NCBI RefSeq assembly: GCF_002797555.1
Contig: NZ_PGFA01000001.1
Span: 1,984,001 to 2,048,000 of the forward strand
Direction of reading: 5' to 3'
DNA length: 64,000 nt
Source: Hymenobacter chitinivorans DSM 11115
GTDB taxonomy: Bacteria; Bacteroidota; Bacteroidia; Cytophagales; Hymenobacteraceae
Part shown: positions 1 to 64,000 of the stretch, one piece after another
How the letters are laid out: the number at the start of each line of letters is the position of its first letter
Position numbering within the stretch: the stretch's first letter is position 1
Program-made: the position numbers and the translations under genes
Notes under the pieces: model-generated
The model's input: only the letters and a program-made list of their open reading frames with translations
Database searches by the model: none
Told to the model about the DNA's origin: nothing

Positions 1-255
1 GGCCTGGCGGTTGATTTGGGTTATCTGGGAGGTGGAGTCCCAGAACGACATGAGGTGGTCGATGCGGCGCACCTCACTCACGGCCGCCTCCAGGGCCTGC
101 CAGGCCAGCGTGTCGTGGCTAGAAACGACGGTAAACTCGAAGTGGGAGCCCATTAGGTGGGCGCTCTTGGTGAAGTTGCGGACCGGGCGCGGGGCCGCCA
201 GCAGCCCGGCGGGCCACAGTAGCAAGAGCAGAACAGCCTTCCAGCAGCGCGTCAT
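1..255 (-). CDS. apbE: FAD:protein FMN transferase (ApbE family), 5' part only
   Basis: The gene runs off the left edge, so only the first 85 residues are visible. They hold a hydrophobic signal segment (LLLLLWPAGLLAA), then LMGSHFEFTVV, matching the MGT-x-F/Y-x-I strand of ApbE, then a helix ending IDHLMSFWDSTSQITQIN, matching the family motif around mSxy..SeisrlN. ApbE enzymes attach FMN covalently to a Thr or Ser of periplasmic or membrane flavoproteins, using FAD. It starts 8 bp after the stop of the thioredoxin-like gene, so the two are probably co-transcribed. The catalytic Asp and Mg-binding residues lie outside the window. The motif match makes the family call fairly secure. Confidence 0.75.
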   Translation of the reverse strand, partial: MTRCWKAVLLLLLWPAGLLAAPRPVRNFTKSAHLMGSHFEFTVVSSHDTLAWQALEAAVSEVRRIDHLMSFWDSTSQITQINRQA

Positions 256-263
256 CGGGGCGG

Positions 264-749
264 TTATTGCTTGGCCAGCAAGGACTGCAAATAGGCGTCG
301 TAGGCCGCCACGCCGCCGGGACGGTAGCCGGTTTTGGCCAGCACCTTGCCCTCCGGCGACAAGAGCACGACCAGCGGGAAGGCACCTTCCTTATTAAGCT
401 GGGCCGCGGCCTGCTCGTTGCGCTGGGTGGCTTCGGCCGGGAGCTTATTCTTTTTGCTGCGCGGAAAGTCGAAGCGGGCCAGCACGAAGCGGTCCTGGGC
501 AAAGCGGGCAAACTCGGGCTGGTCGAACACTTCCTGCTTGAGCATGATGCAGGGCTTGCACCAGTCGGAGCCGGAGAAAACGGCCAGCACGGGCTTGTGG
601 GAAGCTTTGGCCTGTTGCAGGGCCGCCGTCAGGTCGGCACCCCAGGTGGGGCCGGCAGCCGTGGTAGTGGCAGCGGGAGCCTGGGCGTGGGCGGCAGACT
701 GGGCCGCAAGCGCAAGGCTGGCGCTGAAGAGCAGGGTTACTAGACGCAT
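264..749 (-). CDS. Thioredoxin-family protein, exported
   Basis: 161 residues. An N-terminal signal peptide (about 1-22, ending AHAQA) is followed by a thioredoxin fold with the active site WCKPC near residue 67 and a cis-Pro strand, FPLVVLLSPEGKVL, near residue 124. The layout resembles the Thioredoxin_7/DsbD-gamma type proteins of Bacteroidota (VFSGSDWCKPC...). It should act in the periplasm as a thiol-disulfide reductase or chaperone. The neighbouring apbE suggests a link to maturation of exported flavoproteins, but that is inference. The start is the only ATG that gives a clean signal peptide. Confidence 0.85.
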   Translation of the reverse strand: MRLVTLLFSASLALAAQSAAHAQAPAATTTAAGPTWGADLTAALQQAKASHKPVLAVFSGSDWCKPCIMLKQEVFDQPEFARFAQDRFVLARFDFPRSKKNKLPAEATQRNEQAAAQLNKEGAFPLVVLLSPEGKVLAKTGYRPGGVAAYDAYLQSLLAKQ

Positions 750-945
750 AAGGGCGAGGAGGAAGGAGGAGATTAAAAAAGGATTAATACCCTCGGCTAG
801 TTCCCATACGGGGCGCTACCCGCTGGGTTCCCCGGAAAAAAGAATGGCGCAGCCCCCAACCAAGGAGCCACGCCATGTCTAAATCCAATCACCTGGGCGA
901 AAGATGCGGGGGCTTGCGTGAGGTTTGGGTGAAGTGCCCAGGAAA

Positions 946-2292
946 TTATCCCTGCTTGGCGGCCTTGCTTAGCCAGCCAATGCTGCCCGAAGTGCTGCGC
1001 ACCAGCCGGAAGCCCCGGAACTCGCCCAGCACGGCCACTTGGCTCTGGGCCGGCAGCAGGTCGAGGGGGGCCGCGGCGGCCGTGGGGTAGGCGTAGAGGT
1101 CGGCGGTGGCGGCCAGGGCCTCGCGGCGCAGCACGGGCGCGGCGGCGGGCACCACGGCCTCGGCGGCCACGTAGCCGATGCGGCCGTCGGGCTGCTCGAC
1201 GCGGTACCAACTGGCCTGGCTGCCGAGCACGAATAGGGGCGTGTTACGACTCACGGCGGCCAGGGCACTGCCTTTAGCGGCGGGGCTGCGGCGCAGGTTG
1301 GTGGTTTTCTGGCTCACCCGCACCCACTGGCCCAGGCGCTCGGGCTTGGTGCGCGGGGCGGGCGGCAGGGCGTCGGCGTGGCGCACGAAGGGGAAGGGGT
1401 CGACGGCCCCGCGGCCGGCCCGGTACACGCCGAAGTGCAGGTGGGGCTGGGTGGTGCGGGCGTTGCCGGTGTTGCCGACCAGCCCCAGCGTGTCGCCGGC
1501 TTGTACGAGCTGGCCGGGCTGCACGAGCTGCTTGTCGAGGTGGGCGTAGTAGAGGTGCTGCCCGTGCTGGGCGTCGGCCAGCCAGACTACGTTGCCGCCC
1601 AGCTTGGTGACGCCGGTGCGGGTAATGAGGCCCGACACGGCGGCCACGGCGGGCGTACCGCGCCGGGCAAAGATGTCGATGCCCTCGTGGCGGCGGGCGC
1701 CCTGGTCGCGGTCGGCGCCCCAGAAGCTGGCCACGGCCACGTCGTTCTTGCCCTTCACCGGAAAGCCCAGCGACGGAGCCCGCTGAATGCGCAGGGTGTA
1801 GCGGCCGGCCCGCAGCAGCTCGGGCTGCACCCGCAGCAGGTGCTGCTGGTCGTCGGCGGCGTCGTAGCTAAACGCCAGGGCGGTGGTATCGGCCGAGGCT
1901 ATGGGGCTGGGCAGGTGGTTGGGGCTAAGCTCGTAGGCGTCCAGAAACACGTGGGCGTCGGTGCCGGGGGCCAGGGTCAGGCTGATGTTGATTCGCTCCC
2001 CGGCCCGCACGGTGTAGCGGTAGGCGGCGGCCATGGCGCGGTCGGCCCGAAAGAGGCCGGTTTCCTGGAAGGGCAGGGCTACCACCAGCGAGTCGCGCAG
2101 GGCCCGGTCGGCGGCGGCCAGCCAGTCGCGGCCCAGGGCCGTTTCGTCGAGGTGGGCCTGGCGCAGGCGGCGGGCGTAGGCTTCGTGGGGCGTGCTTTTC
2201 TGGAACAGGCCCTGCAGGGTTTGCTGCTGGCTACAGGCGGTGGTAAGGAGAACTAGAAACAGGAAGCGGAGCGACAGGCGGATAGCGGGCAT
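946..2292 (-). CDS. M23 family metallopeptidase lipoprotein with SH3-like C-terminus
   Basis: 448 residues starting at MPAIRLSLRF. The signal ends in the lipobox TTACS, so this is a lipoprotein. The middle carries a LytM/M23 peptidoglycan endopeptidase domain: HEGIDIF supplies the first zinc ligands and PHLHFGVY the H-x-H pair, with the glycine-rich GNTGNARTTQ loop before it. The C-terminal part (about 300-448) looks like two SH3-like modules (WVRVSQKTTNLRRSP and similar). Both zinc-ligand motifs are intact, so it is probably an active hydrolase rather than an EnvC-like regulator. The frame stays open for another 690 bases upstream through the 42-bp repeat array, but the lipoprotein signal fixes the start here. 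Confidence 0.9.
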   Translation of the reverse strand: MPAIRLSLRFLFLVLLTTACSQQQTLQGLFQKSTPHEAYARRLRQAHLDETALGRDWLAAADRALRDSLVVALPFQETGLFRADRAMAAAYRYTVRAGERINISLTLAPGTDAHVFLDAYELSPNHLPSPIASADTTALAFSYDAADDQQHLLRVQPELLRAGRYTLRIQRAPSLGFPVKGKNDVAVASFWGADRDQGARRHEGIDIFARRGTPAVAAVSGLITRTGVTKLGGNVVWLADAQHGQHLYYAHLDKQLVQPGQLVQAGDTLGLVGNTGNARTTQPHLHFGVYRAGRGAVDPFPFVRHADALPPAPRTKPERLGQWVRVSQKTTNLRRSPAAKGSALAAVSRNTPLFVLGSQASWYRVEQPDGRIGYVAAEAVVPAAAPVLRREALAATADLYAYPTAAAAPLDLLPAQSQVAVLGEFRGFRLVRSTSGSIGWLSKAAKQG

Positions 2293-2349
2293 CGAACGGA
2301 ATTGATATACCAGACTAAACCCCAAATGCAGCGGAGTGGTTCGCCTGGC

Positions 2350-2407
2350 TTCCCAGTGCCTTGGCGCCCTCAGTACGCGCGTACTGAGGGCGCCAAGGCA
2401 CTGGGAA
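2350..2407. repeat. 58-bp perfect palindrome without a loop
   Basis: The two 29-bp arms are exact reverse complements that meet at the centre of GTACGCGCGTAC (between 2378 and 2379) with no spacer. It lies at the gene-proximal end of the 42-bp array, and its centre is exactly in phase with the other array cores. It is 58 bp upstream of the M23 start, so it could affect that promoter or form a cruciform. Confidence 0.9.
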
Positions 2408-3150
2408 TGCCGTAGTACGCGCGTACCGAGGGTGGCACCGCTCCGGGGAAGCCGTAGTACGCGCGTACCAACCCCTCCCGCGTGTCGGGAAGCCCGTAAC
2501 ACGCGCGTGTTAGGGCCTCCACGGCGCCCGTCAGGCCGTAGCACGTGCGTACTACGGCCTGCGCAGTATCGGGAAGGGCGTAGCACGCACGTCCTAAGGG
2601 CTCCACGGTGGCTGGGAGGCCGTGGGACGTACGTCCCATGCCCTCCGCAGTGCCAGGCAGGGCGTAGCACGTACGTCCCACGGCCTCCGCGGTGGCTGGG
2701 AGGCCGTGGGACGTACGTCCCATGCCCTCCGCAGTGCCAGGCAGGGCGTAGCACGTACGTCCCACGGCCTCCACGGCCTCCACGGCGTTGGGAAGGGCAT
2801 GGGACGTACGTCCCATGCCCAATTCGGTAGCAAAACGGGCGTGGGACGTACGTCCCAAGAGCTTCACGGTAGGCGAAGGGGCACTGCGGATATCCTGAGC
2901 GGGCCACATGGCGCCTGGAAGGCATGCAGGGAATCCTACATGGCCTTCGCGGTACCTGGGAGGGCATTGCGGGAATCCGCAACGGCCTGCCGGGCGTCTG
3001 GGAGCGGGTTCAGGGAATCCGCAACGGGCTTCCCGGCGCCGGGAAGCCCGCTGCGGATTCCCTCAGCGGGCAAAACGGTGGGCGGAAGGCCCTGGCGGAT
3101 TCCCTGAGCGGGTAAAACCGGGGCTGGGCGAGCTGAACAGAAATCCGCAA
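2373..3150. repeat. Array A: 42-bp-periodic palindromic array, 19 cores
   Basis: Nineteen short palindromic cores have centres spaced 42 bp apart (2378.5, 2420.5, 2462.5 and so on to 3142.5). There is one 51-bp step near 2780, where a CCTCCACGG nonamer is duplicated. The core sequence changes in blocks while the phase is kept: GTACGCGCGTAC, then ACACGCGCGTGT, mixed forms, GGACGTACGTCC, a GGATATCC core, then GGGAATCC and its complement GGATTCCC. The linkers also contain inverted repeats (for example GGCCTCC...GGGAGGCC). The array fills the divergent gap between the M23 and HMG-CoA lyase genes. It is open in several frames on both strands, which argues against a protein. Confidence 0.9.
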
Positions 3151-3165
3151 GCGGGTAAAAACGGT

Positions 3166-3173
3166 TTACTTTG
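3166..3173 (+). promoter_or_regulatory. Candidate -7 box of the HMG-CoA lyase gene
   Basis: TTACTTTG matches the Bacteroidota -7 consensus TAnnTTTG at 7 of 8 positions and lies 25 bp before the ATG, just outside array A. No clear -33 TTTG is present; the array fills that position. Confidence 0.4.
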
Positions 3174-3198
3174 CTCATCCACCCAACCTTGCCATCCT

Positions 3199-4047
3199 AT
3201 GAAGCTCATCGAATGCCCCCGCGACGCCATGCAGGGCCTGACCGAGTTTATTCCCACCGCCACCAAAATCAGCTACCTCAACACCCTGCTGCGCGTGGGC
3301 TTTGATACGCTCGATTTCGGCTCGTTCGTCTCGCCCAAGGCCATACCCCAGCTCCGCGACACGGCCGAGGTGCTGGCCGGCCTCGAGTTGAGCCAGACCA
3401 CGACCAAGCTGCTGGCCATTGTAGCCAACCTGCGCGGGGCCGAAACGGCCGCCAGCTTCCCCGAAATTCAGTACATCGGCTTCCCGCTGTCGGTGTCCGA
3501 AACCTTTCAGCTGCGCAACACCAACAAGACCATTCCCGAGGCGTTGGCCGAGCTCAACGCCATGCAGGACCTGTGCGAAAAGTCGGGCAAAACGCTGGTG
3601 ACTTACCTTTCCATGGGCTTCGGCAACCCCTACGGCGACCCGTGGAGCCCCGAAACCGTGGCCGACTTCACCCAGCAGCTGGCCGACATGGACGTGCGCG
3701 TGGTGGCTCTTTCCGACACCATCGGGGCCTCTACGCCCGCCACCATCGAGCCCCTGTTTCGCCAGCTCATTCCGGCCTTCCCCCGCATCGAGTTTGGGGC
3801 CCACCTGCACACCACGCCCGGCACCTGGCGCGAGAAGGTGCAGGCCGCCTACACCGCCGGCTGCCGCCGCTTCGACGGGGCCCTGGGCGGCATCGGGGGC
3901 TGCCCCATGGCCGCCGACCAGCTCACGGGCAACATGCCCACGGAAAACCTGGTGGCCTACTTCTCCGAAATCGGGCAGGACACCGGCCTCGACCCCAAAG
4001 CCCTAGCCCAGGCCTGGCAGGCGGCCGGCTCGGTGTTTCATTTTTAA
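3199..4047 (+). CDS. Hydroxymethylglutaryl-CoA lyase
   Basis: 282 residues forming a DRE-TIM metallolyase barrel. It starts with ECPRDAMQG (the metal-binding Arg-Asp pair) and carries SDTIGASTPATIEP, the paired metal ligands HLHTT, and the family signature GGIGGCPMA with its catalytic cysteine, followed by TGNMPTE. It should cleave HMG-CoA to acetoacetate and acetyl-CoA at the end of leucine breakdown. The frame is open upstream into the repeat array, but homology begins at MKLIECP, so that start is chosen. The length matches bacterial HMG-CoA lyases. The next gene downstream is lutA, after a 158-bp gap containing REP elements. Confidence 0.9.
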   Translation: MKLIECPRDAMQGLTEFIPTATKISYLNTLLRVGFDTLDFGSFVSPKAIPQLRDTAEVLAGLELSQTTTKLLAIVANLRGAETAASFPEIQYIGFPLSVSETFQLRNTNKTIPEALAELNAMQDLCEKSGKTLVTYLSMGFGNPYGDPWSPETVADFTQQLADMDVRVVALSDTIGASTPATIEPLFRQLIPAFPRIEFGAHLHTTPGTWREKVQAAYTAGCRRFDGALGGIGGCPMAADQLTGNMPTENLVAYFSEIGQDTGLDPKALAQAWQAAGSVFHF

Positions 4048-4072
4048 GGCTTATGTTGAATCGGTTTTGCCT

Positions 4073-4181
4073 GTAGAGACGCATATTTGCGTCTCGTCGT
4101 TGAACGATACGGTGCCGCGCAAACCCAACAACGGCAGCAACGATTGTCGTTCTGTCACGCGAACTACAAAGTTCGCGCTAC
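4073..4181. repeat. Composite REP element (two palindrome families)
   Basis: It begins GTAG followed by the hairpin AGACGCA-TATT-TGCGTCT, the same REP that flanks the RAYT gene at 53.7-54.5 kb. Then come the spacer words CGTTGAACGA and CAGCAACGATTG, which also occur inside the RAYT inverted repeats. It ends with a different hairpin, CGCGAAC-TACAAA-GTTCGCG, followed by CTAC (GTAG on the other strand). That second hairpin recurs identically at 13851-13874. It sits between the HMG-CoA lyase and lutA genes. Confidence 0.8.
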
Positions 4182-4205
4182 TCCTGCCTAACCACACCAC
4201 ACGCC

Positions 4206-4940
4206 ATGCCAACTGCCGTCGACCTGTTTATTCCCTGCTTCGTGGATCAGCTCTTCCCCGACACCGCCATGAACATGGTGAAAGTGCTGGAAAAGCTGGG
4301 CTGCGAGGTGCACTACAACAGTAACCAGACCTGCTGCGGCCAACCCGCCTATAACGCCGGCTACAAGGCCGAAAGCTGCTCGGTGGCCACCAAGTTTCTG
4401 CGCGACTTTCCCTCCGACACGGGCCGCTACATCGTGAGTCCGTCGGCGTCCTGCGTGGGCATGGTGCGCAATACCTACGCCGAGCTGTTCGAAAACACGC
4501 CCGAGCAGGGCCAGTACCACAGCGTGCAGCGCCGCATCTTCGAAATGACCGAGTTTATCGTCGACGTGCTCGGCGTCTCGGCCATCCAGGGCGCCCAGCT
4601 GCCGGGCAAGTACACCTACCACGATTCCTGCTCGGCCCTGCGGGAGTGCGGCATCCGGGAGGCCCCGCGCCAGCTCTTGGATGCCGTGCAGGGCCTGGAG
4701 CGCCTGGAAATGGCCGAAACCGAAACCTGCTGCGGCTTTGGCGGCACCTTCGCCGTCAAGTTCGAGGCCATTTCGGTAGCAATGGCCGAGCAGAAAGTAG
4801 AGCACGCCCTGGCCACCGGCGCCGACTACCTCATCAGCACCGACACGAGCTGCCTCATGCACCTGGACGCCTACATCCGCCGGGAGAAAAAGCCCATCAA
4901 AACCCTGCACGTGGCCGACGTGCTGGCTAGTGGGTGGTAG
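4206..4940 (+). CDS. lutA: LutA-type (Fe-S)-binding protein of lactate utilisation
   Basis: 244 residues with two cysteine-rich CCG domains: TCCGQPAYNAGY near residue 40 and CCGFGGTFAVKF near residue 178. Further cysteines are in PSASCVGM and STDTSCLM. The order and spacing match LutA (YkgE), a subunit of the L-lactate oxidising LutABC complex. LutB and LutC are not next to it here, so the partners must be elsewhere or the protein serves another oxidoreductase. No export signal is seen, so it is cytoplasmic. The start is the first ATG after the REP element. Confidence 0.85.
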   Translation: MPTAVDLFIPCFVDQLFPDTAMNMVKVLEKLGCEVHYNSNQTCCGQPAYNAGYKAESCSVATKFLRDFPSDTGRYIVSPSASCVGMVRNTYAELFENTPEQGQYHSVQRRIFEMTEFIVDVLGVSAIQGAQLPGKYTYHDSCSALRECGIREAPRQLLDAVQGLERLEMAETETCCGFGGTFAVKFEAISVAMAEQKVEHALATGADYLISTDTSCLMHLDAYIRREKKPIKTLHVADVLASGW

Positions 4941-4959
4941 GTCGGAGCCGGTTGTGAGT

Positions 4960-5163
4960 GAGGAGGCCCGAAGAAATTGCGTGTCCTTGCGAGCAGCGCG
5001 AAGCCATCCGTCCGCTGAAATGTGCGACGCCTTCTAAACTGAAAAGCCCTTTCCTGTTAGCAACGGGAAAGGGCTTTCTGGTTAAAGGATGGGACTACCG
5101 GCGCAGAGGACGGATTAGCGGCGCTGTCCTTCGGGTGCCACGGCCTTCGGCCGCGCAATGACA
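4960..5163. repeat. Imperfect inverted repeat enclosing a terminator
   Basis: The left end (CCTTGCGAGCAGCGCGAAGC followed by ATCCGTCC) and the right end (GGACGGATT ... CCGCGCAATGACA) are degenerate inverted copies of a TTGCGAG/GCAATGACA type repeat. A partial relative lies at 7127-7178. The terminator at 5043-5077 sits between the arms. It resembles a MITE-like or REP-like intergenic element. Confidence 0.55.
5043..5077. terminator. Bidirectional terminator between lutA and dapA
   Basis: The stem AAAGCCCTTTCC pairs with GGAAAGGGCTTT around an 11-nt loop. It lies between two convergent genes. Confidence 0.75.
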
Positions 5164-5169
5164 GAAAAC

Positions 5170-6039
5170 CTACAGCAGCTTCTGAATCCGCTGCTTCAGG
5201 CCTTCACTGGCTTCGAGCAGGGGCAGGCGGGCGGCGGGGGAGCACAGGCCCAGGGCTTCGAGCACGGCCTTGATGCCCACCGGGTTGGCCTCCTCGTACA
5301 TCAGTGGGTTCAGGGGCAGAAACTCGAAGAGCAGCTTGGTGGCCGCGGCGTAGTCGCCTTGCAGGGCCAGGCGGGTCATGTCGCTCATGCGCTTGGGGTA
5401 GGCATTGCCCAGCACGCTGATAACGCCCTCGGCCCCGAAGGAAATCATGGGTGTGGTCAGCATATCGTCGCCGCTGATGAGCATAAAGCCCTCGGGCCGG
5501 CGGGCGGCAATGGCCATGCACTGCTCCAGATTGCCGCTGGCTTCCTTGATACCGATGATGTTGGGGTGCTGGGCCAGGCGCAGGGTGGTGTCGGCCGTCA
5601 GGTTGGAGCTGGTGCGGCCCGGCACGTTATACAGGATGATGGGCAGGGGGCTGAGGTCGGCCAGGCGCAGGTAGTGCTGGATGATGCCCTGCTGGCTGGG
5701 TTTGTTGTAGGCCGGGCTGGCCGAGAGAATGGCGGTGATGCCCGTCAGGTCGGTGGTGCGCAGCAGGGTTTCGAGGCCGGCCGTGTCGTTGCCGCCGATG
5801 CCGTACACGAGCGGTACCCGACCGGCCACGTGCTCTTTTACCACGCGCAAGATTTCGGCTTTTTCCTCGGCCGTCGTCGTCGGCGACTCGGCCGTGGTGC
5901 CGTTGATAACGAGGTATTCTACGCCGCCGTCGATGTTAAAATCGAGCAGCCGACGCAGGGCGGGGTAGTCGACGGCGTGGTCGGGGGCGGGGGTGAAGGG
6001 CGTGATGAGCGCAACGCCCGTGCCGCGAAGTTTGTCCAT
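5170..6039 (-). CDS. dapA: 4-hydroxy-tetrahydrodipicolinate synthase
   Basis: 289 residues beginning MDKLRGTGVALITPF, the usual DapA N-terminus. The family features are NGTTAESPTTTAEEK (pyruvate-binding TT), YNVPGRTSSN (catalytic Tyr) and IIGIKEASGN (Schiff-base Lys). It condenses pyruvate with aspartate semialdehyde for lysine and diaminopimelate synthesis in the cytoplasm. An upstream in-frame extension to 6168 exists but precedes the conserved start. It is divergent from the deacetylase gene, with a 132-bp shared promoter region. All key residues are present. Confidence 0.95.
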   Translation of the reverse strand: MDKLRGTGVALITPFTPAPDHAVDYPALRRLLDFNIDGGVEYLVINGTTAESPTTTAEEKAEILRVVKEHVAGRVPLVYGIGGNDTAGLETLLRTTDLTGITAILSASPAYNKPSQQGIIQHYLRLADLSPLPIILYNVPGRTSSNLTADTTLRLAQHPNIIGIKEASGNLEQCMAIAARRPEGFMLISGDDMLTTPMISFGAEGVISVLGNAYPKRMSDMTRLALQGDYAAATKLLFEFLPLNPLMYEEANPVGIKAVLEALGLCSPAARLPLLEASEGLKQRIQKLL

Positions 6040-6129
6040 GCGGGGAATTAGCTGTTGTTTTGTGACTTGGAAGGCCGGCGGCGAAGATACAATGCGCTTG
6101 GTCAAGGTCGGCTTCCGGCATTTTCTCCC

Positions 6130-6137
6130 CAAAAGTA
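6130..6137 (-). promoter_or_regulatory. Candidate -7 box for dapA
   Basis: On the minus strand this reads TACTTTTG, an exact match to TAnnTTTG, giving a leader of about 85 nt. A convincing -33 TTTG is not seen at the right spacing. Confidence 0.4.
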
Positions 6138-6171
6138 CCGGGTCTGGCTTTGTGCCGCCGCAATTCACCGA

Positions 6172-7113
6172 ATGATTTTGTTCCGTACCCCGCTTTTTGT
6201 GGCCGCCGCCGCCCTGGCCGCCAGCTCATTTCTCACCGCCTGCGACACCAAGCCCGCCACGGCCTCCGAGGCCGGCAGCCCCACGGCCGAAGCCGTAACG
6301 TCGGATTCAGCCGCCACGGCCGCCGCTATGTCGGGCACGGCCGCTACGGCTACCGACGAGGCCAACGCCACCCCGGCGCCCGACCCGAGCAGCATTCCGG
6401 CCAATAAAATTGCCGACGCGGCTACCATCACCGCCCGCCCCCAGGTGCCGATTCTGTGCTACCACCAGATTCGCGACTGGCGCGCCAAGGACTCGAAAGG
6501 CGCCAAGGACTACATCGTGCCGGTGCAGCAGTTCAAGGACCAGATCAAGATGCTGGCCGACTCGGGCTACCACACCATTCTGCCCGACCAGCTCTACGCC
6601 TACCTGACCACGGGCGCCAAGCTGCCGAGCAAGCCCATCATGCTCACCTTCGACGACACCGACCTCGACCAGTTCACCGTGGCGAAGCCCACGCTCGACA
6701 AGTACGGCTACAAGGCCGTCTACTTCGTGATGACCGTGAGCCTGGGCCGCCCCAACTACATGAGCAAGGCCCAGGTGAAGCAGCTCTCGGATGAGGGCAA
6801 CGTCATCGGCTCCCACACCTGGGACCACCACAACGTGAAGAAATACCAGGGCCAGGATTGGGTAACCCAGATTGAGAAGCCCACCAAGACCCTGGAGGAA
6901 ATTACGGGCAAAGACATCAAGTATTTCGCCTACCCCTTCGGCCTCTGGAACCCCGAAGCCATTCCGCAGCTCAAGCAGCGCGGCATGGTGGCAGCCTTCG
7001 TGCTGGCCGAGAAGCGCGACCAGCAGGACCCGCTCTTCACCATTCGCCGCATCATTGCCAGCGGCTACTGGAAGCCCCGGACGCTGCACAACAGCATCGT
7101 GCAGAGCTTCTAA
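6172..7113 (+). CDS. Polysaccharide deacetylase (NodB fold) lipoprotein
   Basis: 313 residues. The signal peptide ends in the lipobox SFLTACD (Cys about 22), followed by a low-complexity Ala/Thr linker (to about 80). The NodB domain follows: PILCYHQI (motif 0), LTFDDTDLDQF (motif 1, DD) and SHTWDHHNV (motif 2, the His zinc ligands), then YFAYPFG (motif 3). It probably removes N-acetyl groups from cell-wall or extracellular sugar polymers at the outer surface. Motif 1 has T in place of the usual G after the DD pair. The start is fixed by the lipoprotein signal. Confidence 0.85.
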   Translation: MILFRTPLFVAAAALAASSFLTACDTKPATASEAGSPTAEAVTSDSAATAAAMSGTAATATDEANATPAPDPSSIPANKIADAATITARPQVPILCYHQIRDWRAKDSKGAKDYIVPVQQFKDQIKMLADSGYHTILPDQLYAYLTTGAKLPSKPIMLTFDDTDLDQFTVAKPTLDKYGYKAVYFVMTVSLGRPNYMSKAQVKQLSDEGNVIGSHTWDHHNVKKYQGQDWVTQIEKPTKTLEEITGKDIKYFAYPFGLWNPEAIPQLKQRGMVAAFVLAEKRDQQDPLFTIRRIIASGYWKPRTLHNSIVQSF

Positions 7114-7202
7114 GCCACTGGCGCCTGTCGTTGCGAGCATTCTGCGCATAAAGCAGAGACGAAGCAATTCGTCCGCTGCGCAGGCCTAAGTGACCTGTAC
7201 CC

Positions 7203-7238
7203 AAAAGCCCTTTATTCCAGCCGGAGTAGAGGGCTTTC
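7203..7238. terminator. Terminator after the deacetylase gene
   Basis: AAAGCCCT pairs with AGGGCTTT around a 20-nt loop, followed by a short pyrimidine run, 90 bp after the stop codon. Confidence 0.55.
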
Positions 7239-7242
7239 TGCT

Positions 7243-7327
7243 GTACCGCGAAGTTTCACTTCGCGAGACACCCGCGCCGTTGGTACGAGTGTCGGGCAAC
7301 GACTCGCGAAGTAGAACTTCGCGGTAC
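7243..7327. repeat. REP-like pair in inverted orientation
   Basis: Two 25-bp copies face each other: GTAC followed by CGCGAAGT-TTC-ACTTCGCG at 7243-7267, and its inverted copy at 7303-7327 (two loop mismatches). Between them are 35 bp. The plan (a tetranucleotide, a GC-rich hairpin, then an inverted second copy) is that of a BIME, as in the elements around the RAYT gene at 54 kb, though the hairpin sequence differs. The rest of the 7114-7481 gap holds a terminator and a possible -7 box, TACTTTTA, at 7417-7424. Confidence 0.75.
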
Positions 7328-7481
7328 GGCATATAGGGCTCTCTACGTTTCAAAGGACAAGCTGCTTTGCATCGGCTTTCAGAATCTGTACCGCCGGCAG
7401 GAGCAAGTGAATCCGTTACTTTTACCCCGGCAGGCCTACTGGTATAGCGCCCCAGCTCCCAGGTGATGATTACTTTTTTCT

Positions 7482-8693
7482 ATGCAGCCTTTTCTGGATA
7501 TCTGGTCGGTCTTGATTCTGTTGGGGGCGGGGCAGGGGCTGTTTCTGAGCTGGACGTTCTTTTTCTCGCCCCACGGCCTGCGCCTGCGCAACCGCCTGCT
7601 GGGGCTACTCCTGTTTTGCCTGACTCTGCTGGTCATCGAGATTCTGCTCTGCTACTCGGGCTACATCAAGTTTGCGCCCTTCTTCGTGGGCCTCACCGAG
7701 CCGCTCACCTTCGTGGCCCCGCCGCTGCTCTACCTCTACGTGCGCAGTCTTACCCAGCCCGCGTTTCGCTGGCAGCCGCGCTACCTATGGCTGTTGGGGC
7801 CGGCCGGGCTGCACGCGGTGTACATGCTGCCCTTCTTCGCCCAGACTGATGCCTGGAAGCTGTGCACCGTCGCCAATTCGTTTCACCGGGCCCCGCCGGC
7901 AGTTCCGGCCCCGGCGCATGATTTCTGGTGGTTTGCGACCTACGAGCAGTTTTACCCCGTTTTCTACCTGGTGCTGAGCGGCTATCTGCTGCTCTACCTG
8001 GGCCTGCAGCTGCGCGTGCTGGTGCCGTACTGGCGCCGGCTGGCGACCCAGCCCAAGGGGGCAACTACCGAGCGGGCCTGGCTCGGCCGTTTGGGGCTGG
8101 GCTTTGGGCTGGTGCTGCTCGTGTACGTGGGAGCCACGACCTACTTCCACCGCGCCACCGGCGACGTCAACGATGCCGGCGACGTGTGGCTGGCTTCCCT
8201 GATTTCCCTGCTCTTCTACGGCATGAACGGCTGGGCCATTAGTCGCTCCAACCTGCTGACCCAGCCAGTTTCGGAGACAGAAACGGCCGCAGAACCCGCG
8301 GAAGCCGCGCGTAGGAAATATGAAAAAACTGCGCTGAGCCCAGAGGTGTCCGCGGAAATACTGGGCCGGCTGCGCACCCTGATGACCACTGCCGAGCCCT
8401 ACCGCAGCCCCGACTTGTCGTTGGCCGAGCTGGCCGCCCAGCTGCGGGTGCCCGGCTATCAGCTCTCCCAGGTTATCAATGAGCAGTGCCAGCAGAACTT
8501 CTTCGACTTCATCAATTCCTACCGCATCGAGGAGGTGAAACGCCAGCTGCTGCGGCCCGAGTTGGCCCACCTCAAGCTGGAGGAAATCGGGTTTGCGGCG
8601 GGGTTTAACTCGAAATCGGCCTTCAACGCGGCCTTTAAGAAGCACACCCAGACCACCCCGTCACAATTCCGAAAAACGGCGTTTACGCAGTAG
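7482..8693 (+). CDS. Membrane-anchored AraC-family transcriptional regulator
   Basis: 403 residues. The N-terminal 255 residues contain about seven hydrophobic helices (for example LLGLLLFCLTLLVIEILLC). The C-terminal 100 residues form an AraC/XylS helix-turn-helix pair: LSLAELAAQLRVPGYQLSQVIN and LKLEEIGFAAGFNSKSAFNAAF. This seven-helix plus HTH_18 layout is common in Bacteroidota and probably couples a membrane signal to transcription. Targets cannot be told from the sequence. The neighbouring acyltransferase is a possible target, since it follows in the same direction. Confidence 0.85.
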   Translation: MQPFLDIWSVLILLGAGQGLFLSWTFFFSPHGLRLRNRLLGLLLFCLTLLVIEILLCYSGYIKFAPFFVGLTEPLTFVAPPLLYLYVRSLTQPAFRWQPRYLWLLGPAGLHAVYMLPFFAQTDAWKLCTVANSFHRAPPAVPAPAHDFWWFATYEQFYPVFYLVLSGYLLLYLGLQLRVLVPYWRRLATQPKGATTERAWLGRLGLGFGLVLLVYVGATTYFHRATGDVNDAGDVWLASLISLLFYGMNGWAISRSNLLTQPVSETETAAEPAEAARRKYEKTALSPEVSAEILGRLRTLMTTAEPYRSPDLSLAELAAQLRVPGYQLSQVINEQCQQNFFDFINSYRIEEVKRQLLRPELAHLKLEEIGFAAGFNSKSAFNAAFKKHTQTTPSQFRKTAFTQ

Positions 8694-8821
8694 CAGAGGG
8701 GATTAGTTAAGAGTGTCGCGTCCGGATTCGTAAGGTAGTACGCCGGGTTTGTGAGGTACGTCGTGTAGTGGCGGCGGCCCGAGTAGGTTTGAGCATCGAT
8801 TCACCTACACCGCTTGCCGCT

Positions 8822-10027
8822 ATGCTTTCTTCTCCTGCCGCACTAGCCCCGGCCACCCGCCGCTACGACCTCGACTGGCTTCGGGTGCTGGCCTTTGGCC
8901 TGCTCATCTTCTACCACACGGGAATGGTTTTCGTGGGCTGGAACTTCCACCTCATGAGCCAGCCCAGCAGCCCCGCCCTGGAGCTGCCCATGGAGTTTCT
9001 GAACCAGTGGCGCATGCCGCTGCTATTTGTAATATCCGGGGTCGGTATCAGCTTCGCCCTGCGCCACCGCACCGCGGGCCAGTTTGTGGGTGAGCGGCTG
9101 CAGCGGCTCCTGCTGCCCCTGGCGTTTGGGATGGTGGTCGTGGTGGTGCCGCAGGTGTACTACGAGCGGCTGAGCCAGGGCGCCGCGTATGCATCCCTGC
9201 TCGATTTTTACCCGCATTACTTCGAAGGGACGTATCCGAAGGGCAACTTCACCTGGAACCACCTCTGGTTTATTGCCTACCTGCTGGTGTTTTCCCTTGT
9301 CAGTCTGCCCGTTTTTCTGCTGTTCCGCCAGGCTGCGGGGCAAGCGGTGCTGGCCCGGCTGAGCCAGTGGCTGCAGCGGCCCGGCGCCGTGCTGCTGCTG
9401 GCCCTGCCCCTGATTCTGCTGCAGCTGGTGCTGCGCCCGTCCTGGCCCGACCACCGCAACCTGATTTCGGACTGGTTCAACTTCGCCTTCTACCTCACAC
9501 TGTTTGTCTACGGCTACCTGCTGGGCTCCCTGAACGGTTTCTGGCAGGCCGCCGAGCGGCAGCGCTACTGGTTCCTGGCCCTGGGTCTGCTGGCCTTCAG
9601 CTTCTACTACTGGGCCGACGATTATTACTACGCCCAGCTGGGCGGGGCCATCAAGCGCGGGGTACAGGGGCTGAACTGCTGGTGCTGGATTTTAGCTGTG
9701 CTGGGCTTTGGGCGGCGCCACCTCAACCGCAACTCGCCCCTGTTACAGGAGGCCAACGAGGCCGTGTACCCGTTCTACATCCTGCACCAAACGGTGCTTA
9801 TCTGGCTGACTTACTACGTGCTGCCCTGGCCCGCCAGCAACGCCGCCAAGTTTGTGCTGCTCAGCCTGGGGACGTTTGGCGTTACGCTGCTGCTCTACCT
9901 GGTAATCCGGCAGTTTGCGCTGCTGCGGGTGCTCTTCGGCCTCAAGCCCCGGAAGCAACGCCGTCAAGCCACAGTGCCAGCACCGTCCGTTGTTCATTCG
10001 AATGAGGTAGTGGCCAGCAACGGGTAG
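8822..10027 (+). CDS. Acyltransferase 3 family membrane protein (OpgC/MdoC-like)
   Basis: 401 residues with about ten transmembrane helices. The N-terminus RRYDLDWLRVLAFGLLIFYH carries the conserved R-x-x-x-x-D-x-L-R and the membrane-facing His of acyltransferase 3 proteins, and FVISGVGISFALR matches the second motif. Members O-acylate sugars of polysaccharides, glucans or antibiotics. The overall pattern is close to the glucan-modification branch (MdoC/OpgC). The ATG at 8822 is preferred over a GTG at 8768 because the conserved motif follows about 13 residues later. The C-terminus is basic and cytoplasmic. Confidence 0.8.
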   Translation: MLSSPAALAPATRRYDLDWLRVLAFGLLIFYHTGMVFVGWNFHLMSQPSSPALELPMEFLNQWRMPLLFVISGVGISFALRHRTAGQFVGERLQRLLLPLAFGMVVVVVPQVYYERLSQGAAYASLLDFYPHYFEGTYPKGNFTWNHLWFIAYLLVFSLVSLPVFLLFRQAAGQAVLARLSQWLQRPGAVLLLALPLILLQLVLRPSWPDHRNLISDWFNFAFYLTLFVYGYLLGSLNGFWQAAERQRYWFLALGLLAFSFYYWADDYYYAQLGGAIKRGVQGLNCWCWILAVLGFGRRHLNRNSPLLQEANEAVYPFYILHQTVLIWLTYYVLPWPASNAAKFVLLSLGTFGVTLLLYLVIRQFALLRVLFGLKPRKQRRQATVPAPSVVHSNEVVASNG

Positions 10028-10096
10028 CGCTGAAGCGGCTGGGCAATTCAAGACCGGCTTATTGACCTTCGAGAAATAGAATGTTGCTGACGTAAA

Positions 10097-10128
10097 AAAG
10101 CCCAACACCTGCTTTGGTGTTGGGCTTT
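10097..10128. terminator. Bidirectional terminator
   Basis: A perfect 13-bp stem (AAAGCCCAACACC / GGTGTTGGGCTTT) has a 6-nt loop. It lies between the convergent acyltransferase and small-protein genes. Confidence 0.85.
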
Positions 10129-10141
10129 CTTTGAGTCATGA

Positions 10142-10438
10142 CTAGGCGAAAAAGTCAGCGGGCAGAGCCAGTAGCTCAGCCAGCACCTGGTCCCGGACGG
10201 CTTCACTTGCGCAGGCCAACGACAGGGTCCAGTTGTCCAGATGCAGGGTGGCCGCCGAGCCTAGTAAGGTGAAATCGGCGACGTAGCCATCCAGAATGTC
10301 GATTAGCGGCGGGAGGGGAAAATGATAAGTGGCCGCTAAGTGAGCCAGCAGACGCTGAAACAAGGCAGTTTCAGCCGGCTCCACTTCGATGCTGGGCCAG
10401 TGGTTGCCTAACCATCTGCTGGAAACGAACTGCGCCAT
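10142..10438 (-). CDS. Hypothetical protein, 98 residues
   Basis: A small soluble protein of mixed alpha/beta character (for example FPLPPLIDILDGYVADFTLLG and LHLDNWTLSLACAS). There is no signal peptide, membrane helix or motif I recognise. It starts 5 bp after the rhodanese stop codon, so it is very probably the second gene of that operon. No function is proposed. Confidence 0.7.
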   Translation of the reverse strand: MAQFVSSRWLGNHWPSIEVEPAETALFQRLLAHLAATYHFPLPPLIDILDGYVADFTLLGSAATLHLDNWTLSLACASEAVRDQVLAELLALPADFFA

Positions 10439-10443
10439 GCGGA

Positions 10444-10872
10444 TTACTCCGTTTTCAGGCCCGCGGCTTTCAAGTCCTTGTAGGCCCCGGCGTTGACCAG
10501 CTTGCGGAAGCCTTTCTCCTGCATCAGCACGGCGGCTTTGCCGCTGCGGTTGCCGGAGGCGCAGTAGAGCACGTAAGTTTTGGTCGTGTCCAGAGCGGTG
10601 AGCTGGGTGGGGAAGTTTGGGTCGCGGAAGTTTAGGTTCTGAGCGCCCCGCAGGTGGCCGGTGCCAAATTCCTCGGGCGTACGCACGTCCAGCACGACCA
10701 CATTCCGCTTCTTAAGCAGCTTTTGGGTTTCGGCCGGGGGCGTGATGGGGCGGCTGGGGGCCGCGGTAGGAGCGCCTTGCAGGGGCGCGTCGGCGGGGGC
10801 GGTTTGGGCAAAGGCCGAGGGGGCCGACAGCAGCGCGCAGAACACGGCGGCCGAAAAGGCGAAGCGGAGCAT
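10444..10872 (-). CDS. Rhodanese-like domain protein, exported
   Basis: 142 residues. A signal peptide (about 1-24, ending SAFAQ) is followed by a Pro/Ala linker and a single rhodanese domain. That domain has DVRTPEEFGTGHLRGAQNLN and the active-site loop YCASGNRS, giving the C-x-x-G-x-R-S pattern of a sulfur-carrying cysteine. It probably works in the periplasm in sulfur transfer or thiol chemistry. Earlier in-frame starts (to 10956) would place arginines before the signal peptide, so MLRFAFSA is chosen. Confidence 0.88.
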   Translation of the reverse strand: MLRFAFSAAVFCALLSAPSAFAQTAPADAPLQGAPTAAPSRPITPPAETQKLLKKRNVVVLDVRTPEEFGTGHLRGAQNLNFRDPNFPTQLTALDTTKTYVLYCASGNRSGKAAVLMQEKGFRKLVNAGAYKDLKAAGLKTE

Positions 10873-10953
10873 AAGCAAGAACGTCAAGGCGGGTAGGGGG
10901 CCGTGGGCTAAACGGCTGGGGGCCAAAAAAGTGCGCCGCCGCAGGGGGCGGTA

Positions 10954-11014
10954 CAACCGTGAGCCGGGGTGGGAATAGACCGGCTGGCAGAAGGCGCGGT
11001 CCGGCTCACGGTTG
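10954..11014. terminator. Long-loop inverted repeat after ligA
   Basis: CAACCGTGAGCCGG pairs exactly with CCGGCTCACGGTTG across a 33-nt loop, 36 bp beyond the ligA stop. It may be a terminator or a processing hairpin; there is no T-run. Confidence 0.4.
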
Positions 11015-11049
11015 AGGCCAAAATACCACCGGAACAGTGGTTTCAGGCG

Positions 11050-13251
<2,202 letters not shown>

Positions 13252-13285
13252 TTAGTTGGTAGTTGTTCGTTGTCAGTTGTCAGGT
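13252..13285. repeat. GTTG heptamer tract
   Basis: Imperfect 7-bp units (TTAGTTG, GTAGTTG, TTCGTTG, TCAGTTG) lie between the ligA promoter and array B. The same heptamer family makes up the insertion inside icmF at 57988-58099. Seven bp is one third of the 21-bp unit of the array next to it. Confidence 0.6.
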
Positions 13286-13299
13286 GGGGCGCGGTTGGG

Positions 13300-13740
13300 G
13301 TGGGAAGCTCCGCCGTCAAGGTAGAAACCTTCGCCTTCATGGTCGGGAGCTTCGCCTTTATGGTCGGAAGCTCCGCTTTCACGGTAGGAAGCTCCGCCTT
13401 CATGGTCGGAAGCTCCGCCTTCAGGGTAGAAACCTTCTCCGTCAGGGTTGAAAGCTCCGCCACCGGGGTAGAAGTCTCCGCCTTCAGGGTCGGAAGCTGC
13501 CCCGTCGTAGTTGGGAGCTTCTCCGTCAGGGTAGAAACCTTCTCCGTCGGGGTCGGGAGCTTCTCCGCCGGGGTCGAAGGCTGCTCCGTTGAAGTTGGAA
13601 GCTTCTCCGCCGGGGTCGAAGGCTGCTCCGTTGGAGTCGGAGGCTGCTCCGTCATGGTAGAAAGCCACTCCGCTGGGGTAGAAACCCTTTCCGTTGGAGT
13701 TGGAAGCTTCTCCGTTGAAGTTGGAAGCTGCTCCGTTGGA
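13300..13740. repeat. Array B: 21 tandem units of 21 bp
   Basis: Exactly 441 bp divide into 21 units of 21 bp with no insertion or deletion. The unit consensus begins GTnGGAAGCTnCTCCG and ends with five variable bases (often TCAGG or TTGGA). Units differ from each other at several positions, so the array is old or under selection for phase rather than sequence. It lies upstream of ligA and is followed by a terminator-like hairpin. It is open in several frames (seven-residue peptide repeats), but no frame has a convincing gene start. Confidence 0.92.
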
Positions 13741-13750
13741 ATTGGAACGT

Positions 13751-13780
13751 AAAAAGGCAGCTCTTGCGGGCTGCCTTTTG
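13751..13780. terminator. Hairpin at the end of array B
   Basis: AAAAGGCAGC pairs with GCTGCCTTTT around an 8-nt loop, immediately after the last 21-bp unit. Confidence 0.6.
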
Positions 13781-13821
13781 ATGGGGAATGCGTAGCGTGA
13801 ACTGTATAGTTTGCGTGGCTG

Positions 13822-13874
13822 AATGACAATCGTTGGAACGGCGCGGGGTACGCGAACTACAAAGTTCGCGCTAC
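13822..13874. repeat. REP-like element, second copy of the CGCGAAC family
   Basis: CGCGAAC-TACAAA-GTTCGCG followed by CTAC at 13851-13874 is identical to 4158-4181. It is preceded by GACAATCGTTGGAACG, sharing the CAATCGTTG word seen in the RAYT-flanking repeats. It ends 14 bp before the DUF4920 stop codon. Confidence 0.75.
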
Positions 13875-13887
13875 GACCGGGCTGCTG

Positions 13888-14391
13888 TTAGTCCTGGACC
13901 AGGACGCCGTCGGCTTCGAAGTTGAGCTGCTCCTCGGGCTGGGTGATGGCGGCTACTTCCTTGGCCGACTTGCCGGCGTCTTTGGCGTAGTGCTGCAGGT
14001 CCTCGACGGGGACGACTTCGCGGTGGGCCCAGCCGTTGATGACCACGGTTTTGCCGCTGATGTCCTTGGGCACGAAGAAGGCGTAGTCCTTGAAGCGCAC
14101 CCGCATGGCTTGGCCTTCGGCGGTGGTCATCGTGAGCCAGCAGCCCTTGGCCTGGCAGACCTCGGCGGCCGTGCCCACGAGCTTGACCTGGGCCGAATCC
14201 TGCTGGCCCAGCACCTGGCGCAACTCGCTCATGGGCCGGGCACCGGCGGCGGTAAGGGGGGCGCCGTAGGTGTGGCCACCCGGGGCGGCAGTGGCTGGGG
14301 CCGCGGCCGCGGCGGTTTCGGGGGTGGAGGCGGAGTGGCAGGCGGCCAGGGAAACCAGGCCGGCGGCCAGGGCGAGCAGCTTGAGCGTCAT
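13888..14391 (-). CDS. DUF4920 lipoprotein
   Basis: 167 residues. The signal peptide ends in the lipobox SLAACH, followed by an Ala/Pro-rich linker. The globular part (about 42-167) has EVCQAKGCWLTMTTAEGQ with a conserved cysteine pair, RVRFKDYAFFVPKDISGKTVVINGWA, and a C-terminal LNFEADGVLV strand, which together fit DUF4920. That domain is an OB-like fold of unknown function frequent in Bacteroidota. It is probably anchored in a membrane facing the periplasm. It follows the TapB-like gene, but a strong hairpin separates the two. Confidence 0.8.
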   Translation of the reverse strand: MTLKLLALAAGLVSLAACHSASTPETAAAAAPATAAPGGHTYGAPLTAAGARPMSELRQVLGQQDSAQVKLVGTAAEVCQAKGCWLTMTTAEGQAMRVRFKDYAFFVPKDISGKTVVINGWAHREVVPVEDLQHYAKDAGKSAKEVAAITQPEEQLNFEADGVLVQD

Positions 14392-14407
14392 GGGCGTAGA
14401 AACAAAA

Positions 14408-14429
14408 AGGGGCCGAAGATTCGGCCCCT
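14408..14429. terminator. Terminator after the DUF3108/TapB-like gene
   Basis: AGGGGCCGAA pairs with TTCGGCCCCT around a 2-nt loop between two minus-strand genes. Confidence 0.7.
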
Positions 14430-14452
14430 AAACTAGCAGTTTTCCAGGAAGT

Positions 14453-15283
14453 TTACTGGCCCTGCCCGCTGTTGACGACGGCCAGGGTGCGGGTTTGGCT
14501 GAGCTTGCCCTTCTTGTCGTAGACCTCGGTTTTGACGATGCCCATGGTGGGCGAGTAGTAGTCGACGACCTTATAGGTAGTGCGCAGTACGATGTCCTTG
14601 CGGGCCTGGGTGGCGTCTTCGTGCTCCGACTCGACCTTGTAGCAGGAGAAGGTGCCGGCCGGGGTTTGCACCGGCGCCGGGCCGCCGACGACTTTGCGCT
14701 TGCGCACCATGCTGCTGACCTTGGCAATATCGACGACCGAGCTGCTGACGGCCACCTGGCTGCCGCCGGCGGGCAGCAGGGAGCCAATCTTGGGCTGGTG
14801 GGGCCAGGCCAGGGCCACGGGGGCGTACTCAAACTTCCGGTCCCGGAAGGAGCGGATGCTTTCGGGCTTAAACTCGCTCATGCCGTCGACGAAGCTCGTA
14901 TCCTGGCGGCAGCTAATGGTCAGGTCCTGCATGTTGAGCAGGCGGCTCTTGCTGTCGTAGAGGCCGCTTTTGAGTAGCACCTTATGGGTTTCGACGGTCT
15001 TTTTCTTGTTCATCTCCGCGCTCAGGCTCACGACCCGCATGCGCAATTCGCCGGCGGGCTTGCCGTCGGCCGAGGTCAGGCGGTACACCCGCTCGTTGTT
15101 GTCGCTCAGCCCAAAGGGGTGGTGGCAGTCGAGGCCGGTGGCCGGGGCCGGGGTAGCGGCGGGGGCGACGGTGGTGGCGGTGTCGGGGGCGGCTGGGGGA
15201 GCTGTCTGGGCCCGGAGCAGGGCCAGGGGCAGCGGGGTCAGGAGCAGAGCGCCGAGCAGGCGCAGGGAGGGAAGAGCAGACAT
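14453..15283 (-). CDS. Exported DUF3108/TapB-like protein
   Basis: 276 residues. A signal peptide of about 25 residues (LLLTPLPLALLRAQ) leads into an Ala/Pro-rich stretch, then a beta-rich domain. RVYRLTSADGKPAGELRMRVVSL, PAGTFSCYKVESEHE and DYYSPTMGIVKTEVYDKKG resemble the lipocalin-like DUF3108/TapB family. TapB-type proteins are periplasmic with unclear roles. The start at 15283 was chosen over 15334 because it places the signal peptide at the N-terminus. The family assignment is by pattern only. Confidence 0.65.
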   Translation of the reverse strand: MSALPSLRLLGALLLTPLPLALLRAQTAPPAAPDTATTVAPAATPAPATGLDCHHPFGLSDNNERVYRLTSADGKPAGELRMRVVSLSAEMNKKKTVETHKVLLKSGLYDSKSRLLNMQDLTISCRQDTSFVDGMSEFKPESIRSFRDRKFEYAPVALAWPHQPKIGSLLPAGGSQVAVSSSVVDIAKVSSMVRKRKVVGGPAPVQTPAGTFSCYKVESEHEDATQARKDIVLRTTYKVVDYYSPTMGIVKTEVYDKKGKLSQTRTLAVVNSGQGQ

Positions 15284-15469
15284 GGCGGGGAAGGTGAACA
15301 GTAGGGGCGCAACCTGGGCAACATACGCAGGCAACTTTATTTAGATTTACGCCGGCTAGGGCAAATGGCCTGCCAGGCTGCCGGCGGCCCGGCCGGTGGT
15401 GTAACTTGCGCCGCCCGGCTACGTTTGCCGGGTAGCATTTCCTTTTTTCTTCTCAACCCCTTTCCCCTC

Positions 15470-16070
15470 ATGGCTGATTCTTCCCAATCATCCGGCAGCT
15501 GGGCCGACACGGCCGCTTCGCTGCTGTCCAAGCTTTCCGGCGGCGTCGAGCTGAACCTGGCCTTCGACCAGATGGAGCTGCAGGTACCCAACCCCCAGAA
15601 CCCCGGCGGTCCGGCCGCCACCTGGCGTCTGAACGGCTCGTTGCGCATCCGCACCCGCGGCGAAAACCCGGCGGCCGGTGCGGCGGCCCCGCAGTTGCCC
15701 GCTTCCAAGTCGGAGCCCCTTGGCTAGTGGCCTCGACATTGAGGCCCGCCTGGTGCTAACGATGGACGGCGACGATATCCAGATTGCCGGCTCGGGCTCC
15801 TATTTGATTGTGAATTTGCCCAGCCAGCGCGTGCTCGACAAGCTCACCAGCGGCCCACCCAAGCCACCGGGGGCCAAAAAGGAGAAGCCCAGCGGCGAGA
15901 AGGGTGCCGACCCGTTGCAGCAGCTCAACGACCTGGCCCGGCAGCTGGGGCTGATTCTGGATTTGCGGGTGGCCGGCAAAACTTACGTCACCTTCGGGGC
16001 GGGCCGCACGGCCAAGATTACGCTCAACGCGGTGCTGGGAAAAATAGGGTCCTTTTTCAAGGGCGGATAG
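15470..16070 (+). pseudogene. Hypothetical protein split by a +1 frameshift
   Basis: The first frame (15470-15727, MADSSQSSGSWADTAASLL) ends KSEPLG-stop. The next frame (read from about 15716 to 16070) carries on smoothly as PLASGLDIEARLVLTMDGDDI and ends in a C-terminal helix. Skipping one C of the CCCC run at 15716-15719 joins them into one protein of about 199 residues with no signal peptide and beta-rich segments. This may be a sequencing error, a real mutation, or programmed +1 frameshifting at CCC-C. The continuous codon character on both sides favours one ancestral gene. Function unknown. Confidence 0.55.
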
Positions 16071-16206
16071 CCAAAATAAGCATGCCCTTCGAATGGTATT
16101 TTACGTATCTTGGTAAATAGCCACTAGCACCGCCGGCGAGGTCGAGTACGGAACTTATGGCTCTTGGATTGGTTTCCAGAACATACGCTGCTTGCTCCCT
16201 GCCCCG

Positions 16207-16854
16207 ATGATGAATTCCGACAAAGAACGTAAAGATAAAGTAGGTGCCGGCCGCCCCCCGTCGGCCTTTACCCGCATCGAGCGGGTGCCGCCGCTGCTCA
16301 TGCTCCTCTACCTGGGCCTGCTTGGCATTGGGGTAATGTTCGTCATCCTGGTGGCGGCCTACATCCAGACTCGCCACCAGAGCGGAATGCCGACCGGGGC
16401 CCACCCGCTGCCGCGCTATTTCTCCCTGAGCACCATTGTGCTGCTCATCAGTAGCTACACGCTCAGCCAGGCCCAGCGCATCTACCGCTCCGACGACATG
16501 CGCAACCTCACGCGCTGCCTGGGCGCCACGCTACTGCTGGGCAGCATCTTTGCCGGCCTGCAGGTGCTGGGCTGGCGGGAGCTGATGACCCAGGGCATCT
16601 TCTTCGTGGGAGAAGCCAGCGGCACCTACATCTACCTGATTTCGGCCCTGCACGTGGCCCACCTGCTGGGGGGCATGCTCTTCCTGCTGGCCCTGATGCT
16701 GCGCACCATGCACGCTTCCCGGGATGCGGTCCGCTCGTTGGTATTTATCCGGGACCCGTACCGTCACCGCCAGCTGCGGATGCTTAACATTTACTGGCAC
16801 TTTATCGACGCGCTCTGGGTCGGCTTATTCGGCGTTTTCCTCTTTCTGTACTAA
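16207..16854 (+). CDS. Cytochrome c oxidase subunit III-like protein
   Basis: 215 residues with five hydrophobic helices. SALHVAHLLGGMLFLLAL and the C-terminal RMLNIYWHFIDALWVGLFGVFLF are the typical heme-copper oxidase subunit III signatures (H...G and YWHFVD). The first two helices found in long subunit III proteins are reduced, giving the short five-helix form common in Bacteroidota. It would sit in the inner membrane with subunits I and II, which are not nearby, so this may be a stand-alone paralogue. Two ATG codons are adjacent; the first is used. Confidence 0.85.
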   Translation: MMNSDKERKDKVGAGRPPSAFTRIERVPPLLMLLYLGLLGIGVMFVILVAAYIQTRHQSGMPTGAHPLPRYFSLSTIVLLISSYTLSQAQRIYRSDDMRNLTRCLGATLLLGSIFAGLQVLGWRELMTQGIFFVGEASGTYIYLISALHVAHLLGGMLFLLALMLRTMHASRDAVRSLVFIRDPYRHRQLRMLNIYWHFIDALWVGLFGVFLFLY

Positions 16855-16864
16855 GCCCGTACCG

Positions 16865-16930
16865 ACCGACGCGCATAAAACAGCCCCGGCACCTCATGTG
16901 AGGTGCCGGGGCTGTTTTATGCGCGTCGGT
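16865..16930. terminator. 32-bp perfect inverted repeat, bidirectional terminator
   Basis: The arms 16865-16896 and 16899-16930 are exact reverse complements around the 2-nt loop TG. A TTTTAT run within the arm gives a T-tract on both strands around a GC core (CAGCCCCGGCACCTCA). It separates convergent genes. The arms are much longer than an ordinary intrinsic terminator. Confidence 0.85.
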
Positions 16931-16946
16931 CAGGCGTAAGCGGGGC

Positions 16947-19145
16947 CTACGGCGCAATGGTCACGGTACCCTTGTAGCTTTTGTCGGTGTATTCAATCAG
17001 CACGAAATACACCCCGGCCGGCAAGCTACCCCCGTCCCACTTGAAGGTGCGGTTCGTGGTTTGGTACACCAGGTTGCCCCAGCGGCTGAAGATTTTGATG
17101 TTGGCCAGCCGCGAGTCGCAGAAGTCGGGGGGCAGGGTTGGAAGCTCGAAGAAGTCGTGCACTCCGTCCTTGTTGGGCGTGAAAATATTGGCCGGCAGGA
17201 AATCCGGCACCTCGGGGCGCAGCACTTCAAAGCGCAGCTTGTGACTCGTGGGTACCGGCCGGCAGGTAGTTTCCTGCAGCAGGAAGGTTACCTCGGTGAT
17301 TTCGCGCTGGGCCACGGTGCAGCTCGGGTCCCACTCAAAGGTGGCGGTGGCTTTGCCGGCGCCGTTACGGGCCGTGAAGCGCATACCGGCCTCGGCCAGG
17401 GAAATACCGTTGACCGAAGCAGTTAGCGTCAGTTGGTCGTTGTCGGCGTCGAGGCCTTCGAGCGTGAGCGTGTAGGGCTCCCCCAGGTACCGTTTGATCA
17501 GCGGGGCCACATCGGAGGCCGTCAGCGTCGGGGGCGTGTTGGTGTAGTCAATCTGGATGGGCACCACCACCGGCGGGGAGGCCTGCCGCTCGTCGCAGGG
17601 CTTGGCGGCGGCCGTAAACTCAAATTCGTACAGAAACTTATCGGTGGGCGGGCAGGGTACGCGCCAGCTAAAGGTGCCGCGGGTGGGGGAGCCGGCCGGG
17701 CCCGGCACCAGGGAGGCCCCCAGACTGCCGGGGGTAAAGCCCCGGCCGGTCATTTCCAGCGTTACCGGGTCGGCGTCGGGGTCCTGGCCCGTTACCTGGA
17801 AGGTAACCAGGTCGCCGATGCGCACGTGCAGGGGCAGGCCCGGCCCGGCCGTGGTAGCCACCGTGGGCGGGCTATTCGGGTCGGGTACGCCGGTAAAGGC
17901 CAGGCGCACCGTGTCGCGCTTGGGCAGGCTGCAGCCGTTGTCGGCCACGATGACGTCGAGCAGATACACCCGGCCTTTGGTGTCTAAGCACTTGGGAAAG
18001 CACATTTCCGAAAACAGCGTGTCGGGAGCCCCGGCCGTGCGCACCGTGCCCTGCACCAGGCTAAAGGAAGGCAGGGGGCCGCTAAAATTGACCGGGTGCA
18101 GCGACAACGTGAGGCGGGAAGTGGGGTCGGGGTCGGTGAAGCGCAGCCGCAGGCAGCGGCTGCTGCCGGGCACCAGGTGCAGTACGTCCTTGGTGGACTG
18201 GTAAGGCTGGTTGCTGCCCGGCAGCAGCACCTTCACCTCGGGCTTGATGTTACGGGGGCAGTCGATGACCTGCAGCTGGAAGTCGCGGCGCACCTCGCTG
18301 ATTTTTATGCCTTTGCGGTACTCCAGGCATTTAATGCCGAACACGAACAAGCCCACGCTGCTGGGCCGCACCTCCAGCCGGCCGCTAAAGCGGTTTACCG
18401 TCAGGGCCGGGTTGCCCGGAATCTGGTTTAGTTCGCTCAGATCCGGCATCCACTGCACGAGCGAGTAGGGTTGGGGGTCGGCCTGGGGAGGCTTGGGCTG
18501 GTTGGTGCTGGAGTGCCCGTTGAGGGGCGTGGCCAGCTCATACACCAGGGAGTCGCCGTCGGCATCCTGGCCGCCGAAGTCGTAGTAGAACAGCTCCCCG
18601 AGGCAGGCGTAGTCGCTCAGGGGCGGAAAAATCCGGGGCGTGGAATTGATAAATGGCTGCCCGTTGCGCACGACGGCCGGAAACTCCAGGTAGTAGGTCT
18701 GGCCCGCGTTGCCGGGGTTGCGAATATTGCGGATGCTGTTGTTGCGGCAGCACCGCTCCACGGCCGCGTAGTAGCCGGCCGGGTTGTTGTAGGTCGTGGC
18801 GGCCAGCGTAAGCAGGCTGGAGTACTGAATGCGGCGGGTACCCAAAATGGGCAGGGTGCAGGCAATGTCGGAATACACCACGGCCGTATTCGACACCAGC
18901 GGCAGCGTCAGGTTCTGCATGCGCCGGTCGGTGCCCTTTTCGAAGATGCCCACCGACAGGTCCGTATCCAGGGCGCCGGGGTTGCCGTTCACGGCGTCGA
19001 AGTACAGGTTCAGGTTTAGGCGGTAGGTGCTGCCCGTCTGATGTTGCAAGTCGAGCTCGCCGCCCACAATATGGGTGGCCCCGGCCGGGGCTGCTAGCCC
19101 AAGGAGAAGAAGAATCGAAAAAAAACAAAGTAAAAAACGAGGCAT
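16947..19145 (-). CDS. Gliding-motility-associated C-terminal domain protein (type B T9SS substrate)
   Basis: 732 residues. The signal peptide ends PAGATHIVGGEL, where the N-terminal HIVGGEL motif is typical of large Bacteroidota surface proteins. Several beta-sandwich repeats follow, for example PEVKVLLPGSNQPY and PPTVATTAGPGLPLHV. The last 85 residues (FLPANIFTPNKDGVHDFFEL ... GVYFVLIEYTDKSYKGTVTI) form a type B sorting domain (CHU_C/gliding motility C-term). The protein should be exported by Sec, then passed through the type IX secretion system to the surface. Adhesive or structural roles are likely but not shown. Confidence 0.9.
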   Translation of the reverse strand: MPRFLLCFFSILLLLGLAAPAGATHIVGGELDLQHQTGSTYRLNLNLYFDAVNGNPGALDTDLSVGIFEKGTDRRMQNLTLPLVSNTAVVYSDIACTLPILGTRRIQYSSLLTLAATTYNNPAGYYAAVERCCRNNSIRNIRNPGNAGQTYYLEFPAVVRNGQPFINSTPRIFPPLSDYACLGELFYYDFGGQDADGDSLVYELATPLNGHSSTNQPKPPQADPQPYSLVQWMPDLSELNQIPGNPALTVNRFSGRLEVRPSSVGLFVFGIKCLEYRKGIKISEVRRDFQLQVIDCPRNIKPEVKVLLPGSNQPYQSTKDVLHLVPGSSRCLRLRFTDPDPTSRLTLSLHPVNFSGPLPSFSLVQGTVRTAGAPDTLFSEMCFPKCLDTKGRVYLLDVIVADNGCSLPKRDTVRLAFTGVPDPNSPPTVATTAGPGLPLHVRIGDLVTFQVTGQDPDADPVTLEMTGRGFTPGSLGASLVPGPAGSPTRGTFSWRVPCPPTDKFLYEFEFTAAAKPCDERQASPPVVVPIQIDYTNTPPTLTASDVAPLIKRYLGEPYTLTLEGLDADNDQLTLTASVNGISLAEAGMRFTARNGAGKATATFEWDPSCTVAQREITEVTFLLQETTCRPVPTSHKLRFEVLRPEVPDFLPANIFTPNKDGVHDFFELPTLPPDFCDSRLANIKIFSRWGNLVYQTTNRTFKWDGGSLPAGVYFVLIEYTDKSYKGTVTIAP

Positions 19146-19297
19146 AGGCGCGAAGGCTAAGGGCTTTCGAAAGATACAAAACCTACGGCGGCGGCCCCAG
19201 CGTTTCGCCCGGAGTTTGCGCCCCGGTGCGTATCTTAGCTGCACTTATTCCCGGGGCATCCCAGCCCTTGGGGAGGCATCCATTTTACTTGCTTCGC

Positions 19298-21301
19298 ATG
19301 CGTCGTATTTTTTACTCCTTGCTGACCAGCGGGCTGCTGGCCGGGGCCGCTCAGGCCCAGATTCCCAGCTACCAGCCCCAGGCGGCCGACCTCAACGGCA
19401 CTGCGGCCCGTAGTTGCGCCCTGACTCACCAGAAGGCCGCCCTGCGGCAGCCCGCCACCACGGTGGCCCACCGCCAGAAGATGGAGCGCTACGACGTGAA
19501 GTACTACAAGCTCAATATTGCCCTGGAAAACAACTCCCGCAATGTGGGGGGCTCCGTGCGCATGCTGGCCCGGGCCGGCGCCCAGAGCCTCGATTCCCTG
19601 GCCTTTGAGCTCTACCCCACGCTGACTATCGACTCGGTGGTGGTAAACAAAAAAAAGGTCACCGGCATCCGGCGCGCCCTCGGCGACGTGACCGTGGGCC
19701 TGGCCCAGGCGGCCCCCGCCAATGCGCTGTTTGACGCCTACATCTACTACCGCGGCACCGCGCCCAACGGCAACTCGGCCGCCATCGGCAACGCCCTGGA
19801 CACGGACGTAGATCCGGACTTCGGCACCAGCGTGACCTGGAGCCTGAGTGAGCCGTTCAACGCCTACGAGTGGTGGCCCTGCAAGCAGGTGCTGACCGAT
19901 AAAGCAGACTCTTCCGACGTCTGGGTCACGACGTCCAATATCAACAAGGTGGGCTCCAACGGGGTTCTGGAGCGCGTCACGCCCCAATCCAACGGCAAGA
20001 GCCGCTACGAGTGGAAGTCCCGCTACCCCATCGACTACTACCTGATTTCGGTGGCCGTGGCGCCCTACGTGGAGTACGTCAACTACGCCAACCCCGCCGG
20101 CGGCCCCCGGATTCCGATTGTCAACTACCTCTACAACACGGCGGCCCTGAACTACTACCGCACCGAAATTGACCGGACCCCGGGCTTTATCGAGAACTAC
20201 TCCAATCTGGTCGGCCTTTACCCGTTTGCCAAGGAGAAATACGGGCACTCGATGGGCCCCATCGGCGGCGGCATGGAGCACCAGACCATGACCACCCAGG
20301 ATGGGTTCAGCTTCACCCTAACGGCCCACGAGCTGTTTCACCAGTGGTTTGGCGACAATGTGACCTGCGCTTCGTGGCAGGATATCTGGCTTAACGAAGG
20401 CTTTGCTTCCTACGGGGAGTACCTGTCGCTGAATGCTTTTTCGACCCCTGCCCAGGCCCGCAGCTGGATGGACAACGCCCACGCCACGACCATGCAAAGC
20501 GCCGGGGGCAGCGTACTGGTGCTTGACACGACCAACGTCAACCGCATTTTCAGCCCCCGCCTGAGCTATAAGAAAGGCGCGGCCGTGATTCACATGCTGC
20601 GCTACCTGCTCAACGACGACGTGAAGTTTTTCCGGGCCCTGCGCACCTACCAGACGCAGTTTGCCGGCAGCACGGCCCGCACCACGGATCTGCAGCGCAT
20701 CTTTGAGGCCGAAGCCGGCGTGTCGCTGGATACCTTTTTCCGGCAGTGGTACCGCGGGGAAGGCTACCCGACCTTCACCGTCCGCTGGAACCAGGTGGGC
20801 ACTTCGCTCTACCTTAAGTCCACCGAAACCGTGTCGATGCCGACCGTGACGCCCTTCTTCGACACTGAAGTAGACTACAAAATCAACTATACCAACGGGA
20901 CCAGCCAGACGGTGCGCCGCCGCCAGAGCCAGGCCGAAACCTCATTCACCCTGCCCGTAGCCGGCACCGTGAGCAGCATTCAAGTAGACCCTGACCAGTG
21001 GCTACTCAACGGCAGCGGCTTGGTGAGCCGCGACAACACGCTGGCTACTAAGACGGCCGCGGCGGTGCTCCCCCTGGCCGTGTACCCCAACCCTTGCCGC
21101 GAAACCCTGCAGCTGGGCAGCCTGACCATGCGCACGGCCCAGGCCGTGGTAACGGACCTAACCGGCCGCGTGGTACTGCGCCAGACGATAGGGGCCAGCC
21201 ACACCCAGCTTTCTACCGCCGCCCTGGCCCCGGGCCTCTACCATCTGCAGGTAACCACTCCGGAAGGGGAAGTGTCCCTGGCCCGCTTCGTGCGCGAGTA
21301 A
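19298..21301 (+). CDS. M1 family metallopeptidase with type A T9SS sorting domain
   Basis: 667 residues. A signal peptide (to about AQAQ) is followed by an aminopeptidase N-like beta domain and the catalytic gluzincin domain. This has GGGMEHQTM, HELFHQWFG (zinc ligands from His 344) and NEGFASYGEY with the third ligand Glu. After a linker, the last 80 residues (LAVYPNPCRETLQLGSL ... LAPGLYHLQVTTPEG) form a type A Por sorting domain. It is therefore probably a secreted or surface aminopeptidase used in protein degradation. It is transcribed divergently from the type B protein, and the pair share a 152-bp promoter region. Confidence 0.93.
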   Translation: MRRIFYSLLTSGLLAGAAQAQIPSYQPQAADLNGTAARSCALTHQKAALRQPATTVAHRQKMERYDVKYYKLNIALENNSRNVGGSVRMLARAGAQSLDSLAFELYPTLTIDSVVVNKKKVTGIRRALGDVTVGLAQAAPANALFDAYIYYRGTAPNGNSAAIGNALDTDVDPDFGTSVTWSLSEPFNAYEWWPCKQVLTDKADSSDVWVTTSNINKVGSNGVLERVTPQSNGKSRYEWKSRYPIDYYLISVAVAPYVEYVNYANPAGGPRIPIVNYLYNTAALNYYRTEIDRTPGFIENYSNLVGLYPFAKEKYGHSMGPIGGGMEHQTMTTQDGFSFTLTAHELFHQWFGDNVTCASWQDIWLNEGFASYGEYLSLNAFSTPAQARSWMDNAHATTMQSAGGSVLVLDTTNVNRIFSPRLSYKKGAAVIHMLRYLLNDDVKFFRALRTYQTQFAGSTARTTDLQRIFEAEAGVSLDTFFRQWYRGEGYPTFTVRWNQVGTSLYLKSTETVSMPTVTPFFDTEVDYKINYTNGTSQTVRRRQSQAETSFTLPVAGTVSSIQVDPDQWLLNGSGLVSRDNTLATKTAAAVLPLAVYPNPCRETLQLGSLTMRTAQAVVTDLTGRVVLRQTIGASHTQLSTAALAPGLYHLQVTTPEGEVSLARFVRE

Positions 21302-21324
21302 AGCCCGCCATTTTCGTGCTAATA

Positions 21325-21356
21325 AAAAGCCCCGCCGGTTATCCGGCGGGGCTTTT
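21325..21356. terminator. Bidirectional terminator
   Basis: A perfect 14-bp stem AAAAGCCCCGCCGG / CCGGCGGGGCTTTT has a 4-nt loop and lies between convergent genes. Confidence 0.9.
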
Positions 21357-21372
21357 CAGTTGTGGGAGCCAC

Positions 21373-22032
21373 TTATTTATGATACTGTTTGATGAGCTGC
21401 TGCACCTCGGGCGGGGCCGGGGGCAGGTTGAATAAGGTGTCCATCAGGGAATCGAACGAAGCGGCGGGGGTGAAAATGGCGTCCTGGTAAGGGTTGGCAA
21501 CAAAACGGATAAAGCCCGGCTGCCCGTTGATGCTGACCAAATCCACCGTCACGTTGCCGAAGCGCTGGTTGCAGCGGCCCGTGGCGGTGCAGTCGTGGGG
21601 CTGGGGCTTGAGAAAGTGCTTCTCGATGCTCTCCGTGTACCGCTCGTGCTTTACCAGGCGCTGGTCCGACACGGCTGCATTGTAGCCCTGGGCAATGAGC
21701 TGGTCCCGGATAAAATCGAAGAGGTGGCGGAAGTTGCCGGGCCCGATGCTGGGGTCGTAGAAGAACAGGGCGCCTTGCCGGGCCTCGTCCTTGATGAGCT
21801 GCACCCGCAGCTGCTTGGCGCACACGCCAGTTTTTTGGAAGTGGTAGGCTTTAAAAAACGGCCCCATCCAGTTCAGATATACCTGCTGCGCTACCCACTG
21901 CTCGTGGGCCCGCTGCTGGGCCGCAGTACGCTTCAGCGGCTGCCAGCTGGTGGGCCCTGCCGGGTGCCGGCCAGAGAATATCTTCTTGAAAAAGGAAAGC
22001 AAGGGGAGGGAGTGAGTTTGAGAATGAAACAC
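21373..22032 (-). CDS. Hypothetical protein, 219 residues
   Basis: I do not recognise this protein. It begins with a short hydrophobic stretch (LPLLSFFKKIF) that is not a clear signal peptide. A basic, aromatic-rich globular domain follows (YLNWMGPFFKAYHFQKTG, GNFRHLFDFIRDQLIAQGYN) with a CTATGRC segment. It is convergent with the M1 peptidase and divergent from the next gene. Codon use is normal for the window, so it is probably real. Confidence 0.65.
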   Translation of the reverse strand: MFHSQTHSLPLLSFFKKIFSGRHPAGPTSWQPLKRTAAQQRAHEQWVAQQVYLNWMGPFFKAYHFQKTGVCAKQLRVQLIKDEARQGALFFYDPSIGPGNFRHLFDFIRDQLIAQGYNAAVSDQRLVKHERYTESIEKHFLKPQPHDCTATGRCNQRFGNVTVDLVSINGQPGFIRFVANPYQDAIFTPAASFDSLMDTLFNLPPAPPEVQQLIKQYHK

Positions 22033-22123
22033 TGGCGTCCGTAAATAGTTTTTAAGGGACGCGCAGCCCGGGGCGCCAAATCCGGGTCTTTGGTTTTCTA
22101 TCCTTACCGTTGCCCGTTACTTT

Positions 22124-22591
22124 ATGACTACCAAACAACGTACCGTTCTTAAGAAACAATTGCTGTCGGAGTGCCGCCGCGTGCAGCAGCTCAAGGCCGA
22201 CAACGCCCGCCAGGCCATGCTCGACGTGCAGGAAAGCGCCAAGGAGAGCCAGGGCGCCATCGAAGACAAGTTTGAGTCGTTTCGGGAGGCCTGCCAGATT
22301 CAGCGCGACCTGTTTGCCCGCCAGCTCGACGAGGCCCTAAACGGCCTGCAGGCCCTGCAGCGCGTCCCCGAAGCCCGGCCGCCCAAAAACCAACCCGGCG
22401 TGGGCACGGTCGTCGTCACCGATTCGCAGCGCTTCTATATCTCGGTGAGCCTGGGCGAAATCAAGGTTGACGGCACGCCCTACTTTGCTATTTCGGCGTT
22501 TTCCCCGCTTTACCAGGCCATGGCCCAGAGCCGGGTGGGCGAAACTTTCAGTTTCCGCGGCAAGCCCTACCGCATTGAGGAGGTGTTTTAG
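22124..22591 (+). CDS. Small protein with coiled coil and GreA/GreB-like C-terminal domain
   Basis: 155 residues. The N-terminal 80 residues are charged and helical (LKKQLLSECRRVQQLKADNARQ), consistent with a coiled coil. The C-terminal half (GVGTVVVTDSQRFYISVSLG ... SPLYQAMAQSRVGETFSFRG) resembles the FKBP-like C-domain of GreA/GreB, including the SPLGQAL-type segment. It lacks the acidic tip expected of a cleavage factor, so it may be an RNA polymerase-binding paralogue or simply share the fold. Cytoplasmic. The assignment rests on pattern only. Confidence 0.55.
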   Translation: MTTKQRTVLKKQLLSECRRVQQLKADNARQAMLDVQESAKESQGAIEDKFESFREACQIQRDLFARQLDEALNGLQALQRVPEARPPKNQPGVGTVVVTDSQRFYISVSLGEIKVDGTPYFAISAFSPLYQAMAQSRVGETFSFRGKPYRIEEVF

Positions 22592-22602
22592 GTACCTAAC
22601 CT

Positions 22603-23043
22603 CTAGCGCACCCGCACCCAGTAGTGGGAGCGGCCAATGAGCGAAAAACCGATATAGCCTTTCACTTCCAGCTTGTCCTTGCCGGCCATACTCAGGTAGC
22701 AAGAGTAGGTGTGGCCGTTGCTGGGGTCGTAAATCTGCCCGTCTTCCCACCGGTCGGAGCCCGGGTTGTAGCGCAGGCCCTGCAGCACCGGCATGTTGTG
22801 CAACGGCACGGTGCGCTTGTCGGGGTCGGGGTTGTGCTGGTCCAGCTTGGGCTTGCCGGTAATGGCCTCCTGGGGCTGTTGCAGCCACACTAGTTTGCCG
22901 CAGAGCAGCTCCCCGCAGCGGTAGATTTCGATGTGCGACTCGCCCGTGTCGTCGGCCCACACGCCCAGGGGCACGACCGTTTGGGCCGCGGCTCCCCACG
23001 AGCAGGCCAGGCAAAGCAGCAAACTGAGCAGAATGGTTTTCAA
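22603..23043 (-). CDS. DUF2147 domain protein, exported
   Basis: 146 residues. Signal peptide to about AAAQT. The mature part follows the DUF2147 layout: PLGVWADDTGESHIEIYRCG at the start, KPKLDQHNPDPDKRTVPLHN, then WEDGQIYDPSNGHTYSCYL and VKGYIGFSLIGRSHYWVRV at the end. These small beta-barrel proteins are periplasmic or surface-associated with unknown function. It is the second of two tandem paralogues, separated from the first by a terminator. Confidence 0.88.
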   Translation of the reverse strand: MKTILLSLLLCLACSWGAAAQTVVPLGVWADDTGESHIEIYRCGELLCGKLVWLQQPQEAITGKPKLDQHNPDPDKRTVPLHNMPVLQGLRYNPGSDRWEDGQIYDPSNGHTYSCYLSMAGKDKLEVKGYIGFSLIGRSHYWVRVR

Positions 23044-23115
23044 GGCGCGGAAGGAGTGGACCGCCTAAACCGCCGATGGCCGGGGAAGGTTTCCGGCTGG
23101 AAGGTAGCAGAAAAA

Positions 23116-23143
23116 AAGCGACGCCCCGAGGGGGGCGTCGCTT
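23116..23143. terminator. Terminator between the DUF2147 paralogues
   Basis: AAGCGACGCCCC pairs with GGGGCGTCGCTT around a 4-nt loop, after the upstream paralogue. Confidence 0.8.
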
Positions 23144-23167
23144 GTCCGTTCGGGGCCGGGTGGGTGG

Positions 23168-23608
23168 TTATTTCACCCGGGTCCAGGTCTGGGATTTGCC
23201 GATCAGCGAGAAGCCGATGTAGCCTTTTACTTCCATGGTGTTGGCGTTGAGCACCTTCATGTAGCAGGAGTAGGTTTTGCCATCTTCGGGGTTGTAGATG
23301 GTGCCGTCGTCCCACTTGTTCTCGCTGTCCTTCTTGAAGTCCTTCATGAACACCAGACCCAGGCGGGGGCGGTTGCGCAGCTTGGGGTCGGGGTTCTGCG
23401 AGTCAAGCTTGGGCTTGCCGGTGGCCGGGTCGTTGGGTACGGTCAGGGTCACGATTTTGCCGTAGAGCTTGTCGCCCTGCTGGTAGATTTCAAACGTGGC
23501 CTTCTTTTCCTCGTTGGTCCAGATACCGAGCGGGGAAAGTTTTTGCGCCGACGCCAGGTTCGCGAAGCCCAACAGCAGGGCCAGACACAGGAACAGGGTT
23601 TTTTTCAT
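23168..23608 (-). CDS. DUF2147 domain protein, exported (paralogue)
   Basis: 146 residues. Signal peptide MKKTLFLCLALLLGFANLAS, then the same DUF2147 order as its neighbour: LSPLGIWTNEEKKATFEIY, PKLDSQNPDPKLRNRP, WDDGTIYNPEDGKTYSCYM and VKGYIGFSLIGKSQTWTRV. The two share about half their residues, so a local tandem duplication is likely. Each has its own leader and terminator, which allows separate regulation. The true start is MKKTLF; the longer frame upstream lacks a signal peptide at its own N-terminus. Confidence 0.88.
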   Translation of the reverse strand: MKKTLFLCLALLLGFANLASAQKLSPLGIWTNEEKKATFEIYQQGDKLYGKIVTLTVPNDPATGKPKLDSQNPDPKLRNRPRLGLVFMKDFKKDSENKWDDGTIYNPEDGKTYSCYMKVLNANTMEVKGYIGFSLIGKSQTWTRVK

Positions 23609-23838
23609 GGGTACTAAGGGTGAGTGGGATATTGACGCGAAAAAGATAGGATAAAACTCTGGAATACGCGGCATGCGCCCCAGTTTATCCGTTGGGGCCG
23701 GCAGTTGCAAGTTTGAGGCCAAGACGCAATCCGCATCCGGAGCTACCGCATTAGAAATTTTTTAATGAAAAAAAGGTGCTGATGGTCAGTGGTATGGCTA
23801 AAAATCTTCGCAAACAGCCTAAAAAAAGGCGTTTCCAT

Positions 23839-23869
23839 TTTGAACCATCCCGCCCTCTATTTACTTTAA
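23839..23869 (+). promoter_or_regulatory. Promoter of the orphan structured RNA
   Basis: TTTG at 23839-23842, a 19-bp spacer, then TACTTTAA at 23862-23869 gives an almost ideal Bacteroidota promoter (TTTG-N19-TAnnTTTG). Transcription would begin near 23876. Confidence 0.55.
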
Positions 23870-23964
23870 CTGCCAGTAGTGAGTGCTACGACCCCATCCA
23901 AGCAGCCCTAAGGTGCTGGGTAGCGCCGATGGGGGATGTCGGATCTAAAGAAAGGAGGTACAAA

Positions 23965-24036
23965 ATGTCTAGTAGTCCCAAACAAATCCTGCCAAGCCTG
24001 TCGAATGTAGTCCGCTTCACCGCCGGACGCGCTTAA
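23965..24036 (+). CDS. Small ORF, 23 residues, with strong Shine-Dalgarno site
   Basis: The peptide is MSSSPKQILPSLSNVVRFTAGRA. AAAGGAGGT at 23951-23959 complements the whole anti-SD sequence and ends 5 nt before the ATG. Such sites are rare in Bacteroidota, where the anti-SD is normally masked, so the ribosome must recognise this ORF in an unusual way. In Flavobacterium a strong SD is known for rpsU control, but this peptide is not S21. The ORF is within a structured transcript and could be regulatory. The frame is open upstream to 23776, but the SD points to this start. Confidence 0.5.
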   Translation: MSSSPKQILPSLSNVVRFTAGRA

Positions 24037-24161
24037 CAACAGCTTTCGCGCGGAACCTTTGTTAGCCCTTCAGGGCGGGTTCCCGCATTCTGGCAAGGTC
24101 TTACTCAACGGATGACGGGGCTGTACCCCAGGCTCGTCGCTTGGTAAGATTTGAAGGATTA

Positions 24162-24226
24162 GATACCCGGTTTTGCCCAGCAGCCTCCCTGGAGGTTCTG
24201 CATAGGCAAACCGGGTATCGTTTTTT
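24162..24226 (+). terminator. Terminator of the structured RNA
   Basis: GATACCCGGTTTTGCC pairs with GGCAAACCGGGTATC (one bulged T), enclosing a smaller GCAG-CCTCC/GGAGG-CTGC helix, and is followed by TTTTTT. Confidence 0.8.
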
Positions 24227-24251
24227 ATAGCCGTTATGAATTGCCGGGCCG

Positions 24252-25133
24252 TTAGTTCTGATGAACTACCGGCTTTTTTGTGCCCGGTTTTTTGCTCGTG
24301 GTCTTCTTCGCCGCCGGTTTGGCCGCGGGCTTGCGTGCCGTAGCGACTTTGGTTTTGACCTTCGCCGGAACCGGGTGCGTGGTTTTTACCACCGTCTTGG
24401 TCTTAGTGCGCTTCACCGGGCGGCGGACTACTCTGGGCGCGGGTACTACGAGCGTGCTGGCCACCTGCGGCGCTTTGGGCTTAAGCGGAGTCACCGGAGC
24501 CACGGCGGGCCCGGCTGCTTTCGGCGGCGACGACTTAGCGGGGCTATTAACCACGGCCCCATCCAGCACCCGCCGGATGCCCATGAAGCGCCGCTCATAA
24601 TCGGTGCCTTCCACCTGGCTGATTTTCACGCCCGACTCGCGCCGGGCCGACGAGGAGTGAATAAACCGCAGCGGCTCGCCCGGCTCCGAGATGATAATGC
24701 CCGCGTGCCCCGGCGTGGTCGAGGTTTGGGCCGTGCCGGTGAAGATGACCATGTCGCCGCGCCGGGCCTGCTCCCGCGGCACCGCCCGGCCCGCGTTGAT
24801 GAGCAAGGCCGTGGAGTGGGGCACGGCAATACCCACGTGGTTGTAAACGTAGAGCAGAAAGCCCGAGCAGTCGAAGCCGCCGGTAGGGGTGGTGCCCGCG
24901 TAGGTGTAGGGCGAGCCCAGCTGCTGCATGGCAAAGTCGATGAGGCGGTCGGCGCCGGGCAGCTCTCCACTGGGGGCTGCCGCCGGGGGCATGGTGTCCG
25001 ACACGGCCCGGGCCGGCACGTCGGAGCTTACCACGGCCACCGTGCGGCCGGGCTGCTTGTGCAGGTGCTGCCAGCTAAAGAAAGCCACGAGGCCAGCTAC
25101 CAGGGTCAGGAATGTAAGCCAAACGTACCGCAT
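24252..25133 (-). CDS. NlpC/P60 family peptidase with lysine-rich tail
   Basis: 293 residues. One N-terminal membrane helix (VWLTFLTLVAGLVAFFSW) is a signal anchor. The NlpC/P60 domain (about 60-195) has the catalytic Cys in GGFDCSGFLLYVYN, the His in PGHAGIII and a third polar residue in FIHSSS. The last 90 residues are Pro/Lys/Ala-rich (KTKTVVKTTHPVPAKVKTKV), a tail likely to bind anionic wall polymers or DNA-like charge. It should cut gamma-D-Glu-diaminopimelate bonds in stem peptides. It is divergent from the M61 gene. Confidence 0.88.
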   Translation of the reverse strand: MRYVWLTFLTLVAGLVAFFSWQHLHKQPGRTVAVVSSDVPARAVSDTMPPAAAPSGELPGADRLIDFAMQQLGSPYTYAGTTPTGGFDCSGFLLYVYNHVGIAVPHSTALLINAGRAVPREQARRGDMVIFTGTAQTSTTPGHAGIIISEPGEPLRFIHSSSARRESGVKISQVEGTDYERRFMGIRRVLDGAVVNSPAKSSPPKAAGPAVAPVTPLKPKAPQVASTLVVPAPRVVRRPVKRTKTKTVVKTTHPVPAKVKTKVATARKPAAKPAAKKTTSKKPGTKKPVVHQN

Positions 25134-25348
25134 ACTGCCGTAAACATAGGCGCCGGGATATATCGGGCCGCCTTGCCCTAACGGAGGAGCTCGGGTGCGG
25201 GTTCCTCGAAAAAATGGTTTGGGCCCGCCAAAGCGCGTTACGGCCGGGTTGGGTTTCGGCGCTATCTTGCAACCCCGGCCGCTTTTTGGTGTCGGGAAAG
25301 TGGCGCTGGCCGCCCGTAGTTCCTTTCCTTACTCACTCCTTTTTCCGC

Positions 25349-27148
25349 ATGATTCACTCTTCTCTCCGCCGGCTGCTGGCCGTGGCCGCTCTGCTGCTGC
25401 TGAGCCAGTTTGCGCCGGCTCAGGCGGCTTCCACGCTGCGCTACACCCTGTCGATGCCGGCGCCGCAGACGCACTACTTCGAAGTTGATATGGCCCTGGG
25501 CGGCTTCAGCAAACAGTATACTGACGTGAAGATGCCGGTGTGGGCGCCGGGTTCGTATTTAGTACGCGAATTTGCCAAAAACGTCGAGGGCTTCGGGGCC
25601 AAAGCCGGCTCCGAAACGCTGCGGACCGAGAAAATCAGCAAGAATACCTGGCGGGTGTACCACCCCAAAGCCAAGGACTTCACGGTGCATTACCGCGTGT
25701 ATGCCTTCGAGCTGAGCGTGCGCACCAGCTTTATCGACGCGGCCCACGGCTATTTGAACGGCACGAGCGTGTTTATGTACCCGGCCGAGGGCCAGCAGCT
25801 GCCCAGTACCCTCACCGTGCAGCCCGCCCCGGGCTGGACCCAGGTCACGACCAGCCTCAAGCCCACCGGCGGCGCTTTCACTTTCCGCTCGGCCAACTAT
25901 GATGAGCTGGCCGATTCGCCCATCGAAATCGGGACCCACAAGGTGCTCAGCTTTGAGGCCAACGGCACGCCCCACACCATTGCCATGTTTGGCAACCCCC
26001 AGTACGACGAGGCCCGGCTGCTGGACGGCATGAAGCGCACCTGCGAGGAGGCGCACCGCGTGGTGGGCCAGAACCCGCTGGACCGCTACGTGTTCATCAT
26101 CCACAACATTGACCGGGGTACGGGCGGCCTGGAGCACCTGTTTTCGACTACGCTCTCGGTTTCGCGCAACGCCTACAGCTCGGAAGCCGGCTGGAAAGGC
26201 TTTCTGGGTTTGGTGGCCCACGAGTATTTCCACCTCTGGAACGTGAAGCGCATCCGGCCCGTGGCCCTGGGCCCGTTCAACTACGACCAGGAAAACTACA
26301 CCCACATGCTCTGGGTCAGTGAGGGCGGCACCGAATACTTCAGCAACCTGATTGTGCAGCGCGCCGGCTTCGTAACCCCGGACGGCTATTTGGCCGACCT
26401 GAGCAACGGCATTGGCCGCGTCGAGAATACGCCCGGCAACAAGCAGCAGTCGGCCGCCGAGTCGAGCTTCGACGCCTGGATTAAGTACTACCGGCCCAAC
26501 GAAAACTCGCAGAACACCGGCATCAGCTACTACGACAAGGGCGAGGTAATCGGGGCCGTGCTGGACTTGATGGTCATCAACGAAACCAAGGGCCAGAAAA
26601 GCCTCGACGACGTGATGCGCTACCTCTACGACCAGTATTACAAGAAGCTGGGCCGGGGCTTTACGGATGATGAGTACCAGGATGCCGTGGCCAAAGTAGC
26701 CGGCCGCCGCTTCGACGACTTCTTCCGCAAAAACGTGTACGGCACCGAAACTCTGCCCTACAGCACGGCCCTGGGCTACGCCGGCCTGACGCTGACCACC
26801 ACGCCGGTTTCCTCGGATGCTTCCCTGGGCGCCAACGTCAGCACCACGGGCGGTAAGTACACCGTGACCAGCGTGGTGCGCAACGGCAGCGCCTGGCAGG
26901 GCGGCCTGAGCGTGGCCGACGAAATCCTGGCCATCAACGGCGCCCGCCTTACCGACGACCCCAACAAGCTGCTGACCGGCGCCCCGGCCGGCGCTACTAT
27001 CACGCTGCTCGTAAACCGCGACGGGCAAATCAAGGAGCTGACGTTGCCGCTGGTTGCCAATGCCACCCAGCGCTACCGCATCGAGAAGCTGCCCAACCCC
27101 ACGGCCGCCCAGCAAACGGTGTTCAACAAGTGGCTGCGGGTGAAGTAG
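25349..27148 (+). CDS. M61 family peptidase (glycyl aminopeptidase type) with PDZ domain
   Basis: 599 residues. Signal peptide to about PAQAAS. The N-terminal beta domain (LRYTLSMPAPQTHYFEVDM) is typical of M61. The catalytic motif HEYFHLWN has its first His near 291, with the downstream Glu in SEGGTEYFS. A PDZ domain near 500-580 (VRNGSAWQGGLSVADEILAI) is characteristic of the family. It is probably a periplasmic or exported aminopeptidase with preference for small N-terminal residues. The start was set at MIHSSLRR to keep the signal peptide N-terminal. Confidence 0.92.
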   Translation: MIHSSLRRLLAVAALLLLSQFAPAQAASTLRYTLSMPAPQTHYFEVDMALGGFSKQYTDVKMPVWAPGSYLVREFAKNVEGFGAKAGSETLRTEKISKNTWRVYHPKAKDFTVHYRVYAFELSVRTSFIDAAHGYLNGTSVFMYPAEGQQLPSTLTVQPAPGWTQVTTSLKPTGGAFTFRSANYDELADSPIEIGTHKVLSFEANGTPHTIAMFGNPQYDEARLLDGMKRTCEEAHRVVGQNPLDRYVFIIHNIDRGTGGLEHLFSTTLSVSRNAYSSEAGWKGFLGLVAHEYFHLWNVKRIRPVALGPFNYDQENYTHMLWVSEGGTEYFSNLIVQRAGFVTPDGYLADLSNGIGRVENTPGNKQQSAAESSFDAWIKYYRPNENSQNTGISYYDKGEVIGAVLDLMVINETKGQKSLDDVMRYLYDQYYKKLGRGFTDDEYQDAVAKVAGRRFDDFFRKNVYGTETLPYSTALGYAGLTLTTTPVSSDASLGANVSTTGGKYTVTSVVRNGSAWQGGLSVADEILAINGARLTDDPNKLLTGAPAGATITLLVNRDGQIKELTLPLVANATQRYRIEKLPNPTAAQQTVFNKWLRVK

Positions 27149-27163
27149 GGTAAAGCTGTAGAA

Positions 27164-27257
27164 CGGTCATGCTGAGCGAAGTCGAAGCATCTCTACCGCC
27201 AAAGTAAAATCAATTACCATTGCGGGAGAGATGCTTCGACTTCGCTCAGCATGACGG
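27164..27257. repeat. Dispersed inverted repeat (GTCATGCTGAGC type)
   Basis: CGGTCATGCTGAGCGAAGTC with GAAGCATCTCT following, and its exact inverted copy ending GCATGACGG, flank a 33-bp centre. I know this type as a common intergenic repeat in Bacteroidota, probably a MITE-like element or terminator. It follows the M61 gene. Confidence 0.75.
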
Positions 27258-27319
27258 TTACTGTGGCAACCTCAGCACGCGAGATGTCTTGCTAGGCTCG
27301 AAAGGACGTGCTAAATGAT

Positions 27320-27352
27320 AAAAGGCCGCGGAGATATACTCCGCGGCCTTTT
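27320..27352. terminator. Terminator of the S8 peptidase gene
   Basis: A perfect 14-bp stem AAAAGGCCGCGGAG / CTCCGCGGCCTTTT has a 5-nt loop. Confidence 0.9.
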
Positions 27353-27371
27353 GTGTTTAATAACAAGGATG

Positions 27372-28940
27372 CTACAGCGGTAGCACGCCTACGGCGGCAC
27401 CCACGTTGACGCGGCCCCAACCGAAGCTGCTGCTGCGGGCGTTGCGGTTGCTGCTGCTGGCCACCAGGCGGCTCATGATCTGGGCCCGGCTTTCGGCGGG
27501 GTAGCGCGACCAGACGACGGCGGCCATGCCGGCCATGCTGGAGGTGGCCACCGACGAGCCGCCCACGGTGCTGGGCGCGTCGCCGCTCATGGCCAGCGTC
27601 AGGGCGCGCCGGTCGTTGCTGGTGCGCTGCATTACCACGCTGAACTCCACATCGGCGCCGGTGTGGCACTCGTCGCAGCGGCTGGTGAGGTCGTCCTTGA
27701 GGCCGGTCACGGCCACCGCTTCGGCCAGGGAAGCGGGGTAGATTACGCCCACCCAGCCCGCGCTCCAGTCGAAGGAAGTGCCGGCGGCGCAGAAGATGAG
27801 CTTGCCCTTGCCGTAGGCGTAGCGAATGGCGTCGGTCATTTGCGACGACGAGGTCAGGCGGCCCATGCTCATGCTGATGATGCGCACGTCCGCGCGGTTG
27901 CCGGCCAGGATGTAGGCGTCCGACACCCCTTTTACTTCCCGGCTGCCGTCGATAAACACGTCTTCCGAAGCCCGGATGGTTATCAGGCTGGCGTTGTAGG
28001 CTACACCCACTGAGGCGCCGTCGGTGCCGCGCGGGGCGGCGGCGGCCCCGGCCATGCTGGTGCCGTGCCCGCAGCCGTCGTTGGGGGTTTCGGCCTCGCC
28101 GTAGGGAATGCCGAAGATGGAGTTGCGGGGCAGGGTCACGAGCCGTTCGATGGTGCGGCCCGAGCTCAGGCCCTGGTTGAAGGCCGAGTCCAGATTCTCC
28201 TGAGCATCAGAGCTTCCGGAGTCGATAATGACAATCTTAACGCCCTGCCCAGAGCTCTGGCTCCAGCTGGCCCGGATGCCGTGGTACTGGTCGGCCTGGT
28301 TCCAGCTCGACTTGCTGCCGTTGCTGAGCGTGGCGTAGTCGGAGCCGGCTACCAGGCCGGCCGTAGCCGTGTTGTTGCCGCAGCCGCTGCTGCTCAGGGA
28401 AGAGGCCGTTTTATTAGCTATAGTAGTGGGCCGGTTGGGCTCGTAGCCGATGGGCTCGGCGTAGCGCACCAGCGGGGAGGTGCGCAGCTGCTGAATGGTG
28501 CTCAGCTCCCGCACGGTCACGTCGAGCACGGGCAGCACGTTTTCCTGGTAGGCAATCAGGTCCTGCAGCGTCAACTCGGGCCGGGTTTTGCGCTCCTCGG
28601 CCAGAATCAGGGCCAGCACCTGCTCCCGGGCGGCCAGCCAGGCGGGGTCGGTGGCGGCATTGTCGGGAATGGCAGCACCCGCGCCCACTGGCCGGTAGCC
28701 CACCGACAGCACATAGTCGGAGCGGGTCAGGGCGCTCCACACGAAGTGGGGCGTGGCCTGGTTCCAGTCGAAGACGCCGGTTTGGTTGAGCGTTTTGAGA
28801 ATGTGCTCGTCGAGCTGCTGGCTGCTGAGGGCCTCTTTGGGGTTGTCGGCGGGCTGGGGCAGGAGCTGGTCGTCGGCCTGCTGCTGACAGCCGGCCAAGA
28901 GCAGCCCGAGCAGGGCCGCGGAAAGGGTAGTGGTACGCAT
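27372..28940 (-). CDS. S8 family serine peptidase (subtilisin-like) lipoprotein
   Basis: 522 residues. The lipobox LLAGCQQ gives a lipoprotein. The triad is VIIDSGSS (Asp 240), GHGTSMAG (His 292) and SVATSSMAGM (Ser 467). The N-terminal 180 residues may be a propeptide. There are several cysteines (SGCGNN, CDECHTG) that could form disulfides. It is probably an extracytoplasmic peptidase, with no T9SS sorting domain visible. The long upstream frame to 29063 lacks a signal, so the ATG at 28940 is used. A palindrome TATGCT-GCT-AGCATA lies 73 bp upstream. Confidence 0.9.
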   Translation of the reverse strand: MRTTTLSAALLGLLLAGCQQQADDQLLPQPADNPKEALSSQQLDEHILKTLNQTGVFDWNQATPHFVWSALTRSDYVLSVGYRPVGAGAAIPDNAATDPAWLAAREQVLALILAEERKTRPELTLQDLIAYQENVLPVLDVTVRELSTIQQLRTSPLVRYAEPIGYEPNRPTTIANKTASSLSSSGCGNNTATAGLVAGSDYATLSNGSKSSWNQADQYHGIRASWSQSSGQGVKIVIIDSGSSDAQENLDSAFNQGLSSGRTIERLVTLPRNSIFGIPYGEAETPNDGCGHGTSMAGAAAAPRGTDGASVGVAYNASLITIRASEDVFIDGSREVKGVSDAYILAGNRADVRIISMSMGRLTSSSQMTDAIRYAYGKGKLIFCAAGTSFDWSAGWVGVIYPASLAEAVAVTGLKDDLTSRCDECHTGADVEFSVVMQRTSNDRRALTLAMSGDAPSTVGGSSVATSSMAGMAAVVWSRYPAESRAQIMSRLVASSSNRNARSSSFGWGRVNVGAAVGVLPL

Positions 28941-29012
28941 AGAATTGTGGGTGTTTGGGTTGGAACGAACAGAGCAATAGGCGAATGGACGCAAAACATA
29001 GTTTAAATACAA

Positions 29013-29027
29013 TATGCTGCTAGCATA
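29013..29027. promoter_or_regulatory. Operator-like palindrome upstream of the S8 gene
   Basis: TATGCT-GCT-AGCATA is a 15-bp dyad, with AAC following on one side. A possible -7 box TATGTTTTG lies at 28992-29000 on the minus strand, so the dyad sits about where the -33 region would be. A similar dyad occurs at 32972-32987. Confidence 0.35.
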
Positions 29028-29071
29028 ACATTTTGGCCATCGGACTCGTAGCCCAGCCACCATTGAAAACG

Positions 29072-29106
29072 AAAAAAGCCCCGCTGGTGCACAGCAGGGC
29101 TTTTTT
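29072..29106. terminator. Terminator after kup
   Basis: AAAAAAGCCCCGCTG pairs with CAGCAGGGCTTTTTT (one mismatch). It serves the kup gene on the minus strand. Confidence 0.8.
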
Positions 29107-29141
29107 CGGCAGGTCGACTAAATCGGCGGGTTCAGAAATTC

Positions 29142-31085
29142 TTACATCACCCGTTTCAGGGCCACGTCGCGCACGGGGGTAATGACCAGCGGCACCTTTT
29201 CCACCTTCACCGAGGAGGTATCGAGGCCGAAGTACTTGTCTTCCGAGGCAATAAACTGCTTGATGTAGAAGTAGGCCTGCATCACGAGCTTTTCCATGAC
29301 GGGGAAGTCGTTTTCCACCGAGAGGAATTTCTCCAGCACCACGAAGCGGAAGTCGCCGGTGACGTGCTGCTTGCTGAGCGACTCGTAGCGGGAGGTAATG
29401 TCCACCTCGCGGTTGCGCACCAGGTCTTCCACCACCTTGCGGAAGTAGAGGTTGATGCGCTGCTCGACGCGGAAACCCAGGCGGAAGGTGATACGGAAAG
29501 CGTCGTCGGGGGCCAGCTCCACCACTTTGTACTCCATGGTATACGGCTCGTCGGTGGTGTCCACGTGCACAAACCAGTAGATATCGGCCCGCTTGGGACG
29601 CTTCTGGAAGATGGAGTAGATAATCTTGGACTCGATTTCGGAAGCCCGCTCGGCCGAGGTCATGAACACCAGGTGAGTAGCGTACTTCGGCACCGATTCG
29701 TCGTTGCTGAGCTCTTTCAGCGCGTCCATGTAGGGGTCAATCTTGACGAATTCCGTCAGGCGGCGCTTGATGTAGTAGGCGCGCAGCCACACGTACATTA
29801 CCCCAATGAGCGTGGAGCCGATGGCCAGCGACACCCAGCCGCCGTGGGGAAACTTAATCAGGTTGGCCACCAAAAACGAGCCCTCAATACCGCCGTAGAG
29901 CAAGGCAAACAGCACCACAACCACCAGCGGCACCCGCTTGGAGCGCAGCCACATGGTGAGCAGCAGCGTGGTCATGAGCATGGTCAGGGTAATGGCCAGG
30001 CCGTAGGCGGCTTCCATGTTGCTTGACTCGCGGAAGTAGAGCACCACCCCGATGCAGCCCAGCAGCAGCAGGCGGTTCATGCTAGGCACGTAGAGCTGGC
30101 CCTTCACGTCGGTGGGGTAGTTGAGCTTCACCTTGGGCCACATGTTGAGACGAATGGCCTCGGCCACCAGCGTAAAGGAGCCCGTAATCAGGGCCTGGGA
30201 GGCAATGATGGCGGCAATGGTGGCAATGCCGATACCGATGAGCAGAAACCAGCTGGGCATGAGCTCATAGAACGGGTTGCGGCCGGCCAGCTGCTGGCCC
30301 TGGTGGCTGAGCAGCCAGGCACCTTGGCCGAAGTAATTGAGCACCAGACAGGTTTTGACGAACACCCAGCTGATGCGGATGTTGCCCTTGCCGCAGTGGC
30401 CCAAGTCGGAGTACAGGGCCTCGGCCCCGGTGGTGCACAGGAATACGGCCCCCAGCAGCCAGAACCCGCCGGGATATTCCACCAGCAGCTCGTAGGCGTA
30501 GTAAGGGTTGACGGCTTTCAGAATCGTCGGGTTCTGCACAATCCAGCTCACGCCCAGTACGCCCAGCATACTGAACCACAGGAACATAATCGGCCCGAAG
30601 GCCTTGCCCACAATCTGGGTGCCGAAGCTTTGCAGGAAAAACAGGCCCGCAATGATGGCAATGACGATGTAGACGATAATGTCCTGGCTTAGGTGCGGAT
30701 ACACCTGCTTGAGCCCCTCAATGGCCGAGGCCACCGAAATGGGCGGCGTAATCACGCCGTCGGCCAGCAGGGCCGCACCCCCGATGATGGCCGGCACGGT
30801 CAGCCAGGCGGCCCGGCGGCGCACCAGGGCGTAGAGCGAGAAAATGCCGCCTTCCCCGTTGTTGTCCGCATTCAGAGTGAGCAGTACGTACTTGATGGTA
30901 GTCTGCAGGGTCAGGGTCCAGAGCACGCAGGAAATGCCCCCCAGCACCAGCCGCGGGTCGATGAGCTCGGGCACAATGGCCTTCATCACGTAGAGCGGGG
31001 AAGTCCCGATGTCACCGTAGATAATTCCGAGGGCAATGAGTAGGCCGGCAGTGGAAATGGCGGTGTGCCGATGTTTGGCGTCCAT
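29142..31085 (-). CDS. kup: Low-affinity potassium transporter Kup
   Basis: 647 residues with about twelve transmembrane helices in the first 440 residues. It has the characteristic GIIYGDIGTSPLYV near the N-terminus, GEGGIFSLYAL, and LADGVITPPISVASAIEGL. The C-terminal 200 residues are a cytoplasmic domain. It is a K+/H+ symporter of the KUP/HAK/KT family in the inner membrane. A promoter with TTGAT-N17-TACCTTTG lies just upstream. Length and motifs fit a full-length protein. Confidence 0.95.
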   Translation of the reverse strand: MDAKHRHTAISTAGLLIALGIIYGDIGTSPLYVMKAIVPELIDPRLVLGGISCVLWTLTLQTTIKYVLLTLNADNNGEGGIFSLYALVRRRAAWLTVPAIIGGAALLADGVITPPISVASAIEGLKQVYPHLSQDIIVYIVIAIIAGLFFLQSFGTQIVGKAFGPIMFLWFSMLGVLGVSWIVQNPTILKAVNPYYAYELLVEYPGGFWLLGAVFLCTTGAEALYSDLGHCGKGNIRISWVFVKTCLVLNYFGQGAWLLSHQGQQLAGRNPFYELMPSWFLLIGIGIATIAAIIASQALITGSFTLVAEAIRLNMWPKVKLNYPTDVKGQLYVPSMNRLLLLGCIGVVLYFRESSNMEAAYGLAITLTMLMTTLLLTMWLRSKRVPLVVVVLFALLYGGIEGSFLVANLIKFPHGGWVSLAIGSTLIGVMYVWLRAYYIKRRLTEFVKIDPYMDALKELSNDESVPKYATHLVFMTSAERASEIESKIIYSIFQKRPKRADIYWFVHVDTTDEPYTMEYKVVELAPDDAFRITFRLGFRVEQRINLYFRKVVEDLVRNREVDITSRYESLSKQHVTGDFRFVVLEKFLSVENDFPVMEKLVMQAYFYIKQFIASEDKYFGLDTSSVKVEKVPLVITPVRDVALKRVM

Positions 31086-31129
31086 GAGAGGAGGGAAAAG
31101 GAGAAGCTTGCCTTACAAATAAAAGCGGG

Positions 31130-31157
31130 CAAAGGTAGGGCAAACCCGCTAAATCAA
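31130..31157 (-). promoter_or_regulatory. Promoter of kup
   Basis: The minus strand reads TACCTTTG (31130-31137), an exact -7 match, with TTGAT about 17 bp upstream (31153-31157) as the -33 region. The leader would be about 40 nt. Confidence 0.5.
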
Positions 31158-31198
31158 TGATGAAGGATAGATTAGGTTGACCAGCCCGGCGCCGGCGC

Positions 31199-31777
31199 TT
31201 AGGGAAGCGGCGTAAAGCCTTCCGCCGCATCAGCGGCGTGTTGCGCTTGCGCGGCTGCAGCCACTGCCGCCGCTTCGGTTTCGGCGCGCAAGAGAGCTTC
31301 GGCAGCGGCGGCGGCTTCGTCGTGGCGCTGACGGATGCGGTGGTTGGCCTCGGCTGCCAGGCGGAGCCAGGGCTCGGAGGCGCCGGAAAAGGAAAAGTAG
31401 GCGGCTTCACGGCCCAGGCGAAACAGGCGCAGGCGGTTGGCCCCACGGTTGCCGTAGGCCAGAATAAGGGCGCCCAGGGCCATGCCAAACATGGCGGGCA
31501 TGGTCCGCAGCCAGTTTTGCAGAAAAGCCAGGGTAAAGCCGGCCAGTACCAGGCCGCCGAGCATAAACCAGAGCAGCCAGCGTACGGGCTGCACTTCCAC
31601 GCCTTCCAGTTCCAGCAACGCATAGCGCTGCCCGTTGATGGTCAGGTTGTCGGCGGTGAGCTCCAGGCGGCCGTTTTCGCTGCGGAGCGTGGGCAGCGGG
31701 GCAGCTTCAGCCCGGGCGGCGGGTTGCGGAATAGGATGTGGCTCGTCGGAGGGGAGCGGAGTATCAGGGGCAGACAT
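31199..31777 (-). CDS. Hypothetical membrane protein
   Basis: 192 residues. A Pro/Ala-rich cytoplasmic N-terminus is followed by a short beta region (LRSENGRLELTADNLTINGQRYALLELEG), then two adjacent membrane helices (about 67-107, WLLWFMLGGLVLAGFTLAFL and MFGMALGALILAYG). An Ala-rich helical tail follows. I do not recognise a family; it resembles the DUF6232-type layout (beta strand region plus two helices), but that is a guess. A GTG start at 31825 is possible. Confidence 0.65.
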   Translation of the reverse strand: MSAPDTPLPSDEPHPIPQPAARAEAAPLPTLRSENGRLELTADNLTINGQRYALLELEGVEVQPVRWLLWFMLGGLVLAGFTLAFLQNWLRTMPAMFGMALGALILAYGNRGANRLRLFRLGREAAYFSFSGASEPWLRLAAEANHRIRQRHDEAAAAAEALLRAETEAAAVAAAAQAQHAADAAEGFTPLP

Positions 31778-31876
31778 GGGGGCCGGGGCCGCAGGGCGTT
31801 TTACTTCGGCCGTGCTGGTGCGCACCCAGCTCGGGGGCTGGGTGGCACTAGCGGTACGAGAGGCCGAAGCCGGGCT

Positions 31877-32506
31877 TCAGTTGTTTACTTTGATCAGCTC
31901 CACGTCGAAAATCAGAGCCGAGTCGGGCCCGATGTCGCGGCCGGCGCCACGCTTGCCGTAGGCCATGTCGGAGGGGATGTAGAGGCGCCACTTTGAGCCT
32001 TCGGGCATCAGCTGCAGGGCTTCTGTCCAGCCGGCAATAACCTGATTGACGCCGAAGGTGGCGGGCTGGCCGCGCTGGTAGCTGCTGTCGAATACGGTGC
32101 CGTTGAGGAGCGTGCCGTGGTAGTGGGTGGTTACTGAGCTGCGGGGGCCGGGCTTCTGGCCGCTGCCTTCGGTCAGCACTTCGTACTGCAGGCCGCTGGG
32201 CAGGGTGGTTACGCCGGGCTTGTTCTTGTTTTCGGCCAGAAAGTCTTCGCCGGCCTGTTTGTTGTTGCTCATATCTTGGGATTCTTGGGTGTCATCTTCT
32301 TCGGGGCCGCCCATCTGGGCTTGCAGCTGCTCCATGGCGCTGCGCATCTGCTCCTGGCTGAGGCGGCTGGGCTCTCCGGCCAAACCTTCCTTGAGGCTGG
32401 CGGCCAGCACGTCGATGTCGAGCTGCAGGCCCTGCTGGGCAAAGTTGCGGGCCAAATCGCGCCCGATGATGTAGCTGATTTGCTCCTGGAGGCTGTTTAA
32501 ATTCAT
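31877..32506 (-). CDS. FKBP-type peptidyl-prolyl cis-trans isomerase
   Basis: 209 residues. The N-terminal 90 residues are a helical dimerisation domain of the FkpA/MIP type (MNLNSLQEQISYIIGRDLARN). The FKBP domain (about 100-209) has TTHYHGTLLNGTVFDSSYQR, GWTEALQLMPEGSKWRLYIP and ALIFDVELI. It catalyses proline isomerisation. No signal peptide is seen from this start, so it may be cytoplasmic, unlike FkpA. Upstream in-frame codons to 32548 add no signal. Confidence 0.92.
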   Translation of the reverse strand: MNLNSLQEQISYIIGRDLARNFAQQGLQLDIDVLAASLKEGLAGEPSRLSQEQMRSAMEQLQAQMGGPEEDDTQESQDMSNNKQAGEDFLAENKNKPGVTTLPSGLQYEVLTEGSGQKPGPRSSVTTHYHGTLLNGTVFDSSYQRGQPATFGVNQVIAGWTEALQLMPEGSKWRLYIPSDMAYGKRGAGRDIGPDSALIFDVELIKVNN

Positions 32507-32717
32507 AAACCAGTGAGGTTGTACGCGGCTTCCGGCCCGGCGCAGCACCGTGGGCTCGGGGCGGAAGAAGTCGGTGGGTGAAACAAAGCCAGCGGCCCCG
32601 CACGGGCCGTGGAACTGTGAAGTACCGAAAACCGGCTCGAATGGATGTGGTTTTTTTATTTTGGCCCGGCTAACCCCCTGATTCTGACTGGCGGATTATT
32701 TACGGCCTAAAAACAAA

Positions 32718-32741
32718 AAAGCTCCGCCGCAGCGGAGCTTT
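32718..32741. terminator. Terminator of the first tiny membrane-protein gene
   Basis: AAAGCTCCGC pairs with GCGGAGCTTT around CGCA, 27 bp after the stop at 32768 on the minus strand. Confidence 0.8.
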
Positions 32742-32767
32742 CCTTTACGCTTGGCCCGCGCAGGAGC

Positions 32768-32902
32768 TTAGCAGTAGTAGCACTGGTCTTCGCCCCGCAG
32801 GTCAAAATGCAGGTTGAGGTCTTTGAGTTGAGCCGTCAGGTAGCCCAGGGACCCAAGGCCGCCCAGCAATAGCAGCGACGATAAGGCAGTGGTCTTTTTC
32901 AT
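32768..32902 (-). CDS. Tiny membrane protein, 44 residues (paralogue 1)
   Basis: Begins MKKTTALSSLLLLGGLGSLG, has one membrane helix (about 5-22), then an amphipathic tail containing LKDLNLHFDLRGEDQCYYC and ends in cysteine. It is closely similar to the protein at 33152-33292: the same helix pattern LLLLGG-G-LG, the same F-D-L-R-x-E-D and the same final Tyr...Cys. Each gene has its own -7 box and terminator, so both look like real single-gene units. I do not recognise the family. The low length explains why such genes are easily missed. Confidence 0.65.
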   Translation of the reverse strand: MKKTTALSSLLLLGGLGSLGYLTAQLKDLNLHFDLRGEDQCYYC

Positions 32903-32942
32903 GATAATACAGGTATGTTAAAGCAATTCAGCTTGTTGAGTG

Positions 32943-32950
32943 CAAAGGTA
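32943..32950 (-). promoter_or_regulatory. -7 box of the first tiny membrane-protein gene
   Basis: The minus strand reads TACCTTTG, an exact consensus match, 41 bp before the ATG. The -33 region is replaced by the dyad at 32972-32987. Confidence 0.45.
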
Positions 32951-32971
32951 ATACGGAATGGTTAGGATATT

Positions 32972-32987
32972 GTTATGCAAGCATAAC
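32972..32987. promoter_or_regulatory. Operator-like palindrome
   Basis: GTTATGC-AA-GCATAAC is a perfect 7-bp dyad with a 2-nt centre. It lies 22 bp upstream of the -7 box. It shares the TATGC/GCATA half-site with 29013-29027 upstream of the S8 gene. Confidence 0.4.
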
Positions 32988-33097
32988 TTTTTTGTTGTTC
33001 CCGCCGCCTGCTTTTTTCAGTCCGAATTGCTTTTGCGGGGTGAGCACCAGCCGGTAAATCAATGCTCTGACTAGAAGTAATCCGGCCGGAAAACAGC

Positions 33098-33122
33098 AAA
33101 GCCCCGTCGGAAACGGGGCTTT
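33098..33122. terminator. Terminator of the second tiny membrane-protein gene
   Basis: AAAGCCCCGT pairs with ACGGGGCTTT around a 5-nt loop, 30 bp after the stop. Confidence 0.8.
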
Positions 33123-33151
33123 GGTGAAATTAGCGCCGGTGGCGAGTCCGC

Positions 33152-33292
33152 TCAGCAGTACTCGTCGGGGGCGTCTTCGTCGCGCAGGTCGAAGCGCAGG
33201 CTTAGGCCGCGCAGCTGGCTCCAGAGGAAGCCCAGGGTGCCCACGCCGCCGAGCAGGAGCAGGGCGGAGAAAGTGGTGGATGGTTTTCGCAT
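33152..33292 (-). CDS. Tiny membrane protein, 46 residues (paralogue 2)
   Basis: Begins MRKPSTTFSALLLLGGVGTL, with one membrane helix and a short polar tail with RGLSLRFDLRDEDAPDEYC as the last residues. The tail of paralogue 1 aligns with it (LHFDLRGED / LRFDLRDED, both ending Tyr...Cys). The two genes are 249 bp apart on the same strand, each with a terminator. The -33/-7 pair TTGG-N19-CACCTTTG lies at 33306-33336. A terminal cysteine after an acidic tail might bind metal or form a disulfide, but this is speculation. Confidence 0.65.
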   Translation of the reverse strand: MRKPSTTFSALLLLGGVGTLGFLWSQLRGLSLRFDLRDEDAPDEYC

Positions 33293-33305
33293 GACATAAG
33301 CTGGT

Positions 33306-33336
33306 CAAAGGTGAATGTCAGGGAATTTGGGGCCAA
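33306..33336 (-). promoter_or_regulatory. Promoter of the second tiny membrane-protein gene
   Basis: On the minus strand, TTGG (33333-33336), 19 bp, then CACCTTTG (33306-33313) fits the Bacteroidota promoter with one mismatch in each box. Confidence 0.45.
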
Positions 33337-33427
33337 TATAGCCCTTTTGCTGTATAAGGCCGGCCCCGCCGTCAGTTGCCCGGTGCCCTGGTTGCCAAAG
33401 CCGGGCTTGGCTGCCCACAACCCGGCC

Positions 33428-34378
33428 CTAGTCCTGGCCCGAATCCTGGCCCTGGCTGGGGCCGCCACCCATGCCCCCGAGCATGATGCGCAGCGACATA
33501 CCGGCAATCTGCATCTCGTCCTTGGCGTAGTCGAGCACGGGGGTGGTGGTTTTGATTTTGAGGTCCTGGTCGGTGACGGGCTTACGCTGCACGTTGGCAA
33601 ACTCGTAGACCATGCGCTGCTTGCGTTCCTTGTCGAAGTACACGACCAGCTTGGTGATGCCCTGCTTTTCCTTGACGTAGACCGGGTGGGCAAAGTTGAG
33701 GGCGGCCGGAATCTGGGCCGAGGTCCAGACGTCGAGGGCAAAGGGCTTCTGGCTGCCCGTGGCGCCGGGGCCAGTGGTGGTAGCCGCCGCGGGGTTTTTG
33801 AGGGTGTAGGTGGTTTTCTGGCTGGGCAGGCCGGCTACCACGGCCGTTTCGGTGGTGGGCTTCACGGCATAGTCCACTTCCGTTACCACGATGCTCTGCC
33901 AGGTTTTCTTCACCGATGCCGCGTTGTAGGTGTAGGCCACCTGGTCGGGGGCGGCCTGGGCTGCGAGCAGCAGCAGGCCGGTGTTCTTGGCGCTGTCGAA
34001 GAAGTTTTCCAGGTGGTACGACAGCGCGTCGGTGGTGGCCCGGGCCTGGGTACCGCGGCAGTAGATGGTACCGGTGCGGGGCAACATCAGGGCGCCCATC
34101 GTCATGGCCGGGCTTAGCTGGGCAGCCTCCGCCTGAAACTGCTGCTGCTCGGCCGGGGTGAGGCTGGCGGCCAGCCGCTCCATCTGGCCCTTCAGGTCGC
34201 CCTTGGTAGGGTCGAGCTTGGTGAGCATTTTGTCGTAGGGGTTGCCCGGCAACGAGACGCGGGTTGTGATGACGCCCTGGGTAAAGGCGTCGGCGACGGG
34301 GGCGGGGGTAAAGCTGGCGGCCAGCACGAAGGTGGCGGGCAGCACGGCCGCGGCCAGAACGGAACGGGTTATGCGCAT
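33428..34378 (-). CDS. Exported hypothetical protein (DUF4412-like)
   Basis: 316 residues. Signal peptide about 1-21 (LAAAVLPATFVLAAS). The mature part starts with FTQGVITTRVSL, has a helix MERLAASLTPAEQQQF, and later strands such as VYVKEKQGITKLVVYFDKER. The order resembles DUF4412/GLPGLI-type Bacteroidota proteins that bind small ligands or metals, but I see no decisive motif. The C-terminus is Gly/Met/Gln-rich (IMLGGMGGGPSQGQDSG). Probably periplasmic. Confidence 0.65.
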   Translation of the reverse strand: MRITRSVLAAAVLPATFVLAASFTPAPVADAFTQGVITTRVSLPGNPYDKMLTKLDPTKGDLKGQMERLAASLTPAEQQQFQAEAAQLSPAMTMGALMLPRTGTIYCRGTQARATTDALSYHLENFFDSAKNTGLLLLAAQAAPDQVAYTYNAASVKKTWQSIVVTEVDYAVKPTTETAVVAGLPSQKTTYTLKNPAAATTTGPGATGSQKPFALDVWTSAQIPAALNFAHPVYVKEKQGITKLVVYFDKERKQRMVYEFANVQRKPVTDQDLKIKTTTPVLDYAKDEMQIAGMSLRIMLGGMGGGPSQGQDSGQD

Positions 34379-34535
34379 AGCGAAAGGAGAAAGGAAAGGA
34401 TAGAAAGGAAAGACCAGCTGGGGCGGGACGCTGGAAAGGGCCCCGCCGTATTAATGGGGGCAAATCTATATAGATAAAACCAAATGGGCCGGCACCGGGC
34501 CCCGGCCGCCACGTCTAGTTTCGAAGCGTTGGGCG

Positions 34536-35237
34536 CTAGTCCTTGTAATACTCTTTGAGGGGAAAGCGCCGCACGGCCGTGCGCCAGCGGCCCTGTACCA
34601 GCTGGCGGGTCGTGACGACGACCTGCTCTGCGGCGCTGGTGGCGTCTTCTTCCACGGTCTTGGTTTCGAGCAGGCCTTTACCCGGCACCACGGCGTATTC
34701 GGTGGTCAGGTGCCAGCAGCAGCCGTCTTTTTCATAGGTAATAAGCCGCTGCCGGGCCCGGTCGACCTGAAACATGCCCAGGTTTTCGGAGGCCAGGGTG
34801 GTCAGCTCGGCGCTGGGCACGAATTTGCGGGGGCGGCTGGCGTACACGTACACGTCGTAGGACGGGCCGCCGTAGCTGCTGTTGTTGCCGTTGCGGATGG
34901 CCAGGTCCTCGGTGCCGTCGAAGTTGAAATCGGCGAAAATCAGCGGGCTTTGCTCCCCGTAAAGCTCCACCACGTTCACCGTCGGCTGAGTGTGGTTCTT
35001 GTCGTCGAGAAAGAAGTTCAGGTCGGCGGAGGTGAAGGTCTGAACCAGCTGCTTGGTTTGCTTGCTGAACAGCCGCACGGTGCCCGGGCCCTCGCACTGG
35101 CCGTCGGCGCAGCCGGCCACGGTCAGCTCGGCCGAGTACCGGGCCGAGCCAGCGCTGAGAGTGAAGCGGCGCTGGGCCTGGCTGGCAGTACCCAGGCTCA
35201 GGCTGAGTAGGAGCAGAAGGGAAAAGCGGAGCGTCAT
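34536..35237 (-). CDS. Exported protein, XAC2610/VCBS-like
   Basis: 233 residues. Signal peptide to about ASQAQ. The central PLIFADFNFDGTEDLAIRNG is an FG-GAP/VCBS-type calcium loop as found in XAC2610-like proteins. It is followed by YGGPSYDVYVYASRPRKFVP and a C-terminal beta region. A CCW motif near 175 could be a disulfide. In XAC2610 relatives such proteins act in lysozyme inhibition, but the match is too weak to claim that here. It ends upstream of the FDGTEDLAI-free hypothetical gene and follows the deacetylase by 17 bp. Confidence 0.65.
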   Translation of the reverse strand: MTLRFSLLLLLSLSLGTASQAQRRFTLSAGSARYSAELTVAGCADGQCEGPGTVRLFSKQTKQLVQTFTSADLNFFLDDKNHTQPTVNVVELYGEQSPLIFADFNFDGTEDLAIRNGNNSSYGGPSYDVYVYASRPRKFVPSAELTTLASENLGMFQVDRARQRLITYEKDGCCWHLTTEYAVVPGKGLLETKTVEEDATSAAEQVVVTTRQLVQGRWRTAVRRFPLKEYYKD

Positions 35238-35254
35238 TCGGGTGGGCCGGGCGG

Positions 35255-36076
35255 TTAGGGCTTCCGAGTAGCTGACGCTTGGGCGGCTTTAACTTTTTCG
35301 GCTACTTCTACCATCGGGGCCACCCAGATTTCCTTTTCGTGGGCTTTAAGGTAGCGCAGCAGCTGGCGGTGGGCCTTCAAATCCACGTTGAGGCCGTGGC
35401 CGCCGCCCACGCCGTGAAACAGAAACACCAGCAGCGTGTGCGACGCCTGGGCCTGCTTCACCAAGTCTACCAGATAGTCGCCCGACTGCCCGTTAATCAT
35501 GTAGCTCTCGATGTTGGTCAAGTCAATCTGGGCGGGCGTTTGCAGGCCGGCCTGCACGCCGCGGGCGGCCACGAAGTCGGGGCGGAGCTGGTCGTAGAAC
35601 TTGACGCCGCCGATGGTCAGGTCGCCGCAGGGGTAGGCGAAGGTGCGGGCCGTTTTGCCGTCGATGGCGTTGAGCAGCACGTTGTTGACCCGCGCTTCCT
35701 GCACGGCCCGATTGACGGTGTACTTGCTCAGGTCGTTGTCGGGCGTTACGAAGCTGCGGCCGGGCAGGCTGCCGTCGCAGGGGTGCATCAGGGCGTGGTT
35801 GCCCAGCTCGTGGCCCCGCTGGGCGGCACGGCGCCACTCGGGCAGGCGCTTGGCCACCACCGGCGAGGAGCCAATCAAATAAAATGTGCCCCGCAGCTTC
35901 ACCGAGTCTAGGGCCGGCACTACGATGTCCAGGTCCCCGTCGATGGCGTCGTCGTAGGTCAGTACCACGGCGCACTGCTTGTTGTTCCAGGCGGGGTTCG
36001 TCTGGGCGTTGGTGGCGGAGTGAATGCCCACAATCAGCAACAGGGCGGTAGTAGCACTACTTAATCGGACGGCCAT
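35255..36076 (-). CDS. Polysaccharide deacetylase family protein, exported
   Basis: 273 residues. Signal peptide MAVRLSSATTALLLIVGIHS. The NodB-like domain shows VVLTYDDAIDGDLD (motif 1, DD), RGHELGNHALMHPC (motif 2, H-x-x-x-H) and FAYPCGD (motif 3), with FLFHGVGGGHG near the end (motif 5). A probable de-N-acetylase or xylanase-type esterase acting outside the cytoplasm. Longer starts at 36100 and 36124 would add a polar N-terminus before the signal peptide, so 36076 is chosen. The 17-bp gap to the XAC2610-like gene suggests an operon. Confidence 0.85.
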   Translation of the reverse strand: MAVRLSSATTALLLIVGIHSATNAQTNPAWNNKQCAVVLTYDDAIDGDLDIVVPALDSVKLRGTFYLIGSSPVVAKRLPEWRRAAQRGHELGNHALMHPCDGSLPGRSFVTPDNDLSKYTVNRAVQEARVNNVLLNAIDGKTARTFAYPCGDLTIGGVKFYDQLRPDFVAARGVQAGLQTPAQIDLTNIESYMINGQSGDYLVDLVKQAQASHTLLVFLFHGVGGGHGLNVDLKAHRQLLRYLKAHEKEIWVAPMVEVAEKVKAAQASATRKP

Positions 36077-36148
36077 AGGTAGCTTGGAGGCGGGTTGCAT
36101 ACGTTCAGGGGAAGCTTGGGGCATTGTGGTCGTCAGGTGGTTTGCGGC

Positions 36149-36688
36149 CTAAAACTGCTTGGCAATCTTTTTTAGCAGCATCTCTACCATAACTCTGTAT
36201 TTGTACGTGTCCCGCTCCCCCACAAAATTGAACACGTACTTATCGTTGGTAGTCAAGTCACGAATATACGCGTCCACCGATTCTGGGTACAGGGTACCAC
36301 GGTTCGGATTATAGCCTATATATTCCCCCGCAATAAACGTGTAGAAGGATGAATTGAAAAATAAGTACTTGTAGCCGTGGTCTTGGTAGTAAGCAATGGA
36401 ATCGTCCGTGGTAATTCGATAGGCATACGGGTACTGCGCTGCCGTTTCCTGCAGTTGAGTGTTGGCTTCACCAATCACCGAGTTATGATCTTTGTGAGCC
36501 CCGTACTGCATGGGGTTCATGCCTTTGGGTCGTTGGGAAGGCACTTCCGCAGCTTCATACGTAATGAATAGCAGTTTGGTCTGTGGCAAATCAGCGGGCA
36601 GCTTTTTCTTAATAATCTCACCACGGGGCATTACCCGCACTTGGGTAGTCGTTTTGGGGGGCTTGCTGAGCGCAAAGCGGCGTTGCAC
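36149..36688 (-). CDS. Hypothetical protein, 179 residues
   Basis: I do not recognise it. It starts with GTG at 36688; an ATG at 36631 (MPRGEIIKKK) is an alternative. The body is rich in Tyr and Asp (YKYLFFNSSFYTFIAGEYIG) and lacks a signal peptide or membrane helix. Its codon use is more AT-rich than that of its neighbours, suggesting a later arrival. The 72-bp gap to the deacetylase gene leaves an operon link open. Confidence 0.6.
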   Translation of the reverse strand: MQRRFALSKPPKTTTQVRVMPRGEIIKKKLPADLPQTKLLFITYEAAEVPSQRPKGMNPMQYGAHKDHNSVIGEANTQLQETAAQYPYAYRITTDDSIAYYQDHGYKYLFFNSSFYTFIAGEYIGYNPNRGTLYPESVDAYIRDLTTNDKYVFNFVGERDTYKYRVMVEMLLKKIAKQF

Positions 36689-36784
36689 AAGCTAGTCCGG
36701 CCAGAGCTGGAAAGTGGCGTAAAGAAGGGGGCATAAACGATTGTTTGGCGCAAGCTAGTGAATCCTGTGGCAGACTAGCCGGGC

Positions 36785-37882
36785 TTACTTTACCTCCTCC
36801 ACTTCCACGCGGCGGTTGCGGGCGTCGGGCGAGGCGTAGAGCGGGCGGGTGTCGCCGTAGCCGGCGGTGCTGATGCGCTCCGCCGCAATGCCATCCTTTA
36901 CCAAAAACGCTTTTACCGCCTCAGCCCGCTGCTCGGAAAGCGCCTGATTTTTCTCGGGCTCCCCAATTTTGTCGGTGTGGCCACTGATGCGCACCCGCAG
37001 CGTGGGCCGGGCCTTGAGCTCGGCGGCTAGCTGGTGGAGAGCCGGTACGCCCTCGGTCAGCAGCTCGGCCGTGCCCAGCTTAAAGAGCACGGTGGGCAGC
37101 ACCACGGGCGTCGGGGCCACGACTACGGGCGTCGGAGCTGGGGCGGGGCGGGCCGTGTCGAGGGGCGGCAGGGTGGGCGTAGGCGCCGGGGGGGGCGTGG
37201 CGGCCACTGGCGGGGTGGCTTTGGGCGCGGGGGGGCTGCCGGTTACCCGAATGGTGATGGGCACCACCGGGCTCTGCTTGGTGGGATAGTAGCCCTGGGC
37301 CAGGTAAAACGTGGTGGTTTTGGCGAGCTTGGTGCGGTAAGTGTTGCCCGTCGTGACGGGCTGCTTAAGCTCAGCATCGGCGTACCAGAGCACGTTGCGG
37401 CCCGTGACGCGAATCGTGGTTTCGACGCCGGCCGCCACCGTTGCCGCCGATTTGAGCTTGACCCGGTAAAAGGTGAACGTGCCCACGTCGCAGTCGCCCA
37501 CGGGGCGGTAGGCGGCTTTGCCGGTGAGCTTTTCCAGGGCGGGGTCGTAGGTGAAGGTAATGGCCCCGTCGCACCAGTAAGTGAAGGCCGAGCCCCCGGT
37601 TTCATTGAGCTTGCGCCCGTGCTCGATGCGTACTCCCTTGGCCGTGGGCGTGCCTTGCACCTGAAACGTGACCGAGGTGCCGGGCTGCCCGCCTACTTCC
37701 TGGTAGAGCACCCCAAACAGGCCGGTGCCCTTGCCTTTCTGGAGGCGGAGCACGGCCGGCCAGTTGGCCCCCGGTTCCCCGGTATCCGTTTCCACGCCCT
37801 GCCATACGCCCGTCACAGACTGGGCGTGTACCGGGCCCGCCAGTAGCAGGCCCACAATGCCATACCAAAAGCTGCGTTTCAT
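36785..37882 (-). CDS. OmpA family protein
   Basis: 365 residues. Signal peptide MKRSFWYGIVGLLLAGPVHA. The N-terminal part (about 20-150) is a beta domain (SVTGVWQGVETDTGEPGANW) followed by a C-type immunoglobulin-like strand set, then a Pro/Thr linker (PPAPKATPPVAATPPPAP). The C-terminal 110 residues are an OmpA-like peptidoglycan-binding domain: PTVLFKLGTAELL, ISGHTDKIGEPEKNQALSEQ and PDARNRRVEVEE. It should tether the outer membrane to the wall. The upstream extension in the same frame adds no signal peptide. Confidence 0.88.
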   Translation of the reverse strand: MKRSFWYGIVGLLLAGPVHAQSVTGVWQGVETDTGEPGANWPAVLRLQKGKGTGLFGVLYQEVGGQPGTSVTFQVQGTPTAKGVRIEHGRKLNETGGSAFTYWCDGAITFTYDPALEKLTGKAAYRPVGDCDVGTFTFYRVKLKSAATVAAGVETTIRVTGRNVLWYADAELKQPVTTGNTYRTKLAKTTTFYLAQGYYPTKQSPVVPITIRVTGSPPAPKATPPVAATPPPAPTPTLPPLDTARPAPAPTPVVVAPTPVVLPTVLFKLGTAELLTEGVPALHQLAAELKARPTLRVRISGHTDKIGEPEKNQALSEQRAEAVKAFLVKDGIAAERISTAGYGDTRPLYASPDARNRRVEVEEVK

Positions 37883-38008
37883 GCCGCGAAATAAAGCTGA
37901 TTTAGGCTCAGAATCCAGAGGGTATAGTTGGTTTTGGTGGGCCGAATAGCTGCTCAAAAGGGGGCAAACGCCGGATTCCGTTCCAAGCCCGCCGCTAAAC
38001 TTCCCCGG

Positions 38009-38470
38009 CTACTGTTTCGCGGGCTGCGCGTCCAGTAGCCGCCGATGGTAATTGACTTGGCCCAAATGATAAGCCAGATGCGTAGCCAAGTGCACCAGAA
38101 AGTATTCGGTGGACGTTTTTTCCTCGAATATTAGCAGCGGATATTCTTGGGCCAGGCGGCTGGCGGGCAGGTGCCGTAGGGTGTGGTCGACGAGCTGGGT
38201 AGTTTCCGTGAGCTGGCGCAGCAGCTCGGCCCGAGGCACGTGTTTGGCAGAGAATTCCAGGTCGCGCTGCCGGGTGTAGGCCACGCCGCCCAGCTCGGCC
38301 CCGATGTAGGTTTTCAGGTTGCCGACCAGGTGCAGGCACAGGTTACCGGCGGGGTTAGCAATGCCCGGCGCGGTGAGCCAGAGGTTTTCCTCGTGGTGGT
38401 ACTGCGTGATTTCCTGGTGGAGACGGTGCAGGTCGCGCCGGAAGAGCTGGCGGAGGGTGTCGGTGAGCAT
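38009..38470 (-). CDS. DinB family protein (DUF1572-like)
   Basis: 153 residues, helical. The N-terminal helix LRQLFRRDLHRLHQEITQY and NLCLHLVGNLKTYIG (a His ligand) with THLAYHLGQVNYHRRLL near the C-terminus match the DinB/DUF1572 four-helix bundle and its conserved histidines. Such proteins bind a divalent metal; many are thiol transferases or of unknown role. The cytoplasmic start at MLTDTL is preferred over the upstream extension. Confidence 0.85.
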   Translation of the reverse strand: MLTDTLRQLFRRDLHRLHQEITQYHHEENLWLTAPGIANPAGNLCLHLVGNLKTYIGAELGGVAYTRQRDLEFSAKHVPRAELLRQLTETTQLVDHTLRHLPASRLAQEYPLLIFEEKTSTEYFLVHLATHLAYHLGQVNYHRRLLDAQPAKQ

Positions 38471-38489
38471 GCGGCAAGGTATCAAAAAA

Positions 38490-38520
38490 GGCGGGGCCCC
38501 ACGAGTAATGGAGCCCCGCC
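38490..38520. terminator. Terminator after the aldo/keto reductase gene
   Basis: GGCGGGGC pairs with GCCCCGCC around a 15-nt loop. Confidence 0.6.
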
Positions 38521-38553
38521 GCAATGCGAATCAGCCGGCAGGAACGTACCCGG

Positions 38554-39438
38554 CTAACCCAGGTAGGCCATATCCTCGGCGCTGAGGTGCAGGTCGCGGG
38601 CCTGCAGGTTTTCGCGCAGGTGGGCCAGCGACGAAGTGCCGGGAATGGGCAGCAGCCAGGGCGACTTGTGCAGCAGCCAGGCCAGGTTTACCTGGGCTTC
38701 GGAGACCTGGTGCCGGCGGGCAATTTCACTAATGCGGCTGTCGGCCTTGGGTAGAGCGTGGAGCAGGGAAAAGAAGGGAATTAGCGGCAGGCCGTGCTGC
38801 TCGCACAAATCCAGCACTTCCTCGCCGCCGGGGTTGGCACCGCCGTGGGGCAGCTGTACGGTGGTGCGCTGGGCGTAGCCGTACATGTTTTCAACCGTCG
38901 CAATAGAGCCCAGCTGCAGGCCTTCTAGCAGCTCCGGCCGGGTTACGTTGCTCAGGCCCACGTGCAGAATCTTGCCCTCGCGCTGCAATTCAAACATGGC
39001 CCCGAGCTGTTCGGCCAGCGGCACCGGCCCGGCGCCCATCAGGCGCAGGTGCACCAGCTGAATCTGCTCCTGACCCAGGGTGCGCAGGTTGTTGTCGATG
39101 CTGGCGCGCAGCTGTTCGGGGCGGTGGTAGGGCACCCAGCTCTTATCGGGCCGGCGGGTGGCGCCCACTTTGGTACAGATAACCAAATTGTCCGGATACG
39201 GGTGCAGGGCTTCCCGAATCAGGCGGTTGGTGACGTCCTGGCCGTAGTAGTCGGCCGTGTCGAGAAAGGTAACGCCCTGCTCGACGGCGGTGCGCAGAAT
39301 CTGCAGGGCCTCGGCCCGGTTGGCGGGCTCCCCCCAGATTTCGGGCCCGGTGAGGCGCATGGTGCCGTAGCCGAGGCGGGAAACGGTCAGGGGCTGAGCT
39401 GAATTCGGGGCAATGGTAATCGTGGTCGGAACGGACAT
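38554..39438 (-). CDS. Aldo/keto reductase
   Basis: 294 residues forming an AKR TIM barrel. It has FLDTADYYGQD (catalytic Asp and Tyr) and LVICTKVG (catalytic Lys). IQLVHLRLMG stands where the usual catalytic-His motif (LYQIH) would be, and IPGTSSLAHLREN near the end binds NADP(H). It probably reduces carbonyl compounds with NADPH. The start MSVPTT fits the family length. It is a monocistronic unit with its own hairpin. Confidence 0.92.
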   Translation of the reverse strand: MSVPTTITIAPNSAQPLTVSRLGYGTMRLTGPEIWGEPANRAEALQILRTAVEQGVTFLDTADYYGQDVTNRLIREALHPYPDNLVICTKVGATRRPDKSWVPYHRPEQLRASIDNNLRTLGQEQIQLVHLRLMGAGPVPLAEQLGAMFELQREGKILHVGLSNVTRPELLEGLQLGSIATVENMYGYAQRTTVQLPHGGANPGGEEVLDLCEQHGLPLIPFFSLLHALPKADSRISEIARRHQVSEAQVNLAWLLHKSPWLLPIPGTSSLAHLRENLQARDLHLSAEDMAYLG

Positions 39439-39551
39439 GGAAAAGGAGTTAAGCAGGAAAGACGGCATGCAGTAAAAGCCCTACGCAAAACGGCAGGCTA
39501 GGTCTGCCTGTTACCCAAGCAGCCATTTAACCCCGCCGCCGGGCTTGGGTA

Positions 39552-40610
39552 CTAGGCGCCGCCCCGTTCGAGCTCGAGCAGCCATTGCTTGCGCCACAGG
39601 CCCCCGCCGTAGCCGGTCAGCTGCCCGTGGGCGCCCAGCACGCGGTGGCAGGGAATCAGGATGGCCACCCGGTTCAGCCCGTTGGCGGCCGCCACGGCCC
39701 GTACGGCGCTAGGCCGGCCCAGCGCCGCGGCCTGCTGCCCGTAGGAGCGGGTGCTGCCGTAGGAAATCTGCTCCAGGGCCCGCCACACAGCCTGCTGGAA
39801 GGCGGTGCCGGGCGTGTGCAGCGGAACCGAAAACTGCTGGCGCCGGCCCCCGAAGTACTCGGCCAGTTGAGCCCGGAGCACCGCAAAATGGGGATTCTCA
39901 CTTGGTACGATGGTGGCCGTCAGGCGCCGGGCCAACTCCTTAAGCTCCGTTTCCAGCATGCGCCGGTCGGTAAACTCCAGCAGACAGATGCCACGCTCGG
40001 TGGCGCAGGCCAGCATGCTGCCCAAAGGCGTTTCCAGGCGCGTAAGGTTGATGATATGCTGCTGTCGGCTACGGGTTGGGGCTACACCGAAGACGGCCTT
40101 AAACGAATCCTGAAAGCCGCTGAGCGACTCGTAGCCGCTATCGAAGGCGGCGGCCGTCACCGTTTCGCCGCTTTGCAGCTGCCCGAAAGCCCGGTTCAGG
40201 CGATTCAGGCGCTGATAGGCCTGAAATGTAAGCCCGTGCTGGCGCCGAAACCAGCGCCGCACCGTGGCCGGTTCCAGGCCCCGTTGCCGCAGGTCGGCGT
40301 CGGAGATGCGGACCGTGGGCTGCTCGGCCAGCTGGTGCAGCAAGCGGGCAATGAAGGCCGGCGTCGCGTCGCGGGGGGCCAGGGGCGTGCACACTTTGCA
40401 CGGGCGGTAGCCGCGCAGCAGGGCCTCCCGGGCGGTGGCAACAAACTCGACGTTGCCGAACTTGGGCTTGCGGGCCGGGCAGGTAGGTCGGCAGAAGATG
40501 CCGGTGGTTTTGACGGCGGCAATAAAGCGGCCTTCGTAGCGGGCATCTTTTGCCAGCAGGGCCTGGTAGCATTCTACCGGAGTTAGGGCGAAGAGTTCCG
40601 GGTGGGGCAT
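39552..40610 (-). CDS. ada: Bifunctional Ada: DNA repair methyltransferase and transcriptional activator
   Basis: 352 residues. The N-terminal Ada zinc domain has GIFCRPTCPARKPKFGNVEF and GYRPCKVCTPL (four cysteines). Then comes an AraC-like HTH (about 90-180, LTFQAYQRLNRLNRAFG), and the C-terminal O6-methylguanine transferase has IPCHRVLGAHGQLTGYGGGL with the acceptor Cys. It repairs alkylated DNA and, once methylated on the N-terminal Cys, activates alkylation-response genes. It starts one base before the stop of the PEP mutase gene, so translation is coupled. Confidence 0.95.
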   Translation of the reverse strand: MPHPELFALTPVECYQALLAKDARYEGRFIAAVKTTGIFCRPTCPARKPKFGNVEFVATAREALLRGYRPCKVCTPLAPRDATPAFIARLLHQLAEQPTVRISDADLRQRGLEPATVRRWFRRQHGLTFQAYQRLNRLNRAFGQLQSGETVTAAAFDSGYESLSGFQDSFKAVFGVAPTRSRQQHIINLTRLETPLGSMLACATERGICLLEFTDRRMLETELKELARRLTATIVPSENPHFAVLRAQLAEYFGGRRQQFSVPLHTPGTAFQQAVWRALEQISYGSTRSYGQQAAALGRPSAVRAVAAANGLNRVAILIPCHRVLGAHGQLTGYGGGLWRKQWLLELERGGA

Positions 40611-41389
40611 CAGGCAAACAGGGAAGTACAGGTTTGGTCGTGCTGAATCTGCTGGCTAAGCTGCCGCTGCCGAGTGGTCAGGGCTTCAAACAGAAAATTG
40701 CCCAAACTGATGCGCCGCACCCCCGCCGCCTGCAGTTCCCCGAAAGCCGGCAGGCCCGGCACAGCCATAACGTTCAGGGGCAGACGGCTGGCCCGGCACA
40801 GGTCGTGCATGGCGGGCAGCTCGGTCAGGCCGGGCACAAACAGCCCGTCGGCCCCGGCCGCTTCGTAGAGCTGCTGGCGAAGTAGGGTCGCTGGCAGCGG
40901 ATTGGCCGAGCCCAGCAAGTACGTGTCGGTGCGCACGTTGAGAAATACCTCGACCCGGGCCTGGGCCAGCTCGGTGCGGATGGTGCGCAAAGTTTCGGCA
41001 AAGCCGGTGGGCTCCAGCAACTGCCGCCCCCCGGCAACACCCACGGAGTCTTCGAGGTTGATGCCGACTACGCCCAGGCTGGCCAGCTCCCGAATGTGGG
41101 CGGCAATCTGGGCCGGGTCGCGGCTGTAGCCCCCTTCCAGGTCGACGGACACTGGCAGGGTGGTGCTGGCACAAATCCGGCTAACTAGGTAGCGCAGTTC
41201 GGGGAAGGGCAGCTGCTCGCCGTCGGCGTAGCCCAGCAGGGCGGCCATGGCGGCGCTGGAAGTGCCCACGGCGGCGAAGCCCAGGGCCTGGCTGGTACTG
41301 GCGCTGCGGGCGTCCCAAGCCGGGGCCAGCAACAGGGGCGCGGCCTGGTAATGCAGGTTCTTAAAGTGGTGGTAGGGGCGGTGGGTCAT
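40610..41389 (-). CDS. Isocitrate lyase/PEP mutase family protein
   Basis: 259 residues. A TIM barrel of the PEP mutase/isocitrate lyase superfamily: LLAPAWDARSASTSQALGF at the start, LPVSVDLEGGY (metal site), VVGINLEDSV and EVFLNVRTDTYLLGS. It should act on a small alpha-keto or phosphonate-type substrate with Mg2+. It lacks the KKCGH of true isocitrate lyases, so carboxy-PEP mutase or a C-C lyase role is possible. Its stop overlaps the ada start (TGATG), so the two form an operon. Confidence 0.88.
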   Translation of the reverse strand: MTHRPYHHFKNLHYQAAPLLLAPAWDARSASTSQALGFAAVGTSSAAMAALLGYADGEQLPFPELRYLVSRICASTTLPVSVDLEGGYSRDPAQIAAHIRELASLGVVGINLEDSVGVAGGRQLLEPTGFAETLRTIRTELAQARVEVFLNVRTDTYLLGSANPLPATLLRQQLYEAAGADGLFVPGLTELPAMHDLCRASRLPLNVMAVPGLPAFGELQAAGVRRISLGNFLFEALTTRQRQLSQQIQHDQTCTSLFA

Positions 41390-41466
41390 TGTTTTTCAGG
41401 CAAAGGAAGCCCCGGAACGCCGGCCGGCGCAACCGCTAAATGGACAGGCATTTTTTTAGTGGCCGC

Positions 41467-41985
41467 CTAGCCCCGGGTTAGAACAATGAGGCTGGCAACA
41501 AAGCCGCCGATAGTGGCCAGGCCCGCCAGCACAATGGCCAAAATCAGTCCCAGACCCTGGCCGGCGGTGCTAGGCATAATAATGAGCCGGTCCTGGGGCC
41601 GAAACCGGTGCGCCTGCGGGCTGCGCAGCTCCACCTCAGCGGCGCCGGGCGCGGTAAACTCGGCCACGGCCGTAATTCGCTCCCCCGCCATATTGACCCG
41701 CTTGAAGTTCATTAAGTTGGTCAGAGGACGCACGGGCAGACGTTGGTTCGTCCCTTTTAGCACCACCTCAAAGGGAGTATCCGTAGGGGCCAGGCCGGCA
41801 AACTGGCTGCGCTTGGTGGCTATTTCGTAGGTGCCGGCCCTGGGCAGGGCCAGGTCAAAGGATACTTGGGTAGCATCCACTTCCAGCTGATTTTGGCTGT
41901 AGAGGGCAATAGTGCGGCCGATGCTTTTAAGTAGGAAGTACAAACCAACCAGAAACAGCAGCGGAAAACAGATTTTATACAGCAT
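41467..41985 (-). CDS. Hypothetical membrane protein, 172 residues
   Basis: Two membrane helices frame a beta domain: the N-terminal one is ICFPLLFLVGLYFLLKSI and the C-terminal one is LGLILAIVLAGLATIGGFVA. The middle (about 30-140) is a beta sandwich (VDATQVSFDLALPRAGTYEI). No family is recognised; the topology suits a periplasmic domain held between helices. It stands alone in the same direction as its neighbours. Confidence 0.65.
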   Translation of the reverse strand: MLYKICFPLLFLVGLYFLLKSIGRTIALYSQNQLEVDATQVSFDLALPRAGTYEIATKRSQFAGLAPTDTPFEVVLKGTNQRLPVRPLTNLMNFKRVNMAGERITAVAEFTAPGAAEVELRSPQAHRFRPQDRLIIMPSTAGQGLGLILAIVLAGLATIGGFVASLIVLTRG

Positions 41986-42056
41986 CGGAAAGTAGCCAGA
42001 GTACGGGTAAACGGACGCGCGCGGCCCTTACCGCTCAAGTGGGGCCTGGTCGGGGG

Positions 42057-42653
42057 CTAGCCGGCCGCCCGGCCCGCAAAGTGCTGCCGGGCCAGGGCCA
42101 GAAATTCCGTTGGGGTTAAGTAGCGGCGGAAGAAATCGGCCAGGCTGCCCACCGTGCTTATTTCCTGAAAAAATACTTCGTGGTCGGTGCCGTACACGGT
42201 CGGGTTCTGCGGGTCGGCGTCGCCGAGGCAGACGAAGTAGTGGTCAGGGAAGCCATAGGAAAAGCAGAAGCAGATGAATTCCAGCGGCTCGCCGGGAATG
42301 GTCTGCTGCACCTGCGCGGGCGTGACCAGGTCGTCCAGCTCGCCGTAGTTGGGGGTGTCCTTGGTGAAGGGCGTGAACCGGAAAGGCCGGTAAAAGTCCT
42401 GGCCGTAGGGAAGCTCGTGGTCGGAAAAGAAGTGCCGGCGCAGAGCCTCAAAAAAAGCCGCCGAATCCTGGGCGTACAGGCTCTGGTGCTGGGCGTAAAA
42501 CTCGTCGAGGCCGAAAAGCTCCTCGGCGTAGCTGCGCGGGTAGAGCGGGTGCGGAAACGAAGTGGCCAGCAGAAACTCCGGCAGCGTAGCATCGGGCGCG
42601 GCCGGGGTAGTGCCGCCAAGTTGGTGAATCAGCTGCCGGATTTCGGGCGTCAT
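42057..42653 (-). CDS. Hypothetical protein, SUKH (SMI1/KNR4)-like
   Basis: 198 residues, no signal peptide. The C-terminal half (LEFICFCFSYGFPDHYFVCLGDADPQNPTVYG, then HEVFFQEISTVGSLADFFRR) follows the SUKH pattern: a strand, an aspartate turn and a final helix of type L..F...L. SUKH proteins often serve as toxin immunity proteins, but no toxin gene is nearby. The assignment is by pattern only. Confidence 0.5.
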   Translation of the reverse strand: MTPEIRQLIHQLGGTTPAAPDATLPEFLLATSFPHPLYPRSYAEELFGLDEFYAQHQSLYAQDSAAFFEALRRHFFSDHELPYGQDFYRPFRFTPFTKDTPNYGELDDLVTPAQVQQTIPGEPLEFICFCFSYGFPDHYFVCLGDADPQNPTVYGTDHEVFFQEISTVGSLADFFRRYLTPTEFLALARQHFAGRAAG

Positions 42654-42690
42654 GCGCGGGTTAGTAAGGAAGGAAGGAAGGGTAAGGAGC

Positions 42691-43176
42691 TTACTTTTTG
42701 AGTACCAGTTCGGCCTTGGTGATGCGCAGCGTGGGGTTGGCCGCCGCTACCAGGTGGGCCCGGAAGGTGTAGGTACCGGCCGCGGGCACGGTCAGGCTGC
42801 CGTTCTTGCCCGTGAAGCGCCAGTTTACTTTGCCGTTGAGGTTGGTCTTAACTTCTCCCACGGTAACGTTCTTCTCGGTCGGGTCCAGCTCCAGCTGCTG
42901 GTAGGGCCGGCCGTTTTGGAGCACCTGCACCTGAAACCGCACCGGGGCCTCCCCGTCGTAGGCCATATCCATGTCCGACCACAGGGCTACCTGCTCATCT
43001 TTCTGCAGCTGCAGCGTGGCTTCCCGGGTTACTTCGTGGCCCGGGGTGCTCAGGGCGTTGATGGGCAGGCGGGCCACTTCTTTGCCAAACAGACTGCCGC
43101 AGGCGCTGAGCGGGACGGCCAGCGCCAGGGCCGCCCATAACTTACTAGTGCTGGATACGAAGGAGGAATACGGCAT
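42691..43176 (-). CDS. Hypothetical lipoprotein, 161 residues
   Basis: Signal peptide with lipobox VPLSACGS (Cys near 26). The mature part is beta-rich (VARLPINALSTPGHEVTREA, TLNGKVNWRF-like strands, GTYTFRAHLVAAANPTLRIT), resembling an Ig-like or gliding-protein domain. No recognisable motif. It is upstream of the SUKH-like gene by 37 bp in the same direction, so they may share a transcript. Confidence 0.7.
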   Translation of the reverse strand: MPYSSFVSSTSKLWAALALAVPLSACGSLFGKEVARLPINALSTPGHEVTREATLQLQKDEQVALWSDMDMAYDGEAPVRFQVQVLQNGRPYQQLELDPTEKNVTVGEVKTNLNGKVNWRFTGKNGSLTVPAAGTYTFRAHLVAAANPTLRITKAELVLKK

Positions 43177-43256
43177 GGGCTGATTTGGTTAGAAGAGCAA
43201 GCTTAGGGCTTTTTCCGCAAAAGCCGCAAAAGCCGCCACCCATCGGTGCCCTACGG

Positions 43257-44372
43257 CTACTTGCGGCCCGCGGGCTTGGCGGCCAGGGGCCTGACTTCGT
43301 TGACGAGCGTGAGCAGCAGCTTGCCGGGCTCTTCGAGCGGAATCAGGTGGGCCGAGTTTTCAAACCAGACGCCCTTTTTCAGCGGGGCCCGCACCTGAGT
43401 TAGCCAGGCCGCCGTGGGTTCCGAAGGCGTGGTGTAGTCGTGGCGGCCCATGAGCATGAACACCGGGATGGGAAAGGACTTCACGGGCTTAAAATCGACC
43501 TGCAAAAAAGCGGGTAATAGTCGGCCCAGGGTAAACTGGTTGCCCTGGTCGATGGCCGCCGTTTCGGCGGCGGTGTAGGCCGGCGACAGGAGCGGGGCAT
43601 TGAAGTAGTAATCCGAAGTGGACCGGTAGGCCGAGAGGCCGCCGTAGTACTGGGGCCAGGTGCGGGCAATGATGATTCGCTCCCGGGTAATGGGCTGGTT
43701 GCCGGGGTAGGGCGCAATGGAGCGAAGCTCCCGCAGGGCCGTTTCGTTTTTCTCCGCCGTAGCCCGCTTCAGCGCATATTCAAAGCTCAGCCGCTCGTTG
43801 TCCTGCACGCTGATGACCTGCCCAATGCCGACGTAAGCGTAAAACAGGTCGGGGCGCTTCAGGGCCGCGCGCATGCCCACGATGGTGCCCCAGCTGTGAC
43901 CCATGAGAATAACTTTGGGCTGCCCGTATTTCTGGCGCACCGCCTCGGCCAAAGCAATGGCGTCGTCGACGTACTGCTCGATGCGGATGGTGGCGCCCAG
44001 ATTCGTGGTGTCGTTGGTGGCGTAGGTTTTGCCGGCGGCGCGCTGGTCGTACTGCACCACGGTGAAATACTCCTCCAGGGGCCGCTGAAACATCCACGAT
44101 ACCGGAGCCATGGGCGAGGCCGGCCCGCCGTGCACGAACAGGATAATGGGGTTGCGCCGGTCTTGTCCCCGCACGTACACCCACTGTTTGACCCCACCAA
44201 TGGGCAGGGCATACGTCTCCTGTACCCCGTTGGGCGTCACAATGGAGTCGTGGTCGGCAATGATACGGCGCGCGGCGGCGTAGGGGTTGGCGGGCGCCGG
44301 GCCCTGGGCCCGGGCCGTACCTGAACCAAGCAATAGCAGCCCCAGGCGAAGGGAAAACAGGAGTTGTTTCAT
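43257..44372 (-). CDS. Alpha/beta hydrolase, prolyl-aminopeptidase-like, exported
   Basis: 371 residues. Signal peptide to about ARAQG. The core has PIILFVHGGPASPMAPVSW (oxyanion HGGP), VILMGHSWGTIVGM (nucleophile Ser in GHSWG) and a late FENSAHLIPLEEPG with the catalytic His. The HGGP plus GHSWG pair is typical of proline iminopeptidase-type hydrolases. It probably acts on peptides or esters in the periplasm. A separate unit divergent in sense only at distance. Confidence 0.88.
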   Translation of the reverse strand: MKQLLFSLRLGLLLLGSGTARAQGPAPANPYAAARRIIADHDSIVTPNGVQETYALPIGGVKQWVYVRGQDRRNPIILFVHGGPASPMAPVSWMFQRPLEEYFTVVQYDQRAAGKTYATNDTTNLGATIRIEQYVDDAIALAEAVRQKYGQPKVILMGHSWGTIVGMRAALKRPDLFYAYVGIGQVISVQDNERLSFEYALKRATAEKNETALRELRSIAPYPGNQPITRERIIIARTWPQYYGGLSAYRSTSDYYFNAPLLSPAYTAAETAAIDQGNQFTLGRLLPAFLQVDFKPVKSFPIPVFMLMGRHDYTTPSEPTAAWLTQVRAPLKKGVWFENSAHLIPLEEPGKLLLTLVNEVRPLAAKPAGRK

Positions 44373-44474
44373 AGCAAATCAAGCGGGTAAGACGGAGGAG
44401 TGCACCCGGCCCAGCCGGGGCCGTGCCTGGCAAGACGCCGCCCCGCCGACATGCGTTGCCTGCCGGCCTACTTC

Positions 44475-45158
44475 TTACTTGCGCGCGGCGGGTACTACGC
44501 TCAGCTTGGGCGCGGCCGCGTCGCGGATGTAGAGGCTGGCTCTTTCGGTTTCGGCGGTGTCCGACAGAGCCCACCAGACTTCCGTGCCCTTGGTACCGAT
44601 GCGGACGGCCTCTTTATATTGCCCGAAGGGTCGCTCATAATTCATGGTCAGCCCGGCAAAACCCGTCTTGTCGTTGACAATCAGCTCGACGGCGTCCTGG
44701 TTGTGGCGGTCCAGGGCAATGACGCCGCGGCCGTTGTCGAGGAAAGACATGCCGCCCCGTTCCTGCCCGGTGGAGTCGTGGATGGTGAGGCCGTAGGAAG
44801 CCGCAATCCGGGGATACACTTTGCCCTGCAGCACGGGGTTGGGGGCCTCGCCCAGAATAAGCCGGTCCTGCCCCTTGGGGCCCAGCACGACCAGGGAGGC
44901 GGTGCCGGCATCTTTACGCCGGCGGCCGGCCGTTTCGGCCGGTGCTCCAATCAGGATGCGGGCTTTGCCAGCGGCATCTTCCACCGTAATGCCCCGCACG
45001 TGCAGGTACGGCGGGCGGGCCGCCACGAAGCTGCTCAGGGCCGCGGCCAGCAGGGCCAGGCCGCCCAGAATGCCCAGCAGGCGCTGGCGCTTAAGCTGCT
45101 TTTCCAGCAAGTCGATGCGGTGCTGCAGGCTGGCTAAGTCGGCTTGGTTAGAAGTCAT
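44475..45158 (-). CDS. Hypothetical protein with coiled coil and membrane helix
   Basis: 227 residues. The N-terminal helix ADLASLQHRIDLLEKQLKRQ is a short coiled coil, followed by a membrane helix (LLGILGGLALLAAALSSFVA). The extracytoplasmic part has repeated strands around G-x-x-R-x-x-I (GKARILIGAPAE, GQDRLILGEAP), a layout reminiscent of beta-solenoid or phage-tail-like repeats (VRIGTKGTEVWWALS). No known family. The start at 45158 follows the coiled coil; the longer frame adds nothing conserved. Confidence 0.6.
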   Translation of the reverse strand: MTSNQADLASLQHRIDLLEKQLKRQRLLGILGGLALLAAALSSFVAARPPYLHVRGITVEDAAGKARILIGAPAETAGRRRKDAGTASLVVLGPKGQDRLILGEAPNPVLQGKVYPRIAASYGLTIHDSTGQERGGMSFLDNGRGVIALDRHNQDAVELIVNDKTGFAGLTMNYERPFGQYKEAVRIGTKGTEVWWALSDTAETERASLYIRDAAAPKLSVVPAARK

Positions 45159-45345
45159 AAAAGGGTAGCGTACAGCAGTGGTACATAGTGCCAAGCTGTA
45201 CGCTGTCCTTTTCTAAGTTGTTTAGCAGCAACCGGAAAAACCAGCGGAGGCCGGCCGCATTCGGCGCTATAGGTTTTTTGAATGCTTGTGGGGCCGCCGT
45301 GCGCCCTAAACCCCAGCAACGATTCCGGGAAACGTGCTTTCCCGC

Positions 45346-46230
45346 CTAGCGGCAGTACTGGCGTTGCAAAGCCGGGGCTTCCTCAACTCCGTAAGCGGCT
45401 GCTTTGGCCAGATCAGCACAGCCCACGGTGGGCTGATGACGGGTTTCCAGGAAGTACAGCGCTTTGGTCAGGTGGCCATACCCCAGCAGCTCACGCAGCC
45501 GACGGATGCTGTCCTGCTGGAAGCCCTTGGCTTGCGGGTAGCGCTGAAGTCGGGTCAGCGCGTGGCGCAGCCCGGCTAACCTGACCTCACTGGTTTGGCT
45601 GAAGTGCTGGTCGTCGTGCTGCAGGGCGTAGATATCGGCCAGCTCCTGATACACGCCCGAGCGGTCCTGATACAGCGGCAAGGCCTTCTGGCAGTCCTGG
45701 ACGGCCGCTGCGTAGTTGTCCTGCAATACGTACAAGAGTGCGCGCTGCCGGTAGTAATAGCCCACCTGCTGATTCAACGCAATAGCCCGGGAAAGCGCGG
45801 TCAGGGCCTGCGCCGGGTTCTTTTGGGTGCTGGCCAGCCACACCCAACCGAGGTCCAAATCAGGGCGGGTACGCAGCAAGGCGCGCAGTTTGGTGCGTTG
45901 GGCCGCCGTATCGGCTTTGTGCGGGCCAAACGGCTGGAAGCAGCCGAGATAGAGCGAGGCCAGCTCGTTCAACAGGTCCGGTGATTGGCGCAGCAGGTGC
46001 GCGGCCGCCGACAGCGAATTTTGCTCACCAGCTGCCGGCTTGGAAACAAAGTAGGCAACCGGGCTCATTCCGGCCGCTGGCTCCAGCACGGGTGCTAAGA
46101 CCTCTAGCTCCTCCGTGAAGCGTACCAGGGCGGCGGCCTTGGTCGTGGGCGAAGTTAAGCCCTCAGGGGCGGGTGATGCGCAAGCCGTGAACAACAGGGC
46201 TGCAGCTAGCAGTAGGCGGGAAGGCGACAT
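45346..46230 (-). CDS. TPR-type lipoprotein
   Basis: 294 residues. Signal peptide with lipobox LLFTACAS. The central part has helical repeats with TPR character (ALTALSRAIALNQQVGYYYRQ; NYAAAVQDCQKALPLYQD; VYQELADIYALQHDD). TPR domains bind other proteins; here probably in the periplasm. The preceding gene ends 6 bp upstream of the ATG, so both are likely one operon. A TTG start at 46239 would overlap that gene and is not preferred. Confidence 0.75.
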   Translation of the reverse strand: MSPSRLLLAAALLFTACASPAPEGLTSPTTKAAALVRFTEELEVLAPVLEPAAGMSPVAYFVSKPAAGEQNSLSAAAHLLRQSPDLLNELASLYLGCFQPFGPHKADTAAQRTKLRALLRTRPDLDLGWVWLASTQKNPAQALTALSRAIALNQQVGYYYRQRALLYVLQDNYAAAVQDCQKALPLYQDRSGVYQELADIYALQHDDQHFSQTSEVRLAGLRHALTRLQRYPQAKGFQQDSIRRLRELLGYGHLTKALYFLETRHQPTVGCADLAKAAAYGVEEAPALQRQYCR

Positions 46231-46235
46231 AGAAT

Positions 46236-46601
46236 TCAATAAAGAGCAAGGTCGCGGCGCCCGTTCCGCGTTATTAGGAAGGTGGCGCTAAGCACTTCTT
46301 GCCCGTAGAATAGCCCCTGGGCGTAGAATGCGCTACACCCGGTGGCGGCGAGGGCTGCAAGCATGCAGCCCAGTACTGCATAAGAAGGCCGCTGCTTGGC
46401 AGATACGCTGATCATGACGGCCTGAGTTAGCCAAACAAAGGCGGCAATGCCGGCCACACCGGCCAAAAGAACGAGGAACACATCCGCCCCCAGGTTACTC
46501 TTCGTGGCCAAGGTCAGAACCGAGATGATAAGACAGGCGCCGAGCGTGGCGAGCAGGGCTTTGGTCCAGACCCGGGCTACGGCAGCGGTTGCTTTCAGCA
46601 T
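46236..46601 (-). CDS. Small hypothetical membrane protein, 121 residues
   Basis: Three to four membrane helices (ALLATLGACLIISVLTLAT; VFLVLLAGVAGIAAFVWLTQ; YAVLGCMLAALAATGCSAFY) with short loops. No motif is recognised. It is 5 bp upstream of the TPR lipoprotein gene; the two are probably co-expressed and may interact. Confidence 0.7.
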   Translation of the reverse strand: MLKATAAVARVWTKALLATLGACLIISVLTLATKSNLGADVFLVLLAGVAGIAAFVWLTQAVMISVSAKQRPSYAVLGCMLAALAATGCSAFYAQGLFYGQEVLSATFLITRNGRRDLALY

Positions 46602-46656
46602 TGATGGCGAACGTTAGCCCCTAGCGGATAGATGTACAGGGTCGGGAGCTGCTTGG

Positions 46657-48486
46657 CTAGTACCCATTCCGAGCCCGGTGCTGAATCCGCTTTTCCCAGC
46701 GCTTGCGCTTGGGGGCAATGGTGCCGCGCAGGTGCTTTTCCATGACCATCACGGCGCAGGGCGCGGCGGCAGTGGCCCCGAAGCCGGCGTTTTCGAGGTA
46801 CACGGCCACGGCAATCTTGGGGTTATGGGCCGGGGCGAAGCCGACGAAGGCGGCGTGGTCGTCGCCCTCGTCGTTCTGCACGGTGCCGGTTTTGCCGGCC
46901 ACGGTGATGCCCACGTCGGCGAGGCTGGAGGCGTCGGCGGTACCGCCGCGCTGCATCACGGCCACCATGCCGGGAATCAGGGCCTCGAAGTGGGTGCTGT
47001 CGACGAGGGTGTAGCGCTTGCGGGTGAAGCGGGCCAGGGGGCCATTCTCGCCGATGCCGCGCACGAGGTGGGGCGGGTAGTACCAGCCGCGGTTGGCAAT
47101 AATGGCGGCCATGTTGGCCATTTGCAGGCCCGTAAGGTTGATTTCGCCCTGCCCGATGCTGAGCGAGTAGATGGAGCGGTAGGTCCAGTGGCGGGTGCGG
47201 CGGGCCTTGTCGTAGTAGGCGGCCGTGGGCAGAAAGCCGGGGGCCTCCCGGGGCAGATCCACGCCGAGCACGGAGTCGAGGCCGAAGGAGCGGGCGTAGC
47301 GCCGCCACTGGCTGAGATTGGCGTGGCGGGCGGCTATGGTGTCCTGGGCCAGGGAGTCGGGCACGCAGTCGATGAGGCTCTGCATGACCTGGTAGAAGTA
47401 GGGGTTGCAGCTGTACTTAAGGCCCAGGGTCAGGGTGCGGGCGGGCTTGTGGTGGTGCACGCAGCTGACCAGCTCCTGGTTGCAGCGGAAGGCCGAGCCG
47501 GGGGTAATGGCGTGCATTTGCAGGGCAATGGCGGCATTCACGAGCTTGAAGACCGAGCCGGGCGGGTTGGCCAGCATGGCGGGGCGGTTGAGCAAAGGCA
47601 TGTCTTCGTGCTCGAGCAGCTCGGCGCGGACAGCGGCCTGGTCGGGGGCGGTGAGGGTGGCGGCGGGGTAGACGGGGGCCGATACGTAGGCCAGGATTTC
47701 GCCGGTGCGCGGGTCGAGGGCGACGAGGTAGCCTTTGCGGTTGCCGAGCAGCTTTTCGGCGTAGGCCTGGAGCTTGGCGTCGATAGTCAGGTGCAGGTCC
47801 TGGCCCTGCTGGAAGGTGGTGTCTTTGGCCCAGGTGCCGTGCGGCTGGCCCTTGGCATCCACCAAAGGGTGGAGGTAGCCGGGGTGGCCGGTGAGCAGGC
47901 CGTTGTAGTAGGCTTCCACGCCCCCGTTGCGCAGGCGGTAGAAGCGGCCCCGGTTGGTGCGGCGGGCCTGGCGGAAAAAGGGCTGGGCCTCGGCATTCTG
48001 GTAGCCCAGCACGGGGGCGCCGGCGGGCGTGGTGTAGGTGCGCTGCCGGCGCTGGAGCAGGGTGAGGCGGGGCACGGTGGCGCCGCTGTCCTGGCGGATG
48101 CGCTCGGCTTCTTTTCGGGTCAGGCGCAGCTGCACGGCCACGCCGTAGGCGCCGGGATAGGGCAGGGCTTCCCGGATGCGGCGGCGCACGGTGGTGGAGT
48201 CCCAGCCCAGGAGCTGGCCCAGGGCCAGGGTGTCGAGGGCGTGGCGGCCGGGGAGGCGGAGCAGGAACTGGGGGCGGGTGGCGACCAGCACGGAATCATT
48301 CCGGTCGAGGAGGCGGCCCCGGTAGAGAGTATCGGCCACCACGACGCGGCGCGGGGTGTAGACTTCGCCGGTGCTGGGGTCTTGAACGGGGGCGCTGGTG
48401 GGGTGGTCGGCGGGGGTAGAGCAGGCGGTAAGGACCGCTAGTAGGGCTAGCAGGGCGTTTTTCCACCGGAGGGTAGCAGTGCGCAT
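46657..48486 (-). CDS. PBP2-like transpeptidase, apparently a lipoprotein
   Basis: 609 residues. The N-terminus is a signal with lipobox AVLTACSTP. The pedestal domain has the PBP2 motif YRGRLLDRNDSVLVATRP. The transpeptidase domain has PPGSVFKLV (S311xxK), KYSCNPYF (SxN at 359) and VAGKTGTVQNDEGDDHAAF (KTG). It should cross-link peptidoglycan. Class B PBPs normally have an N-terminal transmembrane anchor; a lipid anchor here is unusual but the lipobox is clear. No mreCD or rodA neighbours are visible, so it may be an extra PBP2 copy. Confidence 0.88.
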   Translation of the reverse strand: MRTATLRWKNALLALLAVLTACSTPADHPTSAPVQDPSTGEVYTPRRVVVADTLYRGRLLDRNDSVLVATRPQFLLRLPGRHALDTLALGQLLGWDSTTVRRRIREALPYPGAYGVAVQLRLTRKEAERIRQDSGATVPRLTLLQRRQRTYTTPAGAPVLGYQNAEAQPFFRQARRTNRGRFYRLRNGGVEAYYNGLLTGHPGYLHPLVDAKGQPHGTWAKDTTFQQGQDLHLTIDAKLQAYAEKLLGNRKGYLVALDPRTGEILAYVSAPVYPAATLTAPDQAAVRAELLEHEDMPLLNRPAMLANPPGSVFKLVNAAIALQMHAITPGSAFRCNQELVSCVHHHKPARTLTLGLKYSCNPYFYQVMQSLIDCVPDSLAQDTIAARHANLSQWRRYARSFGLDSVLGVDLPREAPGFLPTAAYYDKARRTRHWTYRSIYSLSIGQGEINLTGLQMANMAAIIANRGWYYPPHLVRGIGENGPLARFTRKRYTLVDSTHFEALIPGMVAVMQRGGTADASSLADVGITVAGKTGTVQNDEGDDHAAFVGFAPAHNPKIAVAVYLENAGFGATAAAPCAVMVMEKHLRGTIAPKRKRWEKRIQHRARNGY

Positions 48487-48637
48487 GGGGTAAAGCTAGG
48501 CAATTGCCGGGCTTTGGGGCGGCGCTTTTCGGTGAAGGGGGTGGTTTGGCGGTTCTGCTGGGGTGGCGCGGCCCTTGGCCGCCTCTGCGGTAGGCAAGGA
48601 GTCCCCGAAAAGGAGAGGAGCAGCCAGACGGGGCAGG

Positions 48638-48976
48638 TTACGTGGACTTACTTGTTTGGATATCGGCCCGCTCGAAGGTGAGGTTCACGGAGCGGCCTTC
48701 CTTGGGGCGGGTGCGGTGGGGCACAGTGGCGGGGATGGTGAAGAGCTGCCCGGGCGTGAGCTCCACGGTGCGGCCTTCCAGGTCGATGCAGAGGGTGCCT
48801 TCCAGGACCAGGAAGGTTTCGTCGGAGTTGGGGTGGTGATGCCAGTAGAAAGGCTCGGTCATGACGCTGAGCCGCACGGTGTGGTCGTTGACCAGGGCCA
48901 GGGGAATGTTCTTGTACTGCGCTACCAGGTTGGTTTCGGGCTGGAGGTCAATGACGGTGAGGGGAGTGGGGTTCAT
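48638..48976 (-). CDS. Cupin domain protein
   Basis: 112 residues forming a single small beta-barrel cupin: FYWHHHPNSDETFLVLEGTL (motif 1 with the His metal ligands and Glu) and GQLFTIPATVPHRTRP (motif 2). No signal peptide, so it is cytoplasmic. Such small cupins bind metal and often act as isomerases or sugar-binding proteins; the substrate is unknown. The start MNPTPLT gives a compact fold; the longer frame has an unrelated N-terminus. Confidence 0.88.
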   Translation of the reverse strand: MNPTPLTVIDLQPETNLVAQYKNIPLALVNDHTVRLSVMTEPFYWHHHPNSDETFLVLEGTLCIDLEGRTVELTPGQLFTIPATVPHRTRPKEGRSVNLTFERADIQTSKST

Positions 48977-49043
48977 GGCGGGGGTGGGAAGGGGTAGAAA
49001 AAGCCGGCCGCTGCTGCGCGGCGCCGCAGAGGAGGGCGGCGGC

Positions 49044-50114
49044 TTACACCAGCACGACACTCAGGCCCAGGGCGCCCAGCAGCCCGGCAGCAATGACAAA
49101 GCTGTAGAGGCTCAGCAGGAACACAAACTTAACGGCGGTTTTCAGCCAGCTCTGTTGGTAGGCTCGGTGCTGGGCCAGAAACAGGTACAGGGCCAGCAGG
49201 GGCAGCACCAGCAGGATGGACTTGGCGGGCACGTGGGCAAACAGGCTCAGGGCCATGCTCAGGGAAAAGAGCAGGAAGGCGAAGCAGTGCACGTGAATGG
49301 CGAACATGAGGTGGGCCAGGTAATATTGCTTGCGGCGCACGTAGAGCAGCTTGAGCAGCAGCGCAAACACGGGCATGAGCACGAACATCATCAGGGAGAT
49401 GCCGCGCACGAACTGGTGGGAAATATCCTGCTCCGAGGACTGCGCGATGCGGTAGCCCTGGCGCAGGATAAACCGGGCGAGGGCCGAGGGCTCCTGGCCG
49501 TGGCGGCGCAGCAGCCCGTCGAGCTGGGCCGAGGAATACTCCGGCACTTCCCGCCATTCCCGGGGGGTGTAGAGCACGCCGTTCCAGCGGCGGTACTCCA
49601 GCGTGTCGCTGTCGACGTCCAGGTTTATGATGCCGTTGATTAGCGAAACGTGCCGGCTTTTGCGCAGCCGCAGCTGGTTCTGGACTGAATCGGCGGTGGG
49701 CGGGGTGGAGGCCAGGCGGATGGAGTCGGCGCGGAAGGTTAGGGCGGCGCGGCGCATCCGCTCGCCCAGGGTGTGGTTTTCGCCGTGCTCGGGGGCGTGC
49801 AGGGCCAGCGAGAGCAGCAGGAAAAACAGGAAGCTGATGAAGACGTACAGGCGCACGGGCGGCACGTAGGCCACGCGCTTGCCCTGCCAGAAGCGCAGCG
49901 TGAGCGTGCCCGGGGCAAAGAGCAGCAGGCGCAGGGTGCGAAAAACCTTGCCGTCGAAGTGGAACACGCCTTCGAGCACTTCCTCGGCCACGTGGCCGAA
50001 GGAGAGGTCGAGGGGGTGGTTTTGCTGGCCGCAGTTGGGGCAGTAGTTTTCGGCGGCTTCAAAGGGCCGCTCACAGTTGGCGCAGGCCGGGAGGTTGGAG
50101 GCGGAGTGCGCCAT
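49044..50114 (-). CDS. DUF3667 membrane protein
   Basis: 356 residues. The N-terminal zinc ribbon CANCERPF...YCPNCGQQN is the DUF3667 hallmark, followed by SFGHVAEEVLEGVFHFDGK. The rest has about five membrane helices (LYVFISFLFFLLLSLAL; LMMFVLMPVFALLLKLLYV). The family is common in Bacteroidota; function unknown, perhaps membrane traffic or lipid handling. The intergenic region upstream holds array C. Confidence 0.88.
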   Translation of the reverse strand: MAHSASNLPACANCERPFEAAENYCPNCGQQNHPLDLSFGHVAEEVLEGVFHFDGKVFRTLRLLLFAPGTLTLRFWQGKRVAYVPPVRLYVFISFLFFLLLSLALHAPEHGENHTLGERMRRAALTFRADSIRLASTPPTADSVQNQLRLRKSRHVSLINGIINLDVDSDTLEYRRWNGVLYTPREWREVPEYSSAQLDGLLRRHGQEPSALARFILRQGYRIAQSSEQDISHQFVRGISLMMFVLMPVFALLLKLLYVRRKQYYLAHLMFAIHVHCFAFLLFSLSMALSLFAHVPAKSILLVLPLLALYLFLAQHRAYQQSWLKTAVKFVFLLSLYSFVIAAGLLGALGLSVVLV

Positions 50115-50244
50115 TGCGGAGAGAAGTAGGGGGTACTATATAGGGTGGCGCAAATTAAGGAACCGGCCCCTGCATTTAGCTGCTGCCGGCGTATTTTCCT
50201 GGAGCCTCGTTGCCGAACCCGGGCCTAGTGGCTACGGGACGGTA

Positions 50245-50559
50245 AGGGTGTGGCCTTGGCGCAAGCAGGTGTTACTTCGCGCAACTAGGGTTTTGCTTCG
50301 CGCGAAGGGTGTTTTAGGATAATCAACCCCTGTTTTGCTTTGCTCGAATCCTATTTTGAGTTCCTCGAATACCGTTTTGCCTTGCTCGAATAAGGTTTCG
50401 GGTCGCTCGAATAGGGTTTTGCTTTCCTCGAATAGGGTTTTGCCTTGCTCGAATGGCGTTTTGCTTTCCTCGAATGCTGTTTCATCTTGCTCGAATGGCG
50501 TTTTGCCTTGCTCAAATTGGAGTGGGGGGTGCTCGAATGCGGGTTTCGGGGCGGTTGCT
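50245..50559. repeat. Array C: 15 units of 21 bp
   Basis: The strict core is ten units of exactly 21 bp from 50329 to 50538, each ending CTCGAAT (one ends CTCAAAT) and most containing GTTTTGC near their start. Four weaker units precede and one follows in the same phase. It fills the divergent gap between the DUF3667 and coiled-coil genes (50115-50645). The consensus is unrelated to arrays B and D, but the period is identical. Little else is seen in the gap. Confidence 0.88.
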
Positions 50560-50645
50560 ATTGTTGAGCGTTTCAGCTACTTTGACGCTGGTTAGCAGAG
50601 GCTTACCACGCTGGCGAAGCGGTTTCGTCGTCTATGATTACCAGC

Positions 50646-51317
50646 ATGAATCAGTTTAAAGAAGACCAGTTAGTGATGTGTGGACAGGTGGTGGATTATG
50701 TGACGGAAAACAAGGCGGCGGTGGCCGTCAGTGAGGTGGCCGGGGAGCAGGCCGCGGAAATAGCCGCCCTCTACGAGCAGGTGCAGGGGGCCCGCGGGGG
50801 CACGGCCAAGCGCACCCAGGAGCTAACCGAGGACGCCAAGACGGCCCGGACCACGCTGCTGGAGCTGCTGCCGGCCCTGCTGGGGCCGCTGAGCCGGATT
50901 GCGGCCCGCCTGCAGGACAATGACCTGCTGGCCTCGGTTACGCTCACCAGCAAGCAGCTGCGCAAGCTGCGGCCTCTGGCGTTTATCGGGGTGGTGCAGG
51001 CGGTGCTGGATAGCGCGGCCCGCCCCGCGGTGGTGCCGGAGCTGGCCAAGCAGGGCCTGCAGCCGGCGACGCTGCAGCCCCTGCGCGACGCGCTGGCGGC
51101 CTTTACCGTAGCGGCGCCGGCCCCGCGCAAAACCATCAACCAGCGGGTGGTGGCCGGGGCCGCGCTGGAGGACTTGCTGGACGAGCTGATGGACGAAATG
51201 CGGCAGCTGGACGAGGATATGAAGGCCTTTAAGCTGCTGAACAAGGAGCTGTACAAGGGGTATCGGCAGGCCCGGAAGCTGGTGACGACCGGCGGAAATG
51301 GGGCTACGGAGGCGTAG
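50646..51317 (+). CDS. Hypothetical helical protein downstream of array C
   Basis: 223 residues, strongly helical and charged (ELTEDAKTARTTLLELLPAL; LEDLLDELMDEMRQLDEDMK), consistent with coiled coils. No signal peptide or membrane helix. I recognise no family. An ATG 12 bp further upstream (50634) is also possible. It is transcribed away from array C and ends at a strong terminator, so it is a single-gene unit. Its closeness to the array makes it a candidate partner, but this is only an inference from position. Confidence 0.7.
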   Translation: MNQFKEDQLVMCGQVVDYVTENKAAVAVSEVAGEQAAEIAALYEQVQGARGGTAKRTQELTEDAKTARTTLLELLPALLGPLSRIAARLQDNDLLASVTLTSKQLRKLRPLAFIGVVQAVLDSAARPAVVPELAKQGLQPATLQPLRDALAAFTVAAPAPRKTINQRVVAGAALEDLLDELMDEMRQLDEDMKAFKLLNKELYKGYRQARKLVTTGGNGATEA

Positions 51318-51334
51318 AGGGTGGGTGAAATGAG

Positions 51335-51373
51335 AACCGGCCCGCTTCCCTGAGAGGGGAGCGGGCCGGTTTT
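51335..51373. terminator. Terminator after the helical protein gene
   Basis: AACCGGCCCGCTTCCC pairs with GGGGAGCGGGCCGGTT around a 5-nt loop, followed by TTTG. Confidence 0.85.
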
Positions 51374-51403
51374 GTTGTTAGGGGGGCTTGTTACGCTGGG
51401 GCA

Positions 51404-51568
51404 GTCGCTCGGCTGTACCGAGTGACGACCAGGTGTGCGCAGCTCGGCGGCGAATTAGTTGGCGCGGCCAGAACAACCCTGCCGCGCGGGACGCGCGCCG
51501 TAGAATAAGCCCCCGCGGCATAAGCGTCACTCGGCACAGCCGAGCGGCTGCGCGGGGGCTTATTCTAC
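51404..51568. repeat. Palindrome cluster with nested inverted repeats
   Basis: GTCGCTCGGCTGTACCGAGT at 51405 and GTCACTCGGCACAGCCGAGC near 51526 are related palindromes. The second is enclosed in a perfect 18-bp inverted repeat (51500-51517 GTAGAATAAGCCCCCGCG with 51551-51568). The right arm overlaps the stop codon of the hydrolase gene, so it may also terminate that transcript. A related copy lies near 52528. GTAG again begins the outer arm. Confidence 0.6.
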
Positions 51569-52387
51569 AGCGCGCAGGAAGGCGAGAATGGCGGTCCGGG
51601 AGGGGTGTTCGGGGGTGGCGGGGAGAAACTTTTCATTCAGCAGGTGGCCCAGCTCCGGGTAATTGAGGTGGCTATAGGGGCGGGCGTAGCGTGCGGCTTG
51701 CAGGCGGGCCATGAGCTGTTCGCACATCAGGGTTGCGGGCCACACCTCATCCTGCGAACCGGAAAGCAGTAGGACGGCGGCTTTGCTGCGCTCCAGGGGA
51801 ATACCGGCCGCGGCCGCCGCCGGCTGATTGGTGAGGGAGTTGGCGTAGAGCGTCAAAAGGGAAGTGGCGCCCTCGGACCGGAACGGCACGAAGGGCAGGG
51901 GCTGGCGGTGGGCCGTCCAGCTGGAGCCCGGGGTCTTTTTCCAGTCCTTCAGAATCCCCGCCCAGGCCACGGAGCTGGGCGAAATGGCGACGACGCCCCG
52001 CACGGCGGCGTGCCGGCTGGCCAGCAGCAAGGCCAGCTCCGCCCCTTTCGACCAGCCGACCAGCAGGATGCCTTGCCGCTTGCCGGGGGCCTGCCGGGCC
52101 AGCCACTTCATCGGCGCGTCGAAGTACTCCAGGGGAATCTGCTCCAGCTCGGCGGGCAGCCCGGCCGCCTTGCAATACGCCAGGGACAAGACCGGGTAGC
52201 CCTGCTCGACAAAGAGGCGGGCCAACTCGGTGGGCTTGCCGCCTTCCGCGCCCCCGAGCACCAGTACCGCGTATTTGGCTTCGGGGGAAGTGGCCGGGTG
52301 ATAGTCGCCCACCACGCCCGGGGGCAGCTGCTGGCTAAAGGCGGGGAGGGTAAAGAGGCAGAGCAGGCGTAGCAAGAGGGCTTTCAT
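51560..52387 (-). CDS. Acyl-CoA thioester hydrolase/BAAT C-terminal-type hydrolase, exported
   Basis: 275 residues. Signal peptide to about PAFSQQ. The fold has LVLGGAEGGKP near the start, LLVGWSKGAELALLLASRHA (nucleophile Ser in G-x-S-K-G), LLLSGSQDEVWPATLM (Asp) and a late HLNYPELGHLL (His). The SKGAELAL motif with Q-DEVWP is typical of the BAAT C-terminal family of alpha/beta hydrolases. It should cleave acyl thioesters or esters. It stands alone. Confidence 0.85.
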   Translation of the reverse strand: MKALLLRLLCLFTLPAFSQQLPPGVVGDYHPATSPEAKYAVLVLGGAEGGKPTELARLFVEQGYPVLSLAYCKAAGLPAELEQIPLEYFDAPMKWLARQAPGKRQGILLVGWSKGAELALLLASRHAAVRGVVAISPSSVAWAGILKDWKKTPGSSWTAHRQPLPFVPFRSEGATSLLTLYANSLTNQPAAAAAGIPLERSKAAVLLLSGSQDEVWPATLMCEQLMARLQAARYARPYSHLNYPELGHLLNEKFLPATPEHPSRTAILAFLRAVE

Positions 52388-52781
52388 CTGGTGGGGGTAA
52401 GGCGGCGCGGTCGTGCGCAGTTCTCCAGATGATGGCGGGCGGTGGGACGTTGCCTGCGGGGGTGAAAATGGTTGGAGGGCGTGCCAGGCGCTGCCGTTAA
52501 AATGGCCCCGCCGCCCGGATTTCGCGCACTCGCGCGGCTATGCCGAGTGACACCGATGCCGGAGGGGCTTGGCCCCGAGCGTCCCGCGTCGCGGAGCCGA
52601 TCTGGACGACTCCGCGCGGCGCGGGACCGGCTGGCCGCCGGAGCGGCTTAGGGAGGCCAGCGCTGCTGGTTGGCAACCCGTGCCGGGTGGGAAATTTTAG
52701 GCGCAATGGAGCTATTTTGCAGCCGACTGTTGGCGCACGCCCACAGTTTCTTGCCAACGCGTTTTCACCTAGCCTGTTTTT
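52388..52781. other. Intergenic region with GC-rich palindromic remnants
   Basis: 394 bp between the hydrolase and the next gene. It has a CTCGCGCGGCTATGCCGAGT segment near 52522 related to the palindromes at 51404-51551, then GGACGACTCCGCGCGGCGCG and other GC-rich inverted words. The last 90 bp are unremarkable and must hold the promoter of the downstream gene. No gene is supported. Confidence 0.5.
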
Positions 52782-53477
52782 ATGATTAATGAGTTTGCCC
52801 ACATCCTGCTCGACGCCTGCGACCGGTGCGGGGAGCTGTTCGTGCTGCGGGAGTCGGAGGGCGGTTCGCGCCCCCGGCCCAAGGCCTGGGCCAAGATTCC
52901 CAACGCCGCGTGGATTCCGCCGCAGGTGATGGACTACGGCCTGCAGCTCAACGGCTGTGTAACGGAGTGGGTCAGCCCCGATGATGACTCCGGCCGGCCA
53001 AAGGCCGTTGGGCGGTTTCAGATGCTGACGCTGGACGACATCTACAGCGACTGGAGCAAGGAACTGGGCTTGCACCACGAACCGGCCGACTCACGCCTGC
53101 ACGCCTTCAAGGTGGTCGACCTGGCTTATACGGACGTGTGCGTGGGCCTCTACCACGACCAAGCGCAGGACCCGGGCCTGTACGTGTTTTGCCCCGGCGA
53201 AGGGGAGCCGCCCTACCCGCTGTACCTGGATTTGCTGGGCTATGCGCGCCTGCTGACCAAGTCGCTCGGCTATCAGAACTGGCAAATAGCACTCCTCCAA
53301 CTGTTGCCTGACGACGGCATCAACATTGGGCATCGGCTGGCGCCAGAATACCCTGAACTCCGTGAAATGATGAGTGCCTGGGTCCCTGAGTTTGATTACG
53401 AGGCTTTTGTGGCCCAGTATCAGGAGCTGCAGCTTCGGAATTATACGCCTTCTGGATTGGCGTCGGGTAGTTCCTGA
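52782..53477 (+). CDS. Hypothetical protein, 231 residues
   Basis: No signal or membrane helix. Aromatic and acidic stretches (GVDAW-like core; PKAWAKIPNAAWIPPQVMDY; LYLDLLGYARLLTKSLGYQN) and a C-terminal acidic helix. A distant SUKH-like pattern is possible but not convincing. It has its own promoter region and is not in an obvious operon. Function unknown. Confidence 0.6.
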   Translation: MINEFAHILLDACDRCGELFVLRESEGGSRPRPKAWAKIPNAAWIPPQVMDYGLQLNGCVTEWVSPDDDSGRPKAVGRFQMLTLDDIYSDWSKELGLHHEPADSRLHAFKVVDLAYTDVCVGLYHDQAQDPGLYVFCPGEGEPPYPLYLDLLGYARLLTKSLGYQNWQIALLQLLPDDGINIGHRLAPEYPELREMMSAWVPEFDYEAFVAQYQELQLRNYTPSGLASGSS

Positions 53478-53494
53478 ACCTGACTCGCACCCAA

Positions 53495-53715
53495 TACTAG
53501 AGTAACGGTGGCAGTACGGTTGTTAGCGCGCTAGCAGGAGCTGAAGTTGCTGCGGGGCCGCGTCACTGCTGAAACGGCCCCCGCCGCCCGGACGACTCCC
53601 AGTAATGGTTTCGCGTTTCTGACGCGGCCGTTGGGGGCCGTTGCCGCCGGCGCGGGTAATTCGCTTCTGAAACGCGGTGCTGGCAAGTCACGAGTCAGAG
53701 ACGCGCGCTAGTAGG
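53495..53715. other. Degenerate palindrome cluster
   Basis: Short inverted words recur: TTTCGCGTTTCTGACGCGG, CGCTTCTGAAACGCG and GGCCGTTGGGGGCCGTTGCC. They look like eroded REP or MITE copies and lead directly into the RAYT element. No gene is seen. Confidence 0.45.
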
Positions 53716-53716
53716 G

Positions 53717-53828
53717 GGATGTAGAGACGCATATTTGCGTCTCAATCGTTGCTGATGTTGTTTACCGGGCATTATACCCCCGCGTCCTCGTTCAACGAGG
53801 AGACGCAAGTATGCGTCTCTACATCGTT
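53717..53828. repeat. Left composite REP inverted repeat of the RAYT element
   Basis: 112 bp: GTAG then AGACGCA-TATT-TGCGTCT, CAATCGTTGCTG and TGTTTA, a central hairpin, CGTTCAACGAGG, and an inverted REP copy ending GTCTCTACATCG. It matches the reverse complement of 54393-54503 almost base for base, except in the central hairpin. It abuts the RAYT stop codon at 53829. Confidence 0.88.
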
Positions 53829-54386
53829 TTAGCGGAACAGGCCTTCTTCGCCGGATTGTTCGTGCTGCCAGCGGGCAGGGTTGGTGACAATGTAATGGCG
53901 GATTTTGTCCAGCTCCTGCGAGCTACGCACTACCCGGTCGTGGTAGCGGGGTTGCCAGGTGAGGGGCAGGCCGGCGCGGCGGGCCTGGGCGGTGGTGCCA
54001 GCTTTGAAGCCGCGCAGGATGGCAGCTAGGTTGTCGCGCTGAGGGGTGAAGCGGTTTTCATAGTGCAGGGGTGGGGTAGGCTCGGTGGGTTTGTCGAACA
54101 GCAGTAGGCCGTGCAGGTGGTCGGGCATGAGGATAAAGGCATCCAGCAGCACAAAGGGGAAGCGCTGCGGAATCTGCTGCCAGGCGGCGGTGACCAGGGC
54201 GGCTACGGGCGTGGGGTGCAGGTAGGCCCGGTCCCAGTCGTGGTCCGGTACGATAATGTCGCCGAAGAAGCGGGTGCGGTGCTGGGTGCAAATGGTGACG
54301 AAATAGGCCCCGTTCTGCCCGTAGTCGTAGCCCCGCAGCCGGGCCGAGGCCACGCGGTATTTATCGTGGTATAATTCGGTAGCCAT
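53829..54386 (-). CDS. REP-associated tyrosine transposase (RAYT, IS200-like HUH fold)
   Basis: 185 residues. The Y1 transposase features are the HUH motif in LMPDHLHGLLLF (His 90, His 92) and a catalytic-Tyr motif WQPRYHDRVVRSSQEL near residue 150, with YFVTICTQHRTRFF near the start, as in TnpA-REP proteins. RAYTs nick single-stranded DNA at REP hairpins and are thought to spread REP elements. The gene is framed by two composite REP inverted repeats. The start MATELYHD is used because the longer frame (MRLYIVLS...) is translated REP sequence. It may be active. Confidence 0.9.
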   Translation of the reverse strand: MATELYHDKYRVASARLRGYDYGQNGAYFVTICTQHRTRFFGDIIVPDHDWDRAYLHPTPVAALVTAAWQQIPQRFPFVLLDAFILMPDHLHGLLLFDKPTEPTPPLHYENRFTPQRDNLAAILRGFKAGTTAQARRAGLPLTWQPRYHDRVVRSSQELDKIRHYIVTNPARWQHEQSGEEGLFR

Positions 54387-54392
54387 AGATAG

Positions 54393-54503
54393 AACGATGT
54401 AGAGACGCATACTTGCGTCTCCCCGTTGAACGAGGACGCCTGTAATACTACAGGATAAACAACATCAGCAACGATTGAGACGCAAATATGCGTCTCTACA
54501 TCC
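54393..54503. repeat. Right composite REP inverted repeat of the RAYT element
   Basis: 111 bp, the inverted partner of 53717-53828. The central part (54439-54454, CCTGTAATACTACAGG) differs in sequence from the left copy, yet both are palindromic, so structure is conserved while sequence changes. The outer hairpins AGACGCATACTTGCGTCT and its relative are intact. It overlaps the RAYT promoter region. Confidence 0.88.
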
Positions 54504-54608
54504 GGTGGTGCCGCCCAGCAAAACGCCGCCCGGATTGCTCTGGGCGGCGTTTTGATTTGTCAAGTTAAGAATGCGCCTAACGCGCCAGACGGGATATTCT
54601 TCGTCTGT

Positions 54609-55145
54609 TTAAGAATATCTGTTTGCGTTAAAGGCAGCAGCAAATGCTGAAGAATCGACAAAGGCGGCTTTTAGATGCGGATCTAAGCTTTCGATGAGTA
54701 TTGCTTCATTATCATTCAAGTCAAGAAAAACAATCATGCCTTCGTGATTGATGTAATTCGCTATTAGCCGTTCGCCACTAAAGAAATAGAGTTGGTCGAA
54801 CTCGTAGTAATCACTGAATTTCTCGCTCTTGAAATTATGAACTGCAAACTCGTATTGTAAAAGTTTTGCCTTACAGCTCTCATTAAGCTGAAACATGCAA
54901 ACTATATCGTCATCAGCTTCGACTAAGCCACCAGCTTCAAGTACCCAGTCACCAAAATAGCTTAGTCCATCAGGAAACAAATCAGCTTTCTTGAAAACCC
55001 CTGCAAAAGCAAAGCTGTCAGCAATTTTAAATACGAAGTTGTTGAGCACACTCTGCCAATCTTCGTCAGTGATGAAGTCCCATGCCGGGCAGTTCTCACC
55101 TTCGAGCTCAAGATTACTCATGAAAAGCTTATTGTGCAGAGTCAT
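54609..55145 (-). CDS. Hypothetical protein, 178 residues, AT-rich
   Basis: Acidic protein with WDFITDEDWQSVLNNFVFKI, CMFQLNESCKAKLLQYEFAV and LDLNDNEAILIESLDPHLK; no signal or membrane helix. I do not recognise it. Its base composition is visibly lower in GC than all neighbours, and it sits between icmF and the RAYT element, which suggests recent acquisition. The alternative start at 55121 (MSNLELEGEN) is plausible. SMI1-like character is possible. Confidence 0.65.
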   Translation of the reverse strand: MTLHNKLFMSNLELEGENCPAWDFITDEDWQSVLNNFVFKIADSFAFAGVFKKADLFPDGLSYFGDWVLEAGGLVEADDDIVCMFQLNESCKAKLLQYEFAVHNFKSEKFSDYYEFDQLYFFSGERLIANYINHEGMIVFLDLNDNEAILIESLDPHLKAAFVDSSAFAAAFNANRYS

Positions 55146-55156
55146 CTTAACCTGTC

Positions 55157-58100
55157 CTACATATTCCGGCGGTACTGTCCACCCACCTCGAACAGCGCAT
55201 TCGTAATCTGCCCCAAGGAGCAGAACTTGACCGTTTCCATGAGCTCGGCGAAGAGGTTGCCGTTGGCAATGGCGACTTGCTGGAGCTGCTTGAGGCGGCT
55301 GGCGGTCTGGTCGGCGTTGCGGGTGTGCAGGATGTTGAGCATCTCGATTTGATACTGCTTTTCCTCGTCGGTGGCGCGGATAACCTCGGCGGGCACCACC
55401 GTGGGCGAGCCTTTGGAGGAGAGGAAGGTATTCACGCCGATGATGGGGTACTCACCCGTGTGCTTGAGCATCTCGTAGTGCATGCTTTCCTCCTGGATTT
55501 TGCCGCGCTGGTACATGGTTTCCATGGCACCCAGCACGCCGCCGCGCTCGGTGATGCGGTCAAACTCCATCAGCACGGCTTCTTCCACCAGGTCGGTGAG
55601 CTCCTCGATGATGAAGGAGCCTTGCAGCGGATTTTCGTTTTTGGCCAGGCCCAGCTCCCGGTTGATGATGAGCTGAATGGCCATGGCCCGGCGCACCGAT
55701 TCTTCGGTGGGGGTGGTAATGGCCTCATCGTAGGCGTTGGTGTGCAGCGAGTTGCAGTTGTCGTAGATGGCGTAGAGGGCCTGCAACGTGGTGCGGATAT
55801 CGTTGAAGTCGATTTCCTGGGCGTGCAGGCTCCGGCCGCTGGTCTGGATGTGGTACTTGAGCATCTGGCTCCGGGCGTCGGCGCCGTACTTGAGCTTCAT
55901 GGCCTTGGCCCAGATGCGGCGCGCTACGCGGCCAATGACGGCGTACTCGGGGTCGATGCCGTTGGAGAAGAAGAACGAGAGGTTGGGCGCGAAGTCGTTC
56001 ACGCTCATGCCCCGGCTCACGTAGTACTCCACGAAGGTGAAGCCGTTGCTCAGCGTCAGAGCTAGTTGGGTGAGGGGGTTGGCGCCGGCTTCGGCAATGT
56101 GGTAGCCGGAAATGGACACCGAGTAGAAGTTGCGGACCTTCTCCTTGATGAAGTACTCCTGCACGTCGCCCATCAGGCGCAGGGCGAATTCGGTGGAGAA
56201 GATGCAGGTGTTCTGGGCCTGGTCCTCCTTCAAGATGTCGGCCTGCACGGTGCCGCGCACCTGGCTGAGCGTACGTTTCTTGATGGTTTCGTAGACGTCG
56301 GCGGGCAGGACCTGGTCGCCGGTGACGCCGAGCAGCATCAGGCCCAGGCCGTCGTTGCCCTGGGGCAGCTCGCCCTGGTAGCGGGGGCGGTTGAGGCCCT
56401 TGTCGGCGTAGAGCTGGTTGATTTTAGCTTCTACTTCTGCCTCTAATCCGTTCTCCTTTATATAGAGCTCACACTGCTGGTCGATGGCGGCGTTCATGAA
56501 GAAGGCGGCCAGGGTGGCGGCGGGGCCGTTGATGGTCATCGACACCGAGGTGCTGGGGTTGGCCAGGTTGAAGCCCGAATAGAGCTTCTTCGCGTCGTCG
56601 AGGCAGCAGATGCTCACCCCGGCGTTGCCGATTTTGCCGTAGATGTCGGGCCGGTGGTCGGGGTCTTCGCCGTAGAGCGTCACCGAGTCGAAGGCCGTGG
56701 ACAGGCGCTTGGCGGGCAGGCCCATGCTTACGTAGTGGAAGCGGCGGTTGGTGCGCTCGGGGCCGCCTTCGCCGGCAAACATGCGGGTCGGGTCTTCGCC
56801 CTCGCGCTTGAAGGGGAACACGCCGGCGGTGTAGGGAAACTCGCCGGGCACGTTTTCCTGGAGCTGCCAGCGCAAGAGGTCACCCCAGGCCGTGTAGCGC
56901 GGCAGGCTGACTTTGGGAATCTGCTGGTTCGAGAGGCTGGTGGTGTGGGTCTGGATGCGGATTTCCTTGTCGCGCACCTTAAACACGAACTCCGGGGCCT
57001 TGTAGGCGGCTACTTTTTGCGGCCAGGTTTCCAGGAGTTTCCAGTTCTGCCCGTCCAGCCGGAGTTTGACCTCCTCGAAGGTCCTCTCCAGGCCGGCCAC
57101 GAGGCTTCCGGATTCGGATTGGTGGCCGCCGTGCCCGCTGCCAGGTCCTGCAGCGGCGTTTCCGACACTTTGGACGGCTCCGATGGCTTGCTTGATTCCG
57201 TAGAGTTGCTGAGCGGTGTCAGCTTGTTTGAGAACCCACTGGTCATATTGGCGGTTGGTTTCGGCGATTTCAGACAAATACCGCGTGCGGTGCGGCGGAA
57301 TGATATAGATTTTCTCGGAGTCTTCCTTGGTGGTGGCAAGCTGGGAGGCAAACGGCACGCCCGTTTTGGTCTCAATCATGCTGAGGATGGCCCGGTAGAG
57401 GCGGTTCATGCCCGGGTCGTTGAACTGCGAGGCGATGGTGCCGAAGACGGGCATGTCGTCCAGGGGCTTGTCCCAGTGGCCGTGGTTGCGCTGGTACTGC
57501 TTGCGCACGTCGCGCAGCGCGTCGAGGGCGCCGCGCTTGTCGAACTTGTTGAGGGCAATGACGTCGGCGAAGTCGAGCATGTCGATTTTCTCCAGCTGGG
57601 TGGCCGCCCCGTACTCGGGCGTCATGACGTAGAGGCTGGCGTCGGAGTGCTCGATGATTTCGGTGTCGGACTGCCCGATGCCGGAGGTTTCGAGGATGAT
57701 GAGGTCGAACTCGGCGGCACGCACTACGTCGACGGCGTCCTGGACGTACTTGCTCAGGGCCAGGTTGCTCTGGCGGGTGGCCAGGCTGCGCATGTACACC
57801 CGGGGCGAGTTGATGGAGTTCATCCGGATCCGGTCGCCGAGCAGGGCCCCGCCGGTTTTGCGCTTCGAGGGGTCGACGGAGATGATGGCAATGGTCTTCT
57901 CGGGGAAGTCCATCAGGAAGCGGCGCACCAGCTCATCCACCAGGCTCGACTTACCCGCGCCGCCGGTGCCGGTGATGCCTAATATTGGAGTTGTTAGTTG
58001 TTTGTTGTCAGTTGTTAGTTTTTCGTTGTCGGTTGTTGGGTCGTTCTGTTGGGCTTGTTCCCCCCCAACTGACAACTGACAACTAGCAACTAACAACTCT

Positions 58101-58657
58101 CTAACCTTCTCAAACTCCTCGGGGAAGTTTTCGGCGGCGGAGATGAGGCGGCCGATGCTGCGGGCGTCTTTCTCCTTGACGTGGGTTACTTCGCCGTTCA
58201 GGTTCTGGCCGGTGGGGAAGTCGCAGCGCTGGAGCAGGTCGTTGATCATGCCCTGCAGGCCCATGGCGCGGCCGGCGTCGGGGGAGTAGATCTGCTCGAT
58301 GCCGTAGGCGTGGAGGTCTTCGATTTCGGTGGGCAGAATCACGCCGCCGCCGCCGCCGAAGAGGCGGATGTGGCCCGCGCCGCGCTCCTTGAGCAAATCG
58401 AACATGTACTTGAAGTACTCGTTGTGGCCGCCCTGGTAGGAGGTAATGGCAATGGCCTGGGCATCTTCCTGGATGGCGCAGTCCACAATTTCCTGCACCG
58501 AGCGGTTGTGGCCCAGGTGGATGACTTCGGCGCCGCTGCTCTGGATGATGCGGCGCATGATGTTGATGGCCGCGTCGTGGCCGTCGAACAGCGCGGCGGC
58601 GGTGACGATGCGGATGTGGTTTTTCGGCTTATAGGGAGCGGCGGGAGCTGCTTGCAT
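55157..58657 (-). CDS. icmF: Fused isobutyryl-CoA/methylmalonyl-CoA mutase-type protein IcmF
   Basis: 1166 residues. The order is: B12-binding domain (about 15-145, [18 protein letters not shown] with DxH), a MeaB-like G domain with Walker [17 protein letters not shown] (about 225-430), a linker, and the mutase TIM barrel (about 570-1166, e.g. [20 protein letters not shown]). It interconverts isobutyryl- and n-butyryl-CoA or related acyl-CoAs using adenosylcobalamin, with its own chaperone G domain. The linker between the B12 and G domains (about 187-223) is a palindromic heptamer insertion kept in frame. Confidence 0.93.
57988..58099. repeat. In-frame palindromic heptamer insertion within icmF
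   Basis: 112 bp made of 7-bp units: GTTGTTA, GTTGTTT, GTTGTCA, GTTGTTA and relatives from 57990, then inverted CAACTGA, CAACTGA, CAACTAG, CAACTAA, CAACTCT to 58100. The 33-bp outer arms pair with three mismatches. It adds about 37 Thr/Gln/Asn-rich residues ([20 protein letters not shown]) between two domains without breaking the frame. The same tract type is found upstream of ligA. Confidence 0.85.
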
Positions 58658-58699
58658 AGCGCGGGGGAATGGGGTGGAATTTGGGTAGGCGAAGGTACG

Positions 58700-58733
58700 A
58701 AAAAAGCCCCGGCGGTGGGAGCGGGGGCTTTTT
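58700..58733. terminator. Terminator between the lipoprotein and icmF genes
   Basis: AAAAAGCCCC with a partner GGGGCTTTTT forms a GC stem flanked by A and T runs; it serves the upstream minus-strand gene. Confidence 0.65.
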
Positions 58734-58749
58734 GTTGGGGAATGTCAAG

Positions 58750-59202
58750 CTATTTTCGGTAGTAGGATTCAACTTCGATGGTAATCCCAGTTCGTACTTC
58801 CTGGTTGATTTCAGCCAATGAATATTTTTTAAGAGCAACCTGAAGTGAATCTAGGGTTGGGCCTTTGTCCAGTAGCATGGGAATAACTCTTGCGTTGTAC
58901 TTGCCATTCAGCACCAGTATAGGGCCCTGGTGCGAAGAGTTATCGAAGTGCCATAAGCCCCGAAAGTGGTGGTCGACGACTACTGGCCAGTAGTGGTAGC
59001 GTTTAAGAAGTGTGGGATTGTCGCGGTATGCTTCGGGGAGTTGGTTATTCACTGCCCGACGTAGTACTGCCAGCTTCGCCGAGTTCGGCCTGAAGCGCCG
59101 CTCCCGTTGCTTATCGGTGAATTCGGTATCACCAACGGGGCGGATTCCTTGGCAACTGGATAGAAGGGCGAGGTAGATGTAAGGAAGGTAGAGGAACCGC
59201 AT
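58750..59202 (-). CDS. Hypothetical lipoprotein, 150 residues
   Basis: Signal peptide MRFLYLPYIYLALLSSCQGI with a lipobox-like LLSSC. The mature part has an energy-transducer-like KYNARVIPMLLDKGPTLDSL and SLAEINQEVRTGITIEVESY, with moderate AT bias. No family is recognised. A lone gene between icmF and the next unit. Confidence 0.65.
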   Translation of the reverse strand: MRFLYLPYIYLALLSSCQGIRPVGDTEFTDKQRERRFRPNSAKLAVLRRAVNNQLPEAYRDNPTLLKRYHYWPVVVDHHFRGLWHFDNSSHQGPILVLNGKYNARVIPMLLDKGPTLDSLQVALKKYSLAEINQEVRTGITIEVESYYRK

Positions 59203-59255
59203 AATTTGGCTTGTAGGGTAAAGCTACAAGTTAAGCAGTGGGAGCGGAGGCTTGG

Positions 59256-59519
59256 TTATGACCACAAAGACTCATCCACGAAACTCCGGGAGCCTTCCTC
59301 GTTGAACGTTTTGAGCAAGGCATCTACGGCTGCCAGAGGAATATCGACGGCCTCGAACGTGGCGAAGTCAATCTTCTTCAGGTCGTCGTGGCGGAAGATT
59401 TCGATTAGCAGCGTCTTTTCTCCCGTGCATTCCCACAACTCCCAGCCGGCCCCGTTGCGGGTGCTGACGTCACTGAACCATTGGAGTTCGAATTGCCGGG
59501 TGCCGATGGTGAAGCGCAT
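59256..59519 (-). CDS. Hypothetical protein, 87 residues
   Basis: A small soluble protein starting MRFTIGTRQFELQWFSDVST with a C-terminal acidic helix (ALLKTFNEEGSRSFVDE). No family recognised. The longer frame upstream (to 59684) is translated repeat sequence (SPRWG-type) and is not used. Looks real by codon usage and a compact fold. Confidence 0.6.
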   Translation of the reverse strand: MRFTIGTRQFELQWFSDVSTRNGAGWELWECTGEKTLLIEIFRHDDLKKIDFATFEAVDIPLAAVDALLKTFNEEGSRSFVDESLWS

Positions 59520-59567
59520 AGGTCGGGGTTTTAGTAGAGTATTCTCAGGGACGGAGTGGAAACGCCA

Positions 59568-59725
59568 GCCCCAGCGGGGCGGCATATCGGTAGTAAGGAT
59601 AGAGGAAACATTTGAAAAGCCCCAGCGGGGCGACACTACCGTTGCCAGGATTGGTGTCGCCCCGCTGGGGCTTGGGAAAATCAAGGTTATCTGGGTTTGC
59701 TACCAATATGTCGCCCCGCTGGGGC
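59568..59725. repeat. Four-copy GCCCCGCTGGGGC palindrome cluster
   Basis: Copies at 59568-59580 and 59619-59631 in one orientation, and at 59659-59671 and 59713-59725 in the other. On the minus strand, the second copy is preceded by GTAGTGTC, so GTAG again precedes the hairpin. This repeat translates to SPRWG-type peptides and is widespread in Bacteroidota intergenic DNA. Confidence 0.75.
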
Positions 59726-59817
59726 TGGTTGCGGGAGCGTCATGGGTTGGTGGCGGGGGAGGTGGTAGGTTGGGTAGTCCTAAGCCGTCTATCTTAGCGG
59801 GCTAAGAGCCTATACTT

Positions 59818-60555
59818 ATGATGCGGATTCGAGTGCTGCTTATCGGGGTAATTCTACTAGGAACCGGGTTGTGGCTCTACGCCCGCTTGATGCCGGCTTT
59901 CGTGGATGGGGCGGTGAAAACCGAAGCGGATTTGCGGCTAAAACTAATGAGTGAGTCCCGCGCCACCTATTATAAAAAGGAAGCAGCGCTGCGCACCAAC
60001 CGGAACACGCTGTTAGATGTGGGCTCGGGGCTGGCGGTGAGCGGCTTGGTAGTGCTACTACTTGGGCGGGTGTTACGGGTCGATACCGCGGCCGAGCTTC
60101 GGTGGCGGCCGACGTTTGGCAAGGGGGCCGTGTTGCTCTGGTTTAATGCTGGGTGGGGTATCTTATTCGTGGCCTTAAACTGGTATTACACGTACCGGGC
60201 GGCTCGTGGTGATTATCCCCCCTTTGCCGATAGTATTGGGATTCCCATTATGCAGGGTGCGGCTACTCTACTGTTTTACTGGCCGATTATAAATGGCCTG
60301 CTGCTGCTGGCCCTGTGGGGGGCGGAGCTGCCGGGCGTGCTCGGCGAAATGCCTTATCGGTACACCGGAAGGGCTATTGTGGTGGAAGTGGTGTTTGGTG
60401 TGTTTGCCCTGTTGCTGCTGCTAGAAACGGGGGAGAATATCGTGTATGGCGACCATCTGACTATTCCCGTCATGCTCGGCTTTCTGTACCTGGTAGTCGT
60501 GCTGCGGGCCGGGCACATGCAGGCCGTGAATCAGCGGCTGCGCGTGCAAGCATAG
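59818..60555 (+). CDS. Hypothetical membrane protein, 245 residues
   Basis: Five to six membrane helices (VLLIGVILLGTGLWLYARLM; GLAVSGLVVLLLGRVLRV; AVLLWFNAGWGILFVALNWY; ATLLFYWPIINGLLLLALWG; IVVEVVFGVFALLLLLE). No family recognised. The first ATG (MMRI) is used. The final codons run into the first degenerate unit of array D. Confidence 0.7.
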   Translation: MMRIRVLLIGVILLGTGLWLYARLMPAFVDGAVKTEADLRLKLMSESRATYYKKEAALRTNRNTLLDVGSGLAVSGLVVLLLGRVLRVDTAAELRWRPTFGKGAVLLWFNAGWGILFVALNWYYTYRAARGDYPPFADSIGIPIMQGAATLLFYWPIINGLLLLALWGAELPGVLGEMPYRYTGRAIVVEVVFGVFALLLLLETGENIVYGDHLTIPVMLGFLYLVVVLRAGHMQAVNQRLRVQA

Positions 60556-60927
60556 TTGCTCAAGTGTCATGGGTTGCTGCGGAGGCGGCAAGGGCCGGTG
60601 GCGGGGTGGCAATGAGGGCTGCCCTCGTGGCAAGGGCTGGTGGTGGGGTGACAATGAGGGCTGACCAAGTGGCAACGCTCGGTGGCGGGGTGACAATGAG
60701 CACTGGCGAGGTGGCAACGCCTGCTGCCGTCGTGGCAACGGCTGGTGACCGAGTGGCAAGGGCATCTGCCCTCGTGACAATGCGTACTGACCGGGTGACA
60801 AGGCGTGCTGCCCTCGTGACAACGGCCGCTGACCTACGCGCAATGCTTGCTGACCTCTTCACAATGGCTTGTGCACTGCTCACAATGCTCCGTGACTGAG
60901 TGACAAGAGGAGTTGACCGTGGGGCGA
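60550..60927. repeat. Array D: 21-bp units, 16 strict copies
   Basis: From 60571 to 60906, sixteen units of exactly 21 bp each end GTGGCAA or GTGACAA (late ones TTCACAA or CTCACAA) and most contain CTG about 13 bases before the unit end. A degenerate unit precedes and one follows in phase. It lies in the convergent gap 60556-61030, so the array is not tied to promoters. The remaining 100 bp of the gap show nothing else. Confidence 0.9.
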
Positions 60928-61030
60928 CTGATGCCCTACATGGAGCGGCCGTGGTAAGGTCCTTCGCAAGCTCAGGATGACAGACGATTCTTATACCAAG
61001 CCACTAGCTATACCAGCTATACCGGGTCGG

Positions 61031-61894
61031 CTACTTCTTTATCTCCGTTAATACCGTGAAATACAGGCTGGGGAGCAGGTTGTGGATGGTCCAGGCGGCG
61101 TGGCCGTTTTCGCGCTCCACCATGCCGGGCTGCTTCTGGCGGACGACGGGAATGGAGAAGTACTTGTCTTCGGGGTCTTTCTTTTCGCTCTGGAGCCACT
61201 GCAGGGTAGCGGCCACGGGCTGGGCGTCGAGCTCGATATTATAGGGCCGCAGGTCCAGCTTGAGCCAGCCCTGGCGGGTGGGCGGGCAGATAAGCTGCAC
61301 GTCCTGGGTGCTCAGGAGCTGGTCGGGGCGGTTGTCCTTGACGGTGTAGAGGTTGAGGCGGAAGCGCAGCAGCTCGTACTTATTGTCGGTGAAGTAGACG
61401 TGGAGTTCCTCTAAATAGGAGCGGCGCTCGGGGGTAAGCAGGGCCCCGATTTCCCAGCCCCATTCGTCGTCGACGGTGGTTTTGCCCGAGCTGCCGCCCA
61501 TCCAGCGCACGTCGGCCTTGTCGGCGGAGCGGCCCAGCTTGCCGGGCTTCACCTTGCGGCTTTGGATGGTAACGCCCTTGAGCACCTGTTGCTGGGGCGT
61601 GAGCTGAAACACCCGCTGCCCGGCTATAACCTGGGCCGGCGGCACGAGGCGGGGCTCGAAGCCCACGCAGGAGACGATGAGCGTGTCGCGCAAATCGGGC
61701 GGGAGGCGCAGCAGGTAGCGGCCCTGCTCGTCGGCGGCGGTGCCGATGGCCTTGCCCCGCACGCCGAGGATGGCGAAGGGTACGGGCTCGTGGGTTTGGG
61801 CGTTGAGCACCTGGCCGGTCACGTTGACGGTTTGGGCCGGGGCGGAATAAGCAAACAAGAGCAGCAAGAGGCTGGCCAGGAGGCGAGGCAGCAT
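61031..61894 (-). CDS. CarboxypepD_reg-like domain protein, exported
   Basis: 287 residues. Signal peptide to about APAQT. The first domain (TVNVTGQVLNAQTHEPVPFA ... GTAADEQGRYLLRLP) is a CarboxypepD_reg-like beta sandwich of SusC/TonB-associated type. The rest is a globular region (SYLEELHVYFTDNKYELLRF, NLYTVKDNRPDQLLS) of unknown family. Such proteins are surface or periplasmic. The same direction as the Uma2 gene, but 89 bp apart. Confidence 0.8.
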   Translation of the reverse strand: MLPRLLASLLLLLFAYSAPAQTVNVTGQVLNAQTHEPVPFAILGVRGKAIGTAADEQGRYLLRLPPDLRDTLIVSCVGFEPRLVPPAQVIAGQRVFQLTPQQQVLKGVTIQSRKVKPGKLGRSADKADVRWMGGSSGKTTVDDEWGWEIGALLTPERRSYLEELHVYFTDNKYELLRFRLNLYTVKDNRPDQLLSTQDVQLICPPTRQGWLKLDLRPYNIELDAQPVAATLQWLQSEKKDPEDKYFSIPVVRQKQPGMVERENGHAAWTIHNLLPSLYFTVLTEIKK

Positions 61895-61983
61895 TCGGTG
61901 AGGGAATTGGGCGCGGGGAGAAGAAGGGCGGAAACCGGTAAACTGCCGGCGGGGGAGTAGCAGAAGCTTATATCGTATAAAAG

Positions 61984-62586
61984 TTAGCGCAGCTCCCGCA
62001 GTTCCAGGCGGAAGCCGGGCAGCACGGCTTCGCCGGAGAGGGTATTATCGAAGCCCTGCACTATTTCCGGCTCGGGCTGGCCGGGGCGGTAGAGGTAGGT
62101 GGTTTCGGTGTCGGGGTCGAGCAGCCAGGCCAGCTGGGCACCGTTGCGGAGCCAGTCGAGCATTTTGGCCTGCAGGGTACGCAGCGAATCGGTAGCCGAG
62201 CGGAGCTCTACCACGAACTCCGGGCAGACGGGCGCAAACTTGTCCTGCTGCGCGGTGGTCAGGGCGTTCCACTTGGTGGCCGACACCCAGGAAGCATCCG
62301 GCGACAGCACGGAGCCGTCGGGCAGGGTGAAGCCAGTGTTGGAGTCGAAGACTTCGCCTAGCGCAGGGTTGGCGTGAAACCAGATGTAGAGCTGCCCGTT
62401 CAGGCGGGCGTTGCGTTTGCCGGAGCGGCTACCAGTAGGAGACATAATCATGATTTCACGCTCGGCCGTGCGCTCGATGCGCAGCTCGGGGTGTTGCTGG
62501 CAGAACTCGAAGAACTCGTCGTCGGACATGCGGGCCAGTAGGGGGCTGCGCAGGGTAATGACGTCTTCGGTGAGGGTGGGGCGCAT
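61984..62586 (-). CDS. Uma2 family protein (PD-(D/E)XK nuclease-like)
   Basis: 200 residues. The family pattern LSPDASWVSATKWNALTTA (catalytic Asp) and FAPVCPEFVVELRSATDSLR (Glu/Lys-type active site, with LQAKM) is intact, as is the final FRLELRELR. Uma2 proteins are a large, mostly uncharacterised nuclease-like family. The start MRPTLTE at 62586 is used; TTG at 62592 is possible. No cognate system is visible nearby. Confidence 0.88.
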   Translation of the reverse strand: MRPTLTEDVITLRSPLLARMSDDEFFEFCQQHPELRIERTAEREIMIMSPTGSRSGKRNARLNGQLYIWFHANPALGEVFDSNTGFTLPDGSVLSPDASWVSATKWNALTTAQQDKFAPVCPEFVVELRSATDSLRTLQAKMLDWLRNGAQLAWLLDPDTETTYLYRPGQPEPEIVQGFDNTLSGEAVLPGFRLELRELR

Positions 62587-62629
62587 ATACAAGGAGAATT
62601 AGCTGCTTCAAGATACGCAAAAACGACAC

Positions 62630-62657
62630 AGCCGGACTGCTCGAAAGCAGTCCGGCT
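62630..62657. terminator. Terminator upstream of Uma2
   Basis: AGCCGGACTGCT pairs exactly with AGCAGTCCGGCT around CGAA. No T-run. It follows the upstream minus-strand gene. Confidence 0.6.
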
Positions 62658-62683
62658 ATGGGCCTAAAGCGTAAAGAAGGGTT

Positions 62684-63037
62684 CTACTTCGCGGCTTGCT
62701 GCTCCAGGGCCTGGAGCAGCTCGTCGGCGGCTTTTTCGATGTCGTGGTAACCTTGCTGGGCGGCCCGCTCCTTGGCGGCAATGAGCCCGTCGCGGTGCAC
62801 GGTTTTGAAGTCGCCGTAGGGAAACTTGTAGCGGCCTTTGCTGTCCTCGCCGTGGCTGGCGTCCTGGCCCAGGTGCCACTGGGCGTACTCCTGCATTTCG
62901 TGCTTATCCAGGAACTTGTTTTCGGCCGAGGAGTCGGGGTTATGCTCGCCCCAGTGGCCTTCATCGTTCTTGATTTTACCGTCCCGGATCAGCTGCTTGG
63001 CGTAGGTAACGGCGGCGGAATTTAGTTTGACGCTCAT
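62684..63037 (-). CDS. Hypothetical protein, 117 residues
   Basis: No signal or membrane helix. Contains a hydrophilic body with HWGEHNPDSSAENKFLDKHE, HGEDSKGRYKFPYGDFKTVH and a C-terminal helix ALEQQAAK. The pattern resembles small Bacteroidota proteins of unknown role found with stress genes. The start MSVKLNS is used. It has a hairpin on each side. Confidence 0.65.
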   Translation of the reverse strand: MSVKLNSAAVTYAKQLIRDGKIKNDEGHWGEHNPDSSAENKFLDKHEMQEYAQWHLGQDASHGEDSKGRYKFPYGDFKTVHRDGLIAAKERAAQQGYHDIEKAADELLQALEQQAAK

Positions 63038-63149
63038 GGCTCTAGTGTGGGGTGGTGGTGGGTAGGGGCACGTGGCACGGGCCCGGAACATACCCAGCCA
63101 TACGCGCCGGCCGAGCTTTCGTTAAGGCGGAGCTTGCCCCAAAAACAAA

Positions 63150-63179
63150 CAGCCGAACTCCCTGGTGGAAGTCCGGCTG
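63150..63179. terminator. Terminator after the GlcG/HbpS gene
   Basis: CAGCCGAACT pairs with AGTCCGGCTG (one mismatch) with a 10-nt loop. Confidence 0.5.
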
Positions 63180-63205
63180 CTGCCAAATCATACTTACTAG
63201 GAAGC

Positions 63206-63607
63206 CTAGCGCACGGCGGCCAGGCCGGCCTGGGCCACGGCGTGGTCGTCTTCCACGGTGCTGCCCGAGACGCCGATGGCCCCGATTACCTGGCCATTAG
63301 CGTCGGTAATGGGCAGGCCGCCGGGGAAGGTAATCAGGCCACCGTTGGAGTGCTCAATGTTGAAGAGCGGGCCGCCGGGCTGGGAGATTTTCCCCAATTC
63401 GCCGGTGGGCATGTCAAAGAAGCGGGCCGTTTTGGCCTTTTTGATGGAGATGTCCAGGGAGCCGAGCCAGGCCCCGTCCATGCGGGCAAAGGCGGTGAGG
63501 TTGGCCCCGGCATCGACGACGGCAATGTTCATCTTAACGCCCATTTCCAGGGATTTTTGCTGGGCGGCGCGCACGGCGGCCTGGGCTTGTTCGAGCAGAA
63601 TACTCAT
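63206..63607 (-). CDS. GlcG/HbpS family heme-binding-like protein
   Basis: 133 residues. The family layout is clear: a helix with [20 protein letters not shown], then [19 protein letters not shown], and the C-terminal [20 protein letters not shown]. HbpS relatives bind heme; GlcG sits with glycolate genes. No cofactor ligand can be confirmed here. The start MSILLEQ is the only one with a good fit. Cytoplasmic. Confidence 0.88.
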
Positions 63608-63672
63608 TCGTAGTGGGGTAGGTTGGTTGAGCTAGAACAACCCCGCCCCGGCCATAAGGTTAAGGTTGCCGG

Positions 63673-64000
63673 CTAAAAAGGCAGCCCCGTGCGCAATACC
63701 AGCCACCAAACCAGGCACAGCCCGCCGGTGAGCAGGAGCAAGTCGGTGTCGAGGCGGGTTTTGCGGGGCTCGGGCACCGTAAACTCGAACAAATCCTGGG
63801 CGCTCTTGATGGCAATGGGCACGACGAGCAGACCCATGCTCAGAAAATGCCCCAGCTCGTTGTCGCTCAGCTCGGGCAGCTTGAACAAGGCCACCACCAG
63901 GCTGCCGGCTAGCCAGGGCAGTACCAGACACATGGTAATCAGGCGGCGGCGGTTTTCGTAGCGCATCAGCGAAATCGAGTCGTGGCTCTGCAAAAAGCCA
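63673..64000 (-). CDS. C-terminal part of a polytopic membrane protein
   Basis: 109 residues, open at the right window edge. Three helices are visible (LITMCLVLPWLAGSLVVALF; FLSMGLLVVPIAIKSAQ; LLLLTGGLCLVWWLVL). The loop ENRRRLI and the acidic LPELSDNELGHF are unremarkable. The family cannot be told from this fragment. Confidence 0.6.
   Translation of the reverse strand, partial: GFLQSHDSISLMRYENRRRLITMCLVLPWLAGSLVVALFKLPELSDNELGHFLSMGLLVVPIAIKSAQDLFEFTVPEPRKTRLDTDLLLLTGGLCLVWWLVLRTGLPF

What the first reader, a model, noticed from the sequence alone, without database searches (positions are those of the whole stretch)
2373..60927. Four intergenic arrays share one period, 21 bp, but not one sequence
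Arrays at 2373-3150 (42 bp, i.e. 2 x 21), 13300-13740 (21 x 21 bp), 50245-50559 and 60550-60927 (21 bp) have unrelated consensus sequences, yet each keeps phase almost perfectly. Twenty-one bp is two turns of B-DNA and also seven codons. The conserved word (palindromic core, GGAAGCT, CTCGAAT, GTGGCAA) would face the same side of the helix in every unit. Settings differ: divergent, co-directional and convergent gaps. One possibility is a nucleoid or partition-type protein that binds in helical phase; another is a replication-based mechanism that copies fixed 21-bp steps. I know of no described system of this kind.
Basis: partly seen in the sequence, partly recalled or inferred. Interest (0 to 1): 0.93.

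Follow-up and report, generated by a model that had tools for sequence, protein, structure and literature searches.

The report
Helix-phased repeat lattices between genes
Between the genes of a group of Hymenobacter bacteria lie dozens of short DNA repeat arrays whose units recur every 21 or 42 letters, matching whole turns of the double helix, while the repeated word at one and the same place differs between species; they likely line up DNA-binding proteins on one face of the DNA, and no such genome-wide system was found in the papers we searched.

Summary
In the window's Hymenobacter genome (1.46 of 5.87 Mb read) I catalogued 24 arrays of period 21 or 42 bp; in 1.264 Mb scanned for all lags, 63 windows reach z>=5 at 21 bp, none at 20, one at 22. 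21-bp arrays are head-to-tail: conserved motif columns plus variable ones. 42-bp arrays carry a core, usually palindromic, in either orientation, with dissimilar spacers of fixed length.

Seven relatives have such arrays, often in the same gap with another word. Upstream of ligA, own and G068 carry one word, G067 and G060 another. At locus B eight species carry four core families, six of the eight on one 42-bp grid within 1 bp. Gap-tolerant searches of 120 Hymenobacter genomes gave 17 of 17 core pairs (7 arrays) at 42 bp; of 29 GTGACAA triplets, 23 (11 arrays) were at 21+21 bp and 6 came from one 7-bp microsatellite.

Best reading: helically phased arrays of protein-binding sites whose site sequence is switched while the lattice stays (0.45). 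The binding proteins are unknown. Fast spacer turnover is unexplained and leaves a fixed-step site-writing process open (0.25). Coding, heptamer origin and REP/RAYT are disfavoured.

The parts
2371..2870 (.). Array 1a: 42-bp lattice, palindromic core family (AGTACGCGCGTACT / GGGACGTACGTCCC) between divergent genes 946-2292 (-) and 3199-4047 (+)
   Evidence: TRF; units; core steps 42 bp in 7 of 9, one 84, one 51; genes by home-made caller
2910..3127 (.). Array 1b: 42-bp lattice, GGGAATCCGCAACGGGC-type core; the same core type stands in the orthologous gap of G060
13297..13748 (+). Array 2: 21-bp head-to-tail array, GGAAGCT family, about 21 units, between the DUF4920 gene's terminator-like hairpin and ligA
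   Evidence: GTGACAA family stands here in G067 and G060
13749..13778 (-). Terminator-like hairpin of the DUF4920 gene, abutting array 2
   Evidence: read from sequence by eye
13248..13285 (+). Short 7-bp (GTTGTC-type) repeats bordering array 2 on the ligA side; also at this border in G060 and, decayed, in G068
   Evidence: read by eye
11050..13212 (-). ligA, NAD-dependent DNA ligase (flanking gene and synteny anchor)
   Evidence: Pfam
13888..14391 (-). DUF4920 protein gene (flanking gene)
   Evidence: Pfam
50262..50548 (+). Array 3: 21-bp head-to-tail array (GTTTTGC..TTGCTCGAAT) between divergent genes; G068 has a 21-bp array here that shares GTTTTG but otherwise has another word
60561..60930 (+). 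Array 4: 21-bp head-to-tail array, GTGACAA/GTGGCAA family, between convergent genes; G067, G068, G060 and G083 also have GTGACA-type 21-bp arrays beside the same 864-nt or matching downstream gene

Best explanation
The arrays are lattices of short sites spaced 21 bp (head-to-tail) or 42 bp (mostly palindromes) that likely hold rows of sequence-specific DNA-binding proteins on one face of the helix in the gaps between genes. Shown: the spacing, the split into conserved site and more variable spacer, the intergenic setting, the shared positions among related species, and the difference of site family at one and the same place, at locus B mostly on one grid. Inferred: that proteins bind; that each site family has its own protein or paralogue; that selection for helical phase keeps the grid; and that the result is a nucleoprotein block or insulator between transcription units, since the arrays tend to leave room for promoters and ignore gene orientation. 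Not explained by this reading alone: spacers at locus B are not alike between species whose promoter-proximal DNA is 67-82% identical, so array sequence must be renewed quickly while the register is mostly kept.
For: Period spectrum with 21/42 far above 20, 22, 41, 43 in own genome; the same lags in G067, G068, G060, G083 and, in 100 kb each, 2, 1 and 2 regions in G090, G081 and G017. Lag-7 z below 3 in 24 of 25 21-bp arrays, so 21 is not three heptamers in those. Spacing left free over 120 Hymenobacter genomes: CGGGACWWGTCCCG pairs, 39-45 bp allowed, 9 of 9 distinct pairs at 42, from 5 arrays; GCTTCKMGAAGC pairs, 26-56 bp allowed, 8 of 8 at 42, all from the two locus-B arrays already known in G060 and G090; GTGACAA triplets, 10-40 bp allowed per step, 23 of 29 exactly 21+21, from 11 arrays in 9 genomes, the other 6 being one 7-bp microsatellite in G128. 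Changes between neighbouring units avoid certain columns in 23 of 25 21-bp arrays. Palindromic consensus in 9 of 15 42-bp arrays at p<0.01 against 2 of 26 21-bp arrays; cores in either orientation. Locus B: four core families in eight species; six of eight share a 42-bp register relative to the gene start within about 1 bp. One of 41 arrays lies in a high-scoring gene; 27 of 41 overlap no called gene and 13 overlap gene edges or short, low-scoring calls.
Against: No binding protein found; HU (PF00216) copy number does not separate the 8 array-bearing genomes from 10 other Hymenobacter (the array status of most of the ten is unknown). Among 20 neighbouring proteins 12 had a Pfam match, none a DNA-binding regulator (ligA apart). 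Site families differ even between the sister species G067 and G068, odd for a regulator with conserved targets. Same-grid spacers between species are no more alike than different-grid spacers (0.41 over 96 comparisons, 0.40 over 594). Core-to-core steps under 70 bp: 64 of 87 are exactly 42, 12 more within 2 bp, 11 elsewhere (part of the small shifts comes from orientation-dependent offsets of asymmetric cores). Same-unit pairing of the two arms exceeds cross-unit pairing slightly (Fisher p 0.015 for 21-bp, 0.009 for 42-bp arrays), which hints at some hairpin effect. Array 1 is absent in G068 although its flanks are there. Exact phase within arrays is partly ascertainment. Isolated copies of the palindromic cores outside arrays were nearly absent (one, GCGGATATCCGC at own2 234096) and isolated copies of two 21-bp words few, so no ordinary operator use of these words is seen.
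Confidence: 0.45

Rival explanations
1. A fixed-step writing process makes the arrays: some replication or recombination activity copies a short core to a new position 21 or 42 bp away, so the period reflects the machine and not selection on the product.
For: Only 21/42 steps occur whatever the word. Cores agree better than spacers. At locus B the first core lies 42 bp from the dyad of the neighbouring terminator-like hairpin in 7 of 8 species and 41 in the eighth, as if steps start there. Spacer similarity is lost faster than flank similarity.
Against: No enzyme known or found; RAYT-type Y1 transposase is absent from 4 of 8 array-bearing genomes. At another locus (L215) the hairpin is about 50 bp from the first core, read by eye. 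The eight locus-B species share ancestry, so the hairpin register may be one or few events. Conserved motif columns persist in diverged 21-bp arrays, which asks for selection.
Confidence: 0.25
2. The 42-bp arrays are tandem terminator-like hairpins that act in RNA and stop transcription from both sides; the 21-bp arrays are a separate matter.
For: Locus-B units have A-tract, GC-rich palindrome, T-tract form like the adjacent hairpin (by eye). Slight within-unit pairing excess (Fisher p 0.009 over 15 arrays).
Against: An RNA hairpin needs no exact 42-bp spacing. Same-unit pairing 0.53 against cross-unit 0.48; p<0.05 in 3 of 15 arrays, among them array 1 of the window and its G060 counterpart, each a mixture of core types. 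Array 1 lies between divergent genes. No Rfam match in the window at gathering scores.
Confidence: 0.12
3. The arrays are only intrinsically curved DNA: any 21-bp repeat adds its bends in phase.
For: Predicted bend is above the mean of column-permuted versions in 17 of 26 (21 bp) and 10 of 15 (42 bp) arrays (wedge values recalled).
Against: Mean predicted bend is 68 for 42-bp and 81 for 21-bp arrays, against 63 (s.d. 24) in 868 ordinary gaps; at least 15 of 41 arrays are below that mean. Does not explain cores shared between loci and species.
Confidence: 0.06
4. Neutral tandem repeats or coding heptads: slippage products or remnants of coiled-coil genes.
For: 33 of 40 arrays have at least one open frame of six, and a 322-aa frame over array 2 weakly matches a leucine-zipper model below its cut-off. 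Codon-phase bias in 5 of 25 at p<0.05, a little above the 1 or 2 expected.
Against: A 21-bp repeat tends to keep frames open by itself; intergenic position; no spread of periods; core/spacer split; same gap occupied by another word with the same period.
Confidence: 0.05

Closest known systems
Plasmid iterons (Rep-binding direct repeats near replication origins; recalled)
   Same: Direct repeats of about 17-22 bp in helical phase that line up one protein.
   Different: Tens of chromosomal gaps, many unlike words, a palindromic 42-bp class, no replication-initiator match among the neighbouring proteins scanned.
REP/BIME/REPIN elements with RAYT transposases (PMC3733652, PMC3116915: search listing with start of abstract only; RAYT link recalled)
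   Same: Small palindromes in intergenic DNA, clustered.
   Different: 42-bp grid, many words, and no Y1 transposase match in 4 of 8 array-bearing genomes.
Heptamer direct repeats (TAACTGA type) of Beggiatoaceae, Cyanobacteria and five Bacteroidetes (PMC4679880: abstract and section list read)
   Same: Intergenic direct repeats in many gaps of one genome; 7-bp arrays also occur here.
   Different: 21-bp arrays show no clear 7-bp signal in 24 of 25; many words instead of one.
CRISPR arrays (recalled)
   Same: Short repeats with dissimilar spacers of constant length.
   Different: Repeats flip orientation within one array, spacers share a weak consensus, many small arrays of different repeats.
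Eukaryotic satellite DNA (PMC8122249: search listing with start of abstract only)
   Same: Period kept while sequence turns over between species (recalled).
   Different: Bacterial, dispersed, period two or four helical turns instead of a nucleosome.

Membership tests
REP/BIME with RAYT | A RAYT (Y1 transposase, PF01797) in the genome | tested here: not met
   No match in G067, G068, G083, G090, which have arrays; 11 of 18 genomes positive overall
Plasmid iterons | Direct repeats of about two helical turns | tested here: met
   21-bp class
Plasmid iterons | Beside an origin and a Rep gene | tested here: inconclusive
   No Rep domain among 20 neighbouring proteins scanned, 8 of which had no family match
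CRISPR | Near-identical repeats in one orientation | tested here: not met
   Mixed orientations such as +--++-+ in G067, with 1-4 mismatches; G017 and G081 are uniform in orientation but have 1-5 mismatches
CRISPR | cas genes | not tested
   no search made
Heptamer (STRR-like) repeats | 7-bp period | tested here: not met
   Lag-7 z below 3 in 24 of 25 21-bp arrays; one (own1 731516) has 7.0
Coding heptad repeats | Codon-phased variation in a gene | tested here: not met
   p<0.05 in 5 of 25 arrays; mostly outside called genes
Helically phased protein-site arrays | Conserved site, more variable spacer, spacing a whole number of turns | tested here: met
Helically phased protein-site arrays | A protein shown to bind | not testable with these tools
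   needs pull-down or footprinting
Intrinsic terminator arrays | Hairpin plus T-tract in each unit | tested here: inconclusive
   Seen by eye at locus B; not seen in array 1 or the 21-bp arrays of the window

The most novel reading that the evidence does not exclude
A bacterial satellite lattice: a dedicated machinery keeps a 21/42-bp grid in intergenic DNA and rewrites the word on it, so that species pass through a small set of exchangeable core families at fixed grid positions, the bacterial counterpart of fast-evolving centromeric satellites with a constant period.
Probability: 0.25. Interest if true: 0.96.

Novelty: categorically new. Interest (0 to 1): 0.82.

Why it matters
Repeats whose length is constant while their sequence is not are known from eukaryotic satellites (recalled); a bacterial case tied to the pitch of DNA would give a small-genome system for asking what keeps period without sequence. 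It also predicts an unknown set of DNA-binding or site-writing proteins in these Hymenobacter, and gives natural helically phased arrays with several alternative words at orthologous sites for direct tests.

Tried and rejected
Coding heptads: disfavoured. Origin from 7-bp repeats: disfavoured for 24 of 25 21-bp arrays. REP/RAYT: rejected. HU expansion: no difference seen. Known RNA family: none in the window at gathering scores. Pure curvature: weak. Compensatory hairpins: weak, p<0.05 in 6 of 25 (21 bp) and 3 of 15 (42 bp) arrays, Fisher p 0.015 and 0.009. Orthologous spacers: not found. Absence of lag-21 signal in 42-bp arrays (mean excess 0.003) is partly built in, since arrays were put in the 42 class when z at 21 was below 7.

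The first comparison of indel ratios failed for the background (zero alignments) and was rerun: 5.9-6.3 mismatches per indel event in alignable non-array gaps; in arrays 3059 mismatches and 91 indel events, many at array edges; ascertainment favours the arrays. The length from a ligA-side anchor to the hairpin differs by 168 bp (8 x 21) between own and G060, but the remainders after 21 are 6, 6, 8, 3 for own, G060, G067, G068, so no general rule.

Distribution: no 21/42-bp region at z>=7.5 in 729 kb around ligA of 35 records, 34 named Hymenobacter and one Solirubrum, at most 22 kb each; these include H. nitidus, H. lucidus and H. persicinus, whose genomes do have arrays elsewhere, so this sample is weak. 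G032: no region at z>=6 in 120 kb. One search shows GTGACAA arrays in G016, G084, G092, G093, G013 and G006, so the phenomenon is wider than the close clade. Rows dropped before the array count: three candidates dominated by periods 102, 78 and 93, and afterwards G068 205969, inside a high-scoring gene; 41 became 40. The gene list behind the orientation counts was made after removing gene calls that lie more than half inside an array.

The idea that cores decay towards array ends is not kept: in three of four locus-B arrays the worst end unit is the terminator-like hairpin itself.

Papers: searches listed no description of these arrays that I recognised; only open-licence PMC text was searched, and only PMC4679880 was opened (outline and abstract).
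Full report
The window is G000:C1:1984001-2048000 of a 5.87-Mb, 7-contig genome.

The four arrays exist as described. I read 1.2 Mb more of contig 1 and 184 kb beyond the window. An autocorrelation scan of 1.264 Mb over lags 5-130 shows lags 21 and 42 in 41.9 and 47.2 of 10,000 windows at z>=5, against 0 at 20 and 0.7 at 22. With a threshold of 6.5 and the rule 'a multiple of 21 among the two best lags', and after the exclusions named under Tried and rejected, own DNA (1.464 Mb) has 24 arrays, and 300 kb each of G067, G068 and G060 plus 80 kb of G083 add 17, of which one is coding: 40 arrays, 25 of period 21 and 15 of period 42. At this density the whole own genome would hold roughly 100 (extrapolation). 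Other regions in the scan of own1 have lags that are multiples of 3 (9, 66, 69, 78, 81, 87, 102), read as coding from their lags and not tested one by one, or lag 7.

The two classes differ. 21-bp arrays are head-to-tail and rarely palindromic (2 of 26 at p<0.01), 42-bp arrays are often palindromic (9 of 15). In 23 of 25 21-bp arrays the changes between neighbouring units avoid certain columns. In 42-bp arrays neighbouring cores are 84% alike and spacers 50% (64 pairs at exactly 42; 23 of 87 steps under 70 bp are not exactly 42, 12 of them within 2 bp). Cores appear in both orientations. In the own array at 333 kb a 10-bp block also flips in place within 21-bp units.

The spacing was tested with free gaps by searching 120 Hymenobacter genomes for two or three copies of a word. 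Results: 9 of 9 distinct CGGGACWWGTCCCG pairs (allowed 39-45 bp; 5 arrays in G000, G060, G017) and 8 of 8 GCTTCKMGAAGC pairs (allowed 26-56 bp; the two locus-B arrays of G060 and G090, both known before) at 42 bp; 23 of 29 GTGACAA triplets (allowed 10-40 bp per step) at exactly 21+21, from 11 arrays in 9 genomes, the remaining 6 from a single 7-bp microsatellite in G128. Six of these nine genomes (G016, G084, G092, G093, G013, G006) had not been looked at for arrays before. Reversed-pattern controls gave no match, and matches in 4 genomes (G099 9, G036 1, G125 1, G022 65), which I did not examine.

Orthologous gaps. Upstream of ligA, own and G068 carry GGAAGCT units, G067 and G060 GTGACAA units, and H. 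nitidus, H. lucidus, H. persicinus and G083 have a short gap with no array. A 13-protein tree puts G067 and G068 together (support 96) and G060 with G090 (93), so the word differs between sister species and is shared between non-sisters. GTGACA-type arrays stand at the array-4 gap in own, G067, G068, G060 and G083. All 4 arrays of the 300-kb G067 stretch and all 4 intergenic ones of the G068 stretch fall in gaps that hold an array in own, matched by at least one flanking gene and by eye. The reverse does not hold: array 1 is absent in G068.

Locus B (82.4 kb in the extended window, upstream of a 179-aa protein gene) was cut from the 30 best-matching of 119 genomes that have this gene. Seven show a clear 42-bp signal (z 6.4-12.4), two a weak one (G092 5.1, not examined; G001 4.4). 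Eight genomes have cores of a known family in series: alpha in own and G081, beta in G067 and G017, gamma in G068, delta in G060, G090 and, as two decayed units, G083. Core centres counted from the common gene start fall on one 42-bp grid within 1 bp in six of eight; G081 is 3 bp off and G068 about 15. The dyad of the terminator-like hairpin lies 42 bp from the next core in 7 and 41 in 1; in own, G067 and G068 one search had counted this hairpin as the first core. Matching thresholds give 0.04-0.40 chance hits per shuffled region, so single weak hits mean little. Yet spacers at the same grid position are not alike (0.41 against 0.40 at different positions), even between the sisters G060 and G090, which share the core family (0.41 against 0.35, 5 spacers), while the 90 bp next to the gene are 67-82% identical in the 8 pairs compared. 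At another own locus (L215) beta and delta cores stand in one array, read by eye as one 42-bp grid within about 1 bp.

Interpretation. Constant spacing, conserved site and freer spacer are what a row of bound proteins on one face of the helix would select. Words can be exchanged if several proteins, or paralogues, serve. Array edges lie 44-191 bp from the facing start codon in 35 of 44 cases, and gene orientation is as in the background; this suggests a structural or insulating role and not control of one promoter. That is inference. The fast loss of spacer similarity is the main result against a purely selective reading and leaves a core-writing process open.

Limits. No protein was found. 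Exact phase within arrays is partly ascertained. The genus survey by ligA neighbourhoods saw 22 kb per record at most. Genes were called by a home-made script. Curvature values rest on recalled parameters.

Noticed in passing
window 57989-58098: 7-bp (AGTTGTT / CAACTAA) repeats in two inverted blocks; four more 7-bp arrays in own contig 1 at about 822, 1054, 1122 and 1199 kb. Resemble published heptamer repeats.
   Followed up: partly
own genome C1 731516-731813: The one 21-bp array with a clear 7-bp signal (z 7.0), a possible link between the 7-bp and 21-bp repeats.
   Followed up: no
G060 C1, about 1065-1069 kb (144145-148092 of the joined stretch): About 3.9 kb with period 65 bp, possibly a CRISPR array.
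   Followed up: no
L126 17767-18165: A 42-bp array (z 14.9) in a Prevotellaceae metagenome-assembled genome, far from Hymenobacter.
   Followed up: no
own genome C1 319553-321936: Three long 147-bp (7 x 21) repeats, apparently coding.
   Followed up: no
own genome C1 333412-333784: 21-bp array in which 10-bp blocks (CACTCGTTTG / CAAACGAGTG) occur in both orientations at the same phase.
   Followed up: partly
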